A stretch of 64,000 nucleotides of DNA, taken from NCBI GenBank assembly GCA_000169115.1, contig AAVV01000002.1:124001-188000 (forward strand), in the 5' to 3' direction. This DNA is from a marine gamma proteobacterium HTCC2080 (GTDB taxonomy: Bacteria > Pseudomonadota > Gammaproteobacteria > Pseudomonadales > Halieaceae). The notes beneath the pieces are model-generated. The model saw only the letters and a program-made list of their open reading frames with translations. It did not search any database and was not told the DNA's origin. How positions within the stretch are numbered: the first letter of the stretch is position 1; the number at the start of each line of letters is the position of its first letter. Position numbers and translations under genes: made by a program. Shown here one piece after another: positions 1 to 64,000 of the stretch.

Positions 1-1
1 G

Positions 2-934
2 GTAGGTGGAGGCTTTCGCTCACTCAACGTGGCGCTGCGTCAAGAGCTAGATCTTTACACCTGCCTGCGGCCGGTTCGCTGGTTTGAGGGTGTCCCTTCT
101 CCTGTACGTCGCCCTGAAGACTGCAACATGGTGATCTTTCGAGAGAATTCGGAAGATATATATGCGGGCATCGAATATCAGGCTGGAACACCTGAAGCGC
201 AAAAGGTTGTTGATTTCATCATTAATGAAATGGGCGCGACAAAGATTCGTTTTCCAACGGACGTAGGCATTGGCATAAAGCCTGTCTCCTCTGCGGGAAC
301 CAAGCGCTTGGTTCGTAAAGCTATTCAGTATGCCATCGATCAAAATCTGCCATCTGTCACCCTTGTACACAAAGGCAACATCATGAAATTTACCGAGGGG
401 GCATTTCGGGATTGGGGTTACGAGCTTGCTCAGGAAGAGTTTGGCGGGCAGTTAGTAGACGGTGGTCCGTGGGTGGAAATCAAAAACCCAATAACCGGTG
501 ATCCGATCATCATTAAAGATGTGATTGCTGATGCCATGCTGCAGCAGGTTTTGACGCGTCCAAAGGAATACAGTGTAGTCGCAACTTTGAATCTTAATGG
601 TGATTATCTTTCCGATGCTTTGGCCGCTCAGGTCGGTGGAATTGGTATCGCTCCTGGCGCTAACCTTTCCGATACCGTTGCATTGTTTGAAGCCACCCAC
701 GGAACAGCACCTAAATACGCTGGTCAGGACAAGGTTAATCCGGGCTCGTTGATTTTGTCGGCCGAAATGATGATGCGCCACCTAGGATGGAATGAGGCCG
801 CAGATCTTATCGTCGATGGTGTGAACGGTGCGATTCAAGCCAAAACCGTGACTTATGACTTTGAGCGATTGATGGACGGGGCTACTTTGGTCTCATGTTC
901 TGACTTCGGAAAAGCCATAATAAAAGCCATGTAA
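2..934 (+). CDS. icd: Isocitrate dehydrogenase (NADP), 5'-truncated by window edge
   Basis: TCA-cycle enzyme that oxidises and decarboxylates isocitrate to 2-oxoglutarate, in the cytoplasm. The reading frame is open from base 2, so the gene begins before the window; about the last 310 of some 416 residues are present. The first residues read [14 protein letters not shown], which matches the E. coli loop holding Ser113, the serine phosphorylated by AceK; here it is codon 20-22. Further family landmarks are [16 protein letters not shown], the substrate-site segment [15 protein letters not shown] and [14 protein letters not shown] near the cofactor site. A strong intrinsic terminator follows the stop, so it ends its own transcript. 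Recognition of the family is certain; NADP rather than NAD use is taken from similarity to the E. coli enzyme. Confidence 0.97.
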
Positions 935-955
935 GCAATTGTTGTTAATGATTAA

Positions 956-981
956 AGTCCGATTTATCGGGCTTTTTTTTT
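956..981 (+). terminator. Intrinsic terminator of icd
   Basis: A stem AGTCCGA / TCGGGCT with a TTTA loop (one G-T pair) is followed by a run of about ten T. It lies 20 bases after the icd stop codon. Confidence 0.85.
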
Positions 982-1128
982 AATGCTTCCGGTGTTCCTA
1001 AACCGGAGCTTATTGAAGCTGAAAAGCAAAGCTGCTGGCGGCACCTTCTACGAGTCGAGCGACGTTAACCCCCTTATGCCTGCTCGGTGAGCGCATAATT
1101 TAGCGAACAGAAAAAACAGGAGCTTGGG

Positions 1129-1261
1129 GCAGGTGGCAATGGTTGTCTTAGGCCCGATATATCAACTTGAACACATTGTCCTTTGGGGTAAACCGGCTGG
1201 CTGCTCAGGTCGTAGATATCTCCAATAGCAGCTTGTAGGGCATATCTGGGGTGATCCGATG
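1129..1261 (-). pseudogene. Possible decayed cold-shock gene (cspD-like) between icd and clpS
   Basis: The 537 bases between the icd terminator and clpS hold no convincing intact gene. On the minus strand three different frames give, in order, HRITPDMPYKLLLEISTT, PKGQCVQVDI and GPKTTIATC. These loosely recall the order GFI-TPD-LF-hSaI, L-GQ-V-F-I and GPKG-HA in cold-shock proteins. Many gammaproteobacteria carry cspD divergent from clpS at this spot. The match is weak and requires two frameshifts, so this is a suggestion rather than an identification. Nothing else was recognised in 982-1506. Confidence 0.2.
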
Positions 1262-1506
1262 GCTTGCTTCTTACAGCTGTAGCGCTACGTGACTTATATG
1301 CCCATCTCGGGACCATCTAGGTTTGCACTACAGGCCCAAATAAAGGTTTATTTAGGTGATTTACAGCGAACCTCAGGGTGAAGTCAGCACAATCCAGCAT
1401 AGGGTGTGCGGGGTGGGAGTGGCAGTTTGCAAATCTAACGCGCGGGGGCTGGCTGCCCTCGAGTTGCCCACAAATATGATGTGGCTAATTTTAGGCTACC
1501 CTGACA

Positions 1507-1512
1507 TATAAT
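1507..1512 (+). promoter_or_regulatory. -10 hexamer of clpS-clpA promoter
   Basis: A perfect TATAAT lies just before clpS. No good -35 hexamer sits 16-18 bp upstream. Transcription from it would start near 1519, at the first ATG, so either the message is nearly leaderless or translation begins at the ATG at 1531 or 1546. Confidence 0.5.
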
Positions 1513-1518
1513 CTAGGA

Positions 1519-1881
1519 ATGATGACACACATGTATAGCTGGCAAATGGGCCCACCGGACAAAGCCGATCGCGACGATGAAGGAGATCTTGCAGTTGCGC
1601 CGGCGAAACCCAAGTTAAAACGTCCGCCACTATTTCAGGTGGTGCTGCTGAACGACGATTACACTCCAATGGAATTTGTTGTGGAGATTCTTGAATCTTA
1701 TTTTAGATTGGGGCGAGAGCAGGCGACACAAATCATGCTCATGGTGCATACCAAGGGCAAGGGGGTTTGCGGTGTATATCCTCGAGATATCGCAGAAAGC
1801 AAGGCTACCCAAGTGAACACCTATGCCAGAGATAGCGGACATCCGCTATTGTGTGAAGTTGAACCGACTGATGACGAGTAA
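1519..1881 (+). CDS. clpS: ATP-dependent Clp protease adaptor ClpS
   Basis: N-recognin that binds N-terminal Leu, Phe, Tyr or Trp of N-degron substrates and hands them to ClpA in the ClpAP protease. The core is textbook: [18 protein letters not shown] (the NDD and Met of the hydrophobic binding pocket, about residues 44-50), [15 protein letters not shown] with the pocket histidine, and the C-terminal [14 protein letters not shown]. At 120 aa it is slightly longer than E. coli ClpS (106 aa) because of a variable N-terminal arm, the part that engages ClpA. Start codons at 1519, 1522, 1531 and 1546 are all possible; none has a clear ribosome-binding site and a TATAAT lies immediately upstream. 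clpA follows after 16 bases. Confidence 0.95.
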
Positions 1882-1897
1882 TTAGAGGTAACTGGGT

Positions 1898-4174
1898 ATG
1901 TTGAGTAAAGAGCTGGAAACCGTATTAAACGACGCGTTCAGAACGGCCCGTTCGCGTCGCCACGAGTTCATCACAGTCGAGCATCTCCTCCTCGCATTGC
2001 TTGAAGACGCTGCTTCGCTAACGGTAATGACGGCCTGCAGTGTCGATATCGATGCCCTACGCGGAGACCTCGTTGAGTTTATCGATTCGACGACCCCTTT
2101 GCTGGGTGATGAGGAGGATGGTCGAGACACCCAACCGACATTGGGGTTTCAACGAGTACTTCAGCGCGCCGTGTTTCACGTACAGAGTTCTGGAAAGAGC
2201 GAAGTCACAGGCGCTAATATTTTGGTAGCCATTTTTTCTGAGCAGGAGTCACAGGCTGTCTATTTTCTTAAAAGCCAAAATGTCTCCCGACTTGATGTCG
2301 TTAATTTTATTACCCACGGCATAGCAAAAGATGACGAGTCTGAAGAAGGCCCTCGATCAGAAGGGGAGTTTGGTGAGGAGGAGCCCGCAGAAGCCTCTGA
2401 AGCCCCTCTAGATACCTATGCGACCGATTTAAACGAGGAAGCGAAGTCTGGGCAGATTGACCCTTTAATTGGACGGCTTGCTGAAGTAGAGCGTGTTGCG
2501 CAAATACTGGCGAGACGACGCAAGAATAATCCGCTTTTGGTAGGAGAGTCTGGTGTTGGCAAAACAGCCATCGCTGAGGGACTGGCCAAAATGATCGTGG
2601 ACGGCAACGTACCCGAGACCCTGCAGGGAGCAGTCGTGTACTCACTCGACCTAGGGGCACTATTAGCGGGCACCAAGTACCGAGGCGATTTTGAAAAACG
2701 CTTTAAGGGATTGTTGGCTAACTTAAAAGAGCGTGATAACGCCATTTTATTTATCGATGAAATCCACACGATCATTGGTGCGGGAGCTGCTTCGGGAGGT
2801 GTTATGGATGCCTCGAATTTACTCAAGCCCCTGCTTAGCTCGGGTAAGATGCGCTGCATCGGGTCAACAACTTACGCCGAATACCGTGGAATTTTTGATA
2901 AAGATAAAGCCTTGAGTAGGCGTTTTCAGAAGATTGATGTCCTTGAGCCATCTGTGGACGATGCTTACAAAATTCTCAAGGGACTCAAGAGTCGTTTTGA
3001 AGATCATCATGGGCTGCGCTATAGCGACCGAGCTTTGCGGGTCGCCACTGAGATGGCCGCGCGATACATTACCGATCGCTTTTTACCCGACAAAGCTATC
3101 GATGTGATCGACGAGGCTGGCGCTTATCAGCAGCTGCTTCCCGTCAGTAAGCGTAAAAAAGTTATTGGCGCCGGAGATATCGAGTCCGTAGTGGCCAAGA
3201 TAGCGCGGATTCCCCCGAAAACGGTCACGTCTGACGACCGAGACTTGCTGGAGAAGCTCGAGTCAAACCTGCAAATGGTTGTGTTTGGGCAGAGCAAGGC
3301 GGTGACGCAACTCGTGGCATCGATCAAATTGGCTAGGGCAGGGCTGCGCTCGGGTGATAAACCTATTGGCTCGTTTTTACTGGCAGGACCTACCGGTGTG
3401 GGGAAAACCGAAGTCACAAAGCAGTTAGCACTGCAATTGGGGCTTGAACTCACAAGATTTGATATGTCTGAGTATATGGAACGACATACCGTCTCGAGGC
3501 TTATAGGCGCGCCTCCAGGCTATGTTGGCTTTGATCAGGGTGGGCTTCTCACTGACGCTGTCACCAAGCACCCCCATTCAGTCGTCTTACTCGATGAAGT
3601 CGAGAAGGCGCATCCTGAAGTGTTTAATCTGCTATTACAGGTAATGGACCACGGCACACTGACTGATAACAATGGACGAAAAGCTGATTTTCGCAATGTG
3701 ATTTTAGTAATGACAACTAACGCGGGGGCAGAGAATGTCAGTCGCCGCTCGATCGGATTTACCCAGCAGGATCACAGCACAGATGCTCTTGAAGCCATAA
3801 ATCGAATGTTTACACCAGAGTTTCGAAATCGCCTCGATGCGATCATTCCCTTCGAGCCTCTAGGAGAAGACGTCATACTCACGGTGGTCGATAAATTCTT
3901 GACCGAACTTCAGGGGCAGCTTGATGAAAAGCGGGTCCAGTTGGAGGTCGATGAAGAGGCTAGATTGTGGCTGGTTGAAACAGGCTACGATCGAACCATG
4001 GGCGCTAGGCCTATGGCTCGTGTGATTCAGGAGCACATTAAAAAGCCCCTCGCCGATATGGTGCTGTTTGGCGCACTCAGCAAAGGTGGGACGGCTTTAG
4101 TCACCTTGAAGGATGATCGCAGTGAGCTAGTGGTCAGTGTTGAGAGCGAGTCTGAGGCCCCAGTAGAGGCATAA
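1898..4174 (+). CDS. clpA: ClpA, ATP-dependent Clp protease ATP-binding subunit
   Basis: Hexameric AAA+ unfoldase that feeds substrates to ClpP; with ClpS it degrades N-degron proteins. The length of 758 aa equals that of E. coli ClpA. An N-terminal Clp_N double repeat (about 1-145) is followed by an acidic linker. The first AAA+ module has Walker A GESGVGKT near residue 216 and Walker B ILFIDEIHTIIGAG. The second has Walker A GPTGVGKT near residue 497, the pore loop GAPPGYVGFD and Walker B VVLLDEVEKAHPEV. It is co-transcribed with clpS, with AGAGGT ahead of the ATG. It converges on infA over a 179-bp gap that holds a small GCACC/GGTGC hairpin but no clear terminator. Confidence 0.97.
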   Translation: MLSKELETVLNDAFRTARSRRHEFITVEHLLLALLEDAASLTVMTACSVDIDALRGDLVEFIDSTTPLLGDEEDGRDTQPTLGFQRVLQRAVFHVQSSGKSEVTGANILVAIFSEQESQAVYFLKSQNVSRLDVVNFITHGIAKDDESEEGPRSEGEFGEEEPAEASEAPLDTYATDLNEEAKSGQIDPLIGRLAEVERVAQILARRRKNNPLLVGESGVGKTAIAEGLAKMIVDGNVPETLQGAVVYSLDLGALLAGTKYRGDFEKRFKGLLANLKERDNAILFIDEIHTIIGAGAASGGVMDASNLLKPLLSSGKMRCIGSTTYAEYRGIFDKDKALSRRFQKIDVLEPSVDDAYKILKGLKSRFEDHHGLRYSDRALRVATEMAARYITDRFLPDKAIDVIDEAGAYQQLLPVSKRKKVIGAGDIESVVAKIARIPPKTVTSDDRDLLEKLESNLQMVVFGQSKAVTQLVASIKLARAGLRSGDKPIGSFLLAGPTGVGKTEVTKQLALQLGLELTRFDMSEYMERHTVSRLIGAPPGYVGFDQGGLLTDAVTKHPHSVVLLDEVEKAHPEVFNLLLQVMDHGTLTDNNGRKADFRNVILVMTTNAGAENVSRRSIGFTQQDHSTDALEAINRMFTPEFRNRLDAIIPFEPLGEDVILTVVDKFLTELQGQLDEKRVQLEVDEEARLWLVETGYDRTMGARPMARVIQEHIKKPLADMVLFGALSKGGTALVTLKDDRSELVVSVESESEAPVEA

Positions 4175-4353
4175 GGGCTAAGGCACCTCAGGGTGCTGCG
4201 CGTGTCTCGTGGAGGTTGTGTACAGTACCGGCTCAGCTCAGCACACTGAGACCTCATGACAATGCCGTCGCAGCGTAGCCGCTTCAAAGTGCTCCCGCAG
4301 CCCCCAAGGCCTACCTGCTGGCCACTGGGGTGGTGCACCGTACCCACCAATGT

Positions 4354-4572
4354 TTATCTCTCTCGGTAGGTAATACGCCCTTTCGTTAAATCATAGGGCG
4401 TGACTTCGACCCTGACTTTATCCCCGGTAAGTATGCGAATGTAGTTTTTACGCATTTTCCCTGAAATATGTGCTGTGACCACGTGGCCATTTTCAAGACG
4501 CACACGGAACGTAGTGTTGGGAAGGGTATCAATGATTTCCCCTTCCATTTCAATCTGATCTTCTTTGGCCAT
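4354..4572 (-). CDS. infA: Translation initiation factor IF-1
   Basis: Essential 72-aa OB-fold protein that occupies the ribosomal A site during initiation. The sequence [20 protein letters not shown] and the end [12 protein letters not shown] are diagnostic. It lies 66 bases downstream of ate on the same strand and ends the trxB-aat-ate-infA series. In E. coli the tRNA gene serW sits between clpA and infA; I looked for it in 4175-4353 and found no tRNA there. Confidence 0.98.
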
Positions 4573-4638
4573 TTACGTTGCCATCCCAAATGATGTGGGC
4601 GGCACTTTACCCGAAACTATCGCTCTTCAAAAGTGCTG

Positions 4639-5412
4639 CTAGGTCGGATTATCTACAAACCGCATAGGTACCCCATGACTTATGTCGCTAACAGGGCGGG
4701 TAGACTGAGATATTTGCCAGCTGCCACCTCGAAATAACTCGAGGGGCTGGAAGCGGGATTTATAATTCATTTTGTCGCAGTTGTTTATCCAATAACCCAA
4801 ATAGACATAATCAAGCTCAGCTGTTTGCATAAGGTCAATCTGAAACAAAACGGCATACGTCCCCAAGCTTCTTGCCTCATGCTCGGGGTCATAAAACGTA
4901 TAAATTGCGGAAAGTCCGTCAAGCATTTGGTCTGCAACAACCACAGCAATAAGGCGATCACCGTCGTAAAATCGAAAATAACGGGTGCACCCTAAGCCGT
5001 TATTTAAGAACGATCGGTATTGATCTCGTTCGGGAGGAAACATGTCTCCATCGGCGTGCCGCCCTATGATATAGCGTTCATACAGCGCGTAGGCCTCATC
5101 GTCATCAATAGAGGCGTCTTCCTGAATCCGCAAATCTTGGTTTTTACGCCACACGCGCTTTTGACTTTTAGACCAATTAAATTCTGCGACCGGAACTCGA
5201 GATGGTACGCAGGCACTACATTGACTGCAGTGGGGCCGGTAGAGATGATCCCCACTTCTTCGAAATCCCATCAGTGAAAGTTGCGTGTAAAGCGCTTGAG
5301 AGAGCGTTTGACGGGGATCGATGAACAGAGTCGTCGCTTCCTGATCTGGAAGATAGCTACAAGCATGGGGGAATGTCGTGTAAACCCGAATGTCACGCAG
5401 TGACGCCGTCAT
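4639..5412 (-). CDS. bpt: Aspartate/glutamate leucyltransferase Bpt (Ate)
   Basis: Transfers leucine from Leu-tRNA to proteins with N-terminal Asp or Glu, creating a primary N-degron for ClpS. The 257-aa protein has the N-terminal ATE domain with the cysteine cluster CSQCSACVPSRVPVAEF (about residues 62-78) and the C-terminal GNAT-like domain containing YTFYDPEHEARSLGTYAVL and the family hallmark YLGYWINNCDKMNYK. The start codon overlaps the aat stop (ATGA), so the two transferases are translationally coupled. Its position beside aat, with clpS-clpA converging on the operon, places all N-degron functions in about 4.6 kb. Confidence 0.96.
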   Translation of the reverse strand: MTASLRDIRVYTTFPHACSYLPDQEATTLFIDPRQTLSQALYTQLSLMGFRRSGDHLYRPHCSQCSACVPSRVPVAEFNWSKSQKRVWRKNQDLRIQEDASIDDDEAYALYERYIIGRHADGDMFPPERDQYRSFLNNGLGCTRYFRFYDGDRLIAVVVADQMLDGLSAIYTFYDPEHEARSLGTYAVLFQIDLMQTAELDYVYLGYWINNCDKMNYKSRFQPLELFRGGSWQISQSTRPVSDISHGVPMRFVDNPT

Positions 5413-6164
5413 GTATTAAGCCACAAAAACAACTCTACCGAAGACTCCGGTAGCATGCTCGCCCAGGGCACACGGTGCATTGTGCTGGGTTTAACACCCT
5501 GAATGATTTGTTGAACTTGCTCCATATCGTCACTTATAGCGTTTTCGAGTTTGTGTTCAAAGACTGCTCTATCTAGCGAACGTGCACCCATTGAGGTCAG
5601 ATGCTGGCTCTCTACTTGGCAATCAATAAGCTTAAAATACCCCATTTGCCCAATATACGCTAAGGACGCTAAGGCAGTTTTTGATGCGTCTGTCTTAACA
5701 GAGAACATCGACTCCCCAAAAAAAGCCTTACCAATACAAACCCCGTAAAGCCCTCCGATGAGATTGTCTTCACACCATACCTCTATCGAATGGGCATATC
5801 CGAGCCGATGAAGGGCGCTGTAAGCGCTTATCATGGAAGGAAGAATCCAAGTTCCCTCCTGCGAGGGACGAGGTGCCGCGCAAGCCTTCACAACTGATGA
5901 AAATTCCTTGTTTAAAGACAGCCGGTAGCCGCGCTTTTTTAATGATTTACCGAAAGATTTTGAAACAATAAATTCAGAAGGCTCAAGTATTGCTCTCGGA
6001 TCTGGCGCCCACCAGAGTATTGGTTCGTCGCTGCTGAACCAAGGGAAAATTCCCCGACTGTAGGCAAGTAAAAGTCGCTCGGGAGAGAGATCCCCCCCCA
6101 TAGCGAGAAGCCCGTTGGGTTCTTTTAATGCCTCAATGCTCGCGGGAAATTCAAAGTCGGGCAA
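5409..6164 (-). CDS. aat: Leucyl/phenylalanyl-tRNA-protein transferase
   Basis: Adds Leu or Phe from aminoacyl-tRNA to N-terminal Arg or Lys of proteins, generating ClpS substrates. Family motifs are EPNGLLAMGGDLSPERLL, GIFPWFSSDEPILWWAPDPR, EGTWILPSM, HSIEVW and GGLYGVCIGKAFFGESMF. The only usable initiation codon is a TTG at 6164, because a stop in the same frame lies 18 bases further upstream and no ATG or GTG intervenes. The gap to the trxB stop is 10 bases, so it is in the trxB operon. The length of 251 aa is normal. Confidence 0.96.
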   Translation of the reverse strand: MPDFEFPASIEALKEPNGLLAMGGDLSPERLLLAYSRGIFPWFSSDEPILWWAPDPRAILEPSEFIVSKSFGKSLKKRGYRLSLNKEFSSVVKACAAPRPSQEGTWILPSMISAYSALHRLGYAHSIEVWCEDNLIGGLYGVCIGKAFFGESMFSVKTDASKTALASLAYIGQMGYFKLIDCQVESQHLTSMGARSLDRAVFEHKLENAISDDMEQVQQIIQGVKPSTMHRVPWASMLPESSVELFLWLNT

Positions 6165-6174
6165 AGGGTTGAAC

Positions 6175-7143
<969 letters not shown>

Positions 7144-7225
7144 CTATAAGGGAACGAAGACGATTCATCACATTGATGACTTCGCCATGATAACATCTCG
7201 TTTTCAATAAAAGGACGTTGATTCG

Positions 7226-9565
7226 TTGTCAGCCCCACGAAAATCATCAAAATCCGCACAGGATCTCAGTCCAGAATCCCGAGGACCTAAAGATGCGCTC
7301 TTTATCGCTATTGGAGCGGCTTGTCTGCTGGTTTTGTTGGCATTGGTAAGCCATAACAGTAGTGATCCTGGGTGGTCTTCAAGCGGTGGCGGTGACATTC
7401 AAAACTTGGCGGGTATTACCGGTGCATTTCTGAGCGATGTGCTTTTTTCATTGCTAGGGTATGGCGCCTTTTTGATACCTGGCCTGCTGGGCTACCAAGC
7501 GGTTCGCTTTTTATTTGTTAGGGAGGCTCGAAATCCAACCGACTGGACGGTTTTTGGTTTGCGCGCCCTTGGGTTGATTCTCGTAGTTTTGGCTGCTACG
7601 TCACTCGCAGCCCTGAACGACAGCGGAAATGCAGACTTACCCCAAGGTGCCGGTGGCATTCTTGGCGCGAGTATTGGTTTGGGTTTCGATACGGCGTTTA
7701 GTTCTGTGGGCGCGCGCCTGCTGTTGCTTGCGGTGTTCTTTCTAGGCATTACTATTTTCGCTGATATCAGCTGGTTGAGGGTGATCGATGAATTGGGCAG
7801 CAGGCTTATCGAGGGCTGTGCTCGGTTTTGGAATTGGTTGCTGCACACCAGAGATCGACTCGCTGATCGTCGGGAGCGCCGGGAGCGTGAAAAACAACAG
7901 GTTGAACGCAAGGCCGTTATCGAAGACTACGTCGCGCAAAAGAAAAAGAACCCGCCCAAAATAAAAGCCCCCGAACCACGCCCTGTGCCCAGCCAGCGCA
8001 TTGAAAAAGAGCGACAAAAACCCCTGTTTGATACTCCCATTGTCGGTGAGGTTCCGCCCCTGGACCTGCTTGACGTTGCCGCCGAGACCGGGCCTAGGGG
8101 CTACACGAAGGAGGAGTTGGAATCGCTTTCGAGACTGTTGGAGCTCAAGCTTCAGGACTTTGGTGTTACCGCTGAGGTGACTGCGGTCTATCCCGGTCCG
8201 GTTGTCACGCGATTTGAAATTCAACCCGCTGCCGGAGTGAAGGTCTCACGTATTTCAAATTTAGCCAAAGATCTTGCGCGGTCGCTGGCGGTTATTTCGG
8301 TTCGGGTTGTGGAAGTTATTCCCGGGAAAAGTGTCGTAGGCATAGAAATACCTAACGCAGATCGTCAGACCGTCAATTTTAAAGAAGTTTTGGCATCACA
8401 AACTTTTGACGATTCAAAATCCAACTTAACTTTAGCTCTGGGGCATGACATTGCTGGGGCACCTATCGTCGCTGATCTGGGGAAGATGCCGCACCTTCTG
8501 GTTGCGGGCACAACCGGCTCGGGAAAGTCTGTGGGTGTGAACTGCATGCTAGTAAGTCTGCTTTTTAAGAGCAGTCCTGAACAAGTTCGATTGATTTTGA
8601 TCGATCCCAAAATGCTAGAGTTGTCTGTGTATGATGGTATCCCGCACCTTTTAACTCCGGTTATCACGGATATGAAAGATGCTGCTAATGGCCTTCGCTG
8701 GTGTGTCGCCGAGATGGAGAGGCGCTACAAACTTATGGCTCTGCTAGGCGTGCGTAATCTCGCTGGTTACAATCGCAAAGTAAGCGATGCAATCGCTGCC
8801 GGGGCTCCTATTGAAGATCCTGTCTGGAAGCCGGACCAGCTCTCAATGATCCCCGTTGAGGAGCAGGTCCAACCTACCTTAGAACCTCTGCCTAGTATCG
8901 TCGTTGTCATCGATGAGTTTGCTGACATGATGATGATTGTTGGTAAAAAGGTTGAGCAGTTAATTGCACGAATCGCCCAGAAGGCTCGCGCGGCCGGTAT
9001 ACATCTTATTCTCGCTACTCAAAGGCCTTCGGTCGACGTGATTACTGGCTTGATCAAGGCAAATATTCCAACTCGTATAGGCTTTGCAGTGAGCTCTAAA
9101 GTCGACTCAAGAACGATCCTTGATCAGGGCGGTGCTGAGCAGCTATTGGGTAACGGCGACATGCTTTATCTCCCTGCGGGCTCAAGTGTCCCGGTGCGCG
9201 TGCACGGTGCTTTTTGCTCCGATGATGAAGTTCATCGGGTAGTTGCAGACTGGAAGCGGCGTGGCGAGCCACAGTTCATTGAGGGTTTATTGGACGAAGG
9301 AGGCCAGACTCCAGTTACTGCTGGGGAGCTACAATCTGCGGCCTCAGACGATGAAAATCCAGAGGCAGATGCCTTGTATGACGAAGCGGTACATTATGTC
9401 ACTACAAGTAGGCGCGCCTCGATTTCCAGCGTACAGCGCAAGCTCCGGATTGGTTATAACCGCGCCGCTAGGCTGATTGAAAGCATGGAACAGGCGGGCG
9501 TCGTCTCAACAATGGGAACTAACGGGCAAAGGGAGGTTCTCGCACCCCCTCCTGTGGAGGACTGA
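7226..9565 (+). CDS. ftsK: DNA translocase FtsK
   Basis: Septal DNA pump that segregates chromosome termini and activates XerCD at dif. The 779-aa protein has four hydrophobic segments in residues 25-175, a short charged linker (E. coli has a much longer one), the motor domain with Walker A GTTGSGKS near residue 428 and Walker [29 protein letters not shown], and a C-terminal winged-helix gamma domain ([20 protein letters not shown]) that reads KOPS sites. It starts at a TTG, with AAGGA 10 bases upstream. lolA begins 2 bases after its stop. Confidence 0.97.
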
Positions 9566-9567
9566 AG

Positions 9568-10185
9568 ATGACACCACTTGTCGGCAATAAATGGCGATGG
9601 TGGACTGTCGCGTTATTGTGTCTTTGGCTTCTGATCGGCTTGGCAAGAGAAGCGAAAGCCGACGGATTGCTTGGCAACATTGAATCGATCGAAGGAAGCT
9701 TCACTCAGGAAATCATTAACGCCAGCGGCACTTTAACCGCGCAAAGCAGCGGCGTATTCGCGCTACTGCGACCTCATTTTTTTAAATGGCAAATCACCAG
9801 CCCCGGCAAGCAACTGCTCGTCAGCGATGGCGAGTTTTTCTGGCAGCACGATGAAGATCTGGCAACGGTGGTTAGACGGCCTTTACAGGGCCAACTCAAT
9901 TCTCCTCTAGGGATTCTACTCGCAGATGAGGAGGTACTAGGTGGGCATTACACGGTAACGCGCGAGCCAACCTATTTGCAGCTTGTGCCACTAAAACCCA
10001 ACGCCATGTTCACTTCCATGAAAGTAATGATCGATCAGGGCGTTCCGACAGCGGTAATCGTCACTGACAACCTCGATCAACGCATAAACTTCAGCCTTAG
10101 CCCCGCCAAATCCAGTGAATTAACGGCCGCAGATTTCGTATTCATGCCGCCGACTGAGGCTGACATCACCATTGTCAAACCTTAA
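9568..10185 (+). CDS. lolA: Outer-membrane lipoprotein carrier protein LolA
   Basis: Periplasmic chaperone that carries lipoproteins from LolCDE to LolB. The signal peptide is residues 1-31 (hydrophobic core WWTVALLCLWLLIGLA, cleavage after AKA). The mature part has the family pattern IEGSFTQEIINASG, a beta-rich core with FFKWQITSPGKQLLVSDG, and LDQRINFSLSP toward the end. At 205 aa it has typical length. It starts 2 bases after ftsK and is followed by rarA after 14 bases, the same ftsK-lolA-rarA order as E. coli. Confidence 0.92.
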   Translation: MTPLVGNKWRWWTVALLCLWLLIGLAREAKADGLLGNIESIEGSFTQEIINASGTLTAQSSGVFALLRPHFFKWQITSPGKQLLVSDGEFFWQHDEDLATVVRRPLQGQLNSPLGILLADEEVLGGHYTVTREPTYLQLVPLKPNAMFTSMKVMIDQGVPTAVIVTDNLDQRINFSLSPAKSSELTAADFVFMPPTEADITIVKP

Positions 10186-10199
10186 CGGAGGGGTAGGGA

Positions 10200-11534
10200 T
10201 TGTCGACAACACAGTCCACACTATTCGAAGAACCTGCGGGTAAGCTGGGGCCGCTTGCGTCACGGTTGCGCCCAAGCAGTTTGGCGAGTTTTGTAGGCCA
10301 GGAACACATTCTAGGTCCCGATGCTCCACTTGCTATGGCCCTTGAAGCAGGGAATCTGCACTCGTTCTTGCTATGGGGCCCTCCAGGGGTGGGTAAGACG
10401 ACACTGGCGCGTCTTTGCGCAGGAACCGCAAAAGCTCAGTTTTACCCGATTTCTGCTGTCCTATCGGGGGTAAAAGAAATCCGACAGGTCATTGAGTCGG
10501 CTCGCGTGGGATTATCCCAAGGGCTACGAACGGTCCTGTTTGTTGATGAAGTCCATCGATTTAACAAAGCCCAGCAAGATGCGTTTCTGCCCCACGTTGA
10601 GGATGGAACGATTACATTTATTGGAGCGACCACTGAAAACCCGTCTTTTGAGGTCAATGCAGCCCTGCTATCTAGAGTGCGCGTCTATCGACTGCGGGGG
10701 TTAGAGCAGCATCACCTTGTCACAATCTTGAAGCGGGCTTTGGCGGCTGAACTGCCTGAATTACACGCTGAGACCAAAATTTTAGAGGCCCTTGCCTTGC
10801 AGGCTGATGGGGACGCTCGCCGTGCGCTTGGGCAACTAGAAATCGCCGCTGACTTGGCCAGGGTTGAGGATGGGCGAAAAACCATAGATCAGAAGGTGCT
10901 TGAGGAGCTAGGGCAGGGCAGCCCCCGGCGTTTTGATAAAGGCGGCGACGCGTTTTATGACCAGATCAGTGCGCTGCACAAGAGTGTCCGCGGCTCTGAC
11001 CCTGATGCCAGCCTTTATTGGTTTGTACGTATGTTAGATGGCGGCTGCGATCCGCTTTACATCGCTAGACGGGTAGTGCGAATGGCTAGCGAAGATATCG
11101 GTAATGCCGATCCAAGGGCATTAGAGATTGCGCTAAACGCTTGGCAGATACAGGAACGCCTAGGTAGCCCTGAGGGCGAATTGACGCTTGCACAAGCCAT
11201 CATTTATCTGGCCTGTGCTGCAAAAAGTAACGCCGTCTACAACGCATTTAATGAAGCCAAACGCTTGGTTGATAGCCAGGGCAGTCTCGAAGTTCCCAAT
11301 CATCTGCGTAATGCACCATCGGCGTTAATGCGTGATCAAGGCTTTGGAGATAATTATCGATACGCCCACGACGAACCTGAGGGCTACGCAGCTAATGAAC
11401 GCTATTTTCCAGAAGGCATGACCGCAACGCAGTTTTACCGACCTACAGAGCGAGGCCTCGAGGGGCGTATCAGCGAAAAATTGCAGCACTTGAGAAACCT
11501 AGACCAGCAGGCGAAAGAAAGGGCTAAGCTTTGA
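10200..11534 (+). CDS. rarA: Replication-associated recombination protein RarA (MgsA)
   Basis: AAA+ ATPase of the clamp-loader-like family that acts at stalled replication forks. The 444-aa protein shows LWGPPGVGKTTLARLCAG (Walker A, about residues 60-77), VLFVDEVHRFNKAQQDAFLP (Walker B), the sensor-1 region FIGATTENPSFEVN and the C-terminal tetramerisation part with LYWFVRMLDGGCDPLYIARR and RMASEDIGNADP. It begins at a TTG preceded by GGAGGGG. Its stop overlaps the start of crcB (TTGA). Confidence 0.96.
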   Translation: MSTTQSTLFEEPAGKLGPLASRLRPSSLASFVGQEHILGPDAPLAMALEAGNLHSFLLWGPPGVGKTTLARLCAGTAKAQFYPISAVLSGVKEIRQVIESARVGLSQGLRTVLFVDEVHRFNKAQQDAFLPHVEDGTITFIGATTENPSFEVNAALLSRVRVYRLRGLEQHHLVTILKRALAAELPELHAETKILEALALQADGDARRALGQLEIAADLARVEDGRKTIDQKVLEELGQGSPRRFDKGGDAFYDQISALHKSVRGSDPDASLYWFVRMLDGGCDPLYIARRVVRMASEDIGNADPRALEIALNAWQIQERLGSPEGELTLAQAIIYLACAAKSNAVYNAFNEAKRLVDSQGSLEVPNHLRNAPSALMRDQGFGDNYRYAHDEPEGYAANERYFPEGMTATQFYRPTERGLEGRISEKLQHLRNLDQQAKERAKL

Positions 11535-11911
11535 TCAGCTCGATTTTATGGGTGGCATTGGGGGGCAGTTTGGGCGCGGTAGCTCGCTACGGCGCCGGCT
11601 TATTAATCAAGGCCTTCTATCCGGCTGGGGGTTGGCCCATAGCTACGCTGTCTGTCAATGTGCTGGGGTCGCTGGGTATCGGTGTCGTGTTTATCCTTTT
11701 AGAGCGTCATTGTGTTCATGAGGCGGCTCGATTGGTACTGTTGGTGGGGTTCCTCGGTGGTTTCACAACTTTTTCAACATTCTCGCTAGAGTTACTGCTA
11801 ATGATTGAGCGCGGTGAGTGGGTGCTCTCATTGGTTTATGCGTTTGCCAGCCTTGTCAGTTGTTTTGCCGGCGTTTATTTTGGTGCGCAATTCGCTCGGT
11901 GGCTCAGCTGA
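11531..11911 (+). CDS. crcB: Fluoride-specific ion channel CrcB (FluC)
   Basis: Small dimeric membrane protein that exports fluoride. Four hydrophobic helices are visible in 126 aa, with the signatures GGSLGAVARYGAGL, NVLGSLGIG and GFLGGFTTFSTFSLE, the last being the phenylalanine-rich fluoride path. The TTG start overlaps the rarA stop by four bases, so translation is coupled. I see no fluoride riboswitch in front of it, which fits its position inside the ftsK-lolA-rarA transcript. Confidence 0.94.
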   Translation: MISSILWVALGGSLGAVARYGAGLLIKAFYPAGGWPIATLSVNVLGSLGIGVVFILLERHCVHEAARLVLLVGFLGGFTTFSTFSLELLLMIERGEWVLSLVYAFASLVSCFAGVYFGAQFARWLS

Positions 11912-11988
11912 AAGCCGGCAAAAAATTGATGAACACGTTATGATGCGGCCGCAAATTTAACCTCTAAGGTCTCTGGGGAGGCACCACA

Positions 11989-13293
11989 ATGCTTGACATT
12001 AAAGTCGTTCGCGAAGATCCGACGGCTATCGCTGCGGCACTAAAGCTTAAGGGTTACGAATTTCCTGTCGATCACTTTCTCGAGCTTGACGCCCGTCGAA
12101 AGCAGGCTGATATTCGTGCACAGGGTTTGCTTGCCGACAGGAAGTCTGCCTCCAAGAAAATTGGTGAATTAGTGGGGCAGGGGCGCAGTGTTGAGGAAGC
12201 CAAGGCGGAAGTTGCTGAGCTGCTGGAAAAAATCAGCGGCGACATCACAATAGCGACTGAAGAAGCCAGGCAGGCCCAAGAGGCGTTACACGACCTGTTA
12301 CTGGCCACACCAAATGCGCCAGATGCCCGAGTGCCTGCGGGTGCAACGGAGGAAGATAACCACGAGGTATTGACCTGGGGTGAGCCCAAAGCTTTTGATT
12401 TTGAGCCCTTAGATCATGTCGATATTGGGGAGTTATCGGGGCAACTAGACGCCGGAACCGCCGGAAAAATCACGGGCTCTCGGTTTACGGTAATGAGCGG
12501 TGCATTAGCGCGCCTGCATCGAGCACTAGTGCAATTCATGCTTAACGAACACATTGTCGTTCATGGCTACACTGAAATTTACGTTCCCTATATTGTGAAT
12601 CGCGAATCACTGATTGGTACCGGGCAACTTCCAAAGTTTGAGGAAGACTTATTCCGCATCCAAGGCGATCAGGACTATTACCTCATCCCGACAGCAGAAG
12701 TACCTGTCACCAATATTGCTCGGGATCGTATTTTTGAGGATCAAGAATTTGGTGAATTGGGTATACGTTACGTTGCCCATACCCCATGTTTTAGGAGCGA
12801 GGCGGGCAGCTACGGCCGTGATACTCGTGGACTCATTCGCCAGCACCAGTTTGAAAAAGTTGAGCTAGTGCAGCTTGTGCGGCCTTCTCAGTCAGATGAA
12901 GCGCTTGAGTCTTTAACAGCACATGCGGAGCACATTCTGCGTTCTCTAGAGCTGCCGTATCGAAAGGTGATTTTGTGCGGTGGTGACCTAGGTTTTGGTG
13001 CGCAGCTTACTTACGATCTTGAAGTGTGGCTGCCGGGACAGGACGCGTATCGAGAAATTTCCAGCTGTTCAAATTATGGCGCCTATCAGGCGAGGCGCAT
13101 GCAGGCCCGATGGCGCAACCCTGCCACGGGTAAGCCCGAGCCGCTTCACACAATCAATGGCTCGGGGCTAGCCGTGGGTCGTACGTTGGTGGCCATTCTT
13201 GAGAACTATCAAGAGGCAGGCGGCGACGTCCTCATACCTGAGGTGTTGCGCCCCTACATGCATGGTCTTGAACGAATTAGCGCTGCGCAGTAG
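11989..13293 (+). CDS. serS: Seryl-tRNA synthetase
   Basis: Charges tRNA-Ser. The 434-aa class II synthetase has an N-terminal coiled-coil arm (about 25-105) that grips the long variable arm of tRNA-Ser. The catalytic core contains [12 protein letters not shown], motif 2 ([20 protein letters not shown]) and motif 3 ([18 protein letters not shown]). GGGGAGG lies 8-10 bases before the ATG. The last 17 bases overlap the 3' end of prc on the other strand. Confidence 0.97.
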
Positions 13294-15445
13294 CCGAATT
13301 TGCGTTATTTGAGGCTCCGGTGAGGGCTAGGACATCGGCGAGAATTCGGCCTGCCTCGATTAGCAGTACGTCGCCAGCCTCATCTTCTGCCTCATCTGCT
13401 TCGCTTACCGCTTCTGCATCTTCCGCTACGTTACCCAGCGTATTTAAAGCCTCGTTATCGTCTACTGCCACGTCTTCGTCCTCTGCGGCGTCGCTGGTCG
13501 CCTCAGCTGTTTCTTCACGAAGGCTATCTAGAGGTTCCAGTCCCTGCGCCTCGCGGCGCTTATTTTCAATTTCAAGGGCCTTTTGCTCTTGAGAATCACG
13601 AAGTGCTACCCGCTCTTTTTCGTTGAGTGGCAATGTCTTTAGACCGCGGGTTTCCGTTGCCATCAAAACTTGGTCTACCAGATAAATATAGTCGGGATCT
13701 TTTTCGATTCTGCTTTCGTGACGCTCGTTGATAGTGGGTAGCAGTGAAGAGAAGAGGTTGTACTCTCGGTGCCTAACCGGGGAAATTTGATCCCAGTCAA
13801 GGGCATTATCGAGGGCACTCTCTCCGATTTCGTCGGGGTCAAAAAGCGAAGGAAAATCAATATCTGGTACCACACCTCTATGCTGGGTCGAGTCCCCGGA
13901 AATGCGATAAAACTTGCTTTCGGTGACTTTGAGTTGCCCCTCAGGCATGCCAAGCAGTGTTTGAACAGTCCCTTTACCAAAGGAGCGGTCGCCCAGAACA
14001 ATACCTCGACCGTAGTCCTGTATAGCCCCCGCGAAGATTTCCGAGGCAGAGGCGCTCAGCCGATTGATCAATACAGCTACTGGACCTTGGTAGTAGGTAG
14101 AGCGCCGTCGTTTACCATCGCGCCATACCTTCCGTTCGGCACTTCGTATCTGGACCGTAGGTCCATACTCAATAAACAGCCCGGTAAGATCATTAGCCTC
14201 TTGTAATGAACCACCACCGTTGTTACGGAGATCAATAACCAAGGCTTCCGCACCTTGTGCCTGCAGTTCTTCAATTAATTTTTTAACATCCCGGGTGGTC
14301 GACTTGTAGTCTTCATCCCCGCGCCTGAGGGCCGCAAAATCGATGTAAAAGGCGGGTATCTCGATGACACCCACTTTTCGGCTGGCGCCATCTACGTCTT
14401 CGAGCTCTAACAATTCGCTCTGTGCTGCCTGCTCCTCTAACTTCACCTTGTTGCGCTCAATCGCAACCACTTGCCGCTGGTCTGTTTTGCCCTTACCGGG
14501 GATTACCTCAAGCCTAACCGTTGTCTCTCGAGGGCCTCGAATTAGATCGACCACTTCATCCAAGCGCCAACCCACCACATCTTCGATGGGGCCTTCAGCG
14601 CCTTGTCCAACGCCAATAATGAGGTCAGAGGGCGAGAGGTCCCCTTGTTTGTCCGCGGGCCCTGCGGGAACTAATCGAACCACTTTGGTGTATTCATCAT
14701 CGACCTGCAGGACTGCACCAATACCATCAAAAGACAGGCTCATGTTGATGTCGAAATTCTCGGCGCGTCTGGGCGAGAAGTACGAGGTGTGAGGGTCATA
14801 CAGTTCCGTTAATGCGTTAGCGTAGATCGCAAACACATCACGCTCATTGTACTGCTGCAGTCTGTTGAGCTGATTGCTATATCGTTTGATAAGTGTGGGC
14901 GCTATCTCATCCACGGATTTGTCTGCGAGCTTCAGGCTGAGTGCCTGATTTTTTAATCGCTTGCGCCAGCGATCGTCTAGCTCACTCGAAGATGCCGCCC
15001 AGGCAACGTCATCACCATCTATTGGTAAATACTCAGAAAGGCTGTAGTCGAACTCCGGCACCGCGGTAGGAAGCTCCGCTAATATCGCTTCCAGACGCGC
15101 TTTCAGGTTTGTTTGATATTTGGTGAAAATCGTAAAGGCAGGATCAAGGTTTCCCTCTCGGCCGGCATCGTCAAGCGCTGTTCTGTACACCTGAAAGCTC
15201 TTGACGTCGTCGAGAGTGAAAAACATCTTCTGGGGATCCAGCGTGTCTATATAAGCATCTAAATGAGCAGCTGAGAGCGCATCATCATAGCTCTTACCCT
15301 CATAGTGTCGATTTTGCAGCGCGTTGATCATCTCACCTAGGGTTTCTCCCTGAATAGCCTCGGGGGCTAGCGCCCACGCCTTAGAGGCGCTCAGGAGTGC
15401 TATGAGGAGTAGCCAGCGAAGGCGAGTAGAAGTGGTCAGCAGCAT
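13277..15445 (-). CDS. prc: Tail-specific (C-terminal processing) protease Prc
   Basis: Periplasmic serine protease that degrades proteins with nonpolar C-termini and trims lipoproteins and peptidoglycan hydrolases. The signal peptide is residues 1-26. A helical N-terminal domain is followed by a PDZ domain ([21 protein letters not shown] onward) and the S41 catalytic domain with the nucleophile in [13 protein letters not shown] and the general-base lysine in SFGKGTVQ. The C-terminal domain ends in an Asp/Glu/Ala-rich tail of about 70 residues, giving 722 aa against 682 in E. coli. It converges on serS with a 17-bp overlap. Confidence 0.94.
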
Positions 15446-15544
15446 GGCGTATTCAATCCGACGTCTATGAAAGTAGTTAGTGAACTATACGTGCCCAACA
15501 GCGTGACCCGATGAGGTGTTTTTCACCCCTTTTGAACCCTACCA

Positions 15545-16762
15545 TCAAAAAGGATGGCCAAACCTCAGGTAGACCGCTGAGTTATCACCAGATCCTTTGG
15601 CAGCTTCCATACGCATGACCACTCCAGATTCGGGCTTCACAAGCCAACTCACGCCCGCACCAACGCCCGGATAAAGCTCATCGCTACAGCTTTGGGAGGT
15701 GGCGTTTGATCCTATGCCGTCGCCAAATAAGCAACCTATCCCACCAAAAACAACAACACCCCAGCGCTTGGAAAGCGGCATACGAAGATCAAATTGGCCT
15801 CCAACCGAATTCTCTCCTAAATAATTGCCTCGGGTGTACCCCGGTACAATTACCGACGAATAACCCGAGACGGGGGCGTCATGGGTGAGCCGTGTATAGG
15901 CTTGCACGGCCAGCACCGTTTCCGGGGCATCCACTCCAGTAAACCAATGGCCAAGAGAACTGTAGTGATTAAAATTTCCACGCAACACATCAAAATCGCT
16001 ATTACTGTCTAGGAGTGAATCTTCTGGCAGAAGTTCCTCAAGCAGGTCACCGTTGTCGAGGATTGGCTCATCGTCACTGCTACTATACCGCGTGCCGTCG
16101 ACAACAAAGTGGCTTCCCGAGGTCGGGTTCCGCACGTGGTTGCGCGAATCCCTCTCCACGACAAAGCCGACCCCAGTTGCATTAAATCCCATTAGACCGA
16201 CTTGGTTACTAGCCATTTCATCCGACGTTGGAACACCGATAACATAGTTCGTACGCACGAGTTGACCGCCGAAAAACCAATCGCCTACCACTCTGTACCG
16301 GTAGCGCATAAATAGTGTTTTTAGGTCGTCCGTAGTTTCAACAGTTTTACCACTGCCCAAAAAATCGTCATATTCGTTGTTAATATCGCCGTAAGCCACA
16401 CCAGCAGTTAGCCGGTGATGATCAGCACCCCAATAAAGGTCCGTAAACATTGCGCTGACCAAAGAGTCAGTATTTGAGTAGGAAAGGGTCGCGCCGCTTA
16501 GCGACACCGGTGATGCGTCGTCAAACCGATGCAGGTAAGCGGCAATGCCACCAACATTTCTACCCAACTTTGGGTCTACGCTAAAGGTTGGTGTTAACAG
16601 CCAAGGGCTATCACGCTGTGGTTGATCTGAATTTACAGCCTGTGCATTTTCTGCTTCTGCAGCATCATCTTCCATTTCCTGAGCATCAGCAGACCTCGTG
16701 CCGGTTGTAACAAGCCAAATGAATAGGCTTAGACAGATAAATATGTGAGTAAATCGATGCAC
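15545..16762 (-). CDS. Outer-membrane beta-barrel protein (BamA/surface-antigen C-terminal family)
   Basis: Predicted outer-membrane barrel of the bacterial surface antigen (D15/Omp85) C-terminal type, without POTRA domains. Evidence is a signal peptide ending at SADA, alternating amphipathic strands throughout, the family-like segment VERDSRNHVRNPTSGSHF that precedes the last strands, and a terminal phenylalanine (YLRFGHPF), the usual BAM-recognition end. I place the start at the GTG at 16762 (405 aa) because TTGAGG lies 9-14 bases upstream; a TTG at 16777 is in frame but has no ribosome-binding site. It may be co-transcribed with prc 99 bases downstream. Cargo or partner is unknown. Confidence 0.75.
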   Translation of the reverse strand: MHRFTHIFICLSLFIWLVTTGTRSADAQEMEDDAAEAENAQAVNSDQPQRDSPWLLTPTFSVDPKLGRNVGGIAAYLHRFDDASPVSLSGATLSYSNTDSLVSAMFTDLYWGADHHRLTAGVAYGDINNEYDDFLGSGKTVETTDDLKTLFMRYRYRVVGDWFFGGQLVRTNYVIGVPTSDEMASNQVGLMGFNATGVGFVVERDSRNHVRNPTSGSHFVVDGTRYSSSDDEPILDNGDLLEELLPEDSLLDSNSDFDVLRGNFNHYSSLGHWFTGVDAPETVLAVQAYTRLTHDAPVSGYSSVIVPGYTRGNYLGENSVGGQFDLRMPLSKRWGVVVFGGIGCLFGDGIGSNATSQSCSDELYPGVGAGVSWLVKPESGVVMRMEAAKGSGDNSAVYLRFGHPF

Positions 16763-17048
16763 GATTAATAGCCTCAAACGCTGAAACGGGAAGGGTGGCC
16801 AAGTTTACTGGCAACTAGGGATTAGTGAGGCGATTTGCACCAGAAATAGATGAATTGGTCACCTTTTGAACAGGATTCTCGCGAGCGAAAGAAAAGGCGC
16901 CTGGGCGAAGAGGGTAGTGGTAAGTTATCGGCTGTAACGTCGATATCAATGGAATCCAGAGTTGGCGTAAGTGCAAAGTTTAAGGGTGGTCTGAGCTGGG
17001 ATCTTGGCCACAATTGACATCGATCAACCATCAGTTTTAGGGGACGAC

Positions 17049-18317
17049 ATGCAACATATTCAAGGGGCACTTGCCCTGTGCGTGCTGCTACTCACAGGCC
17101 TCGCAACGGCACAAGCGAGTGAAACGTCACTGGGTATTGAGCGCGCAGACTACGCACGAAAATTACACGGCTTTTGGCTAGGTCAATCGATTGCCAACTG
17201 GACTGGATTAATCACCGAAATGGACCGGGTGGAAACTCCTTTCTACCGCGATGAAGACTGGGGACGCGTCGATCAGCCGAACATTTGGGGGGCTTTTGTC
17301 AATCACAGCAGTCGCATTGATTTTTATCTGCCTGAGTTGGATCGTGTCTGGGGGTCTGATGACGATACCGATATCGAGTATATGTACTGGCAACTGACTG
17401 AAGCTTCGGACACGCCCGTACTCACACCAGTACAAATACGCCAAGGGTGGCTAAAGCACATATATAGCAACGAGGAAGCCCCCATATCCGCTACTGAGTT
17501 CAGACGAGAGAACTACCTTTGGGTATCTAACGAACGCGCTTTTTACTTGATGCGAGATAAAGGGCTGTTGCCGCCGGCGACAAGCGACCCCTTAAACAAC
17601 CCAGACTTCGCCATGATAGACGCGCAACTCACAACGGAATCTTTTGGACTGATGGCGCCAGGTCGCCCACAGCTAGCGCTAAATTTAGCGACGTTACCCA
17701 TTGCCGTTACCGCCAGTGGTGAAGCCGCGGCTATTGCGCGTTTTTATGTGGTAATGCATGCCGCAGCAGCAAATCTCAACAACAAAGAGGATTTGGCAAC
17801 GCAACTGCTAGTGATCGCAGCTTTGGCAGCAGAGCAGTTACCCGTATCGGGTTACGCACGAGACATGTATGAATTTGTACTCGATGCCTACACAACGAAT
17901 CCCGATAAAAACGACTGGGAGAAAACACGGGATGCGATTTACCAGCGTTATCAAATTCGTGGGGAGGGGGGGTACCGCTACAGCAGACCGTTTGATGCAG
18001 GCATTAACTTCGCGGCCAGTTTAATTAGCTTGTTTTACGGGGAGGGCGACTTTCGCCGAACCGTGCAAATAGCATCCCTTGCAGGCTGGGATAGCGACAA
18101 CCCCGCTGCTACATGGGGCGGCTTGCTGGGATTCATTCTGGGCAAGGATGGCATTGAGCGCACGTTTCAACGTCGCTTTTCAGAGGCCTATTGGATTCAT
18201 AGAACGCGCAAAGCGTTCCCAGACCATACGCCGGATTTAGCCGGGGAGGATACCTTTTCACAAATGGCACAGCGCGGTGTAGACGTGGTTGAAAAGGTTT
18301 TAACTACTGAAGATTAA
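17049..18317 (+). CDS. Exported ADP-ribosylglycohydrolase-family protein
   Basis: The family (DraG/ARH, Pfam ADP_ribosyl_GH) hydrolyses ADP-ribose linkages with a binuclear Mg site. Seen here: the opening YARKLHGFWLGQSIANWTG (usual form G-l-lG-a-gd-lG), an aspartate cluster DDDTDIEYMY corresponding to the DDTEM-like metal ligands, and GWDSDNPAATWGGLLGFILG, which matches the conserved GxDtDtxAaxxGgllG metal motif near the C-terminus. I chose the ATG at 17049 because TAGGGGA precedes it and it gives a clean signal peptide (HIQGALALCVLLLTGLATAQA), so the 422-aa product is probably periplasmic or secreted. Most characterised relatives are cytoplasmic. The substrate is unknown. It is divergent from the barrel gene. 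Confidence 0.75.
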   Translation: MQHIQGALALCVLLLTGLATAQASETSLGIERADYARKLHGFWLGQSIANWTGLITEMDRVETPFYRDEDWGRVDQPNIWGAFVNHSSRIDFYLPELDRVWGSDDDTDIEYMYWQLTEASDTPVLTPVQIRQGWLKHIYSNEEAPISATEFRRENYLWVSNERAFYLMRDKGLLPPATSDPLNNPDFAMIDAQLTTESFGLMAPGRPQLALNLATLPIAVTASGEAAAIARFYVVMHAAAANLNNKEDLATQLLVIAALAAEQLPVSGYARDMYEFVLDAYTTNPDKNDWEKTRDAIYQRYQIRGEGGYRYSRPFDAGINFAASLISLFYGEGDFRRTVQIASLAGWDSDNPAATWGGLLGFILGKDGIERTFQRRFSEAYWIHRTRKAFPDHTPDLAGEDTFSQMAQRGVDVVEKVLTTED

Positions 18318-18535
18318 CCACCAAAAATCCGCAGGGCGTTCGTAATATCGTATTGCCAGAGTAGCCGTTGTTCAGCTCGCTACAGCGCAGTCTCAAGACC
18401 TATCTGAGCGTTCACTAGGGTTACGAAATTAAATATTTTGCACCGCGGTGCGCTGCCAAAAAAATCATAAGTCGACCAGATCTATTAGCCTGAAGATGCG
18501 CTGTGAATAGGGCGGTTTGCCATGAAATGCTTATC

Positions 18536-18563
18536 TGACAAACCACCGGCGGAGTCACCGGTG
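18536..18563 (-). terminator. Candidate terminator of the amidohydrolase gene
   Basis: Perfect arms CACCGG / CCGGTG are separated by eight bases and lie just past the stop of the minus-strand amidohydrolase. The minus-strand tail reads GGTTTGTC, so the T run is short. The rest of 18318-18571 shows no gene. Confidence 0.4.
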
Positions 18564-18571
18564 TTGGAGCG

Positions 18572-19810
18572 TCAGGCCTGCCACAACGCTGGAAACAGCC
18601 TCAGGGCATTGTCTCGAAGTATCTTCTGTCGCAGCGTTCTTCGGCTTGATACCTCAGTGGTAATGAGCACTTTCGCTAAAGAAGCGCCAAGGTGGTAAAA
18701 GGGCCAATCGGTGCCAAACAACAATCGATCGCTATCGGTGCTTTGAATCATAGTTTCAAGCATGGTGACACTTTGACCATGAATGCCCAACCAAGCATTG
18801 TCGTACCGTCTAGCCAGAGCAATCATTGCCTCGCTATCTCGAGCTCCCGCATGGCCTAGGATAAATTGCAGGTCGGGGTATTCAGCGAGGGCTGCTTCGT
18901 AGTGTCTTGGCATGGCAAACTGATGGGAAGACTCAGGTTCGATTCCGGCTCTGCCACCATGGAAAAAAACCACGAGCCCTAGAGCCTGGGCCTCCGCATA
19001 AAGCGCCATCAGTGCCGGCTCATCGGGGTAAAAACGTTGTACGGTAGGATGCAGTTTAATAATACGGCCGCCACGGGCTGCGGCTTGGCGCATTTGAGTC
19101 ACGGCAGTTGCGTCACCTGGGTAGACAGAGAGCCCAACATGTAACTGTTGTTCCGCTGCTCCGGCGTTAACCGCGGCGAACCAATCTTGTTCAAGCTGAT
19201 CACCAAAAGGCAGTCCAAGCTTGATAGGTAGTAGCATCGCTTGCTGCACTCGCATCGACTCCATTTCACGCAACAAATTGGGGATGGTTTGGGTTTTTGT
19301 AAACGGACTGCCCCAGACGCCCTGTGCGATGGTACTCATCGTTAGATCATCAAGAGCTTGATCGGAAAAGTTGCCGTTGATGTAGATATCGAGGTCGAGG
19401 GGACAGCCAGGATCAGTGGCGTCACAATCGAGTAAATGTTTAACGCGAGAAGTGGCAGCGAGCAAGTCCAGATGTGGGCGAAACAGCACCGACATACCAA
19501 GGTGGCAGTGAACGTCGATAGAGTAGGGGACGTCATCGTCGTTACAGTACAGATTGCCGTCTTTGTCTAGCTCAAACCAGGGTAGTTTAGCTAGGCCTCG
19601 ATATCCGGGGTAGATTTGCGAACCGTAGGGGCCTTTCCCACTGCGGGCTTTTTCAGACGTACGCTGCCTAGCCAATGTTGCGATATCGGCTTCGTTGTAT
19701 CTTTTGGCTGGTACAGGATCGCACCCGCTTAAACCCAAACCGCATGCCGTAACGCCGCTACCTAAAAGAAATTGTCGACGTGATCTATGACGGGGATTTA
19801 TGTTTGACAC
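18572..19810 (-). CDS. Tat-exported lipoprotein amidohydrolase (amidohydrolase 2 family)
   Basis: TIM-barrel metal-dependent hydrolase or decarboxylase of the Amidohydro_2 (PF04909) type. Metal and active-site motifs in order are DVHCHLG (first H-x-H pair), KLHP, FFHGG, ILGHAGA and LFGTDWPF. The N-terminus has a twin-arginine motif SRRQFLLG followed by a hydrophobic stretch and a lipobox LSGC, so it should be exported folded and lipid-anchored. The family includes ring-cleaving hydrolases and non-oxidative decarboxylases, but the substrate cannot be told. It stands alone: the locus promoter element is not found in front of it. Confidence 0.8.
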   Translation of the reverse strand: MSNINPRHRSRRQFLLGSGVTACGLGLSGCDPVPAKRYNEADIATLARQRTSEKARSGKGPYGSQIYPGYRGLAKLPWFELDKDGNLYCNDDDVPYSIDVHCHLGMSVLFRPHLDLLAATSRVKHLLDCDATDPGCPLDLDIYINGNFSDQALDDLTMSTIAQGVWGSPFTKTQTIPNLLREMESMRVQQAMLLPIKLGLPFGDQLEQDWFAAVNAGAAEQQLHVGLSVYPGDATAVTQMRQAAARGGRIIKLHPTVQRFYPDEPALMALYAEAQALGLVVFFHGGRAGIEPESSHQFAMPRHYEAALAEYPDLQFILGHAGARDSEAMIALARRYDNAWLGIHGQSVTMLETMIQSTDSDRLLFGTDWPFYHLGASLAKVLITTEVSSRRTLRQKILRDNALRLFPALWQA

Positions 19811-20143
19811 ACTTTTCTCCTAGGCTAGGATTGTCCAACACAAGTTATCATGATCTTCAGGCTTCGCTGCGCCGATCGGGTTGATATAGTCGCTTCGTGT
19901 ACTGCGTGGTGTTCGCGTCATCGTTTCATGAACCCTCATATCTCTATTGAGCGACAAATATTGAGCTTGAGCATGTAAGGTTTCGGCGCCGGCGGTTTCA
20001 GTATCGCGATTAAACCTGCAGCCCAACACCTCCGGCGGGGCGCTACTCTGAAGGTCTCATGGGTCATTCAATGAACACCGCAAAATTGACGGCTGCTATT
20101 AATAGCAAAGCGGTGACTTTCTTGGCGTCCATGCGCGAAGGAC
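19811..20143 (-). other. Intergenic region without recognisable gene
   Basis: 333 bases between the amidohydrolase start and the MFS gene stop. A 69-codon open frame on the minus strand (19820-20029) has no ribosome-binding site or family resemblance, and I do not call it a gene. Confidence 0.5.
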
Positions 20144-21433
20144 TTACGCTGTATCCAGTTGCTGTTTCGCCAGTGCCCTCCCGCAGAGCCAGAAGTGCAC
20201 GGTGCCCCACAAGCCCACCAGTGTAAAGAAGGCAAGTGCCACGCTCAGTGCATCTTCGCCATGTTCAGGAGTAAGCAGGTCGCTAAGCAAGCCTACCAGC
20301 AGGGGCCCCAAGCCCATGCCAATAAGGTTGAGGCACAACATCATGATGGCCGAGGACACCGCTCGCATTTGCACAGGCGACAGCGTCTGCACCATGGCGA
20401 TGGTGGGCCCTATGACGTAGTTAGCAGCAAAGCCCGGAATAATGAACAACACTATTGCCGTGACCAGGTTGTCGGTCAGTAAGCCTGCGATGAAGAAGGG
20501 CAGGGTGACAAAGGGAACCACGGCGAGCATCCATATGCCGTGTTGGAAGCCGCGATGGGAGAGGCGATCGAACCACTTGCCAAAGACCAGTGCGCCTATC
20601 GACCCCGGGATGCCAAACACGCCGGCCATCAGCATGCCGGTCTGGGACTGGTTGAGATCGTGGACCCTAATGAAGAAGGTGGGTAACCACTGCGTTAAGC
20701 CATAACTCACCAGCCCCGCGACCACGGAACCCGCGATCAGGTGTCGCATGGCGGGATTGGCCCACATGGTTGCCGCTGTGGTGAGTATGGGAGGGGGAGG
20801 CGGCGGCGTTTCTGTTTCAAAGGTTCCCCTCGCAGGCTCCCGCAATGACCTGGCCATCACAACTGCCAGTAATAAGCCGGGAGCACCCACGGAGACCAGT
20901 GCGATGCGCCAGTTATAGGCCTCGGCGATCATCCCGCCGCCTACAAACCCCAGCATCATACCGAGGCTGCCTCCCAGCATCAGGATGGCCATGGCGAAGG
21001 CCCGTCGCTCGGGCGGAAAGTAGTCGGCGATAATCGAGTGGCTGGCGGGGTTCACGCCAGCTTCGCCGATGCCCACGCCGATGCGAACAATCAGCAGGCT
21101 GATAAACCCCGCAGCCAGGCCGCTGAAGGCCGTCATCAGAGAGAAGACAATCAGGCTGACAATGATGATCCACTTGCGGCTGTACTGGTCAGACAGGCGA
21201 GCAATGGGCAGTCCCATCGTGGCGTAGAACAGCGCGAATGAGATGCCTCCCAGCAATCCCAGTTGGGTATCGCTCAAGCCAAACTCTGCTTTTATGTCGG
21301 GGAACAGTATCGACAGAATCATCCTGTCGCACATCGACAGGGTATAGGCCAGCATAAGCAGGGTCAGTGTGGTGCGATGACCCGGTAGAGGCAGACTGGC
21401 TGTTGGTGCGACGTAGCCGGAAGCGTTACTCAC
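20144..21433 (-). CDS. Major facilitator superfamily transporter
   Basis: Twelve-helix secondary transporter. The first helix region YTLSMCDRMILSILFPDI and the loop LPIARLSDQYSRKW correspond to the MFS signature between helices 2 and 3; a second copy after the central loop reads FGKWFDRLSHRG. The sequence resembles Spinster/ACS-type anion and aromatic-acid transporters, but I cannot assign a substrate. I place the start at the GTG at 21433, which overlaps the end of the crotonase gene; longer in-frame starts would lie inside that gene. It is the third gene of SDR-crotonase-MFS and may import or export a catabolic intermediate of the locus. Confidence 0.85.
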   Translation of the reverse strand: MSNASGYVAPTASLPLPGHRTTLTLLMLAYTLSMCDRMILSILFPDIKAEFGLSDTQLGLLGGISFALFYATMGLPIARLSDQYSRKWIIIVSLIVFSLMTAFSGLAAGFISLLIVRIGVGIGEAGVNPASHSIIADYFPPERRAFAMAILMLGGSLGMMLGFVGGGMIAEAYNWRIALVSVGAPGLLLAVVMARSLREPARGTFETETPPPPPPILTTAATMWANPAMRHLIAGSVVAGLVSYGLTQWLPTFFIRVHDLNQSQTGMLMAGVFGIPGSIGALVFGKWFDRLSHRGFQHGIWMLAVVPFVTLPFFIAGLLTDNLVTAIVLFIIPGFAANYVIGPTIAMVQTLSPVQMRAVSSAIMMLCLNLIGMGLGPLLVGLLSDLLTPEHGEDALSVALAFFTLVGLWGTVHFWLCGRALAKQQLDTA

Positions 21434-22253
21434 CTTGCCACTCGTAAGGTGTCTTTGTGCTGCCGTTGAGATAGGCGCGCATGGCACCGGCCGCGTCCTT
21501 CGAGCGCATGGTGCGATCGAAATGGCGTTGCTCGAGCAAGAGCGCCTCGTCGAGCGGCAGGCGAGCTCCCTGTTGAATGGCTTGCTTGGCGGCTGCCAGC
21601 GCTAGGGGTGATCGCCCTGCAATATCAACAGAGAACTCCTCGACTTCGTCTAGGAAGCAGTCCACTGGGTAGGTCCTGTGTACAAGCCCCATTTCCAGGG
21701 CCTGGGCGGGAGTCAGCAGTTTGGCGTGAAGAATCAGGTCGAGGGCCCTGGCTGTCCCAAGGAGCCGGGCATAGCGCTGGGTGCCACCGGCGCCCGGGAT
21801 GATGCCGATGGAAGTCTCGGGTAGGCCGACACGGTACCGGCCATCAGCAAGAAGGCGAAAATCACAGGCCAGGCAGAGTTCGAAGCCGCCGCCTGTGGCG
21901 GTGCCATTCATGGCCGCGATAGTGATCGCCGAGATCTGTTCAAGACGCAGGCACAATTGATGCATTTCGGAGAGCTCAGGTTCGCTCTCGCCGGTGGTAA
22001 TAGTCCGGCTGTCGGTCTCTATATTGCGTTGTGCAGAGTCGGAGAGTTCCCCCACCTCATAGTGTGCAATGAAGACTCCATCGCCAGCACCGGTGAATAC
22101 CAGTACGCGTACGGATCTATCTGACTCAATGTCGTCCAGTACTTGGTGAATCTCGCTGACTCCACCCGCAGTGAGTGTTTGTGTGGGTGGGTTGGAGAGT
22201 GTGCAGGTGACAATATGGCCGTTACGGGAGACGTTGAGGTAGCGATAGTTCAT
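21426..22253 (-). CDS. Enoyl-CoA hydratase/isomerase family protein (crotonase)
   Basis: Crotonase-fold enzyme acting on acyl-CoA thioesters, expected to hydrate or isomerise an enoyl-CoA in a beta-oxidation-like pathway. Visible motifs are the oxyanion-hole segment MNGTATGGGFELCLACDFR (about residues 120-138) and LPETSIGIIPGAGGTQRYARL with the catalytic glutamate region. Length is 275 aa. AGGTG lies 7 bases before the ATG. The start is preceded by the stop codon of a decayed AraC gene one base upstream. It belongs to the SDR-crotonase-MFS unit. Confidence 0.88.
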   Translation of the reverse strand: MNYRYLNVSRNGHIVTCTLSNPPTQTLTAGGVSEIHQVLDDIESDRSVRVLVFTGAGDGVFIAHYEVGELSDSAQRNIETDSRTITTGESEPELSEMHQLCLRLEQISAITIAAMNGTATGGGFELCLACDFRLLADGRYRVGLPETSIGIIPGAGGTQRYARLLGTARALDLILHAKLLTPAQALEMGLVHRTYPVDCFLDEVEEFSVDIAGRSPLALAAAKQAIQQGARLPLDEALLLEQRHFDRTMRSKDAAGAMRAYLNGSTKTPYEWQGE

Positions 22254-22254
22254 G

Positions 22255-22326
22255 TCAAGACACCTGGTGCCGATAATCGGCCGGTGTTATCGAATTCCAC
22301 CGTTGGAAGGCTCTTCGGGTATTCGA
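22255..22326 (-). pseudogene. Remnant 3' end of an AraC-type regulator gene
   Basis: Read on the minus strand this gives SNTRRAFQRWNSITPADYRHQVS and a stop, which is the second helix-turn-helix end of the AraC family. It matches the intact regulator of this locus (TNFHRAFQRWNSTTPADYRQQ). A 46-bp core (22269-22314) is identical at 41 positions to 24475-24520 in that gene. No start or N-terminal part is left; the SDR gene ends 58 bases upstream. I infer that a second regulator gene once stood in front of the crotonase gene, or that the tail was copied from the intact gene. Confidence 0.7.
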
Positions 22327-22384
22327 TGCCAAGTGATTCGGTGAATCGTGTCTTCATTAGATATCCTCTCATTGTATTGGCGCC

Positions 22385-23260
22385 TCATCCCAAAACCCGC
22401 GCTCTTATAAAACGCAGCGCTCGCTCAAGGACTCCTCTCTTGGCGGAGGAAGGGTTTTTATCAGCAAACTGTATACGCGCATTACTTTTCATCATGCTGA
22501 GATACGCGGCGGGAAGGAAACGCTTCAGTCGCCAGATGGTTCTATCGCTAAAGCGAGTTCCTGCAAGTATGTAGTGCTTGCCATTGCGGGAATCGTTGTA
22601 AACGGTCGTCGCAATACTCTCTGCGGTAATGCCTGTTCCGGCATGCAGCCTGGCAACCATTTTTGCTGCGTCAGGATTGTCACTGCGCATACTCTTAGCC
22701 ATGTTGCTCTGAAAGAACGTAGGGCATACAACTGACACTTTTACCCCATAAGGATCGAGCTCACTCAGCAGCCCTTCCGAGAAGGCCACCATGCCTGCCT
22801 TGGAGACGTTATAGGCGGACATGCTCCCCATATGTAATAGCCCGGCCATAGAAGCTACATTGATAAGGAGCCCTTTGCTTTCTTTCAACAGGGGCACGCA
22901 GACATGGCAGCCTTTCACGGCCCCCATTAAATTGATGTCCACAGTCCACTGAAAGTCTTTTATCGAAAACGTATCAATATCGCCGCTCGCCCCCACCCCT
23001 GCGTTATTGACCAGGGCATCCAGCCCTTGCCAGCGCTCGGAAATTAGAGCGACCAATTCCTGCCATTGAGTGTCACTGGTGATGTTCAGGTGCTGAAAAA
23101 AACAATCGTTGGCATACTCCTCGTTTAGCTGGGCGGCAATCTTGATTCCCTCCTCATCCTGAATATCAGCAATACAAACGGACCAGCCTTCACTGGCATA
23201 CTTCTTCGCCAGGGCCAGACCTAAGCCACTTGCGGCTCCTGTAATAAGAATACGTTTCAT
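22385..23260 (-). CDS. Short-chain dehydrogenase/reductase
   Basis: Classical SDR with the NAD(P)-binding TGAASGLG at residues 7-14, the structural NNAG motif, and a catalytic Ser (INVASMAG) and Tyr/Lys (YNVSK). It should interconvert an alcohol and a ketone. At 291 aa it has a C-terminal extension of about 40 residues rich in Arg and Lys, as in membrane-associated SDRs. GGAG lies 10 bases before the ATG. It is the first gene of the unit with crotonase and MFS transporter and is divergent from the acetoacetate-decarboxylase-like gene; both have the locus promoter element. Confidence 0.9.
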   Translation of the reverse strand: MKRILITGAASGLGLALAKKYASEGWSVCIADIQDEEGIKIAAQLNEEYANDCFFQHLNITSDTQWQELVALISERWQGLDALVNNAGVGASGDIDTFSIKDFQWTVDINLMGAVKGCHVCVPLLKESKGLLINVASMAGLLHMGSMSAYNVSKAGMVAFSEGLLSELDPYGVKVSVVCPTFFQSNMAKSMRSDNPDAAKMVARLHAGTGITAESIATTVYNDSRNGKHYILAGTRFSDRTIWRLKRFLPAAYLSMMKSNARIQFADKNPSSAKRGVLERALRFIRARVLG

Positions 23261-23338
23261 CTAAAAGGCACTCCGATATTCGTCAAAGGATAGGCTGAAC
23301 AATCGGAATTATTGCTACCCGCATTTTCGAAACGCGGC

Positions 23339-23385
23339 AGTTTACGCTTTAGTAGTGAGCCTTTGTGTATCATTTACGGCCAAAT
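23339..23385 (-). promoter_or_regulatory. Locus promoter 1: SDR-crotonase-MFS unit
   Basis: The 20-bp element on the minus strand (23385-23366) reads ATTTGGCCGTAAATGATACA, 14 of 20 identical to the copy at 31911. A -10-like TAAACT lies at 23344-23339, 24 bp after AATGAT. This is the weakest of the five copies. The predicted leader to the SDR start is about 70 bases. Confidence 0.55.
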
Positions 23386-23388
23386 CGA

Positions 23389-23434
23389 GATTGTCTGAAT
23401 ATGATTATATTGAGCTTTAGACGCTCTACATAAT
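23389..23434 (+). promoter_or_regulatory. Locus promoter 2: acetoacetate-decarboxylase-like gene
   Basis: Element GATTGTCTGAATATGATTAT at 23389-23408, then CATAAT as -10 at 23429-23434, 23 bp after TATGAT. It is only three bases away from the opposite-facing element of the SDR promoter, so the two could share a bound regulator. Confidence 0.7.
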
Positions 23435-23490
23435 TGAGTCTCCAGTTTGCTGAAAGCAGTCTCAGACAGAAGTAGCCGAGATCATTCAAG

Positions 23491-24387
23491 ATGAAATTTA
23501 TCCAAGTCCTGAAGTTGTTGTTCAAACCGAAGCTGTTGTCCAAAATCAAGAACTCGAAAAGTTCGGACACCGGTAGCCCTTTTGTCAAAAGTTACAAAGA
23601 CTTGATGGCAGGGGGTAGGCCGACGGCTGATTTTTACAATGCCGAAATGCTGAACCTGTTTTGGGAAACCACTCCTGAGGCGATTGCAACGTTGTTGCCG
23701 CCCCCACTAAACCCAGCTTCAAAACCTGTGGTGGCTGCGTTTATTGCATACTATCCCGAGACTAACTTCAGTGTTCCGTACCACGAATCGTCTATCCTCA
23801 TAAGAGCAAGCTATAAGGGCGAGGAAGGATTTTATTGCCTGTCCATGCCGGTAGACGATGATATGGCGATGGCGGGTGGACGCGAAACTTGGGGCTACCC
23901 GAAGAAAATGGCAAATTTTTCGTTTTCGCGTGAAGGCGACACAGTGACTGGGTATACAGAACGCCACGGCATTAAATTTATGCAGGTTAAGGCCAAGCTG
24001 ACGGGCAAGGTTAATAACGGCAATGCGGCACTAGATGAGATTCTCGGGCTAGGCGTTAAACCTGACGGCGAATTTTCTGACAAGGTCTATCTGTTTAAAC
24101 ACTCTCACTCGCCGGTAAAAACTGGAATATTTGACTACCCCCCCTTGTTGGTCGAAGGACATACGCGCTTTAGGCCAAAGACGTTTACCTGGGCAGAGAC
24201 CGAAATAAAACTTACACCGTCGGAGTATGATCCCTGGCAAGAAGTCCCGGTTGAGCGCATGCTGGGCGGGTTTTATACGGTTGGTGATAACTCGATGTTA
24301 CACGGGCGAGTGCTGCAAAAAGTCAATGAACTTGAATTTCTCCCTTACTCTTTCCTGAAGTATGAATTTGAACAAAACAGAACCTGA
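23491..24387 (+). CDS. Acetoacetate decarboxylase-family protein
   Basis: The family (ADC, PF06314) uses a Schiff-base lysine to decarboxylate beta-keto acids; relatives do aldol or hydratase chemistry. The motif GGRETWGYPKKMANF is clear: Lys138 (with Lys139 next to it) corresponds to the catalytic Lys115-Lys116 pair of the clostridial enzyme in its YPKK motif. The protein is 298 aa, longer than classical ADC (about 245 aa) through an N-terminal arm rich in lysine. It is transcribed alone from the locus promoter, ends in a probable terminator, and could remove CO2 from a keto acid made by the pathway. Confidence 0.82.
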   Translation: MKFIQVLKLLFKPKLLSKIKNSKSSDTGSPFVKSYKDLMAGGRPTADFYNAEMLNLFWETTPEAIATLLPPPLNPASKPVVAAFIAYYPETNFSVPYHESSILIRASYKGEEGFYCLSMPVDDDMAMAGGRETWGYPKKMANFSFSREGDTVTGYTERHGIKFMQVKAKLTGKVNNGNAALDEILGLGVKPDGEFSDKVYLFKHSHSPVKTGIFDYPPLLVEGHTRFRPKTFTWAETEIKLTPSEYDPWQEVPVERMLGGFYTVGDNSMLHGRVLQKVNELEFLPYSFLKYEFEQNRT

Positions 24388-24405
24388 TCACTAGTCGGTT
24401 TTTTT
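24381..24405 (+). terminator. Candidate terminator of the decarboxylase-like gene
   Basis: Imperfect stem AACC-(T)-GA / TC-GGTT around a seven-base loop, followed by seven T. It starts inside the last codons of the gene. Confidence 0.45.
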
Positions 24406-24457
24406 AACTCCAGGCAGCTTGTCGAAATGACAGCAACCTTGTGAAAAAGGGCTTTAC

Positions 24458-25456
24458 TCAAGGCGATGCCTGCTGCCGATAATCGGCAGGCGTGGTCGAG
24501 TTCCACCGTTGGAAGGCTCTATGAAAGTTGGTGGCTTCGGCATAGTTCAGAAGATCTGCTACTTCAACGACGCTGAGTGATGTTTTACGCAGATAGTTTT
24601 GGGCAAGGGTGTTCTTGATGTCATCGAATATTGTCCGGAAATCTGTTCCCTCAGCCGCCAGGTGGCGCCTGAGGGAACGCTCGGTAACGTGTAATTTTTC
24701 TGCTACTTCAGAGATACTGAGAAACTTCCCGGCTGAATGAATGAGTAAACGGCGCACGATCGCGGTGGTTTCATCGACCTCTGTCATACCGTTAACTAAT
24801 TCCTCGCACTGCTGGCTGAACAGTACGTTAGTCGTTGGGTCTCCGGTTCTTACCCGCTGGCGTAACCACTGATCGGGTAGAAATATCTGGTTATATTCCT
24901 GATCGAACTCCATCGGCACTGAAAAGCGCTCCTCGTAGGCGTCAAAGTGCGCTGGCCTGGGATAACTGAAATACCCTCTGACGCCTTCGTATGATCCACC
25001 GACCAGTACGTCACTCATTCCACGAAAATTCGAAAAAACCGATTCGGTAACAAGCATCTGTTGGTAATTAGTGCCGGCCGTTTGCTCCAGACGAAGGATC
25101 AGCCCGTCGTCGTGGCCTATACGGAGCCAACTGGAAGATTCTAGAAAGGTATGCCCATAGCGAAGAAAGAACTCCACGGAAGCACCTATGTTAGGGCAGC
25201 TCATGAGGGCGAAACCGTAGGTACCGTATGCAGCAAGATCTATATCTTCACCGATTCGAAGCGCTAACAGGGGGTCTCCCGACATTGTCACTGCTGTTTC
25301 AAGGATCTCATGCACGGTAGGAGGCGATTGCCTGCTGGGGGCGGATTCACGGCCTAGAATAGCGGCTTCAATCAATTCAAGAGGGTCGATTCCGAGTCTT
25401 TCCATCCTGGCTCGAAAGGCCTTGACCGCGAACTCTCGCATAGGGTCATAGTTCAT
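24458..25456 (-). CDS. AraC-family regulator with N-terminal arabinose_bd-type domain
   Basis: 332-aa transcription regulator. The N-terminal two thirds match the ligand-sensing domain of OruR/ArgR-like AraC proteins (PF12625; note DIDLAAYGTYGFALMSCPNIG). Residues from about 235 form the two helix-turn-helix units: ISEVAEKLHVTERSLRRHLAAEG and VVEVADLLNYAEATNFHRAFQRWNSTTPADYR. AGGAG lies 8 bases before the ATG. It is the last gene of the monooxygenase-DUF3604-sulfatase unit, 33 bases behind the sulfatase, so it is probably co-expressed with the genes it controls. It is the only regulator in the locus and the natural candidate to bind the five shared promoter elements. The ligand is unknown. 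Confidence 0.88.
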   Translation of the reverse strand: MNYDPMREFAVKAFRARMERLGIDPLELIEAAILGRESAPSRQSPPTVHEILETAVTMSGDPLLALRIGEDIDLAAYGTYGFALMSCPNIGASVEFFLRYGHTFLESSSWLRIGHDDGLILRLEQTAGTNYQQMLVTESVFSNFRGMSDVLVGGSYEGVRGYFSYPRPAHFDAYEERFSVPMEFDQEYNQIFLPDQWLRQRVRTGDPTTNVLFSQQCEELVNGMTEVDETTAIVRRLLIHSAGKFLSISEVAEKLHVTERSLRRHLAAEGTDFRTIFDDIKNTLAQNYLRKTSLSVVEVADLLNYAEATNFHRAFQRWNSTTPADYRQQASP

Positions 25457-25489
25457 GGATTCTGCTCCTGGATGCCTGAGTTGTCACCG

Positions 25490-27316
25490 TCATGGAGTGC
25501 CCCTTGATGTTTTCATAAGCTTTCGAGCAATGAGAAGGACGATGATTGTAACCAGAATCAAAGTGAAAATTGTACCGCTCGGGGTGTTCAAACTATTCTT
25601 AAGCTTGGCTTTGATACCGTTCCGTAGAATCTGAACTGGCTGATGATAGTTATGTGGCACCGGTATCACTCCGTTTACACTGGCGTAGGTTTCATATTCG
25701 GAAAGTAAGTCAAAAAATATGGCTGTCTCAACAGTTTCTAATCGTTCAGTTTCCCCTGGGTCTTGTGTGATGTTGTAGAGATGCCAACGGTTGTCGTTTG
25801 TGCCGCCTCGATTTAGGGTGATTTTATAGTCGCCTTTGATGAGTGCTGCGTTGCCGCCAATCTCATAGGCGATAACGTCTTCATGAGCATAAACAGAGTC
25901 TGCTGCTGCAGTGATGATAGGTAGCAGGTCTCTGCCTGTGTTGGCCTCGATTGTTCTGCCTTTGTATTGCGTGCCGGGGTGCTGGGTGCCTGCCAGTGCA
26001 AGAATCGTGGGCGCCAGATCTTTCACAAATGCTTTGCTGTGGCTGATACTCCCCCGGTGAGTGTCGGCAACCCGTGGGCCGCTTATAATCAGGGGTACGC
26101 GCATGCCGCCTTCGCCAGAATAAAATTTGTAGTGACCTAAAGGTGAAGCTGCCGCGCTGCCGAAACTGACCCCCAGCGTGTTGTAACTATAACGCTCGCC
26201 CAGTGTTTCGAAATCGCGGTTGTATCCCAGCAATTTAATCCAAAGCAGGGGCAGGTCTGCGGCGGCTGGACCGTTGTCGGAAGTAAATAGAATGATCGTG
26301 TTGTCGTATTGGCCGGAGTCTCTTAGGTATTGAATGAGACGGCCGATATAATGATCCATGGCATCGACCATGCCGGCGTATACGGCCATTCGCTTGTCAT
26401 TGTAACGTTTCTCCTCTTCTGAGAGATCATCCCAGTCGGTCGTTGATGGCATCCGCTTCATGGGGGCGCTGGCGGGTAAAAGTCCCAGATCTTTAACGGC
26501 TTTCTGGCGATTTTTGCGCAGCGCATGCCAGCCATCTTTATAGCTTCCAATATATTTTTTGGTGAATGCTTTAGGGGCTTGCACGGGTATGTGTACCGCT
26601 TGAAACGACACATAAGAGAAAAAGGGCTTTCTGTTTGTTCTAGTGGTATGCAGATTGTTCTCCAGTTGCTCAATGGCTTTATCGACGATAAATTTGGAAG
26701 AATAAAAGTCTTCAGGCACGGAGAATTCCTTACCGTTTTCTAACCAGAGAGTTTTTTCATAGTGGGGAACGTAAGATTGCTGTGTCCAGTTGTCGCCTCC
26801 AGAAAAAGGCATGGTGACCGTTTGCTCGAAGCCCCGGTTTATCGGCAGTAATGATTCGTCTGCATACCCTAGGTGCCATTTGCCGGCCAATGAGGTGTTG
26901 TATCCTGCATCCTTCAACAGAGTAGCGATAGTGACGACGTTGTGATTGAGTGTCCCGCGATAAAACGGTGAGTGGGCTTGCTCGGGTGTCAGCGCTTCAC
27001 TGATATTGGCCACACCTGCTCGATGGCTATCAACGCCGGTTAATAGCATGGCGCGAGTTGGGGCGCAGCTGGCCGTTGTATGAAAGTTACTGAAGCGCAG
27101 TCCGTTTCGTGCCAGATGATCCAAGTTGGGCGTGCTGATTTCACTGCCATATGAACCTATGTCTGAATAGCCTAGGTCGTCAGCAAGGATCAACAGAATA
27201 TTGGGCCTACTATCTATGTCTGGTTCGGCAAGGGCGTAGCTTACACAGCACAAACTGCAGATCAGGGAAATAGCGCCACTGCATTGAGCAAGGTACGATC
27301 TAATTGACGAAATAAT
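25490..27316 (-). CDS. Exported sulfatase with C-terminal membrane anchor
   Basis: Formylglycine-dependent sulfatase: NILLILADDLGYSDIGSYG gives the metal-binding DD, SCAPTRAMLLTG the CxPxR signature whose Cys becomes formylglycine, then GKWHLGY and ILFTSDNGPAA. A hydrophobic helix near the C-terminus (FTLILVTIIVLLIARKLMK) should anchor it. The frame is open far upstream, but the only ATG there would overlap the DUF3604 gene by 119 bp. An ATT at 27316 has AGGGGA five bases before it and gives a perfect signal peptide (ISSIRSYLAQCSGAISLICS and on to SYALA), so I propose an AUU start and 608 aa. It is in the unit monooxygenase-PfpI-DUF3604-sulfatase-AraC. It would remove sulfate from an organic ester in the periplasm. 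Confidence 0.82.
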   Translation of the reverse strand: MISSIRSYLAQCSGAISLICSLCCVSYALAEPDIDSRPNILLILADDLGYSDIGSYGSEISTPNLDHLARNGLRFSNFHTTASCAPTRAMLLTGVDSHRAGVANISEALTPEQAHSPFYRGTLNHNVVTIATLLKDAGYNTSLAGKWHLGYADESLLPINRGFEQTVTMPFSGGDNWTQQSYVPHYEKTLWLENGKEFSVPEDFYSSKFIVDKAIEQLENNLHTTRTNRKPFFSYVSFQAVHIPVQAPKAFTKKYIGSYKDGWHALRKNRQKAVKDLGLLPASAPMKRMPSTTDWDDLSEEEKRYNDKRMAVYAGMVDAMDHYIGRLIQYLRDSGQYDNTIILFTSDNGPAAADLPLLWIKLLGYNRDFETLGERYSYNTLGVSFGSAAASPLGHYKFYSGEGGMRVPLIISGPRVADTHRGSISHSKAFVKDLAPTILALAGTQHPGTQYKGRTIEANTGRDLLPIITAAADSVYAHEDVIAYEIGGNAALIKGDYKITLNRGGTNDNRWHLYNITQDPGETERLETVETAIFFDLLSEYETYASVNGVIPVPHNYHQPVQILRNGIKAKLKNSLNTPSGTIFTLILVTIIVLLIARKLMKTSRGTP

Positions 27317-29354
27317 TGTTTTCCCCTGATGCGCTGTACCAGATAGGTGACGACCATGCGCGTTCCTGAATAGTCGCTGGCAGGTCTGAGCGAGGTTTTT
27401 CGCCGGCGCGGATGGCATCCCATGTAGACCAGCGACACACTGGATTCTCCAGTACGCGCACGTAATAAAATGCTTCTTGCCCGGCGGTAAAGTCAGGGTC
27501 TTGCCATAATGTTTTAAGCTCGCTTGCACCCACATTGGCTGTTCTGGAGCAATCATCCAGGTTCACTTGCGCGCCGTTGTCCGGGCAACGATGGGTCTGT
27601 GGATCAACACTCAAGCCATCGGAGCAGGCCACATCAAACACCTGTTCCTGGTGTTCACCGTTTTCAAGCCAGCCTTTGATAATTTGCACGCGTTGCAAAT
27701 TGGCGGTATTCGGGTCAGCTACGGCCCAGGTCAGGAAAGTGGGGGCGCGGTCATTGCTGGCTTGCAAGGTGCTACCCATCGTAGCTCCGTTTTTGTAAGC
27801 GGTGCCGATAAGCTCATGGCTGTCCAGCTGTACATTGGCCAGATCGTAGCCAGCGAAAAATCTCACCTTCATCCGAGTGCCGCTAGTAGCGAATGTTTCC
27901 TTGCGGCGCAGCGCATCATAAATGGCTTCACGGGTATTATTCTCTGCCCATACCCCAGCAATACCCGAAGCCCCCCAGTACTTGTAGTTCTGGAAATTCA
28001 AATAAGTCTCGCCGTCTACCTCATCAATCATTTCGGGCGCGGCCAATTTGATCAGGGTGCCGTAGAGAAAGCTTGCAGGTACAGAGCCGCGCTTTTCCGG
28101 GGTAGCGTCCAAACTGCCAATTTTACCGAAGTAGTTATCCTCCTCCAGTGCAGCGGCGGCTGTGTGCGTATCGCTGGAACCGATGACGCCAAATTGGTAA
28201 GGGTTGGCGTTATTGGCTTCTGCCATGGCAAGACCGCGCTGCCATGCGTTTCGCACATAGCTGCCCTTGGGCTCACTGGGTAAAGTAGAAGCTACCCGCA
28301 GGGGAGAAATTCCGAAATTGGCCCACTCATCGTTTTTTGATAGGAGCGGATGCGTGTCAGACGTGCCTTTAACCTGAGTAATTTCGACCAGGGGTTCGTT
28401 GCGCATTCGCTGGTCTGCGTATTCTTGATCGATATTGTTTCCGGACCAATCGGTAAACGCGAACATCGCACCGTTGGAGCCATTGCTGTTATGCGGAATC
28501 GCCAAGCTTTCTATGCCTTGGTCGCGCAGGTTATCCATCCAGTCCCAGAGACCTTCGGGATTGATGCTGTTCAGGCGGGAGAAGGGTACAGCGGGCAAAC
28601 TGTCCGAGCCGCGGAAAATAACGTTGCGGTGCAGATTTTGCTTATCCCCGGAACTGCTGGTGTATTCATAAGCCGCAAATGTGGTGAACTGGCCAGGTTG
28701 GTAAGCGGCGTTGGCGGCTTCCACTGTCTCAATCCACGCTGATTTGCTGACCTTGTTAACGGTGGCGTTGTCGAATGTGCCGTCGAGCAGGTTGGCGACC
28801 ACGTCACTGAAAAAATGGTTGAAGATAAGATTTCTTTTGGCCATATCGAACAGCCCACCATCAACCGAATCATTGATGTTGTGGTAGGACTCTGACAGTT
28901 CGTATTGCGAGAATTCTGTACTGGTGTCGGCGGCCTCGTTCACCAGACCCAGCATGATTGCATGATCGGTCACCGCGTAAAAATCCAATGGTTGTGCCAG
29001 CTGTACTTCAAAGCCGCCGGGATGCAAGATCGCCTCACCCTGAGCATAACGGTAAGCATCTGCTGGAGTGGCGGTTGTACCAAAAGCCGAGGCATCAAAA
29101 GACAGCGTCGTATGCACATGCAGATCGCCGAAGTAGGCATTGCGATCCGGGTTGGACTCCAGTCGACTGCTGTCAGTATCTGGCAGGGGCGGGAATGAAA
29201 TGATCTCATTCTCCGCTGGAATAACGGTGTTCGTTGTACGGTAGTACTCACGCGCCTCAAGTCTCTTTTGTTCCGTCGCTTGGTCGCCGGAACAGGCACT
29301 GATCAACGCAATAGCGGCTAACACACCTGTACTGTAAAACACTCGATAGATCAT
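27300..29354 (-). CDS. DUF3604 lipoprotein (PHP-like metal-dependent hydrolase), copy A
   Basis: Family of unknown function related to PHP phosphoesterases. Lipoprotein signal with lipobox LISAC; I start at the ATG at 29354 because AGGGGAA precedes it (684 aa). PHP-type metal ligands are visible: GDLHVHTTLSF (HxH), FYAVTDHA (DH), a Glu in AAYEYTSS, LAIPHNSN and GVIGSSDTHT. Toward the end lies the segment AVADPNTANLQRVQIIKGWL and the family tail PATIQERAWSSPIW. It is clearly more distant from copies B and C than they are from each other. It lies between the DJ-1/PfpI gene and the sulfatase, so it probably acts in the periplasm on the same compound. Confidence 0.82.
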   Translation of the reverse strand: MIYRVFYSTGVLAAIALISACSGDQATEQKRLEAREYYRTTNTVIPAENEIISFPPLPDTDSSRLESNPDRNAYFGDLHVHTTLSFDASAFGTTATPADAYRYAQGEAILHPGGFEVQLAQPLDFYAVTDHAIMLGLVNEAADTSTEFSQYELSESYHNINDSVDGGLFDMAKRNLIFNHFFSDVVANLLDGTFDNATVNKVSKSAWIETVEAANAAYQPGQFTTFAAYEYTSSSGDKQNLHRNVIFRGSDSLPAVPFSRLNSINPEGLWDWMDNLRDQGIESLAIPHNSNGSNGAMFAFTDWSGNNIDQEYADQRMRNEPLVEITQVKGTSDTHPLLSKNDEWANFGISPLRVASTLPSEPKGSYVRNAWQRGLAMAEANNANPYQFGVIGSSDTHTAAAALEEDNYFGKIGSLDATPEKRGSVPASFLYGTLIKLAAPEMIDEVDGETYLNFQNYKYWGASGIAGVWAENNTREAIYDALRRKETFATSGTRMKVRFFAGYDLANVQLDSHELIGTAYKNGATMGSTLQASNDRAPTFLTWAVADPNTANLQRVQIIKGWLENGEHQEQVFDVACSDGLSVDPQTHRCPDNGAQVNLDDCSRTANVGASELKTLWQDPDFTAGQEAFYYVRVLENPVCRWSTWDAIRAGEKPRSDLPATIQERAWSSPIWYSASGENNYFVN

Positions 29355-29409
29355 TGAGCTTCCCCTGCCTTTATTATTTTTTGTTGCTATTTGTTTGACT
29401 TGATGTCGC

Positions 29410-30264
29410 CTATTGGCGAGCGATAATGGCAATCATCTTTTGCGCGGTTTCCAAACCTGAGTTTTGATTCTGCCCGGTGATAAAGCGCTGCTCTGCATCG
29501 ATGGCCACGTGCGTCGCCAAAACATCGCGAAACGCCGTTTGGCTTTCAAATACCGCACCGGCTTTACGCAGCTCCGTTTCTGGATGCAGCGGAGTCAGTT
29601 CAATGTTCAGCTCTTTGAGCTGCTTGTCGGTGACGCCTGTCATGGCACGACCCGCTATCAGCTTGTTGCCGTTAAGGTCTTTTACGTTGATAAAGCCCAG
29701 GGCACCGTGGCAGACAGAACCCATGAGTGGCTCTTTAGCGCCGTAATAGGCATCACCTATTTTATTTGCTAACTCTTCTGAATAACCCAAGTCGTAAGCT
29801 GCACCCCAACCGCCGACAATAAAAATGGCGTCGTACTGGTTGAAATCGACGTCATCTATACGCAGGGAGTTTTCCACCTTGGCGAGTAGAATGGGGTCAT
29901 CGAGGTAACGCTTGTCTTCAGGGCTGATCATGACACGGCCCAGGCCGCTAGGGTCCACTGGAATTTGACCGCCCTTAATGCTGGCGACATCAATCTGCAT
30001 GCCGGCATCCAGGTAGCTGTAATAGGGGTGTGTCAACTCTGAAAGAGCGATACCGGTAGCTTTACCCGTTGTTTCCCCCGGAGCATTTAGCACCCCGTGA
30101 CTGGTGGTTACTATGAGTGCGCGCATGCCGGCAGGCAGTTGATGGGTTTCGCCTGTGTATTCCGGGTGTAAGCCAGCCTTGTGCATGATGGTCGGTAATG
30201 CAATGACAAATACTGCGATAGCGACAACGAACGCAGCCCCAACTTTAAGCATTGTGTTTTTCAT
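29410..30264 (-). CDS. DJ-1/PfpI-family protein, membrane-anchored
   Basis: Class I glutamine-amidotransferase-like fold of the DJ-1/PfpI superfamily. The nucleophile-elbow cysteine is in GSVCHGALGF, and FIVGGWGAAYDLGY precedes it, the usual arrangement in Hsp31-like members. The N-terminus is a single hydrophobic segment (VGAAFVVAIAVFVIALPTIM), so the protein is anchored in or exported across the inner membrane. I chose the ATG at 30264 (284 aa) because AGAGG precedes it and longer frames run into the monooxygenase gene. It starts 16 bases after that gene. Members include glyoxalase III, deglycase-like and hydratase activities; the role here, perhaps handling a reactive carbonyl, is inference. 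Confidence 0.78.
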   Translation of the reverse strand: MKNTMLKVGAAFVVAIAVFVIALPTIMHKAGLHPEYTGETHQLPAGMRALIVTTSHGVLNAPGETTGKATGIALSELTHPYYSYLDAGMQIDVASIKGGQIPVDPSGLGRVMISPEDKRYLDDPILLAKVENSLRIDDVDFNQYDAIFIVGGWGAAYDLGYSEELANKIGDAYYGAKEPLMGSVCHGALGFINVKDLNGNKLIAGRAMTGVTDKQLKELNIELTPLHPETELRKAGAVFESQTAFRDVLATHVAIDAEQRFITGQNQNSGLETAQKMIAIIARQ

Positions 30265-30280
30265 GGTTTGGCCTCTGATG

Positions 30281-31735
30281 TCAACGAAATTCCAGTTCGC
30301 TGTATTTGTTACGGTTAAATTCCAGGCTGGCATAGTCCTTGGTGTAGCTGTCGTTATTCTTCCAGGGCTTCCTGTCACCGTTCTTGGGCATGATGTCGCG
30401 CGCTCGCAATACGTAGCCTGCATCAAAGTCCAGTAGTGGCACTTCTTTCATTTCACCGCTTAGCGTTGGAATGACGGAGCTATAGCCACCGCGCTTCATC
30501 TTCTTGAGTAGCCCGCAGACGTATTTGGCGGTGAGGTCGGTTTTCAGCGTCCAGGAGGAATTTGTGTAACCCACGCTCATGGCTAAATTGGGTACGCCTT
30601 CGAGCATCATCCCACGGTAAACAAAGCGCTCTGTCGGATCGACTTCCTCACCGTCGATGCGGAAGGCAATATCGCCACCGAACTTCAGTTTCAGGCCGGT
30701 AGCTATGACAACGATGTCTGCGTCCAACTGATTGCCGGATTTAAGGGCGATACCTGAGCTATTGAAGTGATCGATGTGATCAGTCACCACTTCGGCTTTG
30801 CCTTCACGGATGGCGGCGAACATATCCCCATCGGGCACCGCACACAGGCGTTGATCCCAGGGGTTATAGTTGGGCGTGAAGTGGGTATCCACGTCGTAAT
30901 CTGGGCCCAATTCCTCACGCACCTGGTTGAGTAAGTATCGGCGTAAGCCCCTGGGCTTCTTTCTGGATAAGCGATAGATGTATTGCTGAAGTAATACTTT
31001 CTTCCAGCGGATGGAGCGGAACACCCAGCTACTCGGCATGAATTTACTCAAGGGTTTGAGCCAGGGATCTTCGGCGGGCACATTGGCTATATAGGTGGGT
31101 GAGCGCTGTAGCATTACTAAACTGGCGGTGTCATTAGCCATGCTCGGGATCAGTGTTACCGCCGTAGCGCCACTGCCAATGACGACAACACGCTTGTCTT
31201 TATAATCTAGCTGCTCTGGCCAGAACTGGGGGTGAACAATCTCCCCTTGAAAGTCATCTATTCCGTCAAATTCAGGGGTATAACCCTGCTTGTAGTCGTA
31301 GTAGCCGGTGCAACTGAGAATAAAGCGGCAGCGGATGGCCAGCTGCTCTTCACCGTCGGACCGAACCACTGTCACTGTCCAGAGTTTATCTTGTGAACAC
31401 CAGTGGGCCGACACGACCTTGTGGTTGTAGCGGATATGCTGATTAAGATCGTACTCGTCTGCCGCTTCTCGGATGTAGTTGAGAATACTGTCGCCGTCAG
31501 CGATGGCGGATTTGTCAGTCCAGGGCTTAAAGCCATAACTGTAGGTGTACATATCGCTGTCTGAGCGAATGCCCGGGTAGCGGAACAAGTCCCAGGTGCC
31601 GCCGCTCACTGCGCGGGCCTCCAGTATGGCAAGGCTCAGTTCTGGCATGGTGCGGCGCAACTGGCAGGCACTGCCGATACCAGCAAGGCCGGCGCCTACC
31701 ACAAGAACGTCAACGAATTCGACATTTTCAGTCAT
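30281..31735 (-). CDS. Flavin-containing monooxygenase, Baeyer-Villiger type
   Basis: NADPH- and FAD-dependent oxygenase expected to insert oxygen next to a ketone, giving an ester or lactone. The 484-aa protein shows the FAD motif GAGLAGIG (residues 14-21), the type I Baeyer-Villiger fingerprint FxGxxxHxxxWP as F162-G164-H168-W172-P173, and the NADPH motif GSGATA near 187. FRYPGIRSDSDMYTYSYGF resembles EthA and cyclic-ketone monooxygenases. It is the first gene of its unit, with the locus promoter element about 60 bases upstream, and the only oxygenase in the region, so it is a likely key step. The ketone substrate is unknown. Confidence 0.88.
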   Translation of the reverse strand: MTENVEFVDVLVVGAGLAGIGSACQLRRTMPELSLAILEARAVSGGTWDLFRYPGIRSDSDMYTYSYGFKPWTDKSAIADGDSILNYIREAADEYDLNQHIRYNHKVVSAHWCSQDKLWTVTVVRSDGEEQLAIRCRFILSCTGYYDYKQGYTPEFDGIDDFQGEIVHPQFWPEQLDYKDKRVVVIGSGATAVTLIPSMANDTASLVMLQRSPTYIANVPAEDPWLKPLSKFMPSSWVFRSIRWKKVLLQQYIYRLSRKKPRGLRRYLLNQVREELGPDYDVDTHFTPNYNPWDQRLCAVPDGDMFAAIREGKAEVVTDHIDHFNSSGIALKSGNQLDADIVVIATGLKLKFGGDIAFRIDGEEVDPTERFVYRGMMLEGVPNLAMSVGYTNSSWTLKTDLTAKYVCGLLKKMKRGGYSSVIPTLSGEMKEVPLLDFDAGYVLRARDIMPKNGDRKPWKNNDSYTKDYASLEFNRNKYSELEFR

Positions 31736-31769
31736 GGGTGTGTTTTTCGGTCGTGTTTCGAGTGCTGGC

Positions 31770-31816
31770 AGTATAAGTGTCGCTCACGGGCCCCGGTATA
31801 TCATATCCGGACATGG
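31770..31816 (-). promoter_or_regulatory. Locus promoter 3: monooxygenase-to-AraC unit
   Basis: Minus-strand element CCATGTCCGGATATGATATA at 31816-31797, with TATACT as -10 at 31775-31770, 24 bp after TATGAT. The predicted leader is about 28 bases. Confidence 0.7.
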
Positions 31817-31910
31817 TATTTGAGCGCTCGAGCAAGAGCACAAATGTGCGTGCCAGAATAGGGCAGGTATCCTGAGTCTGTTCCGAGTTTGGAGGCTGAA
31901 GTTCTCGACA

Positions 31911-31956
31911 GATTGTCCGAATATGATACTCACAGGCAGGAGCGTGTAGATATACT
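31911..31956 (+). promoter_or_regulatory. Locus promoter 4: DUF3604B-to-GST unit
   Basis: Element GATTGTCCGAATATGATACT at 31911-31930, with TATACT as -10 at 31951-31956, 23 bp after TATGAT. No -35 hexamer is seen; the element itself overlaps the -35 position, as in activator-dependent promoters. Confidence 0.75.
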
Positions 31957-32016
31957 CCAGTTCACCTAAGAAGATTGAACTTCCCGGGTCCTGGCCATCT
32001 GGTGAGAGGCAGTGTC

Positions 32017-34098
32017 ATGTTGAAAAAATTTGCTCTGGGGGCGTTTGTTGTCCTTGCTCTGGGCGTTGGCGTCGCTGCCGTTAAATTTCTGATCCCCATG
32101 GTTACCGTTCTCGATAAGGTTGGGCCCGGCACCGCACCGCGCGACCTTGCTCAGCAGGATGACAGCAAGGTGGTGACGCCCTATCTCAAAGCCTATGCGG
32201 AGCCTGCCCCAGAGCAGCCGACTGCCGATACTATGGCTCCCGGTTCTATGGCTCCCGGTTCTATGGCTACCGGTGAGGCGAACCTCTATTGGGGCGAGTT
32301 GCATCTGCACACCACGGAAAGTTTTGATGCCAGTATGATGGGCAATAAACTCAGTATTGAAGATGCCTATCGTTTCGCCAAAGGTGATCCCCTGGTGGGC
32401 CCCGGAGGTGAGACTATGCAGTTGAGTCGTCCCCTGGATTTTGTCGCGATTACCGATCACGCAGAAGGTTTCGGTACCCGGACACACTGCTCCGAACCAA
32501 ACCTGTCGCTGCGCGAACGCGCGACTTGTTGGTTGATGGGCATGGACAACCCTGCCTTATTCTCTATTTTTGTCGATGGGGCTCGTGGTACAGCCGAAGC
32601 TGGCGATCCTTCGCACCCAGCGGGTGTTTATCAAGCCAAGCTCCGTCAGCCTCTCGATATTAGCCAAATGCCTACCTGTAAAGGGGGCAAGGATGCGGCT
32701 CAACGGTGTTATGACAATACCTACAGGGATTGGGCACGTTATGTCCGGCTTGCGGATGACTATTACGAACCCGGAGAGTTAACCACACTGATTGCTTACG
32801 AGTTTTCTCCAGGATTGCCGGATCAGGGCAAGCACCATCGCAATGTTATTTACCGCTCCAACATTGTACCTGAACGGGCCATTTCCAGCTTTGATGTACC
32901 CAATGCCATTGAGTTGTGGAAGGGGCTTGAGGCGACTTGTGATAAAGCCGACGGCTGTGACTTTTTGACCATACCCCATAATCCGAATAAGGCCTGGGGC
33001 CTGACCTATTCGCGCTACACCTGGGATGGCCAGCAATACGGCGAGGACGACTGGCGTTTGCGACAAAAGCGCGAACCCCTAACGGAAATTTTTCAGATCA
33101 AAGGCTCGCAGGAATGTGCGCTGGGCGTCGGCGCAACGGATGAAGAATGTGCGTTCGCGCAGGTTATGGACCCATGCCAACCGGGAGAGACGACCGGCTG
33201 CGCCTTCCAAACCGGCTTCGTTCGCCAGGGTATGAAGGTGGGTCTGGAGCTTGAGATGGAGTTTGGTTTCAACCCCCTGCAAAATGGATTTGTCGCGGCC
33301 ACTGATAGCCATAACTCCAATCCCGGGGATGTGGAGGAGTGGGACTACCGTGGATCGGCAGGCACGGTTCAATCTCCCGCATTGCGCCGCGTTAGGCACA
33401 CAAACAAGGGCGAGAAAGCGTACAAGTCCTCGCTGAAATTCAACACCTCGGGTGGCCTGGCCGCAGTTTGGGCACCCGAAAATACCCGGGAAGCCATTTT
33501 TGACGCGCTTGCACGCCGCGAAACCTATGCCACCTCGGGGCCTCGCATCGCGGTGCGTTTTTATGCCGGTCGGGACATCGATCAGGCGATGATAGACGCT
33601 CCAGGCCTGGTGCAACACCTGGAAGCTGCAGCCGTGCCTATGGGGTCGGTTCTTTCGACCGGCCAACAGTCAGGGTCGCCGGAGTTTCTTGTCTGGGCAA
33701 TTCGCGATCCCATGGATGCCCCACTACAACGTATTCAAATGGTCAAGGGCTGGATAGATGACGCGGGTCAAACCCATGAAAAGGTAGTCGATATTGCATG
33801 CTCTGACGGCCTGCAAGTAGATCCGGCAACAGGTCGCTGCCTGGACAATGGCGCCAGTGTTGATCTGGCAAGTTGCCAGTTTAGTACAGGTTCCGGCGCC
33901 ACAGAGCTAAAAACCCTTTGGCGTGATCCGGATTACGCCCCAGATCAAAGTGCTTTCTACTATGTGCGCGTGTTAATGAATCCCACTTGTCGCTGGTCAA
34001 GCTTTGATGCTATTCGCCTTGGCAGAGAACCTGACCCGAGTGTACCGGCAACCATTCAGGAAAGAGCATGGTCCTCGCCGATCTGGTCAGGCGGTTAA
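32017..34098 (+). CDS. DUF3604 protein (PHP-like), copy B
   Basis: Second member of the family in the locus, 693 aa from the ATG at 32017, which gives an N-terminal hydrophobic helix (FALGAFVVLALGVGVAAV) that anchors or exports it. A variable Pro/Ala-rich spacer with a short MAPGS repeat follows. Metal-site motifs are WGELHLHTTESF, FVAITDHAEGFG, AYEFSPG, TIPHNPNKAWG and ATDSHNSNPGD. Paired cysteines in ECALGVGATDEECAF and CQPGETTGC suggest disulfides, consistent with a periplasmic location. It heads the long plus-strand unit and is a close tandem paralogue of copy C, 23 bases downstream. Enzymatic activity is likely from the intact motifs; the substrate is unknown. Confidence 0.82.
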   Translation: MLKKFALGAFVVLALGVGVAAVKFLIPMVTVLDKVGPGTAPRDLAQQDDSKVVTPYLKAYAEPAPEQPTADTMAPGSMAPGSMATGEANLYWGELHLHTTESFDASMMGNKLSIEDAYRFAKGDPLVGPGGETMQLSRPLDFVAITDHAEGFGTRTHCSEPNLSLRERATCWLMGMDNPALFSIFVDGARGTAEAGDPSHPAGVYQAKLRQPLDISQMPTCKGGKDAAQRCYDNTYRDWARYVRLADDYYEPGELTTLIAYEFSPGLPDQGKHHRNVIYRSNIVPERAISSFDVPNAIELWKGLEATCDKADGCDFLTIPHNPNKAWGLTYSRYTWDGQQYGEDDWRLRQKREPLTEIFQIKGSQECALGVGATDEECAFAQVMDPCQPGETTGCAFQTGFVRQGMKVGLELEMEFGFNPLQNGFVAATDSHNSNPGDVEEWDYRGSAGTVQSPALRRVRHTNKGEKAYKSSLKFNTSGGLAAVWAPENTREAIFDALARRETYATSGPRIAVRFYAGRDIDQAMIDAPGLVQHLEAAAVPMGSVLSTGQQSGSPEFLVWAIRDPMDAPLQRIQMVKGWIDDAGQTHEKVVDIACSDGLQVDPATGRCLDNGASVDLASCQFSTGSGATELKTLWRDPDYAPDQSAFYYVRVLMNPTCRWSSFDAIRLGREPDPSVPATIQERAWSSPIWSGG
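32233..32271 (+). repeat. In-frame 15-bp tandem repeat (MAPGS)
   Basis: Two identical copies of ATGGCTCCCGGTTCT and a third diverging copy (ATGGCTACCGGT) inside the spacer of DUF3604 copy B. Copy C lacks it. Confidence 0.85.
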
Positions 34099-34121
34099 AT
34101 TGAAATGAGGGCTGTAAAGTC

Positions 34122-36158
34122 GTGAAGAAACTTGGATTGGCCGCGCTGATTATCATGCTCCTGTTGATTGGCGTTGTTGCTGTCGGCAACCACCTTATCC
34201 TCGACAAGATAGGGCCGGAATCTGTGCCGCGGGATTTAGCTTTGCAAGACGACAGTAAGGTTGTGGCTCCGGTTGTTCAACCTGCTGCCAATGGTGAGGC
34301 GCCCAGCAGCGGTGGGGAATTGAATCTGTATTGGGGCGAGTTGCATCTGCATACCGCCGAAAGTTTTGACTCCTCAATGATGGGAAATAAACTGGGTATT
34401 GAAGACGCTTACCGTTTCGCTAAGGGCGAACCCTTGATAGGCGCTGGCGGTGAGACCATGCAGTTGAGTCGCCCTCTGGATTTTGTGGCAATTACCGATC
34501 ACGCCGAAGGCTTTGGTAGTCGTACGCACTGCGATGATCCAAATTTGTCGCTGTTCGAGCGTGCGGCCTGCTGGGTCATGGCTCAGGATAACCCGATATT
34601 TTTATCCCTGATTGTTGAGGGCGCTCGAGGTGAAGGTGAACCTGGCGAGCTCTCACTGCCGACCGGTGTCTACCAGCCTAAAGCTCGCAAAGTGCCCGGT
34701 GTGGACAGATTTCCTACCTGTAAATGGGGCGATAGCACAGTCGAGCGCTGTTATGACAATGTCAGTACGGATTGGGCGCGCTATGTCCAGCTAGCCGATG
34801 ACTATTACGAACCCGGACAGCTCACCACGCTGGTAGCCTACGAGTTTTCACCGGGTATGCCAGATCAGGGTAAACACCATCGCAATGTAATTTTCCGTTC
34901 TAATAGTGTGCCTGAGCGGGCGATCTCCAGTATTGATGTGCCCAATGCTATTGAACTCTGGAAAGGGCTTGAAGCTACTTGCGATAAAGCATATGGCTGC
35001 GATTTTTTGACCATGCCCCATAACCCCAATAAAGCTTGGGGGCTGACATATTCCCGTTATGCCTATGATGGTAAGCAATACACTGAAGACGATTGGCGCC
35101 TGCGTCAGCGACGTGAGCCTTTGACTGAGATTTACCAGAATAAAGGCGCATCAGAATGCGCGTTGGGTGTTGGCGCCACGGATGAAGAGTGCGCCTTTGC
35201 ACAGGTCCTGGACCCCTGCCAGCCGGGTGAGACCACTGGCTGTGCCTTTGAAACAGGGTTCGTTCGGGACGGCTTGAAGGTGGGTTTAGAGCTTGAGCAA
35301 GAGTTGGGTTTCAACCCTCTACAAATTGGCTTTATTGCTGCCACTGACGGTCACAACGCCAACCCTGGGGATGTTGAGGAGTGGGACTTTCGTGGGACGG
35401 TAGGCACAATTTCTTCACCAGCAGTGCGCCGCATGAGCGCTACTAACCTGGGTGATAAAGCGTACCGATCCATGCTCAAGTTTCATACTCCGGGCGGCTT
35501 GGCCGCAGTCTGGGCCCCCGAAAATACCCGCGAAGCCATTTTTGATGCCCTCGCACGTCGGGAAACCTATGCTACCTCGGGGCCACGTATCGGGCTGCGT
35601 TTTTATGCCGCTAGGGGTATCGATCAAGCAATGATCGACGCGCCCGACCTTGTTCAACACCTGGAAGCTGAAGCTGTGTCTATGGGGGCGGTGCTTCCGT
35701 ACAGCCAGCGGCCAGACCAACAGTCAGAGTCTCCGGCGTTCCTTGTCTGGGCAACTCGGGATCCCCTGGATGCGCCGCTGCAGCGGGTGCAAATGGTGAA
35801 AGGCTGGATCGATGATGCAGGCCAGACACATGAAAACGTGGTCGATATTGCCTGCGCCGATGGCCTGCAAGTTGATCCGGCCACCGGCCGCTGCCCTGAT
35901 AATGGCGCCAGCGTTGATTTGTCCACCTGTCAGTACAGTGCTGGCTCCGGTGCTACTGAATTAAAAACCCTTTGGCGCGACCCGGATTACGATCAGAATC
36001 AAAGCGCTTTTTACTATGTGCGCGTGTTAATGAATCCAACCTGTCGTTGGTCCAGTTATGACGCCATTCGCCTCGGCAGAGAACCCGACCCGAGTGTACC
36101 GGCAACCATTCAGGAGCGAGCCTGGTCTTCGCCGACTTGGGTTGGCGGTCAACCCTGA
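34122..36158 (+). CDS. DUF3604 protein (PHP-like), copy C
   Basis: 678-aa tandem paralogue of copy B, starting at GTG 34122. It has the same layout: membrane helix (LAALIIMLLLIGVVAVGNHL), short spacer, then WGELHLHTAESF, FVAITDHAEGFG, AYEFSPG, TMPHNPNKAWG and ATDGHNANPGD. The tail DPSVPATIQERAWSSPTW is almost identical to copy B. By eye the two are roughly four-fifths identical along most of their length, so the duplication is fairly recent. Differences cluster in the spacer and in the insert after CWVMAQDNP, suggesting change in specificity rather than decay. All metal ligands are kept. Confidence 0.82.
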   Translation: MKKLGLAALIIMLLLIGVVAVGNHLILDKIGPESVPRDLALQDDSKVVAPVVQPAANGEAPSSGGELNLYWGELHLHTAESFDSSMMGNKLGIEDAYRFAKGEPLIGAGGETMQLSRPLDFVAITDHAEGFGSRTHCDDPNLSLFERAACWVMAQDNPIFLSLIVEGARGEGEPGELSLPTGVYQPKARKVPGVDRFPTCKWGDSTVERCYDNVSTDWARYVQLADDYYEPGQLTTLVAYEFSPGMPDQGKHHRNVIFRSNSVPERAISSIDVPNAIELWKGLEATCDKAYGCDFLTMPHNPNKAWGLTYSRYAYDGKQYTEDDWRLRQRREPLTEIYQNKGASECALGVGATDEECAFAQVLDPCQPGETTGCAFETGFVRDGLKVGLELEQELGFNPLQIGFIAATDGHNANPGDVEEWDFRGTVGTISSPAVRRMSATNLGDKAYRSMLKFHTPGGLAAVWAPENTREAIFDALARRETYATSGPRIGLRFYAARGIDQAMIDAPDLVQHLEAEAVSMGAVLPYSQRPDQQSESPAFLVWATRDPLDAPLQRVQMVKGWIDDAGQTHENVVDIACADGLQVDPATGRCPDNGASVDLSTCQYSAGSGATELKTLWRDPDYDQNQSAFYYVRVLMNPTCRWSSYDAIRLGREPDPSVPATIQERAWSSPTWVGGQP

Positions 36159-36190
36159 AATTAATAACAAATAATAAGGAGCGCGGGGTT

Positions 36191-37516
36191 ATGACCCAGC
36201 AAGACTATCAATCAGCCCTTCAAGGTTATTACCAACATTCGACCTGCGCTACGGAATATGGAGGGGTTAGACGCCAGAAACATGCGAGAAGCTCCGGCCT
36301 GAATATTCAGCCCAGTGAAACTCTGAAGGTCACCTCGCGCCGGTTTGCCAAAGGCAAGTGGGTGGTCGGTACCGTTAATGCCGATAACCGTTTATTTGTT
36401 TTTGGCGGTTCTGTGCCTTCCCAGCCTGATGTGTCCATTGGTTGGGTGGAAGAGGTTGACCCGATCACCCTTGAAACGATTCGTCAGTCCCCTGAATTAA
36501 CCACCGGCGGACATAACTGGTGTGGTGGCGCCGCAGTGCTGGCGGACGGCACCATTATTACCGGGGTTGGTAATCGTGTGCATAAACTCAGTCTTGATCT
36601 TAAGCTTATAAATGAATTGGAACTGCCTGTGGATCATGCCCATAACGGCATCAGTTTGTTATCCGATGGCATGATGATTACCCGCAATCTCGAACACGAT
36701 CACAACAAGGCGTCGGTTTTCACGATTTTTGATCCAAACACGCTGAAGGTGATTAAGACGGTTGAATTTTTGGGTGCGTCTATTGGTCGCTTCTGCGTTG
36801 ATCTGACCCCTGAGGGCGACTATGTTTACGCGACCACGCCTACCCATATTCATCGCCTGATATACAAAGACCAAAACTTGGCTCTGGATGAAAACTGGAG
36901 TGCCTCCTATGACCTGCCTGGCGAAGATCAGAGCTTTGCCTGGTGCAATACCGTGGGTGATGACAGCGTCTGGTTCATGGATATGGGTGACACTCCTCCA
37001 GTCGAAACGATTATGCGTGCCTATCCTGTTGGCACCAAACCACTGGCCTTTTCCAAACCCTGTAGTGCTCCGGTGCGTGTACACCGAGTATCCACTACGG
37101 ATAGTAGTTCAACCGATGTGTTAACGCCGTTTGATTTACCCAATGGCGGACACAACTCATCCCCGCTCTACGTGCAAGATAAAAAAATCCTGTTGACCTT
37201 TGATACCAATAATAGAAAAACCGGCGCCTGGCGATTTAGTGGACCGGGGGATTTTGAGGAATTGTGGGTTCATGATATCGGCAATTCAAATCAGGTGTTC
37301 TATTACCCTGATACCGGTGAGGTCGTGCTCGATGATGTGCTCGAAGACAATAACGTCGATACCGTGTTGATTGATATTGAAACCGGCGAGGAAAAAAGCC
37401 GCGTTGCCACGGGCGCACGTTATGCCGCAGCTATGGCGTTTTACCCTGGTTTGGATCGTGATTTTTATTCAACCAGTGGTCCACACGGATTGTTGTATCG
37501 CGTGTTTGTCTCTTAG
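36191..37516 (+). CDS. Predicted beta-propeller-like protein of unknown function
   Basis: 441 aa, from the ATG at 36191 with AAGGAG upstream. No signal peptide is visible, so it is probably cytoplasmic. The sequence has recurring short blocks typical of propeller blades: strand, turn with Asp/Gly, strand (for example NRLFVFGGS, LADGTIITGVGNRVHKLSLD, EGDYVYATTPTHIHRLIY, DTGEVVLDDVLED). Histidines in GGHNWCGG, DHAHNGIS and GGHNSSP lie at blade-like intervals and could form a metal or active site, as in lactonase-type propellers. I do not recognise a named family. It sits between DUF3604C and DUF1254 in one transcript. A role in opening a lactone made by the monooxygenase is possible but not shown. 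Confidence 0.55.
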   Translation: MTQQDYQSALQGYYQHSTCATEYGGVRRQKHARSSGLNIQPSETLKVTSRRFAKGKWVVGTVNADNRLFVFGGSVPSQPDVSIGWVEEVDPITLETIRQSPELTTGGHNWCGGAAVLADGTIITGVGNRVHKLSLDLKLINELELPVDHAHNGISLLSDGMMITRNLEHDHNKASVFTIFDPNTLKVIKTVEFLGASIGRFCVDLTPEGDYVYATTPTHIHRLIYKDQNLALDENWSASYDLPGEDQSFAWCNTVGDDSVWFMDMGDTPPVETIMRAYPVGTKPLAFSKPCSAPVRVHRVSTTDSSSTDVLTPFDLPNGGHNSSPLYVQDKKILLTFDTNNRKTGAWRFSGPGDFEELWVHDIGNSNQVFYYPDTGEVVLDDVLEDNNVDTVLIDIETGEEKSRVATGARYAAAMAFYPGLDRDFYSTSGPHGLLYRVFVS

Positions 37517-37571
37517 CTACGAAAAAAAAACACATCAAAAAATATATAAATAACCAAGAGCAGAAATAAAG

Positions 37572-39035
37572 ATGAAATCAAAACCGATAAAAATCCTTAT
37601 TGCCTTGGTGGTGACGCTAGTCGTTGCCGGCGGCAGTTATTGGCAGGTCAATTTCAATAAAGACTGGCGCCAGCAGTACGCCTACAGCAAAGGTGTGGAC
37701 GCACTGATTTACGCGTTTCCCTATTATTTGAACACAGTGCTTCGCTATAAGTGGGGTCAGCCTGAAGCGCCAGAGGGTCAGCAAGTACCGCTGCACGCGA
37801 CAAACAAGTTCTGGCACGCGACGTTTGTCGATCCTAAAAACTATCGCGACGGTGGTGCGCCGAATGCCGATACGCTTTACTCACCTGCCTGGGTATACGC
37901 CAAAGAGCAGCCGATCATTATTACGGTACCGGAAATTCCGGGTGACCGATATTTTGCAATTGAACTGGCGGGTTTTGATTCAGACAACTTTGCCTATATC
38001 AGCAAGCGCCTCCACGGCAATGGTGGCGGTAACTATGCCATCGTGCCGCCGAATTGGCAGGGAGACTTGCCCGACGATGTGGAGTTTGTAGCCCATAATC
38101 CAACCCCCTGGTTTTATGCCATGGCCAGAATTTATGCTGACTTCAATGACCCCAGTGATCAGGCAGCGGTTGCAGCCATACAGTCACAAATGCAGATTGT
38201 GGGCTTGAGTGACTGGGGTAAGGAAAATCCCCCCCGACCTGCGCACCCGCCTGTTCCCGATGTCGGTGATCTGAGTGATGTTCTGCTTGAATCCGATGTG
38301 GTGAGTTACATTAAAAAAATGGTGATCTCAGATCCGATGTCTTTCTGGCGCACCGTCAATCACGCGATGACCGTCAATGGTGTGCCTGAGCGTGATCAGC
38401 GCTATTTGAAAGATTGGGCCGAGCTACATATTGGACCGGACCAGGATGTATCCCAGGCAGAGGAAAATGAGCAGGCAGGCCTGGCCAAGGCAGTGCTTGA
38501 TGGCATCATGATCATGCGCGCCTACAGGAGCAGCGAAGATAGAAAGGTCAACGGTTGGGGTGTGCCACCAGTCGGCTTCGGGCGCTCCGGCGTTCACGGA
38601 AATTTTTATATGCGCGGAGCCATTCAGTCGATGCGGGGCATTGTCGCCAACGATGCCGAAGAAGCCATGTATATGGCCAGGGATAAAGATCAGAACGGCG
38701 ACAGCATTACCAGCGAGCATACCTACGAACTCCACTTTCCGTCGGGACAAACTCCGCCAGCCAGGTATTTCTGGTCACTCACAGTTTACGACCAGGACGC
38801 CAACCTGATGCTCAACGACTATGACCGCTATGCCACCAGCGGTAACTCAGAGGACTTGATCTACGAAGACGATGGCAGCCTGCGGATTCTGATCGGTGGC
38901 AAGCCTCCTGAGGGAATGGTTGGCAACTGGTTACCGGCGGGTGAGTCTTTCACTCGAGTTACATTGCGAGTGTACGGCCCCGAGAAAGCCATGTTGGAGC
39001 GAAGCTGGAAGCCGCCCCAGTTGAAGCGACTTTAA
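37572..39035 (+). CDS. DUF1254/DUF1214 domain protein, membrane-anchored
   Basis: 487 aa with an N-terminal hydrophobic helix (ILIALVVTLVVAGGSYW). The DUF1254 part includes NKFWHATFVDPKNYRDGGAPNAD-type sequence, the family's conserved stretch that ends in NADTLYSPAW, and the C-terminal DUF1214 part has HFPSGQTPPARYFWSLTVYD and NDYDRYATSG, as usual in two-domain members. The biochemical role of this pair is not established. It follows the propeller-like gene by 55 bases and is followed by the leftover DUF3604 tail. The export signal together with the DUF3604 proteins and sulfatase indicates that several steps of this pathway take place outside the cytoplasm. Confidence 0.82.
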   Translation: MKSKPIKILIALVVTLVVAGGSYWQVNFNKDWRQQYAYSKGVDALIYAFPYYLNTVLRYKWGQPEAPEGQQVPLHATNKFWHATFVDPKNYRDGGAPNADTLYSPAWVYAKEQPIIITVPEIPGDRYFAIELAGFDSDNFAYISKRLHGNGGGNYAIVPPNWQGDLPDDVEFVAHNPTPWFYAMARIYADFNDPSDQAAVAAIQSQMQIVGLSDWGKENPPRPAHPPVPDVGDLSDVLLESDVVSYIKKMVISDPMSFWRTVNHAMTVNGVPERDQRYLKDWAELHIGPDQDVSQAEENEQAGLAKAVLDGIMIMRAYRSSEDRKVNGWGVPPVGFGRSGVHGNFYMRGAIQSMRGIVANDAEEAMYMARDKDQNGDSITSEHTYELHFPSGQTPPARYFWSLTVYDQDANLMLNDYDRYATSGNSEDLIYEDDGSLRILIGGKPPEGMVGNWLPAGESFTRVTLRVYGPEKAMLERSWKPPQLKRL

Positions 39036-39071
39036 TGAAACCGCGCAATATAAATGGTCTCGAGGATGACA

Positions 39072-39149
39072 ATGAAAACACGATTGAGTGAAACCCTGTG
39101 GGAACGTGCCTGGTCTTCGCCGGTCTGGATCGAAGTAAACCGAGATTAA
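39072..39149 (+). pseudogene. Leftover C-terminus of a fourth DUF3604 gene (25 codons)
   Basis: A short frame starting ATG at 39072 encodes MKTRLSETLWERAWSSPVW plus six residues. The block ERAWSSP-W is the conserved C-terminal tail of the three intact DUF3604 proteins in this locus. GAGGA precedes the ATG, so it may still be translated. It ends three bases before the CoA-ligase start. I infer a deletion that removed all but the end of a fourth copy; a translated leader peptide is the alternative. Confidence 0.65.
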
Positions 39150-39152
39150 CTG

Positions 39153-40973
39153 ATGTCAGTGTTCGCCAGTTTGAAAGAAGTCGTCAGGGTATTGAATGAG
39201 ATACGGCAGTCTCGTGCTGCCATTGGCTTCAAAATGCCCGCACTGGATGAGGCGATTTCCCTTGGGGTAATCTTTGAAGAGACGGTGCGTAGGCACGGTG
39301 ACTTGCTTGCCCTCGAGTTTGAGGGACGCAGCTGGACGTACTCACAGCTGAACCAGGAAATCAATCGGCTGGCCCATCTACTAAAGGCGCAGGGTGTGAA
39401 GCAAGGCGAGGGTGTCGCCCTGTTCATGGAAAATCGGGCCGAGTTTGTCATCTCGTTGTTGGCCCTTACCAAGATTGGAGCCCCTGCTGCACTCATCAAC
39501 AATAGCCTGAGCGGCGAAGCCCTGGTGCACTGTTGTAAAGTGACGAACGCCAAACACTGCATTGTAGGCGACGAGCGCGCCGATGTGCTGGCACCCGAGT
39601 TGGCTGGCTTGCCTTTTGGCCAGGGGCATGGGTCTTGCTTTTGGATGAAAGACACTGTTGATCGCGAAGCACCCGGCTGGGCGATGGACGCTAACCAGGC
39701 CATGCAGGGGCACTCTGATCAGGACCTGCCTGAAACCCAAGGTATCCTCGCCGGTGATGTGGCGCTGTACATTTTCACTTCCGGTACAACGGGCCTGCCC
39801 AAGGCCGCTACTTACAAGCAGCAGCGCCTGGTTGCGGCGGCCAATCTGTTGGGTTCGCTCACCCTGAGACCCAAACCAGGCGATCGGCTATACCTTTGCT
39901 TGCCGATCTACCATATCACCGGGCTGGGGCCTGGTTTGTGCGGTTTCATCGCCGCTGGGGGCACGGTTTGCTTGCGTCGTACCTTTTCAGCCAGCAAATT
40001 CTGGAGTGAGGTGCAGGCCTGGCAGACCAATAGCTTTGTGTACGTGGGAGAGTTGTGTCGTTATCTGGTGACCCAGGCTCCCAGTGACGCCGAAAAAAAC
40101 AATCCTCTGCAGAAAATGGTGGGCAACGGATTAAGGCCTGACGTATGGGATGAATTTAAGTCGCGCTTTGACGTGAATCGCATTTGCGAGATCTACGGTT
40201 CCAGTGAAGGTAATGTCACCTTTCTAAATCTTCTGAATAAGGACCGCACCATTGGGACCACATCGGTCGATGTTGCCTTGGTTAAATACGACGTCATTGA
40301 AGACGCTATTGTGCGGGACGATGCTGGGCGTTGTGAGCTGGCCAAGCCCGGTGAGCCGGGACTACTACTTGGGAAAATCACTGACATCACTCCGTTCGAT
40401 GGTTACACCAATGCAGAGGCGACCAACAACAAAATTATTGAGAACGTGCAGGAAGCGGGTGATCGTTGGTTTAATACCAGCGATCTTGTGCGCGAAATCG
40501 ATGTTGGCTTTGCCATGGGCCTCAAGCACTACCAGTTTGTCGATCGTACCGGTGACACCTTTCGTTGGCGTGCTGAAAATGTTTCAACCAATGAGGTAGG
40601 GGAGGTGCTTAATTCCCACCCGCAGATCAATATGGCGAATGTCTACGGCGTAGAAGTACCCGGCACCGAGGGCAGAGCGGGGATGGTGGCCTTTGCCCTT
40701 GAAGCCGGTACCGACTTTGACATAGACGGTTTCCGTGCGCTGGTGGATACCAGGCTGCCCGACTACGCGCGGCCAGTGTTCGTGCGTCTGCAGCAGGATA
40801 CTGAAACCACGGTTACCTTTAAGCTGCTGAAGGGGAAGCTGCGCGAGCAAGCCTACCATCTGGACAAGGTGGGTAAAGACCGGATGTATGTTCGTCACCC
40901 TCGCAGCGGTGAATATCGAGTGCTGGATGATGAGTTTTATCAGAAGATTCTGGCGGCTGAGGCGGGTTACTAG
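39153..40973 (+). CDS. FATP-like long/very-long-chain acyl-CoA synthetase
   Basis: ANL-superfamily ligase that activates a carboxylic acid with ATP and CoA. The P-loop YIFTSGTTGLPKAA is near residue 206, EIYGSSEGNVTFLNL is the A5 region, and DRTGDTFRWRAENVSTNEVG near 470 is the hallmark of the FATP/SLC27 and bacterial FadD6-like branch, which handles very long, branched or steroid-type acids. Length (606 aa) is normal for that branch. It begins three bases after the DUF3604 remnant. It probably delivers the CoA thioester on which the crotonase and other beta-oxidation-type enzymes act. Confidence 0.87.
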   Translation: MSVFASLKEVVRVLNEIRQSRAAIGFKMPALDEAISLGVIFEETVRRHGDLLALEFEGRSWTYSQLNQEINRLAHLLKAQGVKQGEGVALFMENRAEFVISLLALTKIGAPAALINNSLSGEALVHCCKVTNAKHCIVGDERADVLAPELAGLPFGQGHGSCFWMKDTVDREAPGWAMDANQAMQGHSDQDLPETQGILAGDVALYIFTSGTTGLPKAATYKQQRLVAAANLLGSLTLRPKPGDRLYLCLPIYHITGLGPGLCGFIAAGGTVCLRRTFSASKFWSEVQAWQTNSFVYVGELCRYLVTQAPSDAEKNNPLQKMVGNGLRPDVWDEFKSRFDVNRICEIYGSSEGNVTFLNLLNKDRTIGTTSVDVALVKYDVIEDAIVRDDAGRCELAKPGEPGLLLGKITDITPFDGYTNAEATNNKIIENVQEAGDRWFNTSDLVREIDVGFAMGLKHYQFVDRTGDTFRWRAENVSTNEVGEVLNSHPQINMANVYGVEVPGTEGRAGMVAFALEAGTDFDIDGFRALVDTRLPDYARPVFVRLQQDTETTVTFKLLKGKLREQAYHLDKVGKDRMYVRHPRSGEYRVLDDEFYQKILAAEAGY

Positions 40974-41057
40974 GAGGCGAGGCTTAGCCTGGTCCTGCCC
41001 GCAATAGACAAACACCGTCTTACCGTCTCCATCAAGAAAGGCCACTAGAGTTCCGAC

Positions 41058-42407
41058 ATGCTTGAACCAGAGAACAATCCCACCGCCTCTTACTTCGTTG
41101 ACCCGCCGCGCCTGCTACGCTTTTTGGTGTCAAAGAGACTTAGCCGATTTGCAAATGCAGAATGGAGAGGGAAGAAACGAGCAGCCGCCGAGAAGAGTCG
41201 CAGGGCCGAGGGGCGAGCTCACGTAGTGGAGTATTTCCACCAGGTGGACGATCCCTATTCGCACCTGATGGCGCAGGTAGTCGCGCAGTTCGCCGAGCGT
41301 TATGACATTGAAGTTGCGCCGCATCTCATCCGCGCAACCGGTGGTAGCAGCCAGCCCGAGGAAGAAAAGCTGGCAGTTTGGGCACGCCGTGACTGTGGAT
41401 TGATAGCGCCGCATTATGGCTTGAGCTTTCCCGATAATGCTGGCGTCGTGCCTGAGCCGCAATTGCAGCAAGCGGCTAATCGAGCGCTGACTAAGCTTGG
41501 TCCAAAAGATTTTCTAACTCAGGTTGAAGGTATTAGCACCAGCTTATGGTCAGATGGATCTATCGACGCTGGCCAGGTGACGGCGGAGGAGGCTGAAGCG
41601 GCTCTCGATGCTGGGTCTGCGCGCCTTGCAGAGTTGGATCATTATTCAGGCGCGATGCTCTACTATGCTGGCGAGTGGTACTGGGGCGTTGACCGGCTGT
41701 TTCACCTGGAGCAGCGCCTGCGCGAGTTGGGTGTGGCTAAAGAGCCAGGTCAACCCTATATAGCGCCTCGGCCTGAACTGGACGTTAGGGGGGTTGACGC
41801 CAGCGGGCTGCAATTGCATTTCTTCCCCTCTCTGAACAGCCCCTATACCGCAATCATTTATGACAGCACAATCGAACTCAGTCGGGCCTGCAAGATAAAC
41901 CTTCACCACAAACCTGTTCTGCCGATGGTAATGCGGGGCGTCCCTGCCCCCTCGACCAAGGCGACCTATATTTTCTTTGATGTAAAGCGCGAGAGTGAAT
42001 TTCTGGGTGTGCCTTTTGGAAACACGGTAATAACGATTGGCGAGCCTACCCGACAGTCCTACTCGCTAATGCCCTGGGCCAAGTCGCTTGGGAAAGATAT
42101 AGAGCTCCTCAGTACTCTATTGCGCTATGCCTTTGCAGAAGGCATAGGGTTACACAAAAAGAAGAATATAAAACGAGCGGTAGAAGAAGTGGGGCTGGAG
42201 TGGAGGGAGGCTCTTAAGCACTTTGGCGGTGAAGACTGGAAGCCGTTCATAGAAAAGCATCAGGATGAAATGGTGGAGGGCATGGGTCTATGGGGTGTGC
42301 CTTCCTACCGGCTTTGTGGTCCCGACGGTGAGCCTGATCTGGAGGTTTGGGGGCAGGATCGTCTGTGGCTAGTGGCAGCAGAGATTCGACGTCGCGCCTC
42401 GCTTTAG
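41058..42407 (+). CDS. Double DsbA-like (HCCA-isomerase/GST-kappa type) protein
   Basis: 449 aa that look like two thioredoxin-fold DsbA-family domains in one chain. The first begins at about residue 55 (HVVEYFHQVDDPYSHLMAQ), the second at about 252 (LQLHFFPSLNSPYTAIIYDS). Each has the strand-(x)-SPY/DPY-helix opening of 2-hydroxychromene-2-carboxylate isomerases, and the end GMGLWGVPSYRLCG with WGQDRLWLV is the conserved cis-Pro and C-terminal pattern. No CxxC is present, so it is not a disulfide oxidase but probably a glutathione-dependent isomerase or transferase. No signal peptide. It sits between the CoA ligase and a GST-like gene. Confidence 0.75.
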   Translation: MLEPENNPTASYFVDPPRLLRFLVSKRLSRFANAEWRGKKRAAAEKSRRAEGRAHVVEYFHQVDDPYSHLMAQVVAQFAERYDIEVAPHLIRATGGSSQPEEEKLAVWARRDCGLIAPHYGLSFPDNAGVVPEPQLQQAANRALTKLGPKDFLTQVEGISTSLWSDGSIDAGQVTAEEAEAALDAGSARLAELDHYSGAMLYYAGEWYWGVDRLFHLEQRLRELGVAKEPGQPYIAPRPELDVRGVDASGLQLHFFPSLNSPYTAIIYDSTIELSRACKINLHHKPVLPMVMRGVPAPSTKATYIFFDVKRESEFLGVPFGNTVITIGEPTRQSYSLMPWAKSLGKDIELLSTLLRYAFAEGIGLHKKKNIKRAVEEVGLEWREALKHFGGEDWKPFIEKHQDEMVEGMGLWGVPSYRLCGPDGEPDLEVWGQDRLWLVAAEIRRRASL

Positions 42408-42449
42408 TGTTTCTCCAACCTGATTCCTTATATTAGTGTTTTTCCAACC
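42404..42449 (+). repeat. 17-bp direct repeat at a gene junction
   Basis: TTAGTGTTTCTCCAACC at 42404-42420 recurs as TTAGTGTTTTTCCAACC at 42433-42449, a 29-bp offset. The first copy contains the stop codon of the DsbA-like gene. Probably a small slippage duplication. Confidence 0.7.
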
Positions 42450-42458
42450 ACTGGATTT

Positions 42459-43487
42459 ATGATGAATGATTTGAGACTCGTAGGCAGCTCGGTATCGCCC
42501 TATACACGCAAAGTGCGCGCGCTTTTACGTTTCCGGCGCATTCCTTTTCAGTTCGTTAGGAAAGGGGGGCGAGAGTCAGACGATCTTCCACCTGCACCGC
42601 TGCCACTGATTCCCTATGTCATATTTCCAGATCGGAACGGTGAATTGACAGATGCGTTGGGCGATACAACGCCTATTATCAATCGCCTCGAGGATGACTA
42701 TACGGCGCGCGCTGTGCGGCCAAAGGATCCGGCACTGGCCGTGATCGATGCATTGCTGGAAGAGTTCGGTGATGAGTGGTTGTCTAAATGTATGTTTCAT
42801 TTTCGTTGGTCAAAAGCATTGGACACACAGACCTCGTCGTCCTATCTGGCCTATGCCATGAATATGACGGCGACACCCGAGCAGGGAGAGGCGTTTGCCA
42901 GGATGTTTGCCGAGCGGCAGATTTCCCGGATTGGTGTGGTCGGGTCGAATGAAACAACCGGCCCTCTTATCGAAGAAAGCTGGGAACGCTATCTGGACGT
43001 GTTTGATCGTCACCTCCAGAACCAGCCGTTTCTCTTAGGTAATCGTCCCGGTGCGGGCGACTATGGCTGCTTTGGCCAGATGACTATGCTCGTATTGACA
43101 GATCCTACGCCTCAAGCGGTTTCTCGGCGTATCTCACCTCGTGCTTTTGCATGGACAGAAGCCATGGAAGACCATTCTGGATTGGAGGTCGATGACTCAG
43201 ATTGGATTGACCTGGATGCGCCACCAGAGACACTCAACGACTTGCTGTGTGAATTGGGGCGATTGTTTGTGCCATTCATGCTCGAAAATGCCAAGGCTGC
43301 GGCAAGCGGCGACAAAATGTTCGAATGTGAGCTGGATGGAAGTCCCTGGGTGCAAGAGACCTTCGTCTATCAGGCCAAATGCCTAAAGTGGTTGAAACAA
43401 CGCTACGATAATCTTGGTGAAAACGACAAAGCGCGTCTCGATAATGTTTTGTCTGGAACGGGGTGTGAAGTGTTGTTTGCAGGATAA
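42459..43487 (+). CDS. Glutathione S-transferase-like protein
   Basis: 342 aa. The N-terminal thioredoxin-like domain opens LVGSSVSPYTRKVRALLRFRRIPF, where SPYTRKV replaces the usual SPy/SPC-x-KV glutathione-site motif, followed by the cis-Pro region LIPYVIFPDRNGELTDALGD and STPI-like TTPIINRLE. The C-terminal helical domain includes FLLGNRPGAGDYGCFGQM, the common N-capping box of GSTs. It is considerably longer than an ordinary GST (about 210 aa). Two adjacent ATGs (42459, 42462) could serve. It is the last gene of the long plus-strand unit. Activity on a pathway intermediate is inferred. Confidence 0.75.
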   Translation: MMNDLRLVGSSVSPYTRKVRALLRFRRIPFQFVRKGGRESDDLPPAPLPLIPYVIFPDRNGELTDALGDTTPIINRLEDDYTARAVRPKDPALAVIDALLEEFGDEWLSKCMFHFRWSKALDTQTSSSYLAYAMNMTATPEQGEAFARMFAERQISRIGVVGSNETTGPLIEESWERYLDVFDRHLQNQPFLLGNRPGAGDYGCFGQMTMLVLTDPTPQAVSRRISPRAFAWTEAMEDHSGLEVDDSDWIDLDAPPETLNDLLCELGRLFVPFMLENAKAAASGDKMFECELDGSPWVQETFVYQAKCLKWLKQRYDNLGENDKARLDNVLSGTGCEVLFAG

Positions 43488-43581
43488 TAAGCAGGTTAAC
43501 GGGTTTTCGAAACCGAACTCCGAGTTGGGGCCGAACCCTCTTGGTCAGGTCGCAAGGCGTGACCAGGTATCCTCTGGATAA

Positions 43582-43881
43582 TCAATAAGCCTGAAAGTAA
43601 GAAAGTATCTCCATGTCTTTATGGGGGATACCAATGATGTCTATACTATTCTGACTGCGCAAATAAAATACAATGTGCTGGCCCTCAGGAAAACTATAGT
43701 ACCCCTCAGTAATATCAGTTCGATGCCTTCCATCGGTGGGATTCTCGGCGAGCCAGATAAAACGATTCTCCAGGTTTTTCAGCTACGCATTTCGCTGGGC
43801 CCTGCCCCAATGTTGCTGAGTGTAACGGCCGATGGATTTCAGGTCTTCCTCTGCCCGTGGTGTAACTCTGTATTTTGCCAT
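43582..43881 (-). pseudogene. parE: ParE/RelE-type toxin gene with in-frame amber codon
   Basis: The minus strand reads MAKYRVTPRAEEDLKSIGRY, TQQHWGRAQRNA, then TAG at codon 33 (43785-43783), then LKNLENRFIWLAENP and on through EGYYSFPEGQHIVFYLRS to NSIDIIGIPHKDMEILSYFQ and a TGA stop. This is a complete ParE toxin of 99 codons except for the amber, which replaces the tyrosine expected in RNAYL. Its ATG shares one base with the stop of parD, the normal toxin-antitoxin layout. The toxin should be inactive unless the TAG is suppressed or is a sequencing error. Confidence 0.85.
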
Positions 43882-44129
43882 TAGGCTTCATTGTCCAAGT
43901 CACTTATCAATGCGTCCATTGAGAAATCATCGACAAAGTCGCCGGCTTTAGCTTGCTGCGCGCCCTGAGCCAAATGAGCCCTCAAGGCTTCCAGTTTACT
44001 TTTTCGTTCTTCCATGCTGCGAAGTGCATCACGAACAACTTCGCTGGCCGAGCCGTAACGACCACTGGAGATTTCGTTTTTGATAAATACTTCCCAATGC
44101 TCACCTAGACTTAAACTTGTGGTAGCCAT
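43881..44129 (-). CDS. parD: ParD-type antitoxin (CopG/RHH)
   Basis: 82-aa antitoxin of type II parDE modules. The N-terminal ribbon-helix-helix part TTSLSLGEHWEVFIKNEISSG and GSASEVVRDALRSMEE is typical of the CC2985 ParD group; the rest (AHLAQGAQQAKAGDFVDDFS) is the toxin-binding tail. It is read away from the TonB-receptor gene and is followed by the broken toxin gene with one base of overlap. An inverted repeat 14 bases upstream is a probable self-repression site. Confidence 0.88.
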   Translation of the reverse strand: MATTSLSLGEHWEVFIKNEISSGRYGSASEVVRDALRSMEERKSKLEALRAHLAQGAQQAKAGDFVDDFSMDALISDLDNEA

Positions 44130-44142
44130 ATGTGCTTCTCGT

Positions 44143-44165
44143 ATTCATAAATAACAAATATGAAT
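44143..44165 (-). promoter_or_regulatory. Probable ParD operator (inverted repeat)
   Basis: Perfect arms ATTCATA and TATGAAT are separated by nine A/T-rich bases, 14 bp ahead of the parD start. Such palindromes at this position usually bind the ParD ribbon-helix-helix protein. Confidence 0.5.
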
Positions 44166-44285
44166 ATATTTCAGGCAGAGGAACAGTGCAAGGTGTAGTA
44201 TCTACGGATGCAGGTAACAGTATCTAACCTTCTGATATTAAGAAAGAATTTCCTTTTCGCCAAGGGCAGGATGGCAGGCAATGTC

Positions 44286-44331
44286 GATTGTCCTAATATG
44301 ATACTCTGAAAAACGAGATCCCGAATACACT
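44286..44331 (+). promoter_or_regulatory. Locus promoter 5: TonB receptor-GST unit
   Basis: Element GATTGTCCTAATATGATACT at 44286-44305, 19 of 20 identical to the copy at 31911. TACACT lies at 44326-44331, 23 bp after TATGAT. The predicted leader is about 35 bases. Confidence 0.72.
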
Positions 44332-44372
44332 AGCGGCCATAAAGCTAATATAAAAGTATCGGAGAATTCGTC

Positions 44373-46655
44373 ATGAAATCCAGTCGGCACCACAACCATA
44401 GACACGCCTCCCTCGCATCAGCTGTCGCTATAGCGTTACTTGCCAGCAGTACTGTGGCTCAGGCTCAGCAACTTGTGCTGGAGGAGGTCATCGTTACCGC
44501 CCAGAAGCGTTCTGAATCAATTCAGGATATCCCGTCCGCCGTGAACGTGATCGATGGCGATACCCTCAAGGATTTCAACGCCCTGAAGTTCGAAGACCTG
44601 GAGGCACTCACTGCCGGCCTGCAGATCACCAGCCTGTCGGGCCGCAGCGGGCGCATGAGTCTGCGTGGTATCTCCCACACCCCGGTTTCCGCAGCTGAAG
44701 CCGCCGTTACGACTTATTGGAATGATGCGATTGTAGATTCCAACGCGATCTACCAGCAGATGTTCGATATTCAGCGTATGGAGGTGCTGCGGGGTCCGCA
44801 GGGCACTCTGGCAGGGCGTACATCGCCAGCCGGTGCCATTAACATCCATACCGCGCGGCCGAACATGGATGAAATTGAAGGTGAGATTCGCGGAACATTT
44901 ACTGACAATAACGGCGTGAATACTCAGCTGGCTGCCAGCTTTCCTCTGATCCCGGGTAAATTGGCCCTGCGGGTAGCCGCGGTGTATGACGACAGCGACT
45001 CTGATGAGATTGAGAATGACCTGACCGGGGAGGTTAGCGGCGATGAGACCAGTGCGGGCCGCTTTAGCCTCAGTTGGTTGCCGACTGACAGCCTCACCGT
45101 TAATTTAGCCGTTCAATACCTAGAGCGAGAAATAGATAATATCCAGGTAGTGGATGGTGTCCCCTCAGGTATTCCCCCGCTCGATCCGGATGGCGTGCTG
45201 CGCGAACTCGATACTTTTGACCGGCGCGATGCCAGGGTCGGTATAGATGGGGTATCAGACAATACCGATGCCGACTTCCTCAATACGTCACTGGTGCTGG
45301 AATGGGGGTTGGACTCCCATACGGTTACCTGGGTAACGGGCTACCACGAGACCGATTCGATCCTAACGTATGACGCCTCACGGGGGAACGCCAATCCGCT
45401 CCTTGTCCGGCGCATTGATGCGATAGACGATCGTACCGACTGGTCCCAGGAATTACGAATTGCCAGTGACGGCAACGACACTTGGGACTATATGGTTGGG
45501 GCCTATTACGAGAATTCCGAAATCCTGTTTAGCCAGGAAAACCATATACCCGATATCAGCCCCCTGGCACCGGGCAGTACCCAGTTGTTGTTCCCGGCGG
45601 AGGGAGACCGCTGGGGGGTGTTCACCCATAACCAGTTCTACCTCACTGAGGAATGGACCCTGCAGGTGGGCCTGCGCTACCAGGAGAACGACCTTGACCG
45701 GGATATGTCGCTGGCTGCCGGGCGCAATGGTATCGGCCCCGCTCCGCCCGGCTTTGTGATTGAGCAGGTACTTAGCGAAGACAACCAACAGTATGAAGAT
45801 GATTCTGTTACGGGGCAGATTACCTTGAAGTACGCGTTGGGGGATGACGTGAATCTATATGGGCTGGTCGGTACCGGTTGGCGCCCAGGTGGCGTTACGG
45901 TGACCGGCACGCTATTGCCAGAGGACGTACTGCTGTTTGACTCTGAAGACAGCACATCCTATGAGCTGGGCTTCAAAAGCACCCTGATGGGCGGTGCCAT
46001 GAGGTTGAACGGCGCGGTGTTTTTCCAGGTCTTCGATGATTATATATCGCGTGTGGGCGCCATCAACGTACGTGAACCGAACGGAGATATCACCCGGACC
46101 GGAATCACCACCAATGGTGACGCAGAAGTCTGGGGCGCCGAACTGGAGATGAACGCCAACCTCAGCGAGAATTGGTACATTGGCGGTGCCCTCAGCTACG
46201 CTAAAGGCGAGTACGATGATGGCACTACGAACCCCTGTAACGTATTCGATGATAGGGGCGCGGCGATTATTCCACCGGGGCAGTCTACCGCCTTGTGTGA
46301 TGTAGGTGGAGAGCCTATCGGCAGGGCAGCGGATTGGTCCGCAAGTATTAACAGTGAATACAGCATGAGCTTTGGTAGTTTTGACGGTTATGGGCGGGTG
46401 CTTTATGCCTACACGGGCGAGCAGTACACGCCGGATCTGGGCGACCTTGACACCTACCACACACTCGATGCTTTCCTCGGTATCCGTACCGAGAAATGGA
46501 ATGTTGAACTGTTTGCCAGCAACCTGTTTGATGAGGAGGCAATTGTAACTGGCTCAGCAAATACAGCGCCGGTGGCAAACCGTCCCACCGGGTACGCTAC
46601 CCGTTATCCCATCCCATCCCGACGAATTGGGCTAAGCGCCAGTTACCGCTGGTAG
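44373..46655 (+). CDS. TonB-dependent outer-membrane receptor
   Basis: 760-aa energised outer-membrane transporter. The signal peptide ends after AQAQ (hydrophobic core LASAVAIALLASSTVAQA). The TonB box LEEVIVTAQKRSES is followed by the plug domain (IPSAVNVIDGDTLKDF, MEVLRGPQGTLAGRTSPAGAINI) and a barrel ending GLSASYRW with terminal aromatic residue. No cofactor-specific domain is seen. It is of the general type found beside catabolic genes for hydrophobic substrates. Because it shares the locus promoter element it is probably the uptake system for the compound broken down here. GGAG precedes the ATG by 9 bases. Confidence 0.92.
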   Translation: MKSSRHHNHRHASLASAVAIALLASSTVAQAQQLVLEEVIVTAQKRSESIQDIPSAVNVIDGDTLKDFNALKFEDLEALTAGLQITSLSGRSGRMSLRGISHTPVSAAEAAVTTYWNDAIVDSNAIYQQMFDIQRMEVLRGPQGTLAGRTSPAGAINIHTARPNMDEIEGEIRGTFTDNNGVNTQLAASFPLIPGKLALRVAAVYDDSDSDEIENDLTGEVSGDETSAGRFSLSWLPTDSLTVNLAVQYLEREIDNIQVVDGVPSGIPPLDPDGVLRELDTFDRRDARVGIDGVSDNTDADFLNTSLVLEWGLDSHTVTWVTGYHETDSILTYDASRGNANPLLVRRIDAIDDRTDWSQELRIASDGNDTWDYMVGAYYENSEILFSQENHIPDISPLAPGSTQLLFPAEGDRWGVFTHNQFYLTEEWTLQVGLRYQENDLDRDMSLAAGRNGIGPAPPGFVIEQVLSEDNQQYEDDSVTGQITLKYALGDDVNLYGLVGTGWRPGGVTVTGTLLPEDVLLFDSEDSTSYELGFKSTLMGGAMRLNGAVFFQVFDDYISRVGAINVREPNGDITRTGITTNGDAEVWGAELEMNANLSENWYIGGALSYAKGEYDDGTTNPCNVFDDRGAAIIPPGQSTALCDVGGEPIGRAADWSASINSEYSMSFGSFDGYGRVLYAYTGEQYTPDLGDLDTYHTLDAFLGIRTEKWNVELFASNLFDEEAIVTGSANTAPVANRPTGYATRYPIPSRRIGLSASYRW

Positions 46656-46673
46656 TGTCTTGGAGGTCGTAAG

Positions 46674-47315
46674 GTGATCAAGGCATATGGCGTACACGGC
46701 TCTCCCTATGTGCGTAAAGTCTTTATTGCACTGGACATCAAGGATGTCACCTATGAAATAGTTAGGCAGATGCCTTTCTCAGGGGATACTGAATACCTCA
46801 AGATCAATCCGCTGGGCAAGGTTCCCTCACTGGTGGATGGAGACTTGACGCTGTGCGACTCGAAGGTGATCTGCCAGTATCTGGACGACGCCTATCCAGA
46901 ACCCAGGCTTTACCCGATGAAGCCCAACGATTGGGCAATGGCGCTGTGGTACGAAGACCTAGCGGGTGGTCGTGTATCCGAATTGGCCGCCAGAATATTT
47001 TTCCAGCGCTTTATGCGCCCTCTGGCATTCAAGCAGGAGCCGGATGAAGAGCTTATTGCCCGCATTATCGAAAAGGACCTGCCTCCCATGTTGGACTATC
47101 TGGAAGGCCAGATACCCACAGAGGGCTTCATCTTCGGTGATTTCATGATGGCTGACCTGAGTATCGCGAGTCCATTCATCAATGCAGCTTATGCGGGCTA
47201 CGAGGTAGATGGGTCGCGCTGGCCGAACCTGGCGGGTCTCGTTGCGCGGGTAAAGGTACAGCCGCAGGTGGCGGCTGTGCTGGAGAAGGAGAAACGTGCC
47301 CTGGGTCTTGATTGA
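46674..47315 (+). CDS. Glutathione S-transferase
   Basis: 213-aa soluble GST. The N-terminal domain has GVHGSPYVRKVFIALDIKDVTYE (glutathione-site motif SPYVRKV), the cis-Pro segment INPLGKVPSLVDGDLTLCDSKVICQYLDD and the C-terminal box FIFGDFMMADLSIASPF. It starts at GTG 46674 with GGAGGT upstream, 18 bases after the TonB-receptor stop, so it is co-transcribed with it. Together with the other GST-like genes it points to glutathione-dependent chemistry in the pathway: conjugation, isomerisation or ether cleavage. Confidence 0.9.
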   Translation: MIKAYGVHGSPYVRKVFIALDIKDVTYEIVRQMPFSGDTEYLKINPLGKVPSLVDGDLTLCDSKVICQYLDDAYPEPRLYPMKPNDWAMALWYEDLAGGRVSELAARIFFQRFMRPLAFKQEPDEELIARIIEKDLPPMLDYLEGQIPTEGFIFGDFMMADLSIASPFINAAYAGYEVDGSRWPNLAGLVARVKVQPQVAAVLEKEKRALGLD

Positions 47316-47346
47316 AGATGCCGTGAAGATGACGACAATCGACAAA

Positions 47347-47369
47347 GAGTTCACCGTGAAACTCCTTTT
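47347..47369 (+). terminator. Candidate weak terminator after GST
   Basis: GAGTTCA / TGAAACTC hairpin with one bulged A and a CCG loop, followed by CTTTT. Confidence 0.35.
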
Positions 47370-47956
47370 GAATGCGCATCAACTAAGTCCAACTCGGTCT
47401 TTTGCAACAGCGAATTGGTCAGAGTAATTCGGTAGAGATGGTCAGGGTCTTCCGGCAGGCCGGTTAAACGGTTGCAGCGCCAACATCATTGTTTCTAAAA
47501 ACCAGGGTGCCTTGGTAGGGGAAAAATAGCGGGGGAGGGCCGCAGTTTTTGCTCGGGCATAATTGAACAACACAATCTGGCTTCGTCCTGTCAACGCAAT
47601 GCATGCCTGAACTGTGAAGCTGATCCAATCAGAGATTGCGTGCCACCGCACGGAACGTATTGATGCTTTTGCTGCAGGTTTTTTCATATTGGAAAATGTC
47701 CGCCGGACGGGATCCCCTGTCCTTCATGACCAGCAATGTAGACCGCCTTATATGAGCGGTAGCGTAGAACTCATCATTCAAACAATACACCAACTACCCG
47801 CAGCGCACTCTTGCAACTTTGGGGTAGGGGATTACCGCTTGCACGAAAGGTTCTCACTTTTTCCTGCAAACTCGCGCCTCGGTCGCTATTTCTTTCTAAC
47901 TTTACTTGTTCATTTACATCATCTGACCTCTGTAAAGCCCCACATTATTAATTTAA
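47370..47956. other. Gene-poor stretch at the right border of the catabolic locus
   Basis: About 590 bases with no convincing gene. On the minus strand near 47460-47330 a frame reads NRLTGLPEDPDHLYRITLT and onward to SLLQKTELDLVDAHSKGVS and a stop; it looks protein-like but has no start, and I do not recognise it. It may be the end of a deleted gene. An 81-codon minus-strand frame (47442-47687) is not convincing. Confidence 0.35.
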
Positions 47957-47972
47957 CATAATATACATTATG
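47957..47972. promoter_or_regulatory. Perfect palindrome, candidate operator of the sulfur module
   Basis: CATAATATACATTATG has perfect 6-bp arms around ATAC and lies 200 bp upstream of the persulfide-dioxygenase-like gene. Sulfide-responsive ArsR-type repressors (BigR/SqrR) bind A/T-rich palindromes before such genes. No such repressor is encoded in the window, so assignment is a guess. Confidence 0.3.
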
Positions 47973-48119
47973 CGTAGTTATGGAGTGGTTCAGCGTCCCT
48001 GTAGAGTTGTTATGGGACTTAGGAGCTACCGCAACTCATCCTCCCGGTTTACGCCACTCTGCATGGCAGATACCCAGCACTTTTTAAGTTCGGGCCGACA
48101 TAACCAAACGCTATTACGA

Positions 48120-48125
48120 TATAAT
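48120..48125 (+). promoter_or_regulatory. -10 hexamer of the sulfur module
   Basis: TATAAT lies 45 bp before the ATG at 48171. The best -35 candidate, CCGACA at 48095-48100, has an overlong 19-bp spacer. Confidence 0.4.
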
Positions 48126-48170
48126 TATTTCTCAGTGCCATCTGCCGAACTACCTAAATACAGAGCCCCA

Positions 48171-49097
48171 ATGCTAATTAAGCACTTTTACGATCCAGAC
48201 TCTTCCACCTTATCGTACGTTGTAGCCTGCCAAGAAACCGGCAGCTGCGCGATTATCGATCCGGTCTTGGACTTCGATTACGCATCAGGAACCATTCATA
48301 CAGGGACTGCTGATCGCCTTATTGCCTTCGTACAGCAATCCAACCTAACTCTAGAATTAATTTTAGAAACCCATGTTCACGCCGATCACATAACTTCTGC
48401 GCCCTATATACGTGAACGCCTTGGCGGAAAAATAGGCATCGGTGCATCCATTACTAAAGTGCAGACCACCTTCGCTCAGATTTTTAATGAGGACTCTGAC
48501 TTTGCTCGAGATGGAAGCCAGTTTGACCAGATCTTTGCTGACGGCGATAGCTTTTATTTGGGCAACATAACCTGCGCAGCTATGCATGTGCCCGGGCACA
48601 CACCGGCCTGTATGGCTTACTTACTCAATGACGCCTTGTTCGTTGGAGACACGTTGTTCATGCCCGATGCTGGCACTGCACGCTGTGACTTTCCAGGCGG
48701 TAACGCTCACGCCCTATTCCAGTCGATACAGCGACTACTGACCCTGCCCGGAGACACGCGGATTTTTGTATGCCACGACTATCAACCCAATGATCGTCCA
48801 TTAGCTTACGAAACAACGGTCGCAGAACAACGGACTCTGAATATCCATGTTGGTGCCGATACGCAGGAGTCTGACTTCGTTCGCATGCGCGAAGCACGAG
48901 ACGCTGAACTGGGCATGCCCGCATTAATACTGCCTTCATTACAACTCAATATGCGGGCGGGGCTCATTCCAGCAGCGGAAGAAACTGATCGGGTTTTTTT
49001 AAAAGTACCGATCAATAGGTTTGGTGGTGTTAGCTTGAACAAGCTTCCTAAAGATAAGCCACCTGCGGCGTCTAAGGGCGAGCAAAAACTCTCATAG
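48171..49097 (+). CDS. MBL-fold persulfide dioxygenase-like protein (ETHE1/Blh family)
   Basis: Metallo-beta-lactamase-fold enzyme expected to oxidise glutathione persulfide to sulfite. Metal motifs are ETHVHADHITSAPYI, HVPGHTPACMAYLL, FVGDTLFMPDAGTARCDFPGG and FVCHDYQPNDRP, with the spacing of the ETHE1/Blh group rather than glyoxalase II. I use the ATG at 48171 (308 aa) because MLIKHFYDPDSSTLSYVVA is the usual family N-terminus; the frame is open for 67 codons further upstream but that part has no family resemblance. It is followed by a sulfide:quinone oxidoreductase and a SulP transporter, the usual partners in sulfide detoxification. Confidence 0.85.
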   Translation: MLIKHFYDPDSSTLSYVVACQETGSCAIIDPVLDFDYASGTIHTGTADRLIAFVQQSNLTLELILETHVHADHITSAPYIRERLGGKIGIGASITKVQTTFAQIFNEDSDFARDGSQFDQIFADGDSFYLGNITCAAMHVPGHTPACMAYLLNDALFVGDTLFMPDAGTARCDFPGGNAHALFQSIQRLLTLPGDTRIFVCHDYQPNDRPLAYETTVAEQRTLNIHVGADTQESDFVRMREARDAELGMPALILPSLQLNMRAGLIPAAEETDRVFLKVPINRFGGVSLNKLPKDKPPAASKGEQKLS

Positions 49098-49107
49098 GAG
49101 ATCTAAT

Positions 49108-50334
49108 ATGCCAACAGCCAATCAATATGACGTTGTAATCGTGGGCGGCGGAGCCGCTGGGATTGCGACCGCCTCAAGCATTCTTCGTCGCGCTCCCAAT
49201 TTATCGGTGGCCATCGTGGAGCCCGCAGATCAACATTATTATCAGCCAGGTTGGACGATGGTTGGCGCCGGTGTTTTTTCAGCGCATACAACCGCCAGAT
49301 CCATGGCATCTCTGATCCCAAAATTGGCCACCTGGGTACAGGCCGCTGTGACTACGCTCGATCCTAGTAATCACGCGTTAGATCTAAGTAATGGCTCCAA
49401 CATTAAGTATGAGTATCTGGTCGTTTGCCCAGGACTTAAACTCAACTGGTCAGGTGTCGAGGGACTTGAAGATAACTTGGGACGTAACGGCGTGACCTCA
49501 AATTACGCCTACGATGTCGCTCCGTACACCTGGGATCTGGTGCAAAATTTAAAGTCGGGTAAAGCCCTGTTTACTCAGCCTCCTATGCCCATTAAGTGTG
49601 CGGGAGCACCACAAAAAGCGCTGTATTTATCGGCTGACCACTGGACCCGGCAAGGCGTGATTCGCAACATCGATATTAGTTTTTATACGTCAACCCCGGG
49701 CTTATTTGGTGTGGCGCATTATGTGCCTGCGCTGATGAAATACATCGAAAAATATGATGCAGCATTGCATTTTCAACACACTCTGACAAAAATTGACGGG
49801 CAGTTAAAAGTTGCAACCTTCAAAAATAATGACGGTGAGTTCATGGAGTCTGAGTTCGACATGATTCACGTCTGCCCTCCTCAATGCGCTCCTGAATTTA
49901 TTCGCCAATCGCCTCTCGCAAATGCCGATGGCTGGGTCGATGTTGATCAAGAAACATTGCAAAGTACAGGCTTTGAAAATGTGTGGTCTCTAGGCGATGT
50001 CATCAGTGCCCCAAACGCCAAAACTGCAGCGGCCGTCAGAGCTCAGGCGCCGATTGTGGCCAACAACCTACTCGCTTACGCGGGACACAGCAGCGGCATA
50101 AGCCATTACGACGGCTATGGCTCATGTCCGCTAACCGTAGAGCGAGGCAAGATTGTGTTAGCTGAGTTCGGGTACGGTGGCAAACTCCTACCCAGCTTTC
50201 CTAAGTGGCTTATCGATGGTCAATACCCATCGGTTCTAGCCTGGCTACTCAAAGCGCAAGCATTGCCCTGGATCTACTGGAACGCCATGCTGAAGGGACG
50301 AGAGTGGCTGGTAAAACCTAAAAGTCAGTCTTGA
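49108..50334 (+). CDS. sqr: Sulfide:quinone oxidoreductase
   Basis: Membrane-associated FAD enzyme that oxidises sulfide to sulfane sulfur and passes electrons to quinone. The FAD motif VIVGGGAAGIATASSI opens the 408-aa protein. The redox cysteines are in PIKCAGAPQKALYLS (about residue 163) and YGSCPLTVERGKIVLAEFGYGG near residue 336, the pair typical of the type II (SQRDL, mitochondrial-like) enzymes. The C-terminal amphipathic stretch would attach it to the membrane. AGGAG lies 7 bases before the ATG. It is 10 bases downstream of the persulfide-dioxygenase-like gene, which would consume its persulfide product. Confidence 0.9.
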   Translation: MPTANQYDVVIVGGGAAGIATASSILRRAPNLSVAIVEPADQHYYQPGWTMVGAGVFSAHTTARSMASLIPKLATWVQAAVTTLDPSNHALDLSNGSNIKYEYLVVCPGLKLNWSGVEGLEDNLGRNGVTSNYAYDVAPYTWDLVQNLKSGKALFTQPPMPIKCAGAPQKALYLSADHWTRQGVIRNIDISFYTSTPGLFGVAHYVPALMKYIEKYDAALHFQHTLTKIDGQLKVATFKNNDGEFMESEFDMIHVCPPQCAPEFIRQSPLANADGWVDVDQETLQSTGFENVWSLGDVISAPNAKTAAAVRAQAPIVANNLLAYAGHSSGISHYDGYGSCPLTVERGKIVLAEFGYGGKLLPSFPKWLIDGQYPSVLAWLLKAQALPWIYWNAMLKGREWLVKPKSQS

Positions 50335-50379
50335 ACCCCTTAGTGAAAGAGGCCAACGGCGTCAACACAGGTAACGCCT

Positions 50380-52083
50380 GTGACTAAACTCCCCTGCTGG
50401 AACTGGTTGCGCCTCTACAATCGCCAAACGCTGGGCAGTGACCTGGTTGCGGCTATGATTGTGACTATCATGCTCATCCCACAGTCCCTTGCCTATGCTT
50501 TGTTGGCTGGGTTACCTCCCGAGATGGGGCTTTACGCCAGCATACTCCCCCTTATCGCCTATGCGATTTTTGGAACCAGTCGGACGTTGTCTGTAGGGCC
50601 AGTGGCCGTCGTCTCACTGATGACGGCTACAGCGGTTGGCAACGTAGCCCAACAAGGGACTGTAGACTATGCAACCGCTGCGATAACGCTTGCCCTCCTT
50701 AGCGGCCTAATTTTGCTGTTTCTTGGCTTTATCCGGTTCGGCTTTGTCACCAACTTCTTATCGCATCCCGTTGTTTCAGGGTTCATTACGGCTTCGGGAG
50801 TACTTATTGCACTGAGCCAGCTCAGTCATATTTTAGGTGTTGCGGCCTCTGGCAAGACATTGCCAGAGCTCGCGTTTAGCCTCGCGACAGTGATTGGTGC
50901 CACCAATCCCTACACCCTTAGTGTCGGCCTTTGTTGTTTGTTGATTTTACATTGGAGTCGAGGTCATTTAGCGAAGCGATTAGAGCGGCTAGGACTCACT
51001 CCATTGCTGGCGGGAGCCCTTGCTAAATGCGTTCCCGTTGCGGTTATCGTTATGAGCACACTAATCGCGTACGCCTTAGAGCTTGATGCACGCGGTGTCG
51101 AACTAGTAGGAGCAATTCCACAGGGAATGCCTGCCTTTTCTCAACCGCATATTGAATGGACTGTTATTCGGGAGCTGATACTACCAGCGCTTCTCGTCGC
51201 ACTGATTGGCTTTGTTGAATCGGTATCGGTGGGCCGGACATTGGGTGCAAAGCGTCGTGAACGTATCGACGCCAACCAGGAGCTCATTGGCCTTGGTGCT
51301 GCCAACCTTGCCTCTGCTTTTTCTGGGGGATTTCCCGTGACAGGAGGGTTTTCACGATCAGTCGTCAACTTCGATGCTGGAGCGAAAACCCAAGGGGCTT
51401 CTGCCCTGACGGCAGTAGGCATTGCATTGACAGCTTTATTTCTAACCCCAGCGCTCTACTATCTGCCCAAAGTCACCTTGGCCGCAACCATCGTGATTGC
51501 GGTAAGTACCCTCATCGATTGGAAAATCATTAAGACGGCTTGGGATTATGACCAAGCTGACTTTATGGCCATCGTAATCACCATCGTGCTGACCTTAACA
51601 TTAGGCGTCGAAATTGGCGTGATGTCTGGGGTTGGCGCCAGCATTTCCCTCCACTTGTATAGAACTATGCGGCCGCATTTTGCCATTGTAGGAACTGTTC
51701 CCGGTACAGAGCACTATCGAAATATCGACCGCCACAAGGTGCTTACTCATCACAACATTTTGTCGATCAGGATTGACGAGAGCTTATATTTTGCTAACGC
51801 CGCGTTTTTAGAAGAGATTGTTGACACTGAGCTGTCGCAGCGCGATGGTATCGAGCACGTCATTCTGATGTGCCCTGCAGTCAATATGATTGACCTCAGT
51901 GCGGTAGAAGCACTTCAGGAAGTAAATTCACGGTTATTAGAGCGTGGTGTAAAATTACACCTCAGTGAAGTTAAAGGCCCTGTCATGGATGCACTCAAAC
52001 GAAGCGCATTATTGTTACAGCTCTCGGGAAATGTGTATCTCAGTCATCATGCAGCGGTCCTGGAGTTGACCCAAAAATCATGA
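50380..52083 (+). CDS. SulP-family anion transporter with STAS domain
   Basis: 567-aa permease with 10-14 membrane helices. The signature MIVTIMLIPQSLAYALLAGLPPEMGLYASILP lies at the N-terminus (residues 27-58), followed by GTSRTLSVGPVAVVSLMTA and NLASAFSGGFPVTGGFSRSVVNFDAGAKTQ. The C-terminal STAS domain (about 440-560) contains VILMCPAVNMIDLSAVEALQEV. Starts at GTG 50380. In this neighbourhood it may export sulfite or sulfate formed by sulfide oxidation, or import sulfate. Its stop overlaps the next small gene (ATGA). Confidence 0.9.
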   Translation: MTKLPCWNWLRLYNRQTLGSDLVAAMIVTIMLIPQSLAYALLAGLPPEMGLYASILPLIAYAIFGTSRTLSVGPVAVVSLMTATAVGNVAQQGTVDYATAAITLALLSGLILLFLGFIRFGFVTNFLSHPVVSGFITASGVLIALSQLSHILGVAASGKTLPELAFSLATVIGATNPYTLSVGLCCLLILHWSRGHLAKRLERLGLTPLLAGALAKCVPVAVIVMSTLIAYALELDARGVELVGAIPQGMPAFSQPHIEWTVIRELILPALLVALIGFVESVSVGRTLGAKRRERIDANQELIGLGAANLASAFSGGFPVTGGFSRSVVNFDAGAKTQGASALTAVGIALTALFLTPALYYLPKVTLAATIVIAVSTLIDWKIIKTAWDYDQADFMAIVITIVLTLTLGVEIGVMSGVGASISLHLYRTMRPHFAIVGTVPGTEHYRNIDRHKVLTHHNILSIRIDESLYFANAAFLEEIVDTELSQRDGIEHVILMCPAVNMIDLSAVEALQEVNSRLLERGVKLHLSEVKGPVMDALKRSALLLQLSGNVYLSHHAAVLELTQKS

Positions 52084-52310
52084 AGAGTCGCAGCAAGGTT
52101 TTAAGCGGCCTTATCACAACGGTGTCCATCGTGTTGCTTGTCTATTTCTTAAGCGAGATCACGGCTGTGCCAGCCCCAGATATCTGTAGGCAAACAATCT
52201 CAGCAGCCGCTCTGGCTGACACAGGGTCAGATCAGGATACCCTGGTAGACAATGCACTATTGCAGCAGTCGACCTGCAAAGAAGGTGCTGAGGCGCCAGA
52301 TCTAAGGTAA
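52080..52310 (+). CDS. Small single-helix membrane or exported protein, coupled to SulP
   Basis: 76 aa, unknown. The N-terminus MKSRSKVLSGLITTVSIVLL then VYFLSEI is one hydrophobic helix, either an anchor or a signal peptide cut after AVPA. The remainder has two cysteines (ICRQ and TCKE) that could form a disulfide in the periplasm. The ATG overlaps the sulP stop by four bases, which argues that it is a real, translationally coupled gene. It overlaps the 3' end of sohB by 9 bases. A role as small accessory subunit of the transporter is speculative. Confidence 0.65.
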   Translation: MKSRSKVLSGLITTVSIVLLVYFLSEITAVPAPDICRQTISAAALADTGSDQDTLVDNALLQQSTCKEGAEAPDLR

Positions 52311-53384
52311 CAGTCGTGAGGCTCCTTGCTGCCAGAGCCGTAGAAATGTTCGCTCTATTCCCGCCCCTGCCGCCATACCGAATTTCTCCTGCCAACTCTT
52401 CTTAGCAACGAAGCGAATTTCAAAAGCCTCGGTTTCAGCCAGGCGAGTTTGCAAGTAAGCATCCGACGTAGACAGCTCGTCTACAAGGTTCTGATCTACT
52501 GCGCGTTGCCCGTACCAAATTTCCCCCGTGGCAACTGAGTCAATGTCGACTACCGGCCGATTAATTGCCACAAAGTCCTTAAAGAGATCGTATGTATCTT
52601 CGAGATCTTCAACGAACTTGGCTCGGCCATCATCAGTATTTTCACCAAACATGGTAAGGGTTCGCTTGTATTTTCCAGCGGTCAGCAGCTCAAAATCGAC
52701 ATCGTTTTTCTTGAGAAGGCGATGAAAATTGGGCAGCTGAGCGAGCACACCGATAGACCCAATAACCGCAAAAGGCGCCGATATAATTCGGTCCCCAACG
52801 CAGGCCATCATGTATCCACCACTCGCCGCGACTTTGTCTACGGCCACTGTCAACGTAGCGCCGGTTGACCGAATACGCTGCAACTGGCTTGCCGCTAAGC
52901 CATAGCTGTGAACCATTCCACCCGGACTCTCAAGGCACAGTAAAACCTCATCGCCTTTACGTAACTCTGGCGCGATAGCTGATATTTCTTCTCTGAGGCT
53001 TTCAGTTTCACTTGCACTGATATCGCCCTGAAACCTCAGCACAAAGAGCCGAGAGCCGCTCTTCTCATCATCTTTGCTATCACTACTGCCAAAGTCGCTG
53101 CCCTCCTCTTTAGCCTTCTTTTTCGCCAGCTTCTGGTCTGCTTTTGCAGTTTTCTTCTCGGCCTTCTCCCGCACTTTTCGGGTCTCTGCGTGCTCGGTAA
53201 AGCTCCGAACAGCATCGTGGAAGGCAGTATATCGATCATTTAGACGACGGACTTCTATATAGCCTTCCTCACCGTCTTTACGGCGCTGACTCACTGCAGC
53301 TATTGCGATTAAGACCACAATAATGGCCGTCACGATAATGACTGCCTCCGCTAGAAAAAGACCAACTTCTGCAAAAAAATCCAT
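52302..53384 (-). CDS. sohB: Inner-membrane peptidase SohB (S49 family)
   Basis: Signal-peptide-peptidase-like serine protease, 360 aa. An N-terminal membrane helix (EAVIIVTAIIVVLIAIAAV) is followed by a lysine/alanine-rich linker of about 60 residues, then the S49 domain with VDKVAASGGYMMACVGDRI (catalytic Ser) and APFAVIGSIGVLAQLPNFHRLL, where the lysine of KYKRTLTMFGENTDDGR is the probable general base. The layout equals E. coli SohB. It converges on the small gene behind sulP with a 9-bp overlap, and nudC lies 36 bases upstream on the same strand. Confidence 0.93.
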   Translation of the reverse strand: MDFFAEVGLFLAEAVIIVTAIIVVLIAIAAVSQRRKDGEEGYIEVRRLNDRYTAFHDAVRSFTEHAETRKVREKAEKKTAKADQKLAKKKAKEEGSDFGSSDSKDDEKSGSRLFVLRFQGDISASETESLREEISAIAPELRKGDEVLLCLESPGGMVHSYGLAASQLQRIRSTGATLTVAVDKVAASGGYMMACVGDRIISAPFAVIGSIGVLAQLPNFHRLLKKNDVDFELLTAGKYKRTLTMFGENTDDGRAKFVEDLEDTYDLFKDFVAINRPVVDIDSVATGEIWYGQRAVDQNLVDELSTSDAYLQTRLAETEAFEIRFVAKKSWQEKFGMAAGAGIERTFLRLWQQGASRLLP

Positions 53385-53420
53385 TACAACTCCCTTAGAG
53401 AGGTTAGAAAACGCACACGA

Positions 53421-54227
53421 TTAACGGACGTCAAAAAAACGCTGTATGAGCTGCCCGGCGATTGATTGCGGGGGCGGTATTGTCGGCAGATCGTTACGGC
53501 TGTACCAATCCGCATGGGCAATTTCGAGTGGATCAATAACAATGTCACCCTCAGCATAATCTGCAAAAAAGCCCAACATCAGCTGACTGGGAAAAGGCCA
53601 GGGTTGAGAGGTAACGTAACGTACGTTAGTAACGCTGATACCCACCTCCTCCTGCACTTCACGAATCACGGCCTGTTCGGCCGACTCGCCCGGCTCAATG
53701 AACCCCGCAAGGGTACTATGAAATCCCGTCGCACGTCCGGCAGCTGTCGCCAATAACAACTGGTCTCCTTTGCCCACTGCGACAATTACACAAGGGTTCA
53801 GTCTTGGATAAGCACTATGCCCACACGCCGTACAAGCCAGGGCTTTGCCCCCATCAGTGGGTGCTGTGATGGCACTGCATCGACCGCAAAACTTGTGATC
53901 TCGCTCCCAGGACAGCATTTGCAGGGCCCGTCCGTAGGCGGCAAATACCGCATCTGGAACGCGTCCGAAGAGTGAATACAGGCTGCCAGACAAATGCTCC
54001 ATGGCATCGAGGTCTTGAGAATCTACCTCGACGACATAGCTGGGCGTGCCCGCCCAATAACCCAGAGGGGCTCCGACACCTATCTTGCCAAAAGCGTGCT
54101 CGACTTCACGTCGCAGCCAAAACTGATCTGGAGGGCGTCGCAGGGAGACTACCGCATTCTCTTTGACGAAGATAAAAACGTAGTCTTCATCAGATGGTGT
54201 CTCATCGACGGTTTTAATTTCAAGCAT
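53421..54227 (-). CDS. nudC: NAD(+) diphosphatase NudC
   Basis: Nudix hydrolase that cleaves NAD(H) and removes the NAD cap from RNA. The 268-aa protein has the zinc ribbon CGRCSA and CTACGH followed by YPRLNPCVIVAV, the Nudix box GFIEPGESAEQAVIREVQEEVG, and SQPWPFPSQLMLGF, the NudC-specific SQPWPFPxS segment. The ATG at 54227 gives the usual N-terminal domain. It precedes sohB on the same strand with 36 bases between, so the two are probably co-transcribed. Confidence 0.95.
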   Translation of the reverse strand: MLEIKTVDETPSDEDYVFIFVKENAVVSLRRPPDQFWLRREVEHAFGKIGVGAPLGYWAGTPSYVVEVDSQDLDAMEHLSGSLYSLFGRVPDAVFAAYGRALQMLSWERDHKFCGRCSAITAPTDGGKALACTACGHSAYPRLNPCVIVAVGKGDQLLLATAAGRATGFHSTLAGFIEPGESAEQAVIREVQEEVGISVTNVRYVTSQPWPFPSQLMLGFFADYAEGDIVIDPLEIAHADWYSRNDLPTIPPPQSIAGQLIQRFFDVR

Positions 54228-54400
54228 GGCTTACTCTCCTAGGCCGCCGCATAGTAGGAATACCCGAGGTAAGACACAACCCAGCGATTGCACGTAAATA
54301 AGGTATCAATTCTGTTTTTTTTCCCTACACTCTGTGGATCTCATCGTTTTCTACGGTTTCAACGTATTAACCCCAACAAATAACAATACAAGGCTTTTCC

Positions 54401-55906
54401 ATGCAAGAATCAGCGAGTCAGGCTTTTTGGCACAACTTTTTGGGATCCTCACCCACGTGGTACAAACAGGCCATTATTGGCTTTTTAGTACTGAACCCCA
54501 TTTTACTCGCTGTTGCAGGCCCATTCATAACCGGTTGGGTATTGATCGGCGAGTTTATCTTCACCCTCGCCTTGGCGCTGCGCTGTTATCCGCTGCAGCC
54601 CGGCGGATTACTTGCCATTGAGGCAATTGTCATCGGTATGGCCGACCCCCACACCGTGTACCACGAAACTGCGGCAAATTTTGAGGTCATTCTGCTACTG
54701 ATGTTTATGGTGGCGGGCATTTACTTCATGAAAGACCTGCTGCTCTTTATGTTTACCAAAATCCTACTCAACGTTAGATCGAAGAAGGTGCTATCACTCC
54801 TTTTTTCCCTTGTGGCCGCTGTACTATCAGCATTCTTAGATGCCCTGACCGTCACAGCCGTTCTTATCAGCGTTAGCGTCGGCTTCTATTCGGTGTATCA
54901 CAAGGTCGCCTCAGGTAAGCACCATGGTGAAGATGATCATGATCACGCCGATGATGAGAGCGTCCATGACAATCATCGCGAAGACTTGGAGAACTTTCGA
55001 TCATTTCTCAGAAGCCTAATGATGCACGGCGCGGTGGGTACCGCCCTTGGCGGCGTTTGCACGCTAGTGGGCGAACCGCAGAATCTGCTAATCGCCACTG
55101 TAGCTGGCTGGGATTTCATAGAATTCTTCCTTTTAATGGCGCCTGTGACCATGCCGGTACTCGCCATGGGTTTACTAACCTGTTTACTTTTGGAGGTGAC
55201 GGGCTCCTTCGGCTATGGAGCTCAATTACCGTCTCGAGTTCGAACCGTGCTTGAAGAGTTTCAAGAAGGCGAGATGGCAAAAGCGACTCCACGAAGTAAC
55301 GCCAAATTAGTTATTCAAGCAAGTGTCGCTGTTATATTGGTGATCGGACTAGCCCTGCACCTGGCCGCAGTGGGACTTATAGGTCTGTTGGTTATTGTTT
55401 TACTTACGGCCTTCAACGGCATTACTGAAGAGCACCAAATTGGACATGCTTTTGAAGAGGCCTTGCCCTTTACCGCGCTGCTCGTAGTTTTCTTCGCCAT
55501 TGTCGCGGTGATACACGAGCAACACTTATTTACTCCAGTCATTGACTGGGTACTGCACCTCGATGCGAGCATTCGGCCCTCAATGTTTTTTATTGCCAAT
55601 GGCGTTTTATCGATGATTTCTGACAACGTTTTCGTCGCCACGGTTTACATTAATGAAGTCAAGGCAGCACTTGATGCGGGCGAAATCACTCGGGCTGAGT
55701 TCGACAGCCTGGCGGTTGCGATTAATACGGGAACAAACTTGCCGAGTGTTGCCACCCCTAATGGGCAAGCCGCGTTTTTATTCTTACTGACTTCAGCTGT
55801 CGCACCGTTAATTCGGCTATCCTACGGTCGCATGGTCGTAATGGCACTACCTTATACAGTAGTGCTCGGCTCTGTTGGCCTCGCTGGGGTCTATCTGTTC
55901 ATCTAA
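54401..55906 (+). CDS. nhaB: Na+/H+ antiporter NhaB
   Basis: Inner-membrane sodium/proton antiporter, 501 aa (E. coli 513). The N-terminus [49 protein letters not shown] and [14 protein letters not shown] are typical for NhaB, as are [11 protein letters not shown] and [25 protein letters not shown] further on. About ten helices are visible. A cytoplasmic-loop stretch near residue 170-195 is rich in His and Asp ([20 protein letters not shown]). Such an antiporter fits a marine, sodium-rich habitat. It converges on dnaQ, separated by a strong hairpin. Confidence 0.95.
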
Positions 55907-55916
55907 GACAGCTTAA

Positions 55917-55944
55917 AGCAAAGCAGCAGTGCTGCTGCTTTGCT
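55917..55944. terminator. Bidirectional hairpin between nhaB and dnaQ
   Basis: Perfect 13-bp inverted repeat AGCAAAGCAGCAG / CTGCTGCTTTGCT with a two-base centre, lying between the two converging stop codons. There is no long T run on either strand, so it may act as an RNA-stabilising or rho-assisted end. Confidence 0.55.
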
Positions 55945-55960
55945 CGCTCTTGCATATATC

Positions 55961-56680
55961 TCAGTGTTCTCGCCAGAGAACCGCGCCACCACTGTGGGTG
56001 GCTATCTGATCGAGACGGTTCTCGTGGCGGCTCAGCTCTGCAGCCGTAGCATTAATCACTGGCAAAGGCTTACGCTCTGAACTTAGTCGCCTAATTCCTC
56101 TTGCTCCAAGTCCACTGCCACCCTCTTCACTTGGCTCATCATGCAAGCCCAACGATGTTTGACCCCCAGTCATTATTAGAAAAACGTCTGCTAGTATTTC
56201 AGCATCGAGCAGCGCTCCGTGCAGAGTTCGAGACGCGTTATCCACGTGGTAGCGCTGACACAACGCGTCAAGGCTATTCCTTTGGCCGGGGTGTTTTGAG
56301 CGAGCCAACGTCAGGGTGTCAACAATCGAGCACAACGCCGAGGTGCTAGGATGATCGCGATTGAAACGAGCCAACTCAGCATCTATGAAGCCGACGTCAA
56401 AGGGCGCGTTATGAATAATCAGCTCAGCACCGTCAATGAAGGTAACAAAATCATTGGCGATACGGTCAAAGGTGGGCTTGTCAGCCAAAAATTCTGGCGT
56501 AATGCCATGGACCGCTAAAGCACCTGCGTCGATGTCGCGCTCTGGCTGAATGTATTGATGAAAATGACGCCCCGTTAACCGCCGATTGATCAATTCAACG
56601 CACCCTATCTCAATAATCCGGTGCCCTTGGCTAACCTCTAAGCCCGTGGTCTCAGTGTCAAGCACCACCTGTCGTTTCAT
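55961..56680 (-). CDS. dnaQ: DNA polymerase III epsilon subunit (3'-5' proofreading exonuclease)
   Basis: 239-aa DEDDh exonuclease. Exo I is [21 protein letters not shown], Exo [16 protein letters not shown], and Exo [18 protein letters not shown]. The C-terminal part after SEEGGSG carries the alpha-binding tail. Its ATG overlaps the rnhA stop (ATGA), so the two genes are coupled; in E. coli they are adjacent but divergent. The order gloB / methyltransferase-rnhA-dnaQ is conserved across gammaproteobacteria. Confidence 0.96.
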
Positions 56681-57114
56681 CGCTGCAACTCCGCTATGCC
56701 CTTATTCGCAAGCATATCCGCGAGCTCATTTTCCGGGTGGCCACTGTGACCCTTAACCCAATGCCAATTGACCTCGTGACGCGCGACTTGCGCTTTTAAG
56801 GCCTGCCATAAATCTTGATTTTTTACCGGCTTTTTAGCGGCGGTTCGCCAACCGTTTCGCTCCCAGTTTTCCATCCAGCGAGTCACACCATCTTTGACAT
56901 AGGTCGAGTCGGTTGTGAGCTCCACTGTGCACGCTTCTTTCAAAGCTGCGAGGGCCTCTATCGCAGCGGTCAATTCCATACGGTTGTTTGTAGTTGCACC
57001 ATCTCCACCGAAGATTTCACGAGACTGATTATCCATCCTCAGCAGCACGCCCCATCCCCCAGGTCCTGGGTTTCCCTTGCAAGCACCATCTGTAAAAGCT
57101 TCAACGACTTTCAT
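56677..57114 (-). CDS. rnhA: Ribonuclease HI
   Basis: Degrades the RNA strand of RNA-DNA hybrids. The 145-aa protein has the catalytic residues in [17 protein letters not shown] (Asp), [13 protein letters not shown] (Glu), [12 protein letters not shown] (Asp) and [15 protein letters not shown] (His/Asp). Its ATG overlaps the stop of the upstream methyltransferase gene by four bases and its stop overlaps the start of dnaQ. Confidence 0.97.
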
Positions 57115-57923
57115 TTGCCAGGTCTCAGTGGGCTACGTGAGGCAGATCCCCGCCTACCCACCACGGAATTTGGCACAGACAACCCCATAAGGCGTGCACG
57201 CGTACGTTCGAAAGAATGCATTTTAGTATTACCTCTTACCAGCTTGTCAGCGAAAATCATGTAGGTGGAACCGAACGGGATATTATGGTCGACCAACCAT
57301 TCATCAACGCTAACAAGCCAACGTGTCCATCGGCTACTGCCAGCAGCAGGAACGACCAACTTATGTCTAACCGGCGCGATAGCAAACTCCAACAACGTCA
57401 ACCAATCTTCTAACCGTCGTAACCCCGGCGCTCGGGCATGTTCTGAGCGATAGCCTGTCACTAAACGAGCCAAGCGATGCCACAATCCACTAATACTCCA
57501 ACCGTTAGTGCCCACAATGAGCAAATGCCCATGAGGAGTCAGAACACGATGAACCTCGCGCAACAGCTGATGTGGATGTGCGCTCAAATCTAAGGCGTTT
57601 AGAACCACCACCACATCGACAGACTCAGTCTCTAATGGCAGTTCCTCATCGTGGGCATACACCCCCGTATACCCCTTGCGAAGCTGCTGGTCGCGGTCTA
57701 GAACCTGTAGGACGCGGCGTACCCGGGTCATTTCGCTGATTGGAATATCGGTATTTGGCCCGATGACCAGCAGATTATATCCAAACCACTGATCGAGGAT
57801 CACCCCCATGTCTTTGTTCAGCTGCTCCCTCAGTCGCTTGCCAAGAGGGCTAGTTGAATACCACTGCTCGAGAACAGCGCGAGGTGGTGCTTCAGGGCGG
57901 ATTGTAAAGAAACGATGCATCAT
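57111..57923 (-). CDS. SAM-dependent methyltransferase (YafS-like)
   Basis: Class I methyltransferase, about 270 aa. The Rossmann core has [13 protein letters not shown] (motif I position), [45 protein letters not shown], the common motif IV-V stretch, and then a C-terminal basic region. Motif I lacks the usual GxGxG, as in YafS-like proteins. Start is the ATG pair at 57923/57920. It is divergent from gloB across 72 bp and coupled to rnhA, the same neighbours as yafS in E. coli. The substrate is unknown. Confidence 0.82.
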
Positions 57924-57995
57924 GGCACGATAGCGGTACCCGGGTGGTTGCGGCAACCCCCTTCCCAGAACACTCTACAGGCAACGAGATCAATT

Positions 57996-58763
57996 ATGAC
58001 TGCAGCGTTAAAAATAGAGCCCATTCCCGCATTTTCAGACAATTACATATGGTTACTGCACGACGACACTAATGCGGTAGTCGTTGATCCCGGCGACGCA
58101 CAAGTCGTTCTAGCGGCTCTGTCTAAACGAAACCTATCACTTCAAAGTATTTTGATTACTCACCATCACTTTGATCATGTTGGAGGCATTGCTGCACTCA
58201 CAGAAGCCACGCACTGCGAGGTCTGGGGGCCTACGAACCCCAAAATAACTCCGGTGACCCACCGCGTAAAAGAAGGCGATACCCTTCAGGTCTTAGGGGA
58301 GCCAATGCATGTGTTAGAGGTGCCAGGACACACTCTGGACCATATCGCTTATCTGGGCGAAGGGGTCTTATTCTGCGGTGATACGCTATTTGCGGGCGGC
58401 TGTGGCCGAGTGTTCGAAGGAACTCATCCAATGATGAGAAGCTCTTTAGCGAAGCTCAGGGGTCTGGATCCAGAAACAAAAGTCTACTGTGCCCACGAAT
58501 ATACAATCGCGAATCTGCAGTTTGCCCTTGCCGCCGATCCTCACAACGCGACTCTGGCAGAACGAATGCAACTGTGCTCATCACTAAGAGAGCGAAACAT
58601 TCCCACGGTGCCGTCGTTACTAGCTGACGAAATTGCCACGAATCCTTTTCTCCGCTGGGATGCACCCAGTGTGGTGGAAAATTTGGCTGCGGCGTCAAGA
58701 TTAAAAAGCCCTCAAAGCGATGATGTCTTTGCCGGTCTCCGGCAATGGAAGGATACTTTCTGA
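57996..58763 (+). CDS. gloB: Hydroxyacylglutathione hydrolase (glyoxalase II)
   Basis: Hydrolyses S-lactoylglutathione to lactate and glutathione in methylglyoxal detoxification. The 255-aa MBL-fold protein opens IEPIPAFSDNYIWLL, has the binuclear metal motif ITHHHFDHVGG, VPGHTLDHIAYL, FCGDTLFAGGCGRVFEG and CAHEYTIANLQFAL, all diagnostic for GloB. The ATG at 57996 agrees with the family N-terminus. It is divergent from the YafS-like gene. Confidence 0.96.
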   Translation: MTAALKIEPIPAFSDNYIWLLHDDTNAVVVDPGDAQVVLAALSKRNLSLQSILITHHHFDHVGGIAALTEATHCEVWGPTNPKITPVTHRVKEGDTLQVLGEPMHVLEVPGHTLDHIAYLGEGVLFCGDTLFAGGCGRVFEGTHPMMRSSLAKLRGLDPETKVYCAHEYTIANLQFALAADPHNATLAERMQLCSSLRERNIPTVPSLLADEIATNPFLRWDAPSVVENLAAASRLKSPQSDDVFAGLRQWKDTF

Positions 58764-58919
58764 TCTATCGATGCGCGACTGGCTGTGTGCTACCACTGGG
58801 TGTAAGTGCTACTGTAAGCTCTGGAGAAAACCGCCGTCGCAAGCTTCTCGCACTTGACTGGTGGCCGTTTAGATGCCGTTACCGCGAGCTAATCAACCGT
58901 TTTTACAGAAGGAAAAAAC

Positions 58920-59531
58920 ATGAAATTTTTGAGTAATGTATTTGCTGTGATATTGGCACTCTCTACTTCGGCGCTGCACGCGGCGCATCACGAGGGTGAC
59001 CATGGTGCAGGTCATAGCATGCCAAAGGCTGAAGGCACGCGATCCGTAGTGGCAATGATAGAAGCTGAAATTTCAGCAATTGACCTTGCAACAAAAGAGG
59101 TCACTCTTGTGGGTCCACAGGGCCAGCACATTACGATTGTGGCGCAAGAAAAGGTCGTCAACGTCTCAGACCTTAGCGTGGGGGATCGAGTTGCGGCAGA
59201 ATATTTAGCGTCATTGCACGGCGAGGTTCGCGAGCCTACCGAAGAGGAGCTGGCCAACCCATGGATTGTTTTAGAAGACGGCATCATTGATGAAAATCCT
59301 GCTCACCCCGCAGTTGGCGCTGCCAGACAAATACGCGCTGTGTGCTCAATCGAGGCTTTTGACGCTGCGATTGGTTTTGTAATGATTAAGGACAGCCGGG
59401 GTAAAATGCATACAGTCGAAGGCATCCCTGCTGCTAAGTTTGAAGGAATCTCGCTCGGGGAAACTATGGTCGTTGTCTATACGGAAGCTCTCGCGATTGC
59501 GATCCAGAAGCTCTCTGATTCTGGCATGTAA
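58920..59531 (+). CDS. His-rich periplasmic protein of unknown function
   Basis: 203 aa. The signal peptide ends after LHA (LSNVFAVILALSTSALHA). The mature N-terminus AHHEGDHGAGHSMPK is rich in histidine and could bind copper, nickel or zinc. The rest has two beta-rich modules: VVAMIEAEISAIDLATKEVTLVG and VCSIEAFDAAIGFVMIKDS, each with the pattern of an OB-like or DUF5666-like metal/ligand-binding domain. GAAGGA precedes the ATG. No operon partner is evident; the next gene starts 125 bases on. Function unknown. Confidence 0.7.
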   Translation: MKFLSNVFAVILALSTSALHAAHHEGDHGAGHSMPKAEGTRSVVAMIEAEISAIDLATKEVTLVGPQGQHITIVAQEKVVNVSDLSVGDRVAAEYLASLHGEVREPTEEELANPWIVLEDGIIDENPAHPAVGAARQIRAVCSIEAFDAAIGFVMIKDSRGKMHTVEGIPAAKFEGISLGETMVVVYTEALAIAIQKLSDSGM

Positions 59532-59656
59532 ACTGCAGCCAGTCCTATTACCTGTGCGGCCACGAGAGAAGTCCTGTGGCTGCATTGGTGCGCTGGCCAT
59601 GCCTGTGCATCTGCGTAAAGTTCTCGGCTGATGCCCGCCCCGAACTCCGCTCAGCG

Positions 59657-60448
59657 ATGACAACTATTGGTTCGGGTACCCGTGTCGCAACAACACCCCT
59701 CTCGCATTATGCTGCAGGCGGAGCGGTTCACCGTAGCCGGCGCTTTTTGCGTACAACAGTCACTAAAATCATCGGATTCGCCCTTCTCATCTGTGCTTGC
59801 CATTATACGGCGGCACAAAAAGCCGGAGACACTTTCACACCTAGCCCGGGGCAAACACCCTACCCTGAAATTATTCGATTAAAAATAGCACTGAAGCGAA
59901 ACGACGGTACCCATGCTTACCACGTCACCGAGGATTGTTCTGGCACGTTAGTTAATCGGAACACGGGCATGATTGTCACGGCTTGGCATTGCTTCGATGG
60001 AAGTATTGATCTTACGCAACCTCCAAAAGCATGGTTACAAGGAGCGTGGCAAGCGCTGAGACTCGCAGCCAGCGGAGGCGCAATGAAAAATGACTGGGCG
60101 ATTGCTTATTTAATCGACCCAAGCGTTGTTGATGGTCCTGCAATGCCCTTTGCTCTTGGCAACTTAAATGCCGGCATGCAGATTCGCATGGCCGGTTATC
60201 AGCGCACCGACGTTACTCACGATGACACCCAATGGCGACAAGTTAAAACCACTTGTGAAGTCACGCGTCACAGCGACTATTGGATCGAATCAAATTGCAA
60301 ACTCAACGAGGGTGCCTCGGGGGGCGCTGTCACGCGCATTCAGGCAGGTAAGGAACACCTTGTCGGCATTATTTCAGCAAGATCTCCCACGGGTGGCGTT
60401 TGGTTTGTGCCGTTATCCAAGCTGGGAGCTTATCTCTCCCCACCATGA
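59657..60448 (+). CDS. Exported trypsin-like serine protease
   Basis: Chymotrypsin-fold protease with intact triad: His in GMIVTAWHCFDG, Asp in MKNDWAIAYL and Ser in LNEGASGGAVTR. CSGTLVNR is the first conserved strand pair. The signal segment TKIIGFALLICACHYTAA lies about 36 residues after the ATG at 59657, so the n-region is long; a non-ATG start closer to it is possible. At about 260 aa it lacks PDZ domains and is a simple S1-type domain like V8/glutamyl endopeptidase relatives. Its end overlaps bolA on the other strand by 19 bases. Substrate unknown. Confidence 0.75.
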   Translation: MTTIGSGTRVATTPLSHYAAGGAVHRSRRFLRTTVTKIIGFALLICACHYTAAQKAGDTFTPSPGQTPYPEIIRLKIALKRNDGTHAYHVTEDCSGTLVNRNTGMIVTAWHCFDGSIDLTQPPKAWLQGAWQALRLAASGGAMKNDWAIAYLIDPSVVDGPAMPFALGNLNAGMQIRMAGYQRTDVTHDDTQWRQVKTTCEVTRHSDYWIESNCKLNEGASGGAVTRIQAGKEHLVGIISARSPTGGVWFVPLSKLGAYLSPP

Positions 60449-60738
60449 CACTTCGGTGAGTCCGGTGCACTCAGACCTTCCTGCCACTCATCGGGTGTAA
60501 ACAAATGTAACGCCAGCGCATGCACCGGCCCTGCCAGCAGATCCTTTAAAACCTCATAGACCAATTGGTGCCTTCGTACCTTCCGCAAGCCGTTAAAGCT
60601 TTGGCTTACAGCTGTAACTTTAAAATGTGTTTCAGAGCCTTCAGGCACGTTGTGCATAAAGCTTTCATTTATAACCTCTAGCTGAAGCGGCGTCAGTCTA
60701 TCAGCGAGGCTTAATTCTATTTTCTCTTGCACTACCAT
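60430..60738 (-). CDS. bolA: BolA family protein
   Basis: 102-aa BolA-fold protein, a partner of monothiol glutaredoxins in Fe-S and stress regulation. Motifs are LQLEVINESFMHNVPEGSETHFKVTAVS, the invariant-histidine region, then LRKVRRHQLVYEVLKDLLAGPVHALALHLFTPDEW. I start at the ATG at 60738 because the sequence upstream has no BolA resemblance. It converges with the protease gene with 19 bp of overlap. Confidence 0.93.
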   Translation of the reverse strand: MVVQEKIELSLADRLTPLQLEVINESFMHNVPEGSETHFKVTAVSQSFNGLRKVRRHQLVYEVLKDLLAGPVHALALHLFTPDEWQEGLSAPDSPKCHGGER

Positions 60739-60879
60739 GCCACTATACTTCCCGTTGTTAATTGTATGGTTTCTGTAAGAATCTATCTCATTGCAACTTA
60801 ATGCAAGTTGCCGCATCATTCGACATTGTAGTTGTTTTATTTAAATTAATTTAAGTAAAGACCCACGGCCAGCCAACCC

Positions 60880-61506
60880 ATGGAATCAAATTTCGACATC
60901 TACCTCACCGGAGACATTCTCCCGGGATGCCGGAGGGGTGATGCTGTCGCTGAGTTAGCGCAATTGTTTAATTTAGAGACTGCTATAGCTGATCAGCTTT
61001 TGAATGGCACTAGACGTCGAGTGAAAAAGGGTTGTAATAAAGCCTCAGCACTGCAGTTCCGTAAAATTCTCACGGACGCGGGACTGCAAGTCACGGTGCA
61101 ACGTCAGGCGGTGGCCAATAGCGAAACTTCACACAGAAACGCTCGGCTACCTGAGGAAGCTCAAGAAAAAGCTGTTTTTGAGGCGAAAGCGCCCACCATA
61201 ACCTCAGAGCAGCTTCGAGTGGACCCACGAGACATCGCCGATGTTCCTGTAGATTATGTGCCCATAGACAGGGTCTCCGCACGTCCCAGCAACAAGCCCT
61301 ACGAGGTTGATGTTACAGTCCCTTTAGAGGTGGCGCCCGCCGGAGAGTTATTGATTACCCCGAGCGAAACTGCTGACCCTCCCAGCACGGAAGTGGCGTT
61401 CAATCTTGCTCCAGCAGGTGAAATGATTCCGACGATTAAGCCTGTGCAACAACACGTCACTCCAAAAATTGATCATCTGCAAATGGCGCCCAACAAGGAA
61501 CGCTAA
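60880..61506 (+). CDS. Hypothetical protein with N-terminal 70-residue helical domain, paired with RDD protein
   Basis: 208 aa, probably cytoplasmic. Residues 1-72 follow a pattern I have seen ahead of small membrane domains in gammaproteobacteria: FDIYLTGDILPGCRRGDAV, a helix with LAQLFNLETAIADQLLNGTRRRVKKG, then LQFRKILTDAGLQVTVQ. The rest is low-complexity and proline-rich, with a repeated phrase APAGELLITPSE and APAGEMIPTIKP. The stop codon abuts the start of the RDD gene (TAAATG), so the pair is translated together. The function is unknown; binding to the RDD membrane protein is a reasonable guess. Confidence 0.6.
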   Translation: MESNFDIYLTGDILPGCRRGDAVAELAQLFNLETAIADQLLNGTRRRVKKGCNKASALQFRKILTDAGLQVTVQRQAVANSETSHRNARLPEEAQEKAVFEAKAPTITSEQLRVDPRDIADVPVDYVPIDRVSARPSNKPYEVDVTVPLEVAPAGELLITPSETADPPSTEVAFNLAPAGEMIPTIKPVQQHVTPKIDHLQMAPNKER

Positions 61507-61944
61507 ATGGTAGACCTGTCTAGACGGACTTCATGGCGCCAGTTGCTAGCCATGGTCTACGATATTTTTTTGGTGGCACCATTACTTATGGCAAACGCAT
61601 TTGTGCTTGTGTCAATGTTTGGCCCTACCCAATCGATCTCTGAGCCCGCTGTGCCAGACTGGTTAATGCAAACAACCGCTCTGATCGTAATCACCACTTT
61701 CTTCGTCATCTTCTGGCATAAAAGCGGTCAAACTTTGGGTATGCAGGCATGGCGTATAAAGCTGGTAGATGACCTCGACAGACCCATCAGCGTTAAGCAG
61801 GGTTATATTCGAAGCGCGGCAGCGTGTCTGAGCTTTGTAGCCTTTGGTATGGGTTACTGGTGGATATTATTTCACCCCAAAAGCCGCTCTTGGCACGACA
61901 TAATTTCTAAAACTCACCTAGAAGTGCTACCCAAAAAAGCATAA
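61507..61944 (+). CDS. RDD-family membrane protein
   Basis: 145 aa with three hydrophobic segments (LLAMVYDIFLVAPLLMANAFVLV, TALIVITTFFVIFW, LSFVAFGMGYWWILF). The RDD signatures RRTSWRQLLAMVYDIFL (Arg and the Asp of helix 1) and HKSGQTLGMQAWRIKLVDD are clear, as is the end FHPKSRSWHDIISKTHL. It starts directly after the preceding hypothetical gene and converges on lptG over 16 bases. RDD proteins have been linked to ion exchange in some bacteria; no function is assigned here. Confidence 0.88.
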   Translation: MVDLSRRTSWRQLLAMVYDIFLVAPLLMANAFVLVSMFGPTQSISEPAVPDWLMQTTALIVITTFFVIFWHKSGQTLGMQAWRIKLVDDLDRPISVKQGYIRSAAACLSFVAFGMGYWWILFHPKSRSWHDIISKTHLEVLPKKA

Positions 61945-61960
61945 GCACTTTCTTTAAGTA

Positions 61961-63022
61961 CTAGTTATCTCGGGTTAACAGCCACCCGCCTGCGATCCAA
62001 CAAACACCTATGGGGGCAGCCGCTGCAAGGATAGCGGGCAACCCAAAGATAAGGCTTGCCGGCCCGAAGAAGTCTTGGGAAATACGAAATACAACGCCAA
62101 TAATCACCCCCGTAAAGATACGAGCACCCAGGCTTCCTTCCCTGAGTGGGCCAAAGATAAATGACATAGCCACTAGTACGAGACCCGCCACAGCAAATGG
62201 CTGCAGGACCTTACGCCAGAAAGCGAGCTCAACATCTCGGTACATAAGGCCTTGCTTGCGCAAATACTGTGCATAGGGCCACAGCTCAAGGGTAGGCAAA
62301 CTATCAAGCGCCACAGCCTCCAGCGCTAACAGTTGAGGGGTCACTTCAGTTTCCCAGACCTGCTGAATCAATGCATCCGTCACTGCACGGTCCTGAGTGA
62401 GTTCTGTTCGGGATACTTTTTCAAGCAGCCATTGTCCTCCTTGATAGGTGCCCCGCTCTGCCCGTAAGCTGCGCGTTAACCGGCGCTCCTCGTCGAAAGT
62501 CAGGAGTTGTACACCATGAATGATCCCCCCGCGCTCCACCGCTGAGACATGAATAAATGTGTCGCCATCACGATTCCACACGCCACCTCGCCCAGTAAAG
62601 CTACTTTGTGACCCCTGAGCTAGCGCCTTGTGACTGACGGCAAATTGCTCTGCAACAGGGGATACAAACTCGCCTACTAAAAAACCCAAAACAGCTAATA
62701 ACAGTGCCGGTCTGAGTGTGCCCAAAGCTAACTGGGGCAGTGAGCGGCCAGCAGCTCTAACCACGGTAAGCTCGCTGGTAGCGGCGAGACGCCCAAGTCC
62801 GACAAGGGCTCCGATCAGAGCCGCAAAGGGGACATATTCGTGCAGGCGCCGTGGCAGTGTGAAGGCGACATAAATCAGCGCATCGGTAAAACCATAGTCA
62901 GGTGACAGATCGTCGAGCTCATCGATGACCGAGCTCAACGCATCAAGTCCGACAAGCACCGCCAACACACCCACTGTTGCGCCCAGAACGTTCCCCGCTA
63001 AATAACGATCAAAGCGACCCAT
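61961..63022 (-). CDS. lptG: LPS export permease LptG
   Basis: Inner-membrane subunit of the LptB2FG transporter that extracts lipopolysaccharide and passes it to LptC-A-D. The 353-aa protein has the family N-terminus FDRYLAGNVLGATVGVLAVL, six membrane helices split around a periplasmic beta-jellyroll (about 130-265), and the coupling-helix region ATSELTVVRAAGRSLPQL. Its first 14 bases overlap the end of lptF, the standard lptF-lptG arrangement. Confidence 0.95.
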   Translation of the reverse strand: MGRFDRYLAGNVLGATVGVLAVLVGLDALSSVIDELDDLSPDYGFTDALIYVAFTLPRRLHEYVPFAALIGALVGLGRLAATSELTVVRAAGRSLPQLALGTLRPALLLAVLGFLVGEFVSPVAEQFAVSHKALAQGSQSSFTGRGGVWNRDGDTFIHVSAVERGGIIHGVQLLTFDEERRLTRSLRAERGTYQGGQWLLEKVSRTELTQDRAVTDALIQQVWETEVTPQLLALEAVALDSLPTLELWPYAQYLRKQGLMYRDVELAFWRKVLQPFAVAGLVLVAMSFIFGPLREGSLGARIFTGVIIGVVFRISQDFFGPASLIFGLPAILAAAAPIGVCWIAGGWLLTRDN

Positions 63023-64000
63023 TGTTTTTCCTCGCGAGACTTTGGGATATTGATTCCCAGTAGAGGAGGAATAACGCTACCAGTGAAAACATGAGGTGGG
63101 TGGCAAGCATTGCTCCGGGTCCACTCCCCGACTCCATGAGCGATCGGGCTTGTGTGAGGGCTAAAAAGTAGGTTAAGAATAGCGCTAGCGCAGGCCCTAA
63201 ACGGGCGTACCGCCCTCTCCGTGCGTCGGTTTTACTCAGCGCCAAAGCAATGACAACGCTGACCGGAACCAAAAACGGCAGAGAAATACGCCACCAGAGC
63301 GTAGCGCGTTTTCTCGGATTATCGCTGCTAAGCAGGTCGGCAGTGGGCGTTGCATCGATCCGTGTCGATGCACGTAAGCTGTCGCGCTCTTCGGGGATCA
63401 GCTCACCGAGCCGTTTAAAAGCTACCGCTTCATAAGCGGACTCACCAGGAACACCGCTATAGCGAGTACCTCCTCTCAGCTCGAGGTAGCGCCGGTTCGT
63501 AGCACTGTCGGTAATGATTTCGGCCTCTTGTGCCAATGTGACCTGAGTCGCATCAGTGCCAGACTGTTCCTCGACGACAAAAACATTGTGCATAACACCC
63601 GCTTTATCAATGCGCTCAGTGTAAGTCACTAACTCACCACCACGCTGCGACTTAAACCGGCCCGCAGCCATAAGCTGTAAACCCTCAGCATTCCTCGGGT
63701 TATCTAGTAATCGCTGCGCACGGGCTGAACCCTCGGGCCCCAAGTACATTGTAAGACCCGCAACCAGGCACATGATGAAGAGCCCGGGCACCAGCAGAAA
63801 AACCGCCAGTCGACTAGGGCTTATTCCACAAGCTTTGAGCACCACCATTTCGCTCTCAGCGTACATACGCCCAAGGGACAGGAGGACAGCGATAAAAAGC
63901 GCGAGGGGCAGTATCAGTTCGAAAAAGCTAGGCAGCTTAAAAAGCATAACGGGAAGCAGTACATCTGCAGACAAGCTACCTACTGCCGCTTCAGCGAGAT
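63009..64000 (-). CDS. lptF: LPS export permease LptF, 5'-truncated by window edge
   Basis: Partner of LptG in the LPS transporter. The reading frame stays open to the last base of the window, so the gene begins outside; roughly the first 35-40 residues of some 365 are missing. Visible are LPSFFELILPLALFIAVLLSLGRMYAESEMVVLKACGISPSRL (helices 1-2 and coupling helix), the periplasmic jellyroll (about 100-210 of the visible part) and the last three helices. A TTG at 63974 is not the real start, because the family sequence continues in frame before it (LAEAAVGS). Confidence 0.94.
   Translation of the reverse strand, partial: LAEAAVGSLSADVLLPVMLFKLPSFFELILPLALFIAVLLSLGRMYAESEMVVLKACGISPSRLAVFLLVPGLFIMCLVAGLTMYLGPEGSARAQRLLDNPRNAEGLQLMAAGRFKSQRGGELVTYTERIDKAGVMHNVFVVEEQSGTDATQVTLAQEAEIITDSATNRRYLELRGGTRYSGVPGESAYEAVAFKRLGELIPEERDSLRASTRIDATPTADLLSSDNPRKRATLWWRISLPFLVPVSVVIALALSKTDARRGRYARLGPALALFLTYFLALTQARSLMESGSGPGAMLATHLMFSLVALFLLYWESISQSLARKNNGSL

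Follow-up and report, generated by a model that had tools for sequence, protein, structure and literature searches.

A similar sequence element precedes five transcription units in one locus of the marine gamma proteobacterium HTCC2080, and the question is whether the AraC-family protein encoded in the same locus activates all five through it. The window, that is, the whole stretch of DNA analysed, comprises 64,000 nt (contig AAVV01000002.1:124,001-188,000, assembly GCA_000169115.1) of the 3.58-Mb genome. An earlier note had described five copies of a 20-bp element aligned on TGTCC-NN-ATATGAT and assigned all five units to this protein. Re-reading of the sequence confirmed the copies, their strands, their -10-like hexamers and the claimed 23- or 24-bp gap that follows TGAT (Table 1). 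Every copy points at the nearest gene, as had been stated. The 20-mers end 61 (31797(-)), 87 (31911(+), with the ATG at 32018 taken as the start), 67 (44286(+)), 82 (23389(+)) and 105 (23366(-)) bases from the start codon, the distances being worked out by hand.

The regulator belongs to the AraC/XylS family and is of the Arabinose_bd type, with an N-terminal PF12625 domain (96.3 bits) and a C-terminal HTH_18 domain (PF12833, 53.4 bits), both over the cut-off. The ORFs of unit 3 overlap or are 33 bp apart.

Table 1. Regulator gene, proposed transcription units, candidate AraC boxes and -10-like hexamers (positions in the window)
Feature	Position	Strand	Description
AraC-family regulator, 332 aa	24458..25456	-	Arabinose_bd + HTH_18; proposed activator; last gene of the 31797(-) unit
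Unit 1	18572..23260	-	SDR 22385-23260, enoyl-CoA hydratase (ECH) 21426-22253, MFS 20144-21487, amidohydrolase 18572-19810; boundary predicted from spacing
Unit 2	23491..24387	+	acetoacetate decarboxylase-like gene (PF06314)
Unit 3	24458..31735	-	BVMO/FMO-like, DJ-1/PfpI, DUF3604, sulfatase, AraC; presumably cotranscribed
Unit 4	32018..43487	+	DUF3604 x2, ORF without Pfam match, DUF1254/DUF1214, AMP-binding, DSBA-like, GST-like; presumably cotranscribed
Unit 5	44373..47315	+	TonB-dependent receptor, GST; presumably cotranscribed
Box TGGCCGTAAATGAT	23369..23382	-	candidate promoter of SDR-ECH-MFS-amidohydrolase unit; 20.7 bits
-10-like hexamer TAAACT	23339..23344	-	gap 24 after box 23369..23382
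Box TGTCTGAATATGAT	23392..23405	+	candidate promoter of acetoacetate decarboxylase-like gene; 18.0 bits
-10-like hexamer CATAAT	23429..23434	+	gap 23 after box 23392..23405
Box TGTCCGGATATGAT	31800..31813	-	candidate promoter of BVMO-DJ1-DUF3604-sulfatase-AraC; 20.0 bits
-10-like hexamer TATACT	31770..31775	-	gap 24 after box 31800..31813
Box TGTCCGAATATGAT	31914..31927	+	candidate promoter of DUF3604-DUF3604-...-GST unit; 26.2 bits
-10-like hexamer TATACT	31951..31956	+	gap 23 after box 31914..31927
Box TGTCCTAATATGAT	44289..44302	+	candidate promoter of TonB-dependent receptor-GST unit; 20.8 bits
-10-like hexamer TACACT	44326..44331	+	gap 23 after box 44289..44302

Sites for the alignment were drawn from 42 loci, where 87 were found. 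Discarding one site that lies within an ORF (L084) and merging those more than 70% identical over 86 bases left 66 non-redundant sites; seven further sites flagged inside ORFs were retained. Thirteen of the 66 stem from 12 loci selected by the box itself: among 28 such loci (L103-L130), these 12 were used because a cluster gene or an AraC gene lies beside or behind the box, 5 duplicated loci that the set already contained, and the remaining 11 were left out. The consensus is TG[GTA]CCGAA[TA]ATGAT[TA]C. Thus the 20-bp element is real, but its conserved core spans only about 16 bp. The pattern TGTCC-NN-ATATGAT is likewise present, but its NN is mostly GA (65/66 and 59/66), and the third position of the box varies among G, T and A, which makes TGGCC a regular form.

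The exact pattern TGTCCNNATATGAT, box 31800..31813 included, occurs three times in the genome, each time in this locus; the random genome-wide scatter that the earlier note named as refutation is thus absent for the exact pattern. Six places differ from TGTCCNNATATGAT by one mismatch: 23392(+), two in a second AraC cluster, and three elsewhere within ORFs. With up to two mismatches the window contains 8 matches against 3.95 in shuffled sequences (7 of 100 shuffles reach 8), and genome-wide there are 142, where the reversed pattern gives 84. By mismatch count, therefore, the two weak copies near 23 kb are not significant. The pattern with two mismatches is common throughout the genome. Similarly, the composite pattern with gap 23 and two mismatches gives 37 matches in this genome against 18 for the reversed control, so that only the three exact places are informative. 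When scored with a matrix built from the 66 sites, the window's five included, the five boxes stand apart (Table 1), the next-best place in the 64 kb reaching 12.2 bits.

Two orthologous loci (L083 and L079) also have the weak 23366(-) copy. There the counterpart of box 23392..23405 reads TGTCCGAATATGAT, and the hexamer matching 23429..23434, which counts as a miss in the window because it starts with CA rather than TA, is TATAAT at gap 23. Boxes 23392..23405(+) and 23369..23382(-) stand back to back. A box identical to that at 44289..44302 occurs in L084. Helical phasing or a fixed spacing of divergent boxes found no support, as the edge distances, determined by hand, vary: 10, 39, 40, 43, 56, 62, 101, 209 and 232 bp.

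The spacing holds far beyond the five promoters. A TANNNT hexamer lies 23 or 24 bp past the box in 61 of the 66 sites, which are not all independent since the clusters are partly homologous, and whose counting consensus was derived from the same loci; in 2000 shuffles the mean was 2.75 and the maximum 10. Without the 13 sites from box-selected loci the count is 49/53. The negative control consisted of places where the 14-mer is unconnected with such clusters; TANNNT at 23-25 bp was found there in 3/34 cases (2 of the 11 loci left out above and 1 of 23 order loci). These three places resemble real sites. No -35 hexamer is enriched among the related sites: at least four of six TTGACA positions match in 6 of 62 sites against 12.6 expected, in agreement with the claim that a usual -35 is missing. 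The class II geometry proposed for the five promoters is thus supported in the wider set by both the fixed gap and the lack of -35 enrichment. With transcription starts placed by the -10-like hexamer, the activator site would lie next to or over the -35 position at a fixed distance from the -10, as in class II promoters.

Comparison with related bacteria supports the link to the AraC protein that the earlier note had inferred. Within 408 kb around homologues that share 43% or more identity with the window protein there are 60 sites, whereas the reversed pattern gives 2. A site is present in 22 of these 23 regions (of the 23, two make up a single locus and one has a truncated AraC). At 38-42% identity there are 6 sites, in 3 of 6 regions, and below 38% none in 12 regions. 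Overall, homologues with as little as about 39% identity have the box beside them, in two families of the order and at one locus of a third. In the bacterial family the exact box TGKCCGAAWATGAT is present in 14/16 genomes with the AraC and 20/124 without a strong AraC match (Fisher p 1.9e-8); in the order sample the fractions are 7/21 and 46/369 (p 0.015). Box places, counted by hand, totalled 56 and 73, respectively, against 3 and about 38 for reversed controls. On the AraC tree the motif label changes 5 times, against 18.2 when shuffled. No such site was observed within about 1.5 kb of the 10 other AraC-like loci of the HTCC2080 genome.

The sites thus appear to track the regulator, with several exceptions. 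Three loci (L160, L161 and L163, the latter two near copies) have no site, and the association breaks near 38% identity. One motif-selected locus (L110) has a box, without TANNNT, next to a 32% homologue; another box (L158:2716) adjoins a 28% AraC gene, with a 48% homologue nearby. One genome with the AraC (G027) lacks the exact pattern and has variants ending in GAC; in another, with a 35% AraC (G080), neither the exact pattern nor nearby variants were found. Some of the 20 family genomes with the 14-mer and without a strong AraC match have pieces of the same clusters (L103, L114, L115, L118, L130), and others look chance-like. As a further control, DUF3604 genes have a box with TANNNT in 6 of 15 loci from AraC genomes and 1 of 15 from genomes without it (p 0.08), a weak comparison because the loci have 1.5-kb flanks only and some genes are second in their unit. 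The sole AraC-less control locus with a box is from G010, whose locus L103 contains an AraC fragment. In one locus (L087) the genes right behind the four boxes are unlike those of the window, but regulator and cargo are separated only in part, as a DUF3604 gene lies about 16 kb away on the contig.

The claim that the protein at 24458..25456 controls all five units is therefore supported as regards the link between box and regulator, but not as regards sole control. A paralogue with 43% identity (G000:C14:10770-11612) has its own boxed cluster elsewhere in the genome, and since its boxes are of the same kind, either protein could be acting, or both together. It is possible, although the less favoured reading, that the boxes serve the paralogue, or both proteins, and that the two clusters form one cross-wired regulon. 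The C14 boxes have the same type and -10 spacing, with the TGGCC form in 4/5, a form that also occurs in the window at 23369, and the recognition regions are similar (TERSLRRHL / EATNFHRAF and SERTLRRHL / ETVNFRRAF). On the other hand, each AraC gene adjoins its own box set, position 3 is T in 4/5 window boxes and G in 4/5 C14 boxes, and in genomes with one AraC (match E <= 1e-45; e.g. G056, G130, G131) the boxes still adjoin it. The idea that T or G at position 3 switches specificity between two AraC clades was rejected, as single clusters mix T, G and A. An evolutionary extension is more tentative still: the clade of full-length AraC regulators may have moved from a tandem-box ancestor to single-box class II activation, with two paralogues reading one box and thereby cross-wiring two DUF3604/Baeyer-Villiger-type clusters to two possible ligands.

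We consider it most probable (about 85%) that the locus is a class II AraC-family regulon in which the regulator at 24458..25456 acts at five boxes, one asymmetric box per promoter, with araC as the last gene of a target operon. The five promoters share the box and its spacing, and in relatives the box accompanies the regulator, so they are very probably co-activated by it. The protein would bind each asymmetric box of about 16 bp adjoining or covering the -35 position, at about -49 to -34 with the hexamer taken as -12 to -7, and would activate sigma-70-type promoters with a -10 and without a -35, most likely by contacting region 4 of sigma or the alpha C-terminal domain. A ligand of the N-terminal domain, probably a substrate or intermediate of the cluster, may switch it on. 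Since araC ends the 31797(-) unit, induction would also raise the level of the regulator, giving positive feedback.

Repression from the same boxes, with the promoters activated by something else, seems improbable. Position by itself is no proof of activation, and the AraC-family protein WhpR is described as a repressor of catabolic operons (PMC12538310). However, promoters without a -35 are what activator dependence should produce, and a forward box overlapping the -35 is given as the class II place in PMC6900184. An alternative sigma factor recognizing the element would explain the fixed distance and the missing -35, yet it is very unlikely: the hexamer has sigma-70-like forms (TATAAT, TATACT), the box tracks an AraC gene, and a similar box that recurs near the more distant homologues of family f21 is accompanied by a partial copy, with the -10 absent from the expected distance. 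The usual spacer between -35 and -10 is, moreover, shorter than 23-24 bp. That the repeats are functionless copies of one duplicated upstream region is hardly credible. Although the divergent pairs of orthologous loci resemble each other in part, the columns outside the box and the -10 are nearly flat in the 66 sites, the surroundings having diverged while the box has not.

For clusters centred on DUF3604, a protein family of unknown function that has a match at E <= 1e-60 in 133 of the bacterial family's 140 genomes, the analysis offers a regulon that can be put to the test, with box and spacing both specified exactly. Further members of such clusters, and their substrates, can be sought with the box. 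The presence of two paralogues in a single genome allows a direct test of cross-talk between regulators, and the 66 sites form a well-populated natural set of apparently single-box AraC class II promoters.

In the literature library searched, there was no match for five strings of the box and nothing for the AraC family with TGTCC and binding motif; AraC with Halieaceae gave only other matters, DUF3604 only a context of Chlamydia mutants, and QhpR mostly other meanings of the letters. The best NCBIfam matches are QhpR (residues 50-327, 153.6 bits), CypR (50-329, 146.8 bits) and GliR (14-330, 125.8 bits), all far under the curated cut-offs (250, 500 and 570), so the protein is none of these. 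The nearest solved structure by sequence is a distant one, PDB 5CHH, 'AraC family transcriptional regulator' (E 2.6e-22, residues 49-329), which we take to be CuxR of Sinorhizobium. CuxR is described, as cited in PMC12538310, as a c-di-GMP-responsive activator of exopolysaccharide genes.

Columns upstream of the box are nearly flat, so that the XylS/CphR-type arrangement of two direct repeats about 20-22 bp apart was not found, although a strongly degenerate second half-site is possible. Among the 45 offsets, the faint signal at -22 (z 1.8 for the matrix score, z 2.0 for the core-letter count) is no more than a best value, and -30 equals it. The f21 homologues of the same order (30-32% identity) differ: five of seven loci have TGGCCGGATATGAC next to the AraC gene; 22 bp further on comes a partial second copy, matching 7-10 of the 14 letters, and there is no -10 after 23-24 bp. 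MarA of E. coli consists of the DNA-binding part alone, whereas the protein considered here has an N-terminal Arabinose_bd domain and another box sequence. MarA class II promoters have a single asymmetric forward box over the -35 (PMC6900184), and one asymmetric box per promoter is what is conserved in the 66 sites. CphR of Rhodococcus, an example of class II AraC/XylS-type regulation from tandem repeats, binds two 15-bp direct repeats TGCA-N6-GGNTA at -35 to -49 and -55 to -69 according to PMC6205950, whereas the sequence here is different and no second box is conserved. Like the regulator considered here, however, CphR is an AraC-family regulator of a catabolic cluster, in both systems one asymmetric site comprises two sub-motifs, and the proximal CphR site, at -35 to -49, lies where the box would sit here (PMC6205950).

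All five copies of the box, an element of about 16 bp, are present at the window promoters as the earlier note stated, with their strands, -10-like hexamers and gaps of 23 or 24 bp. The box is non-palindromic, with the consensus TG[GTA]CCGAA[TA]ATGAT[TA]C; the flanking columns are nearly flat up to the -10, and no second box at a fixed distance is conserved among the sites. Once up to two mismatches are allowed, matches to the bare pattern are not unusual (8 in the window vs 3.95 in shuffles, 142 in the genome vs 84 for the reversed pattern), and thus other evidence is needed for the weaker copies. The string TGTCCNNATATGAT has three exact occurrences in the 3,576,081-base genome, all within the window locus. 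The back-to-back pair in the window (Table) is also present in loci L083 and L079. The box-like match within the sulfatase gene has no -10 at the right gap.

Promoter geometry was analysed at 66 non-redundant boxes from related clusters, the five window boxes included; the -10 played no part in choosing them. The -10-like pattern TANNNT is found at gap 23 in 25 sites, at gap 24 in 36 and at gap 25 in three; each of the remaining gaps between 5 and 51 accounts for 0-2 sites. On a per-site basis, 61 of 66 boxes carry TANNNT at gap 23 or 24 (2000 letter shuffles: mean 2.75, maximum 10), as do 49 of 53 when box-selected loci are left out. At places unconnected with such clusters, the 14-mer core of the box is followed by TANNNT in 3 of 34 cases (gaps 23-25). 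No enrichment of TTGACA-like hexamers was observed at the sites. In 63 of 66 sites a same-strand ORF, its start taken as the first possible codon, begins within a range from 60 bp ahead of the box end to 400 bp beyond it.

When upstream regions of relatives were compared, the box tracked the regulator. Regions around AraC homologues at least 43% identical to the window AraC contain 60 sites in 408 kb (reversed pattern, 2), regions around 38-42% homologues contain six sites, in three of six regions, and the 12 regions (215 kb) around homologues below 38% contain none. In the first class, which includes the paralogue on contig C14 and a truncated copy from genome G114, and where L083 and L084 are halves of one locus, 22 of 23 regions have a site; in the sole region without one, L086, AraC is at the contig start. 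In L110, a box-selected locus, a box without TANNNT adjoins a 32% AraC and a TonB-receptor-like ORF. In a quickly built tree with 54 AraC rows, five changes suffice to explain the motif label, vs 18.2 in shuffles, which ignore near-copies.

Among 140 family genomes, TGKCCGAAWATGAT was found at 56 places in 34 genomes (reversed control pattern, 3). It is present in 14 of the 16 genomes counted as having AraC at E <= 1e-45 vs 20 of 124 others (Fisher p 1.9e-8). In the order sample (390 genomes) it is near background, 73 places vs about 38 for the reversed control, and occurs in 7 of 21 genomes with an AraC match vs 46 of 369 without (p 0.015). Sixteen of the 73 places are in HTCC2080 itself, G028, G206 and G385, where AraC homologues include those of 43-100% identity; G178, G362 and G467 have a single place each, away from their AraC matches. 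G027, with a 44% homologue, has zero exact TGKCCGAAWATGAT and three GAC-ending variants.

The box pair of L101 is retained even though the AraC ORF next to it, 64% identical to the N-terminal part, has just 125 aa; the genome carries two other AraC homologues. The distant AraC gene at L158 may be a target, forming a possible regulatory cascade. In four AraC homologues without nearby boxes (L162, L164, L165, L166; L162 and L165 are identical), the ERT of the first recognition helix is replaced by KST or EST, which may reflect altered specificity. ERT is retained in L161 and L163, yet these are also without boxes.

In another family of the same order, f21, TGGCCGGATATGAC adjoins 30-32% AraC homologues in five of seven loci (L168, L169, L170, L143, L144); a second, partial copy follows 22 bp further along, and a -10 is absent at the 23-24 bp distance. 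As probable orthologues, these promoters are counted as one observation, which fits a recognition sequence shared across a wider clade.

Coordinates of boxes, genes and related features
Feature	Locus	Position (strand)	Remark
Two back-to-back boxes	window	23366-23408	14-mers 9 bp apart; imperfect inverted repeat between divergent genes
Box-like match, 12 bits	window	25691-25704 (-)	inside sulfatase gene, ~235 bp before araC
araC	window	24458-25456 (-)	proposed activator
24-codon stretch	window	22258-22329 (-)	between SDR and enoyl-CoA hydratase genes; 75% identical to AraC C-terminal end
Three DUF3604 genes	window	27300-36158	
459-aa ORF of unit 4	window	36137-37516	
Second AraC gene	C14	10770-11612	43% identical to window AraC
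Box	L031	5474 (-)	
Box	L031	7829 (+)	
Box	L031	9418 (-)	no gene faced within 400 bp
Box	L031	9538 (+)	
Box	L031	11868 (+)	
Two more DUF3604 genes	L031	12036-16187	second cluster
Divergent box pair	L101 (G114:C3)	9463-10952	beside AraC ORF of just 125 aa
Two boxes	L158 (G206)	2525-3765	between TonB-dependent receptor gene and second, distant AraC gene (28%)

The window cluster consists of genes for an amidohydrolase, MFS, enoyl-CoA hydratase, SDR, an acetoacetate decarboxylase-like protein, AraC (PF12625 and HTH_18), sulfatase, three DUF3604 proteins, DJ-1, an FMO/BVMO-like protein, DUF1254/1214, an AMP-binding enzyme, DSBA-like and GST-like proteins, and a TonB-dependent receptor. The ORF of unit 4 has no Pfam or NCBIfam match. 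Of the 140 family genomes, 133 have DUF3604 matches at E <= 1e-60, and multiple matches in one genome are common. Since 33 bp separate the sulfatase and AraC ORFs and the preceding ORFs overlap, the unit transcribed from the 31797(-) promoter probably ends with araC; this position would imply positive feedback on araC. The 24-codon stretch is a remnant of another AraC copy.

The cluster of the second AraC (locus L031) holds related MFS (77%), DUF3604 (66%, 71%) and BVMO-like (65%) genes. By simple shuffles its box count is unremarkable (7 matches in 19 kb at <=2 mismatches vs 4.7 expected); all five boxes have TANNNT 23 or 24 bp beyond.

Separation of the regulator from its cargo is only partial in L087, where four boxes surround an AraC 60% identical to the C14 paralogue. 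In the 12.1 kb analysed, the other ORFs give no match to the 25-protein reference set at E <= 1e-8, and Pfam assigns MFS, glyoxalase, DSBA-like, PQQ and acyltransferase-type proteins; therefore the genes directly behind its boxes differ. No second regulator was found among eight proteins scanned with Pfam. Two protein classes, MFS and DSBA-like, occur here again, and at the start of the L087 contig, some 16 kb from AraC, lies a partial DUF3604 gene (61%). On the 6.6-kb contig L167, one TANNNT-bearing box accompanies an AraC of 40% identity, and nothing there closely matches the genes of the cluster.

The regulon of AraC and its box suggested by the earlier note is well supported by sequence comparison, with binding, activation and a ligand predicted; the acting protein may be the window AraC, its C14 paralogue or both. 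Control of five promoters in this way would, with good support, be of an ordinary kind; in the literature searched there is no description of such regulation by this box and no occurrence of the box strings. The window AraC is distantly related to QhpR, CypR and GliR, scoring below their cut-offs, and to the PDB 5CHH protein of the AraC family (CuxR). The window promoter layout resembles the class II marbox layout (PMC6900184) and the proximal repeat of CphR promoters, whose distal repeat is absent here (PMC6205950).
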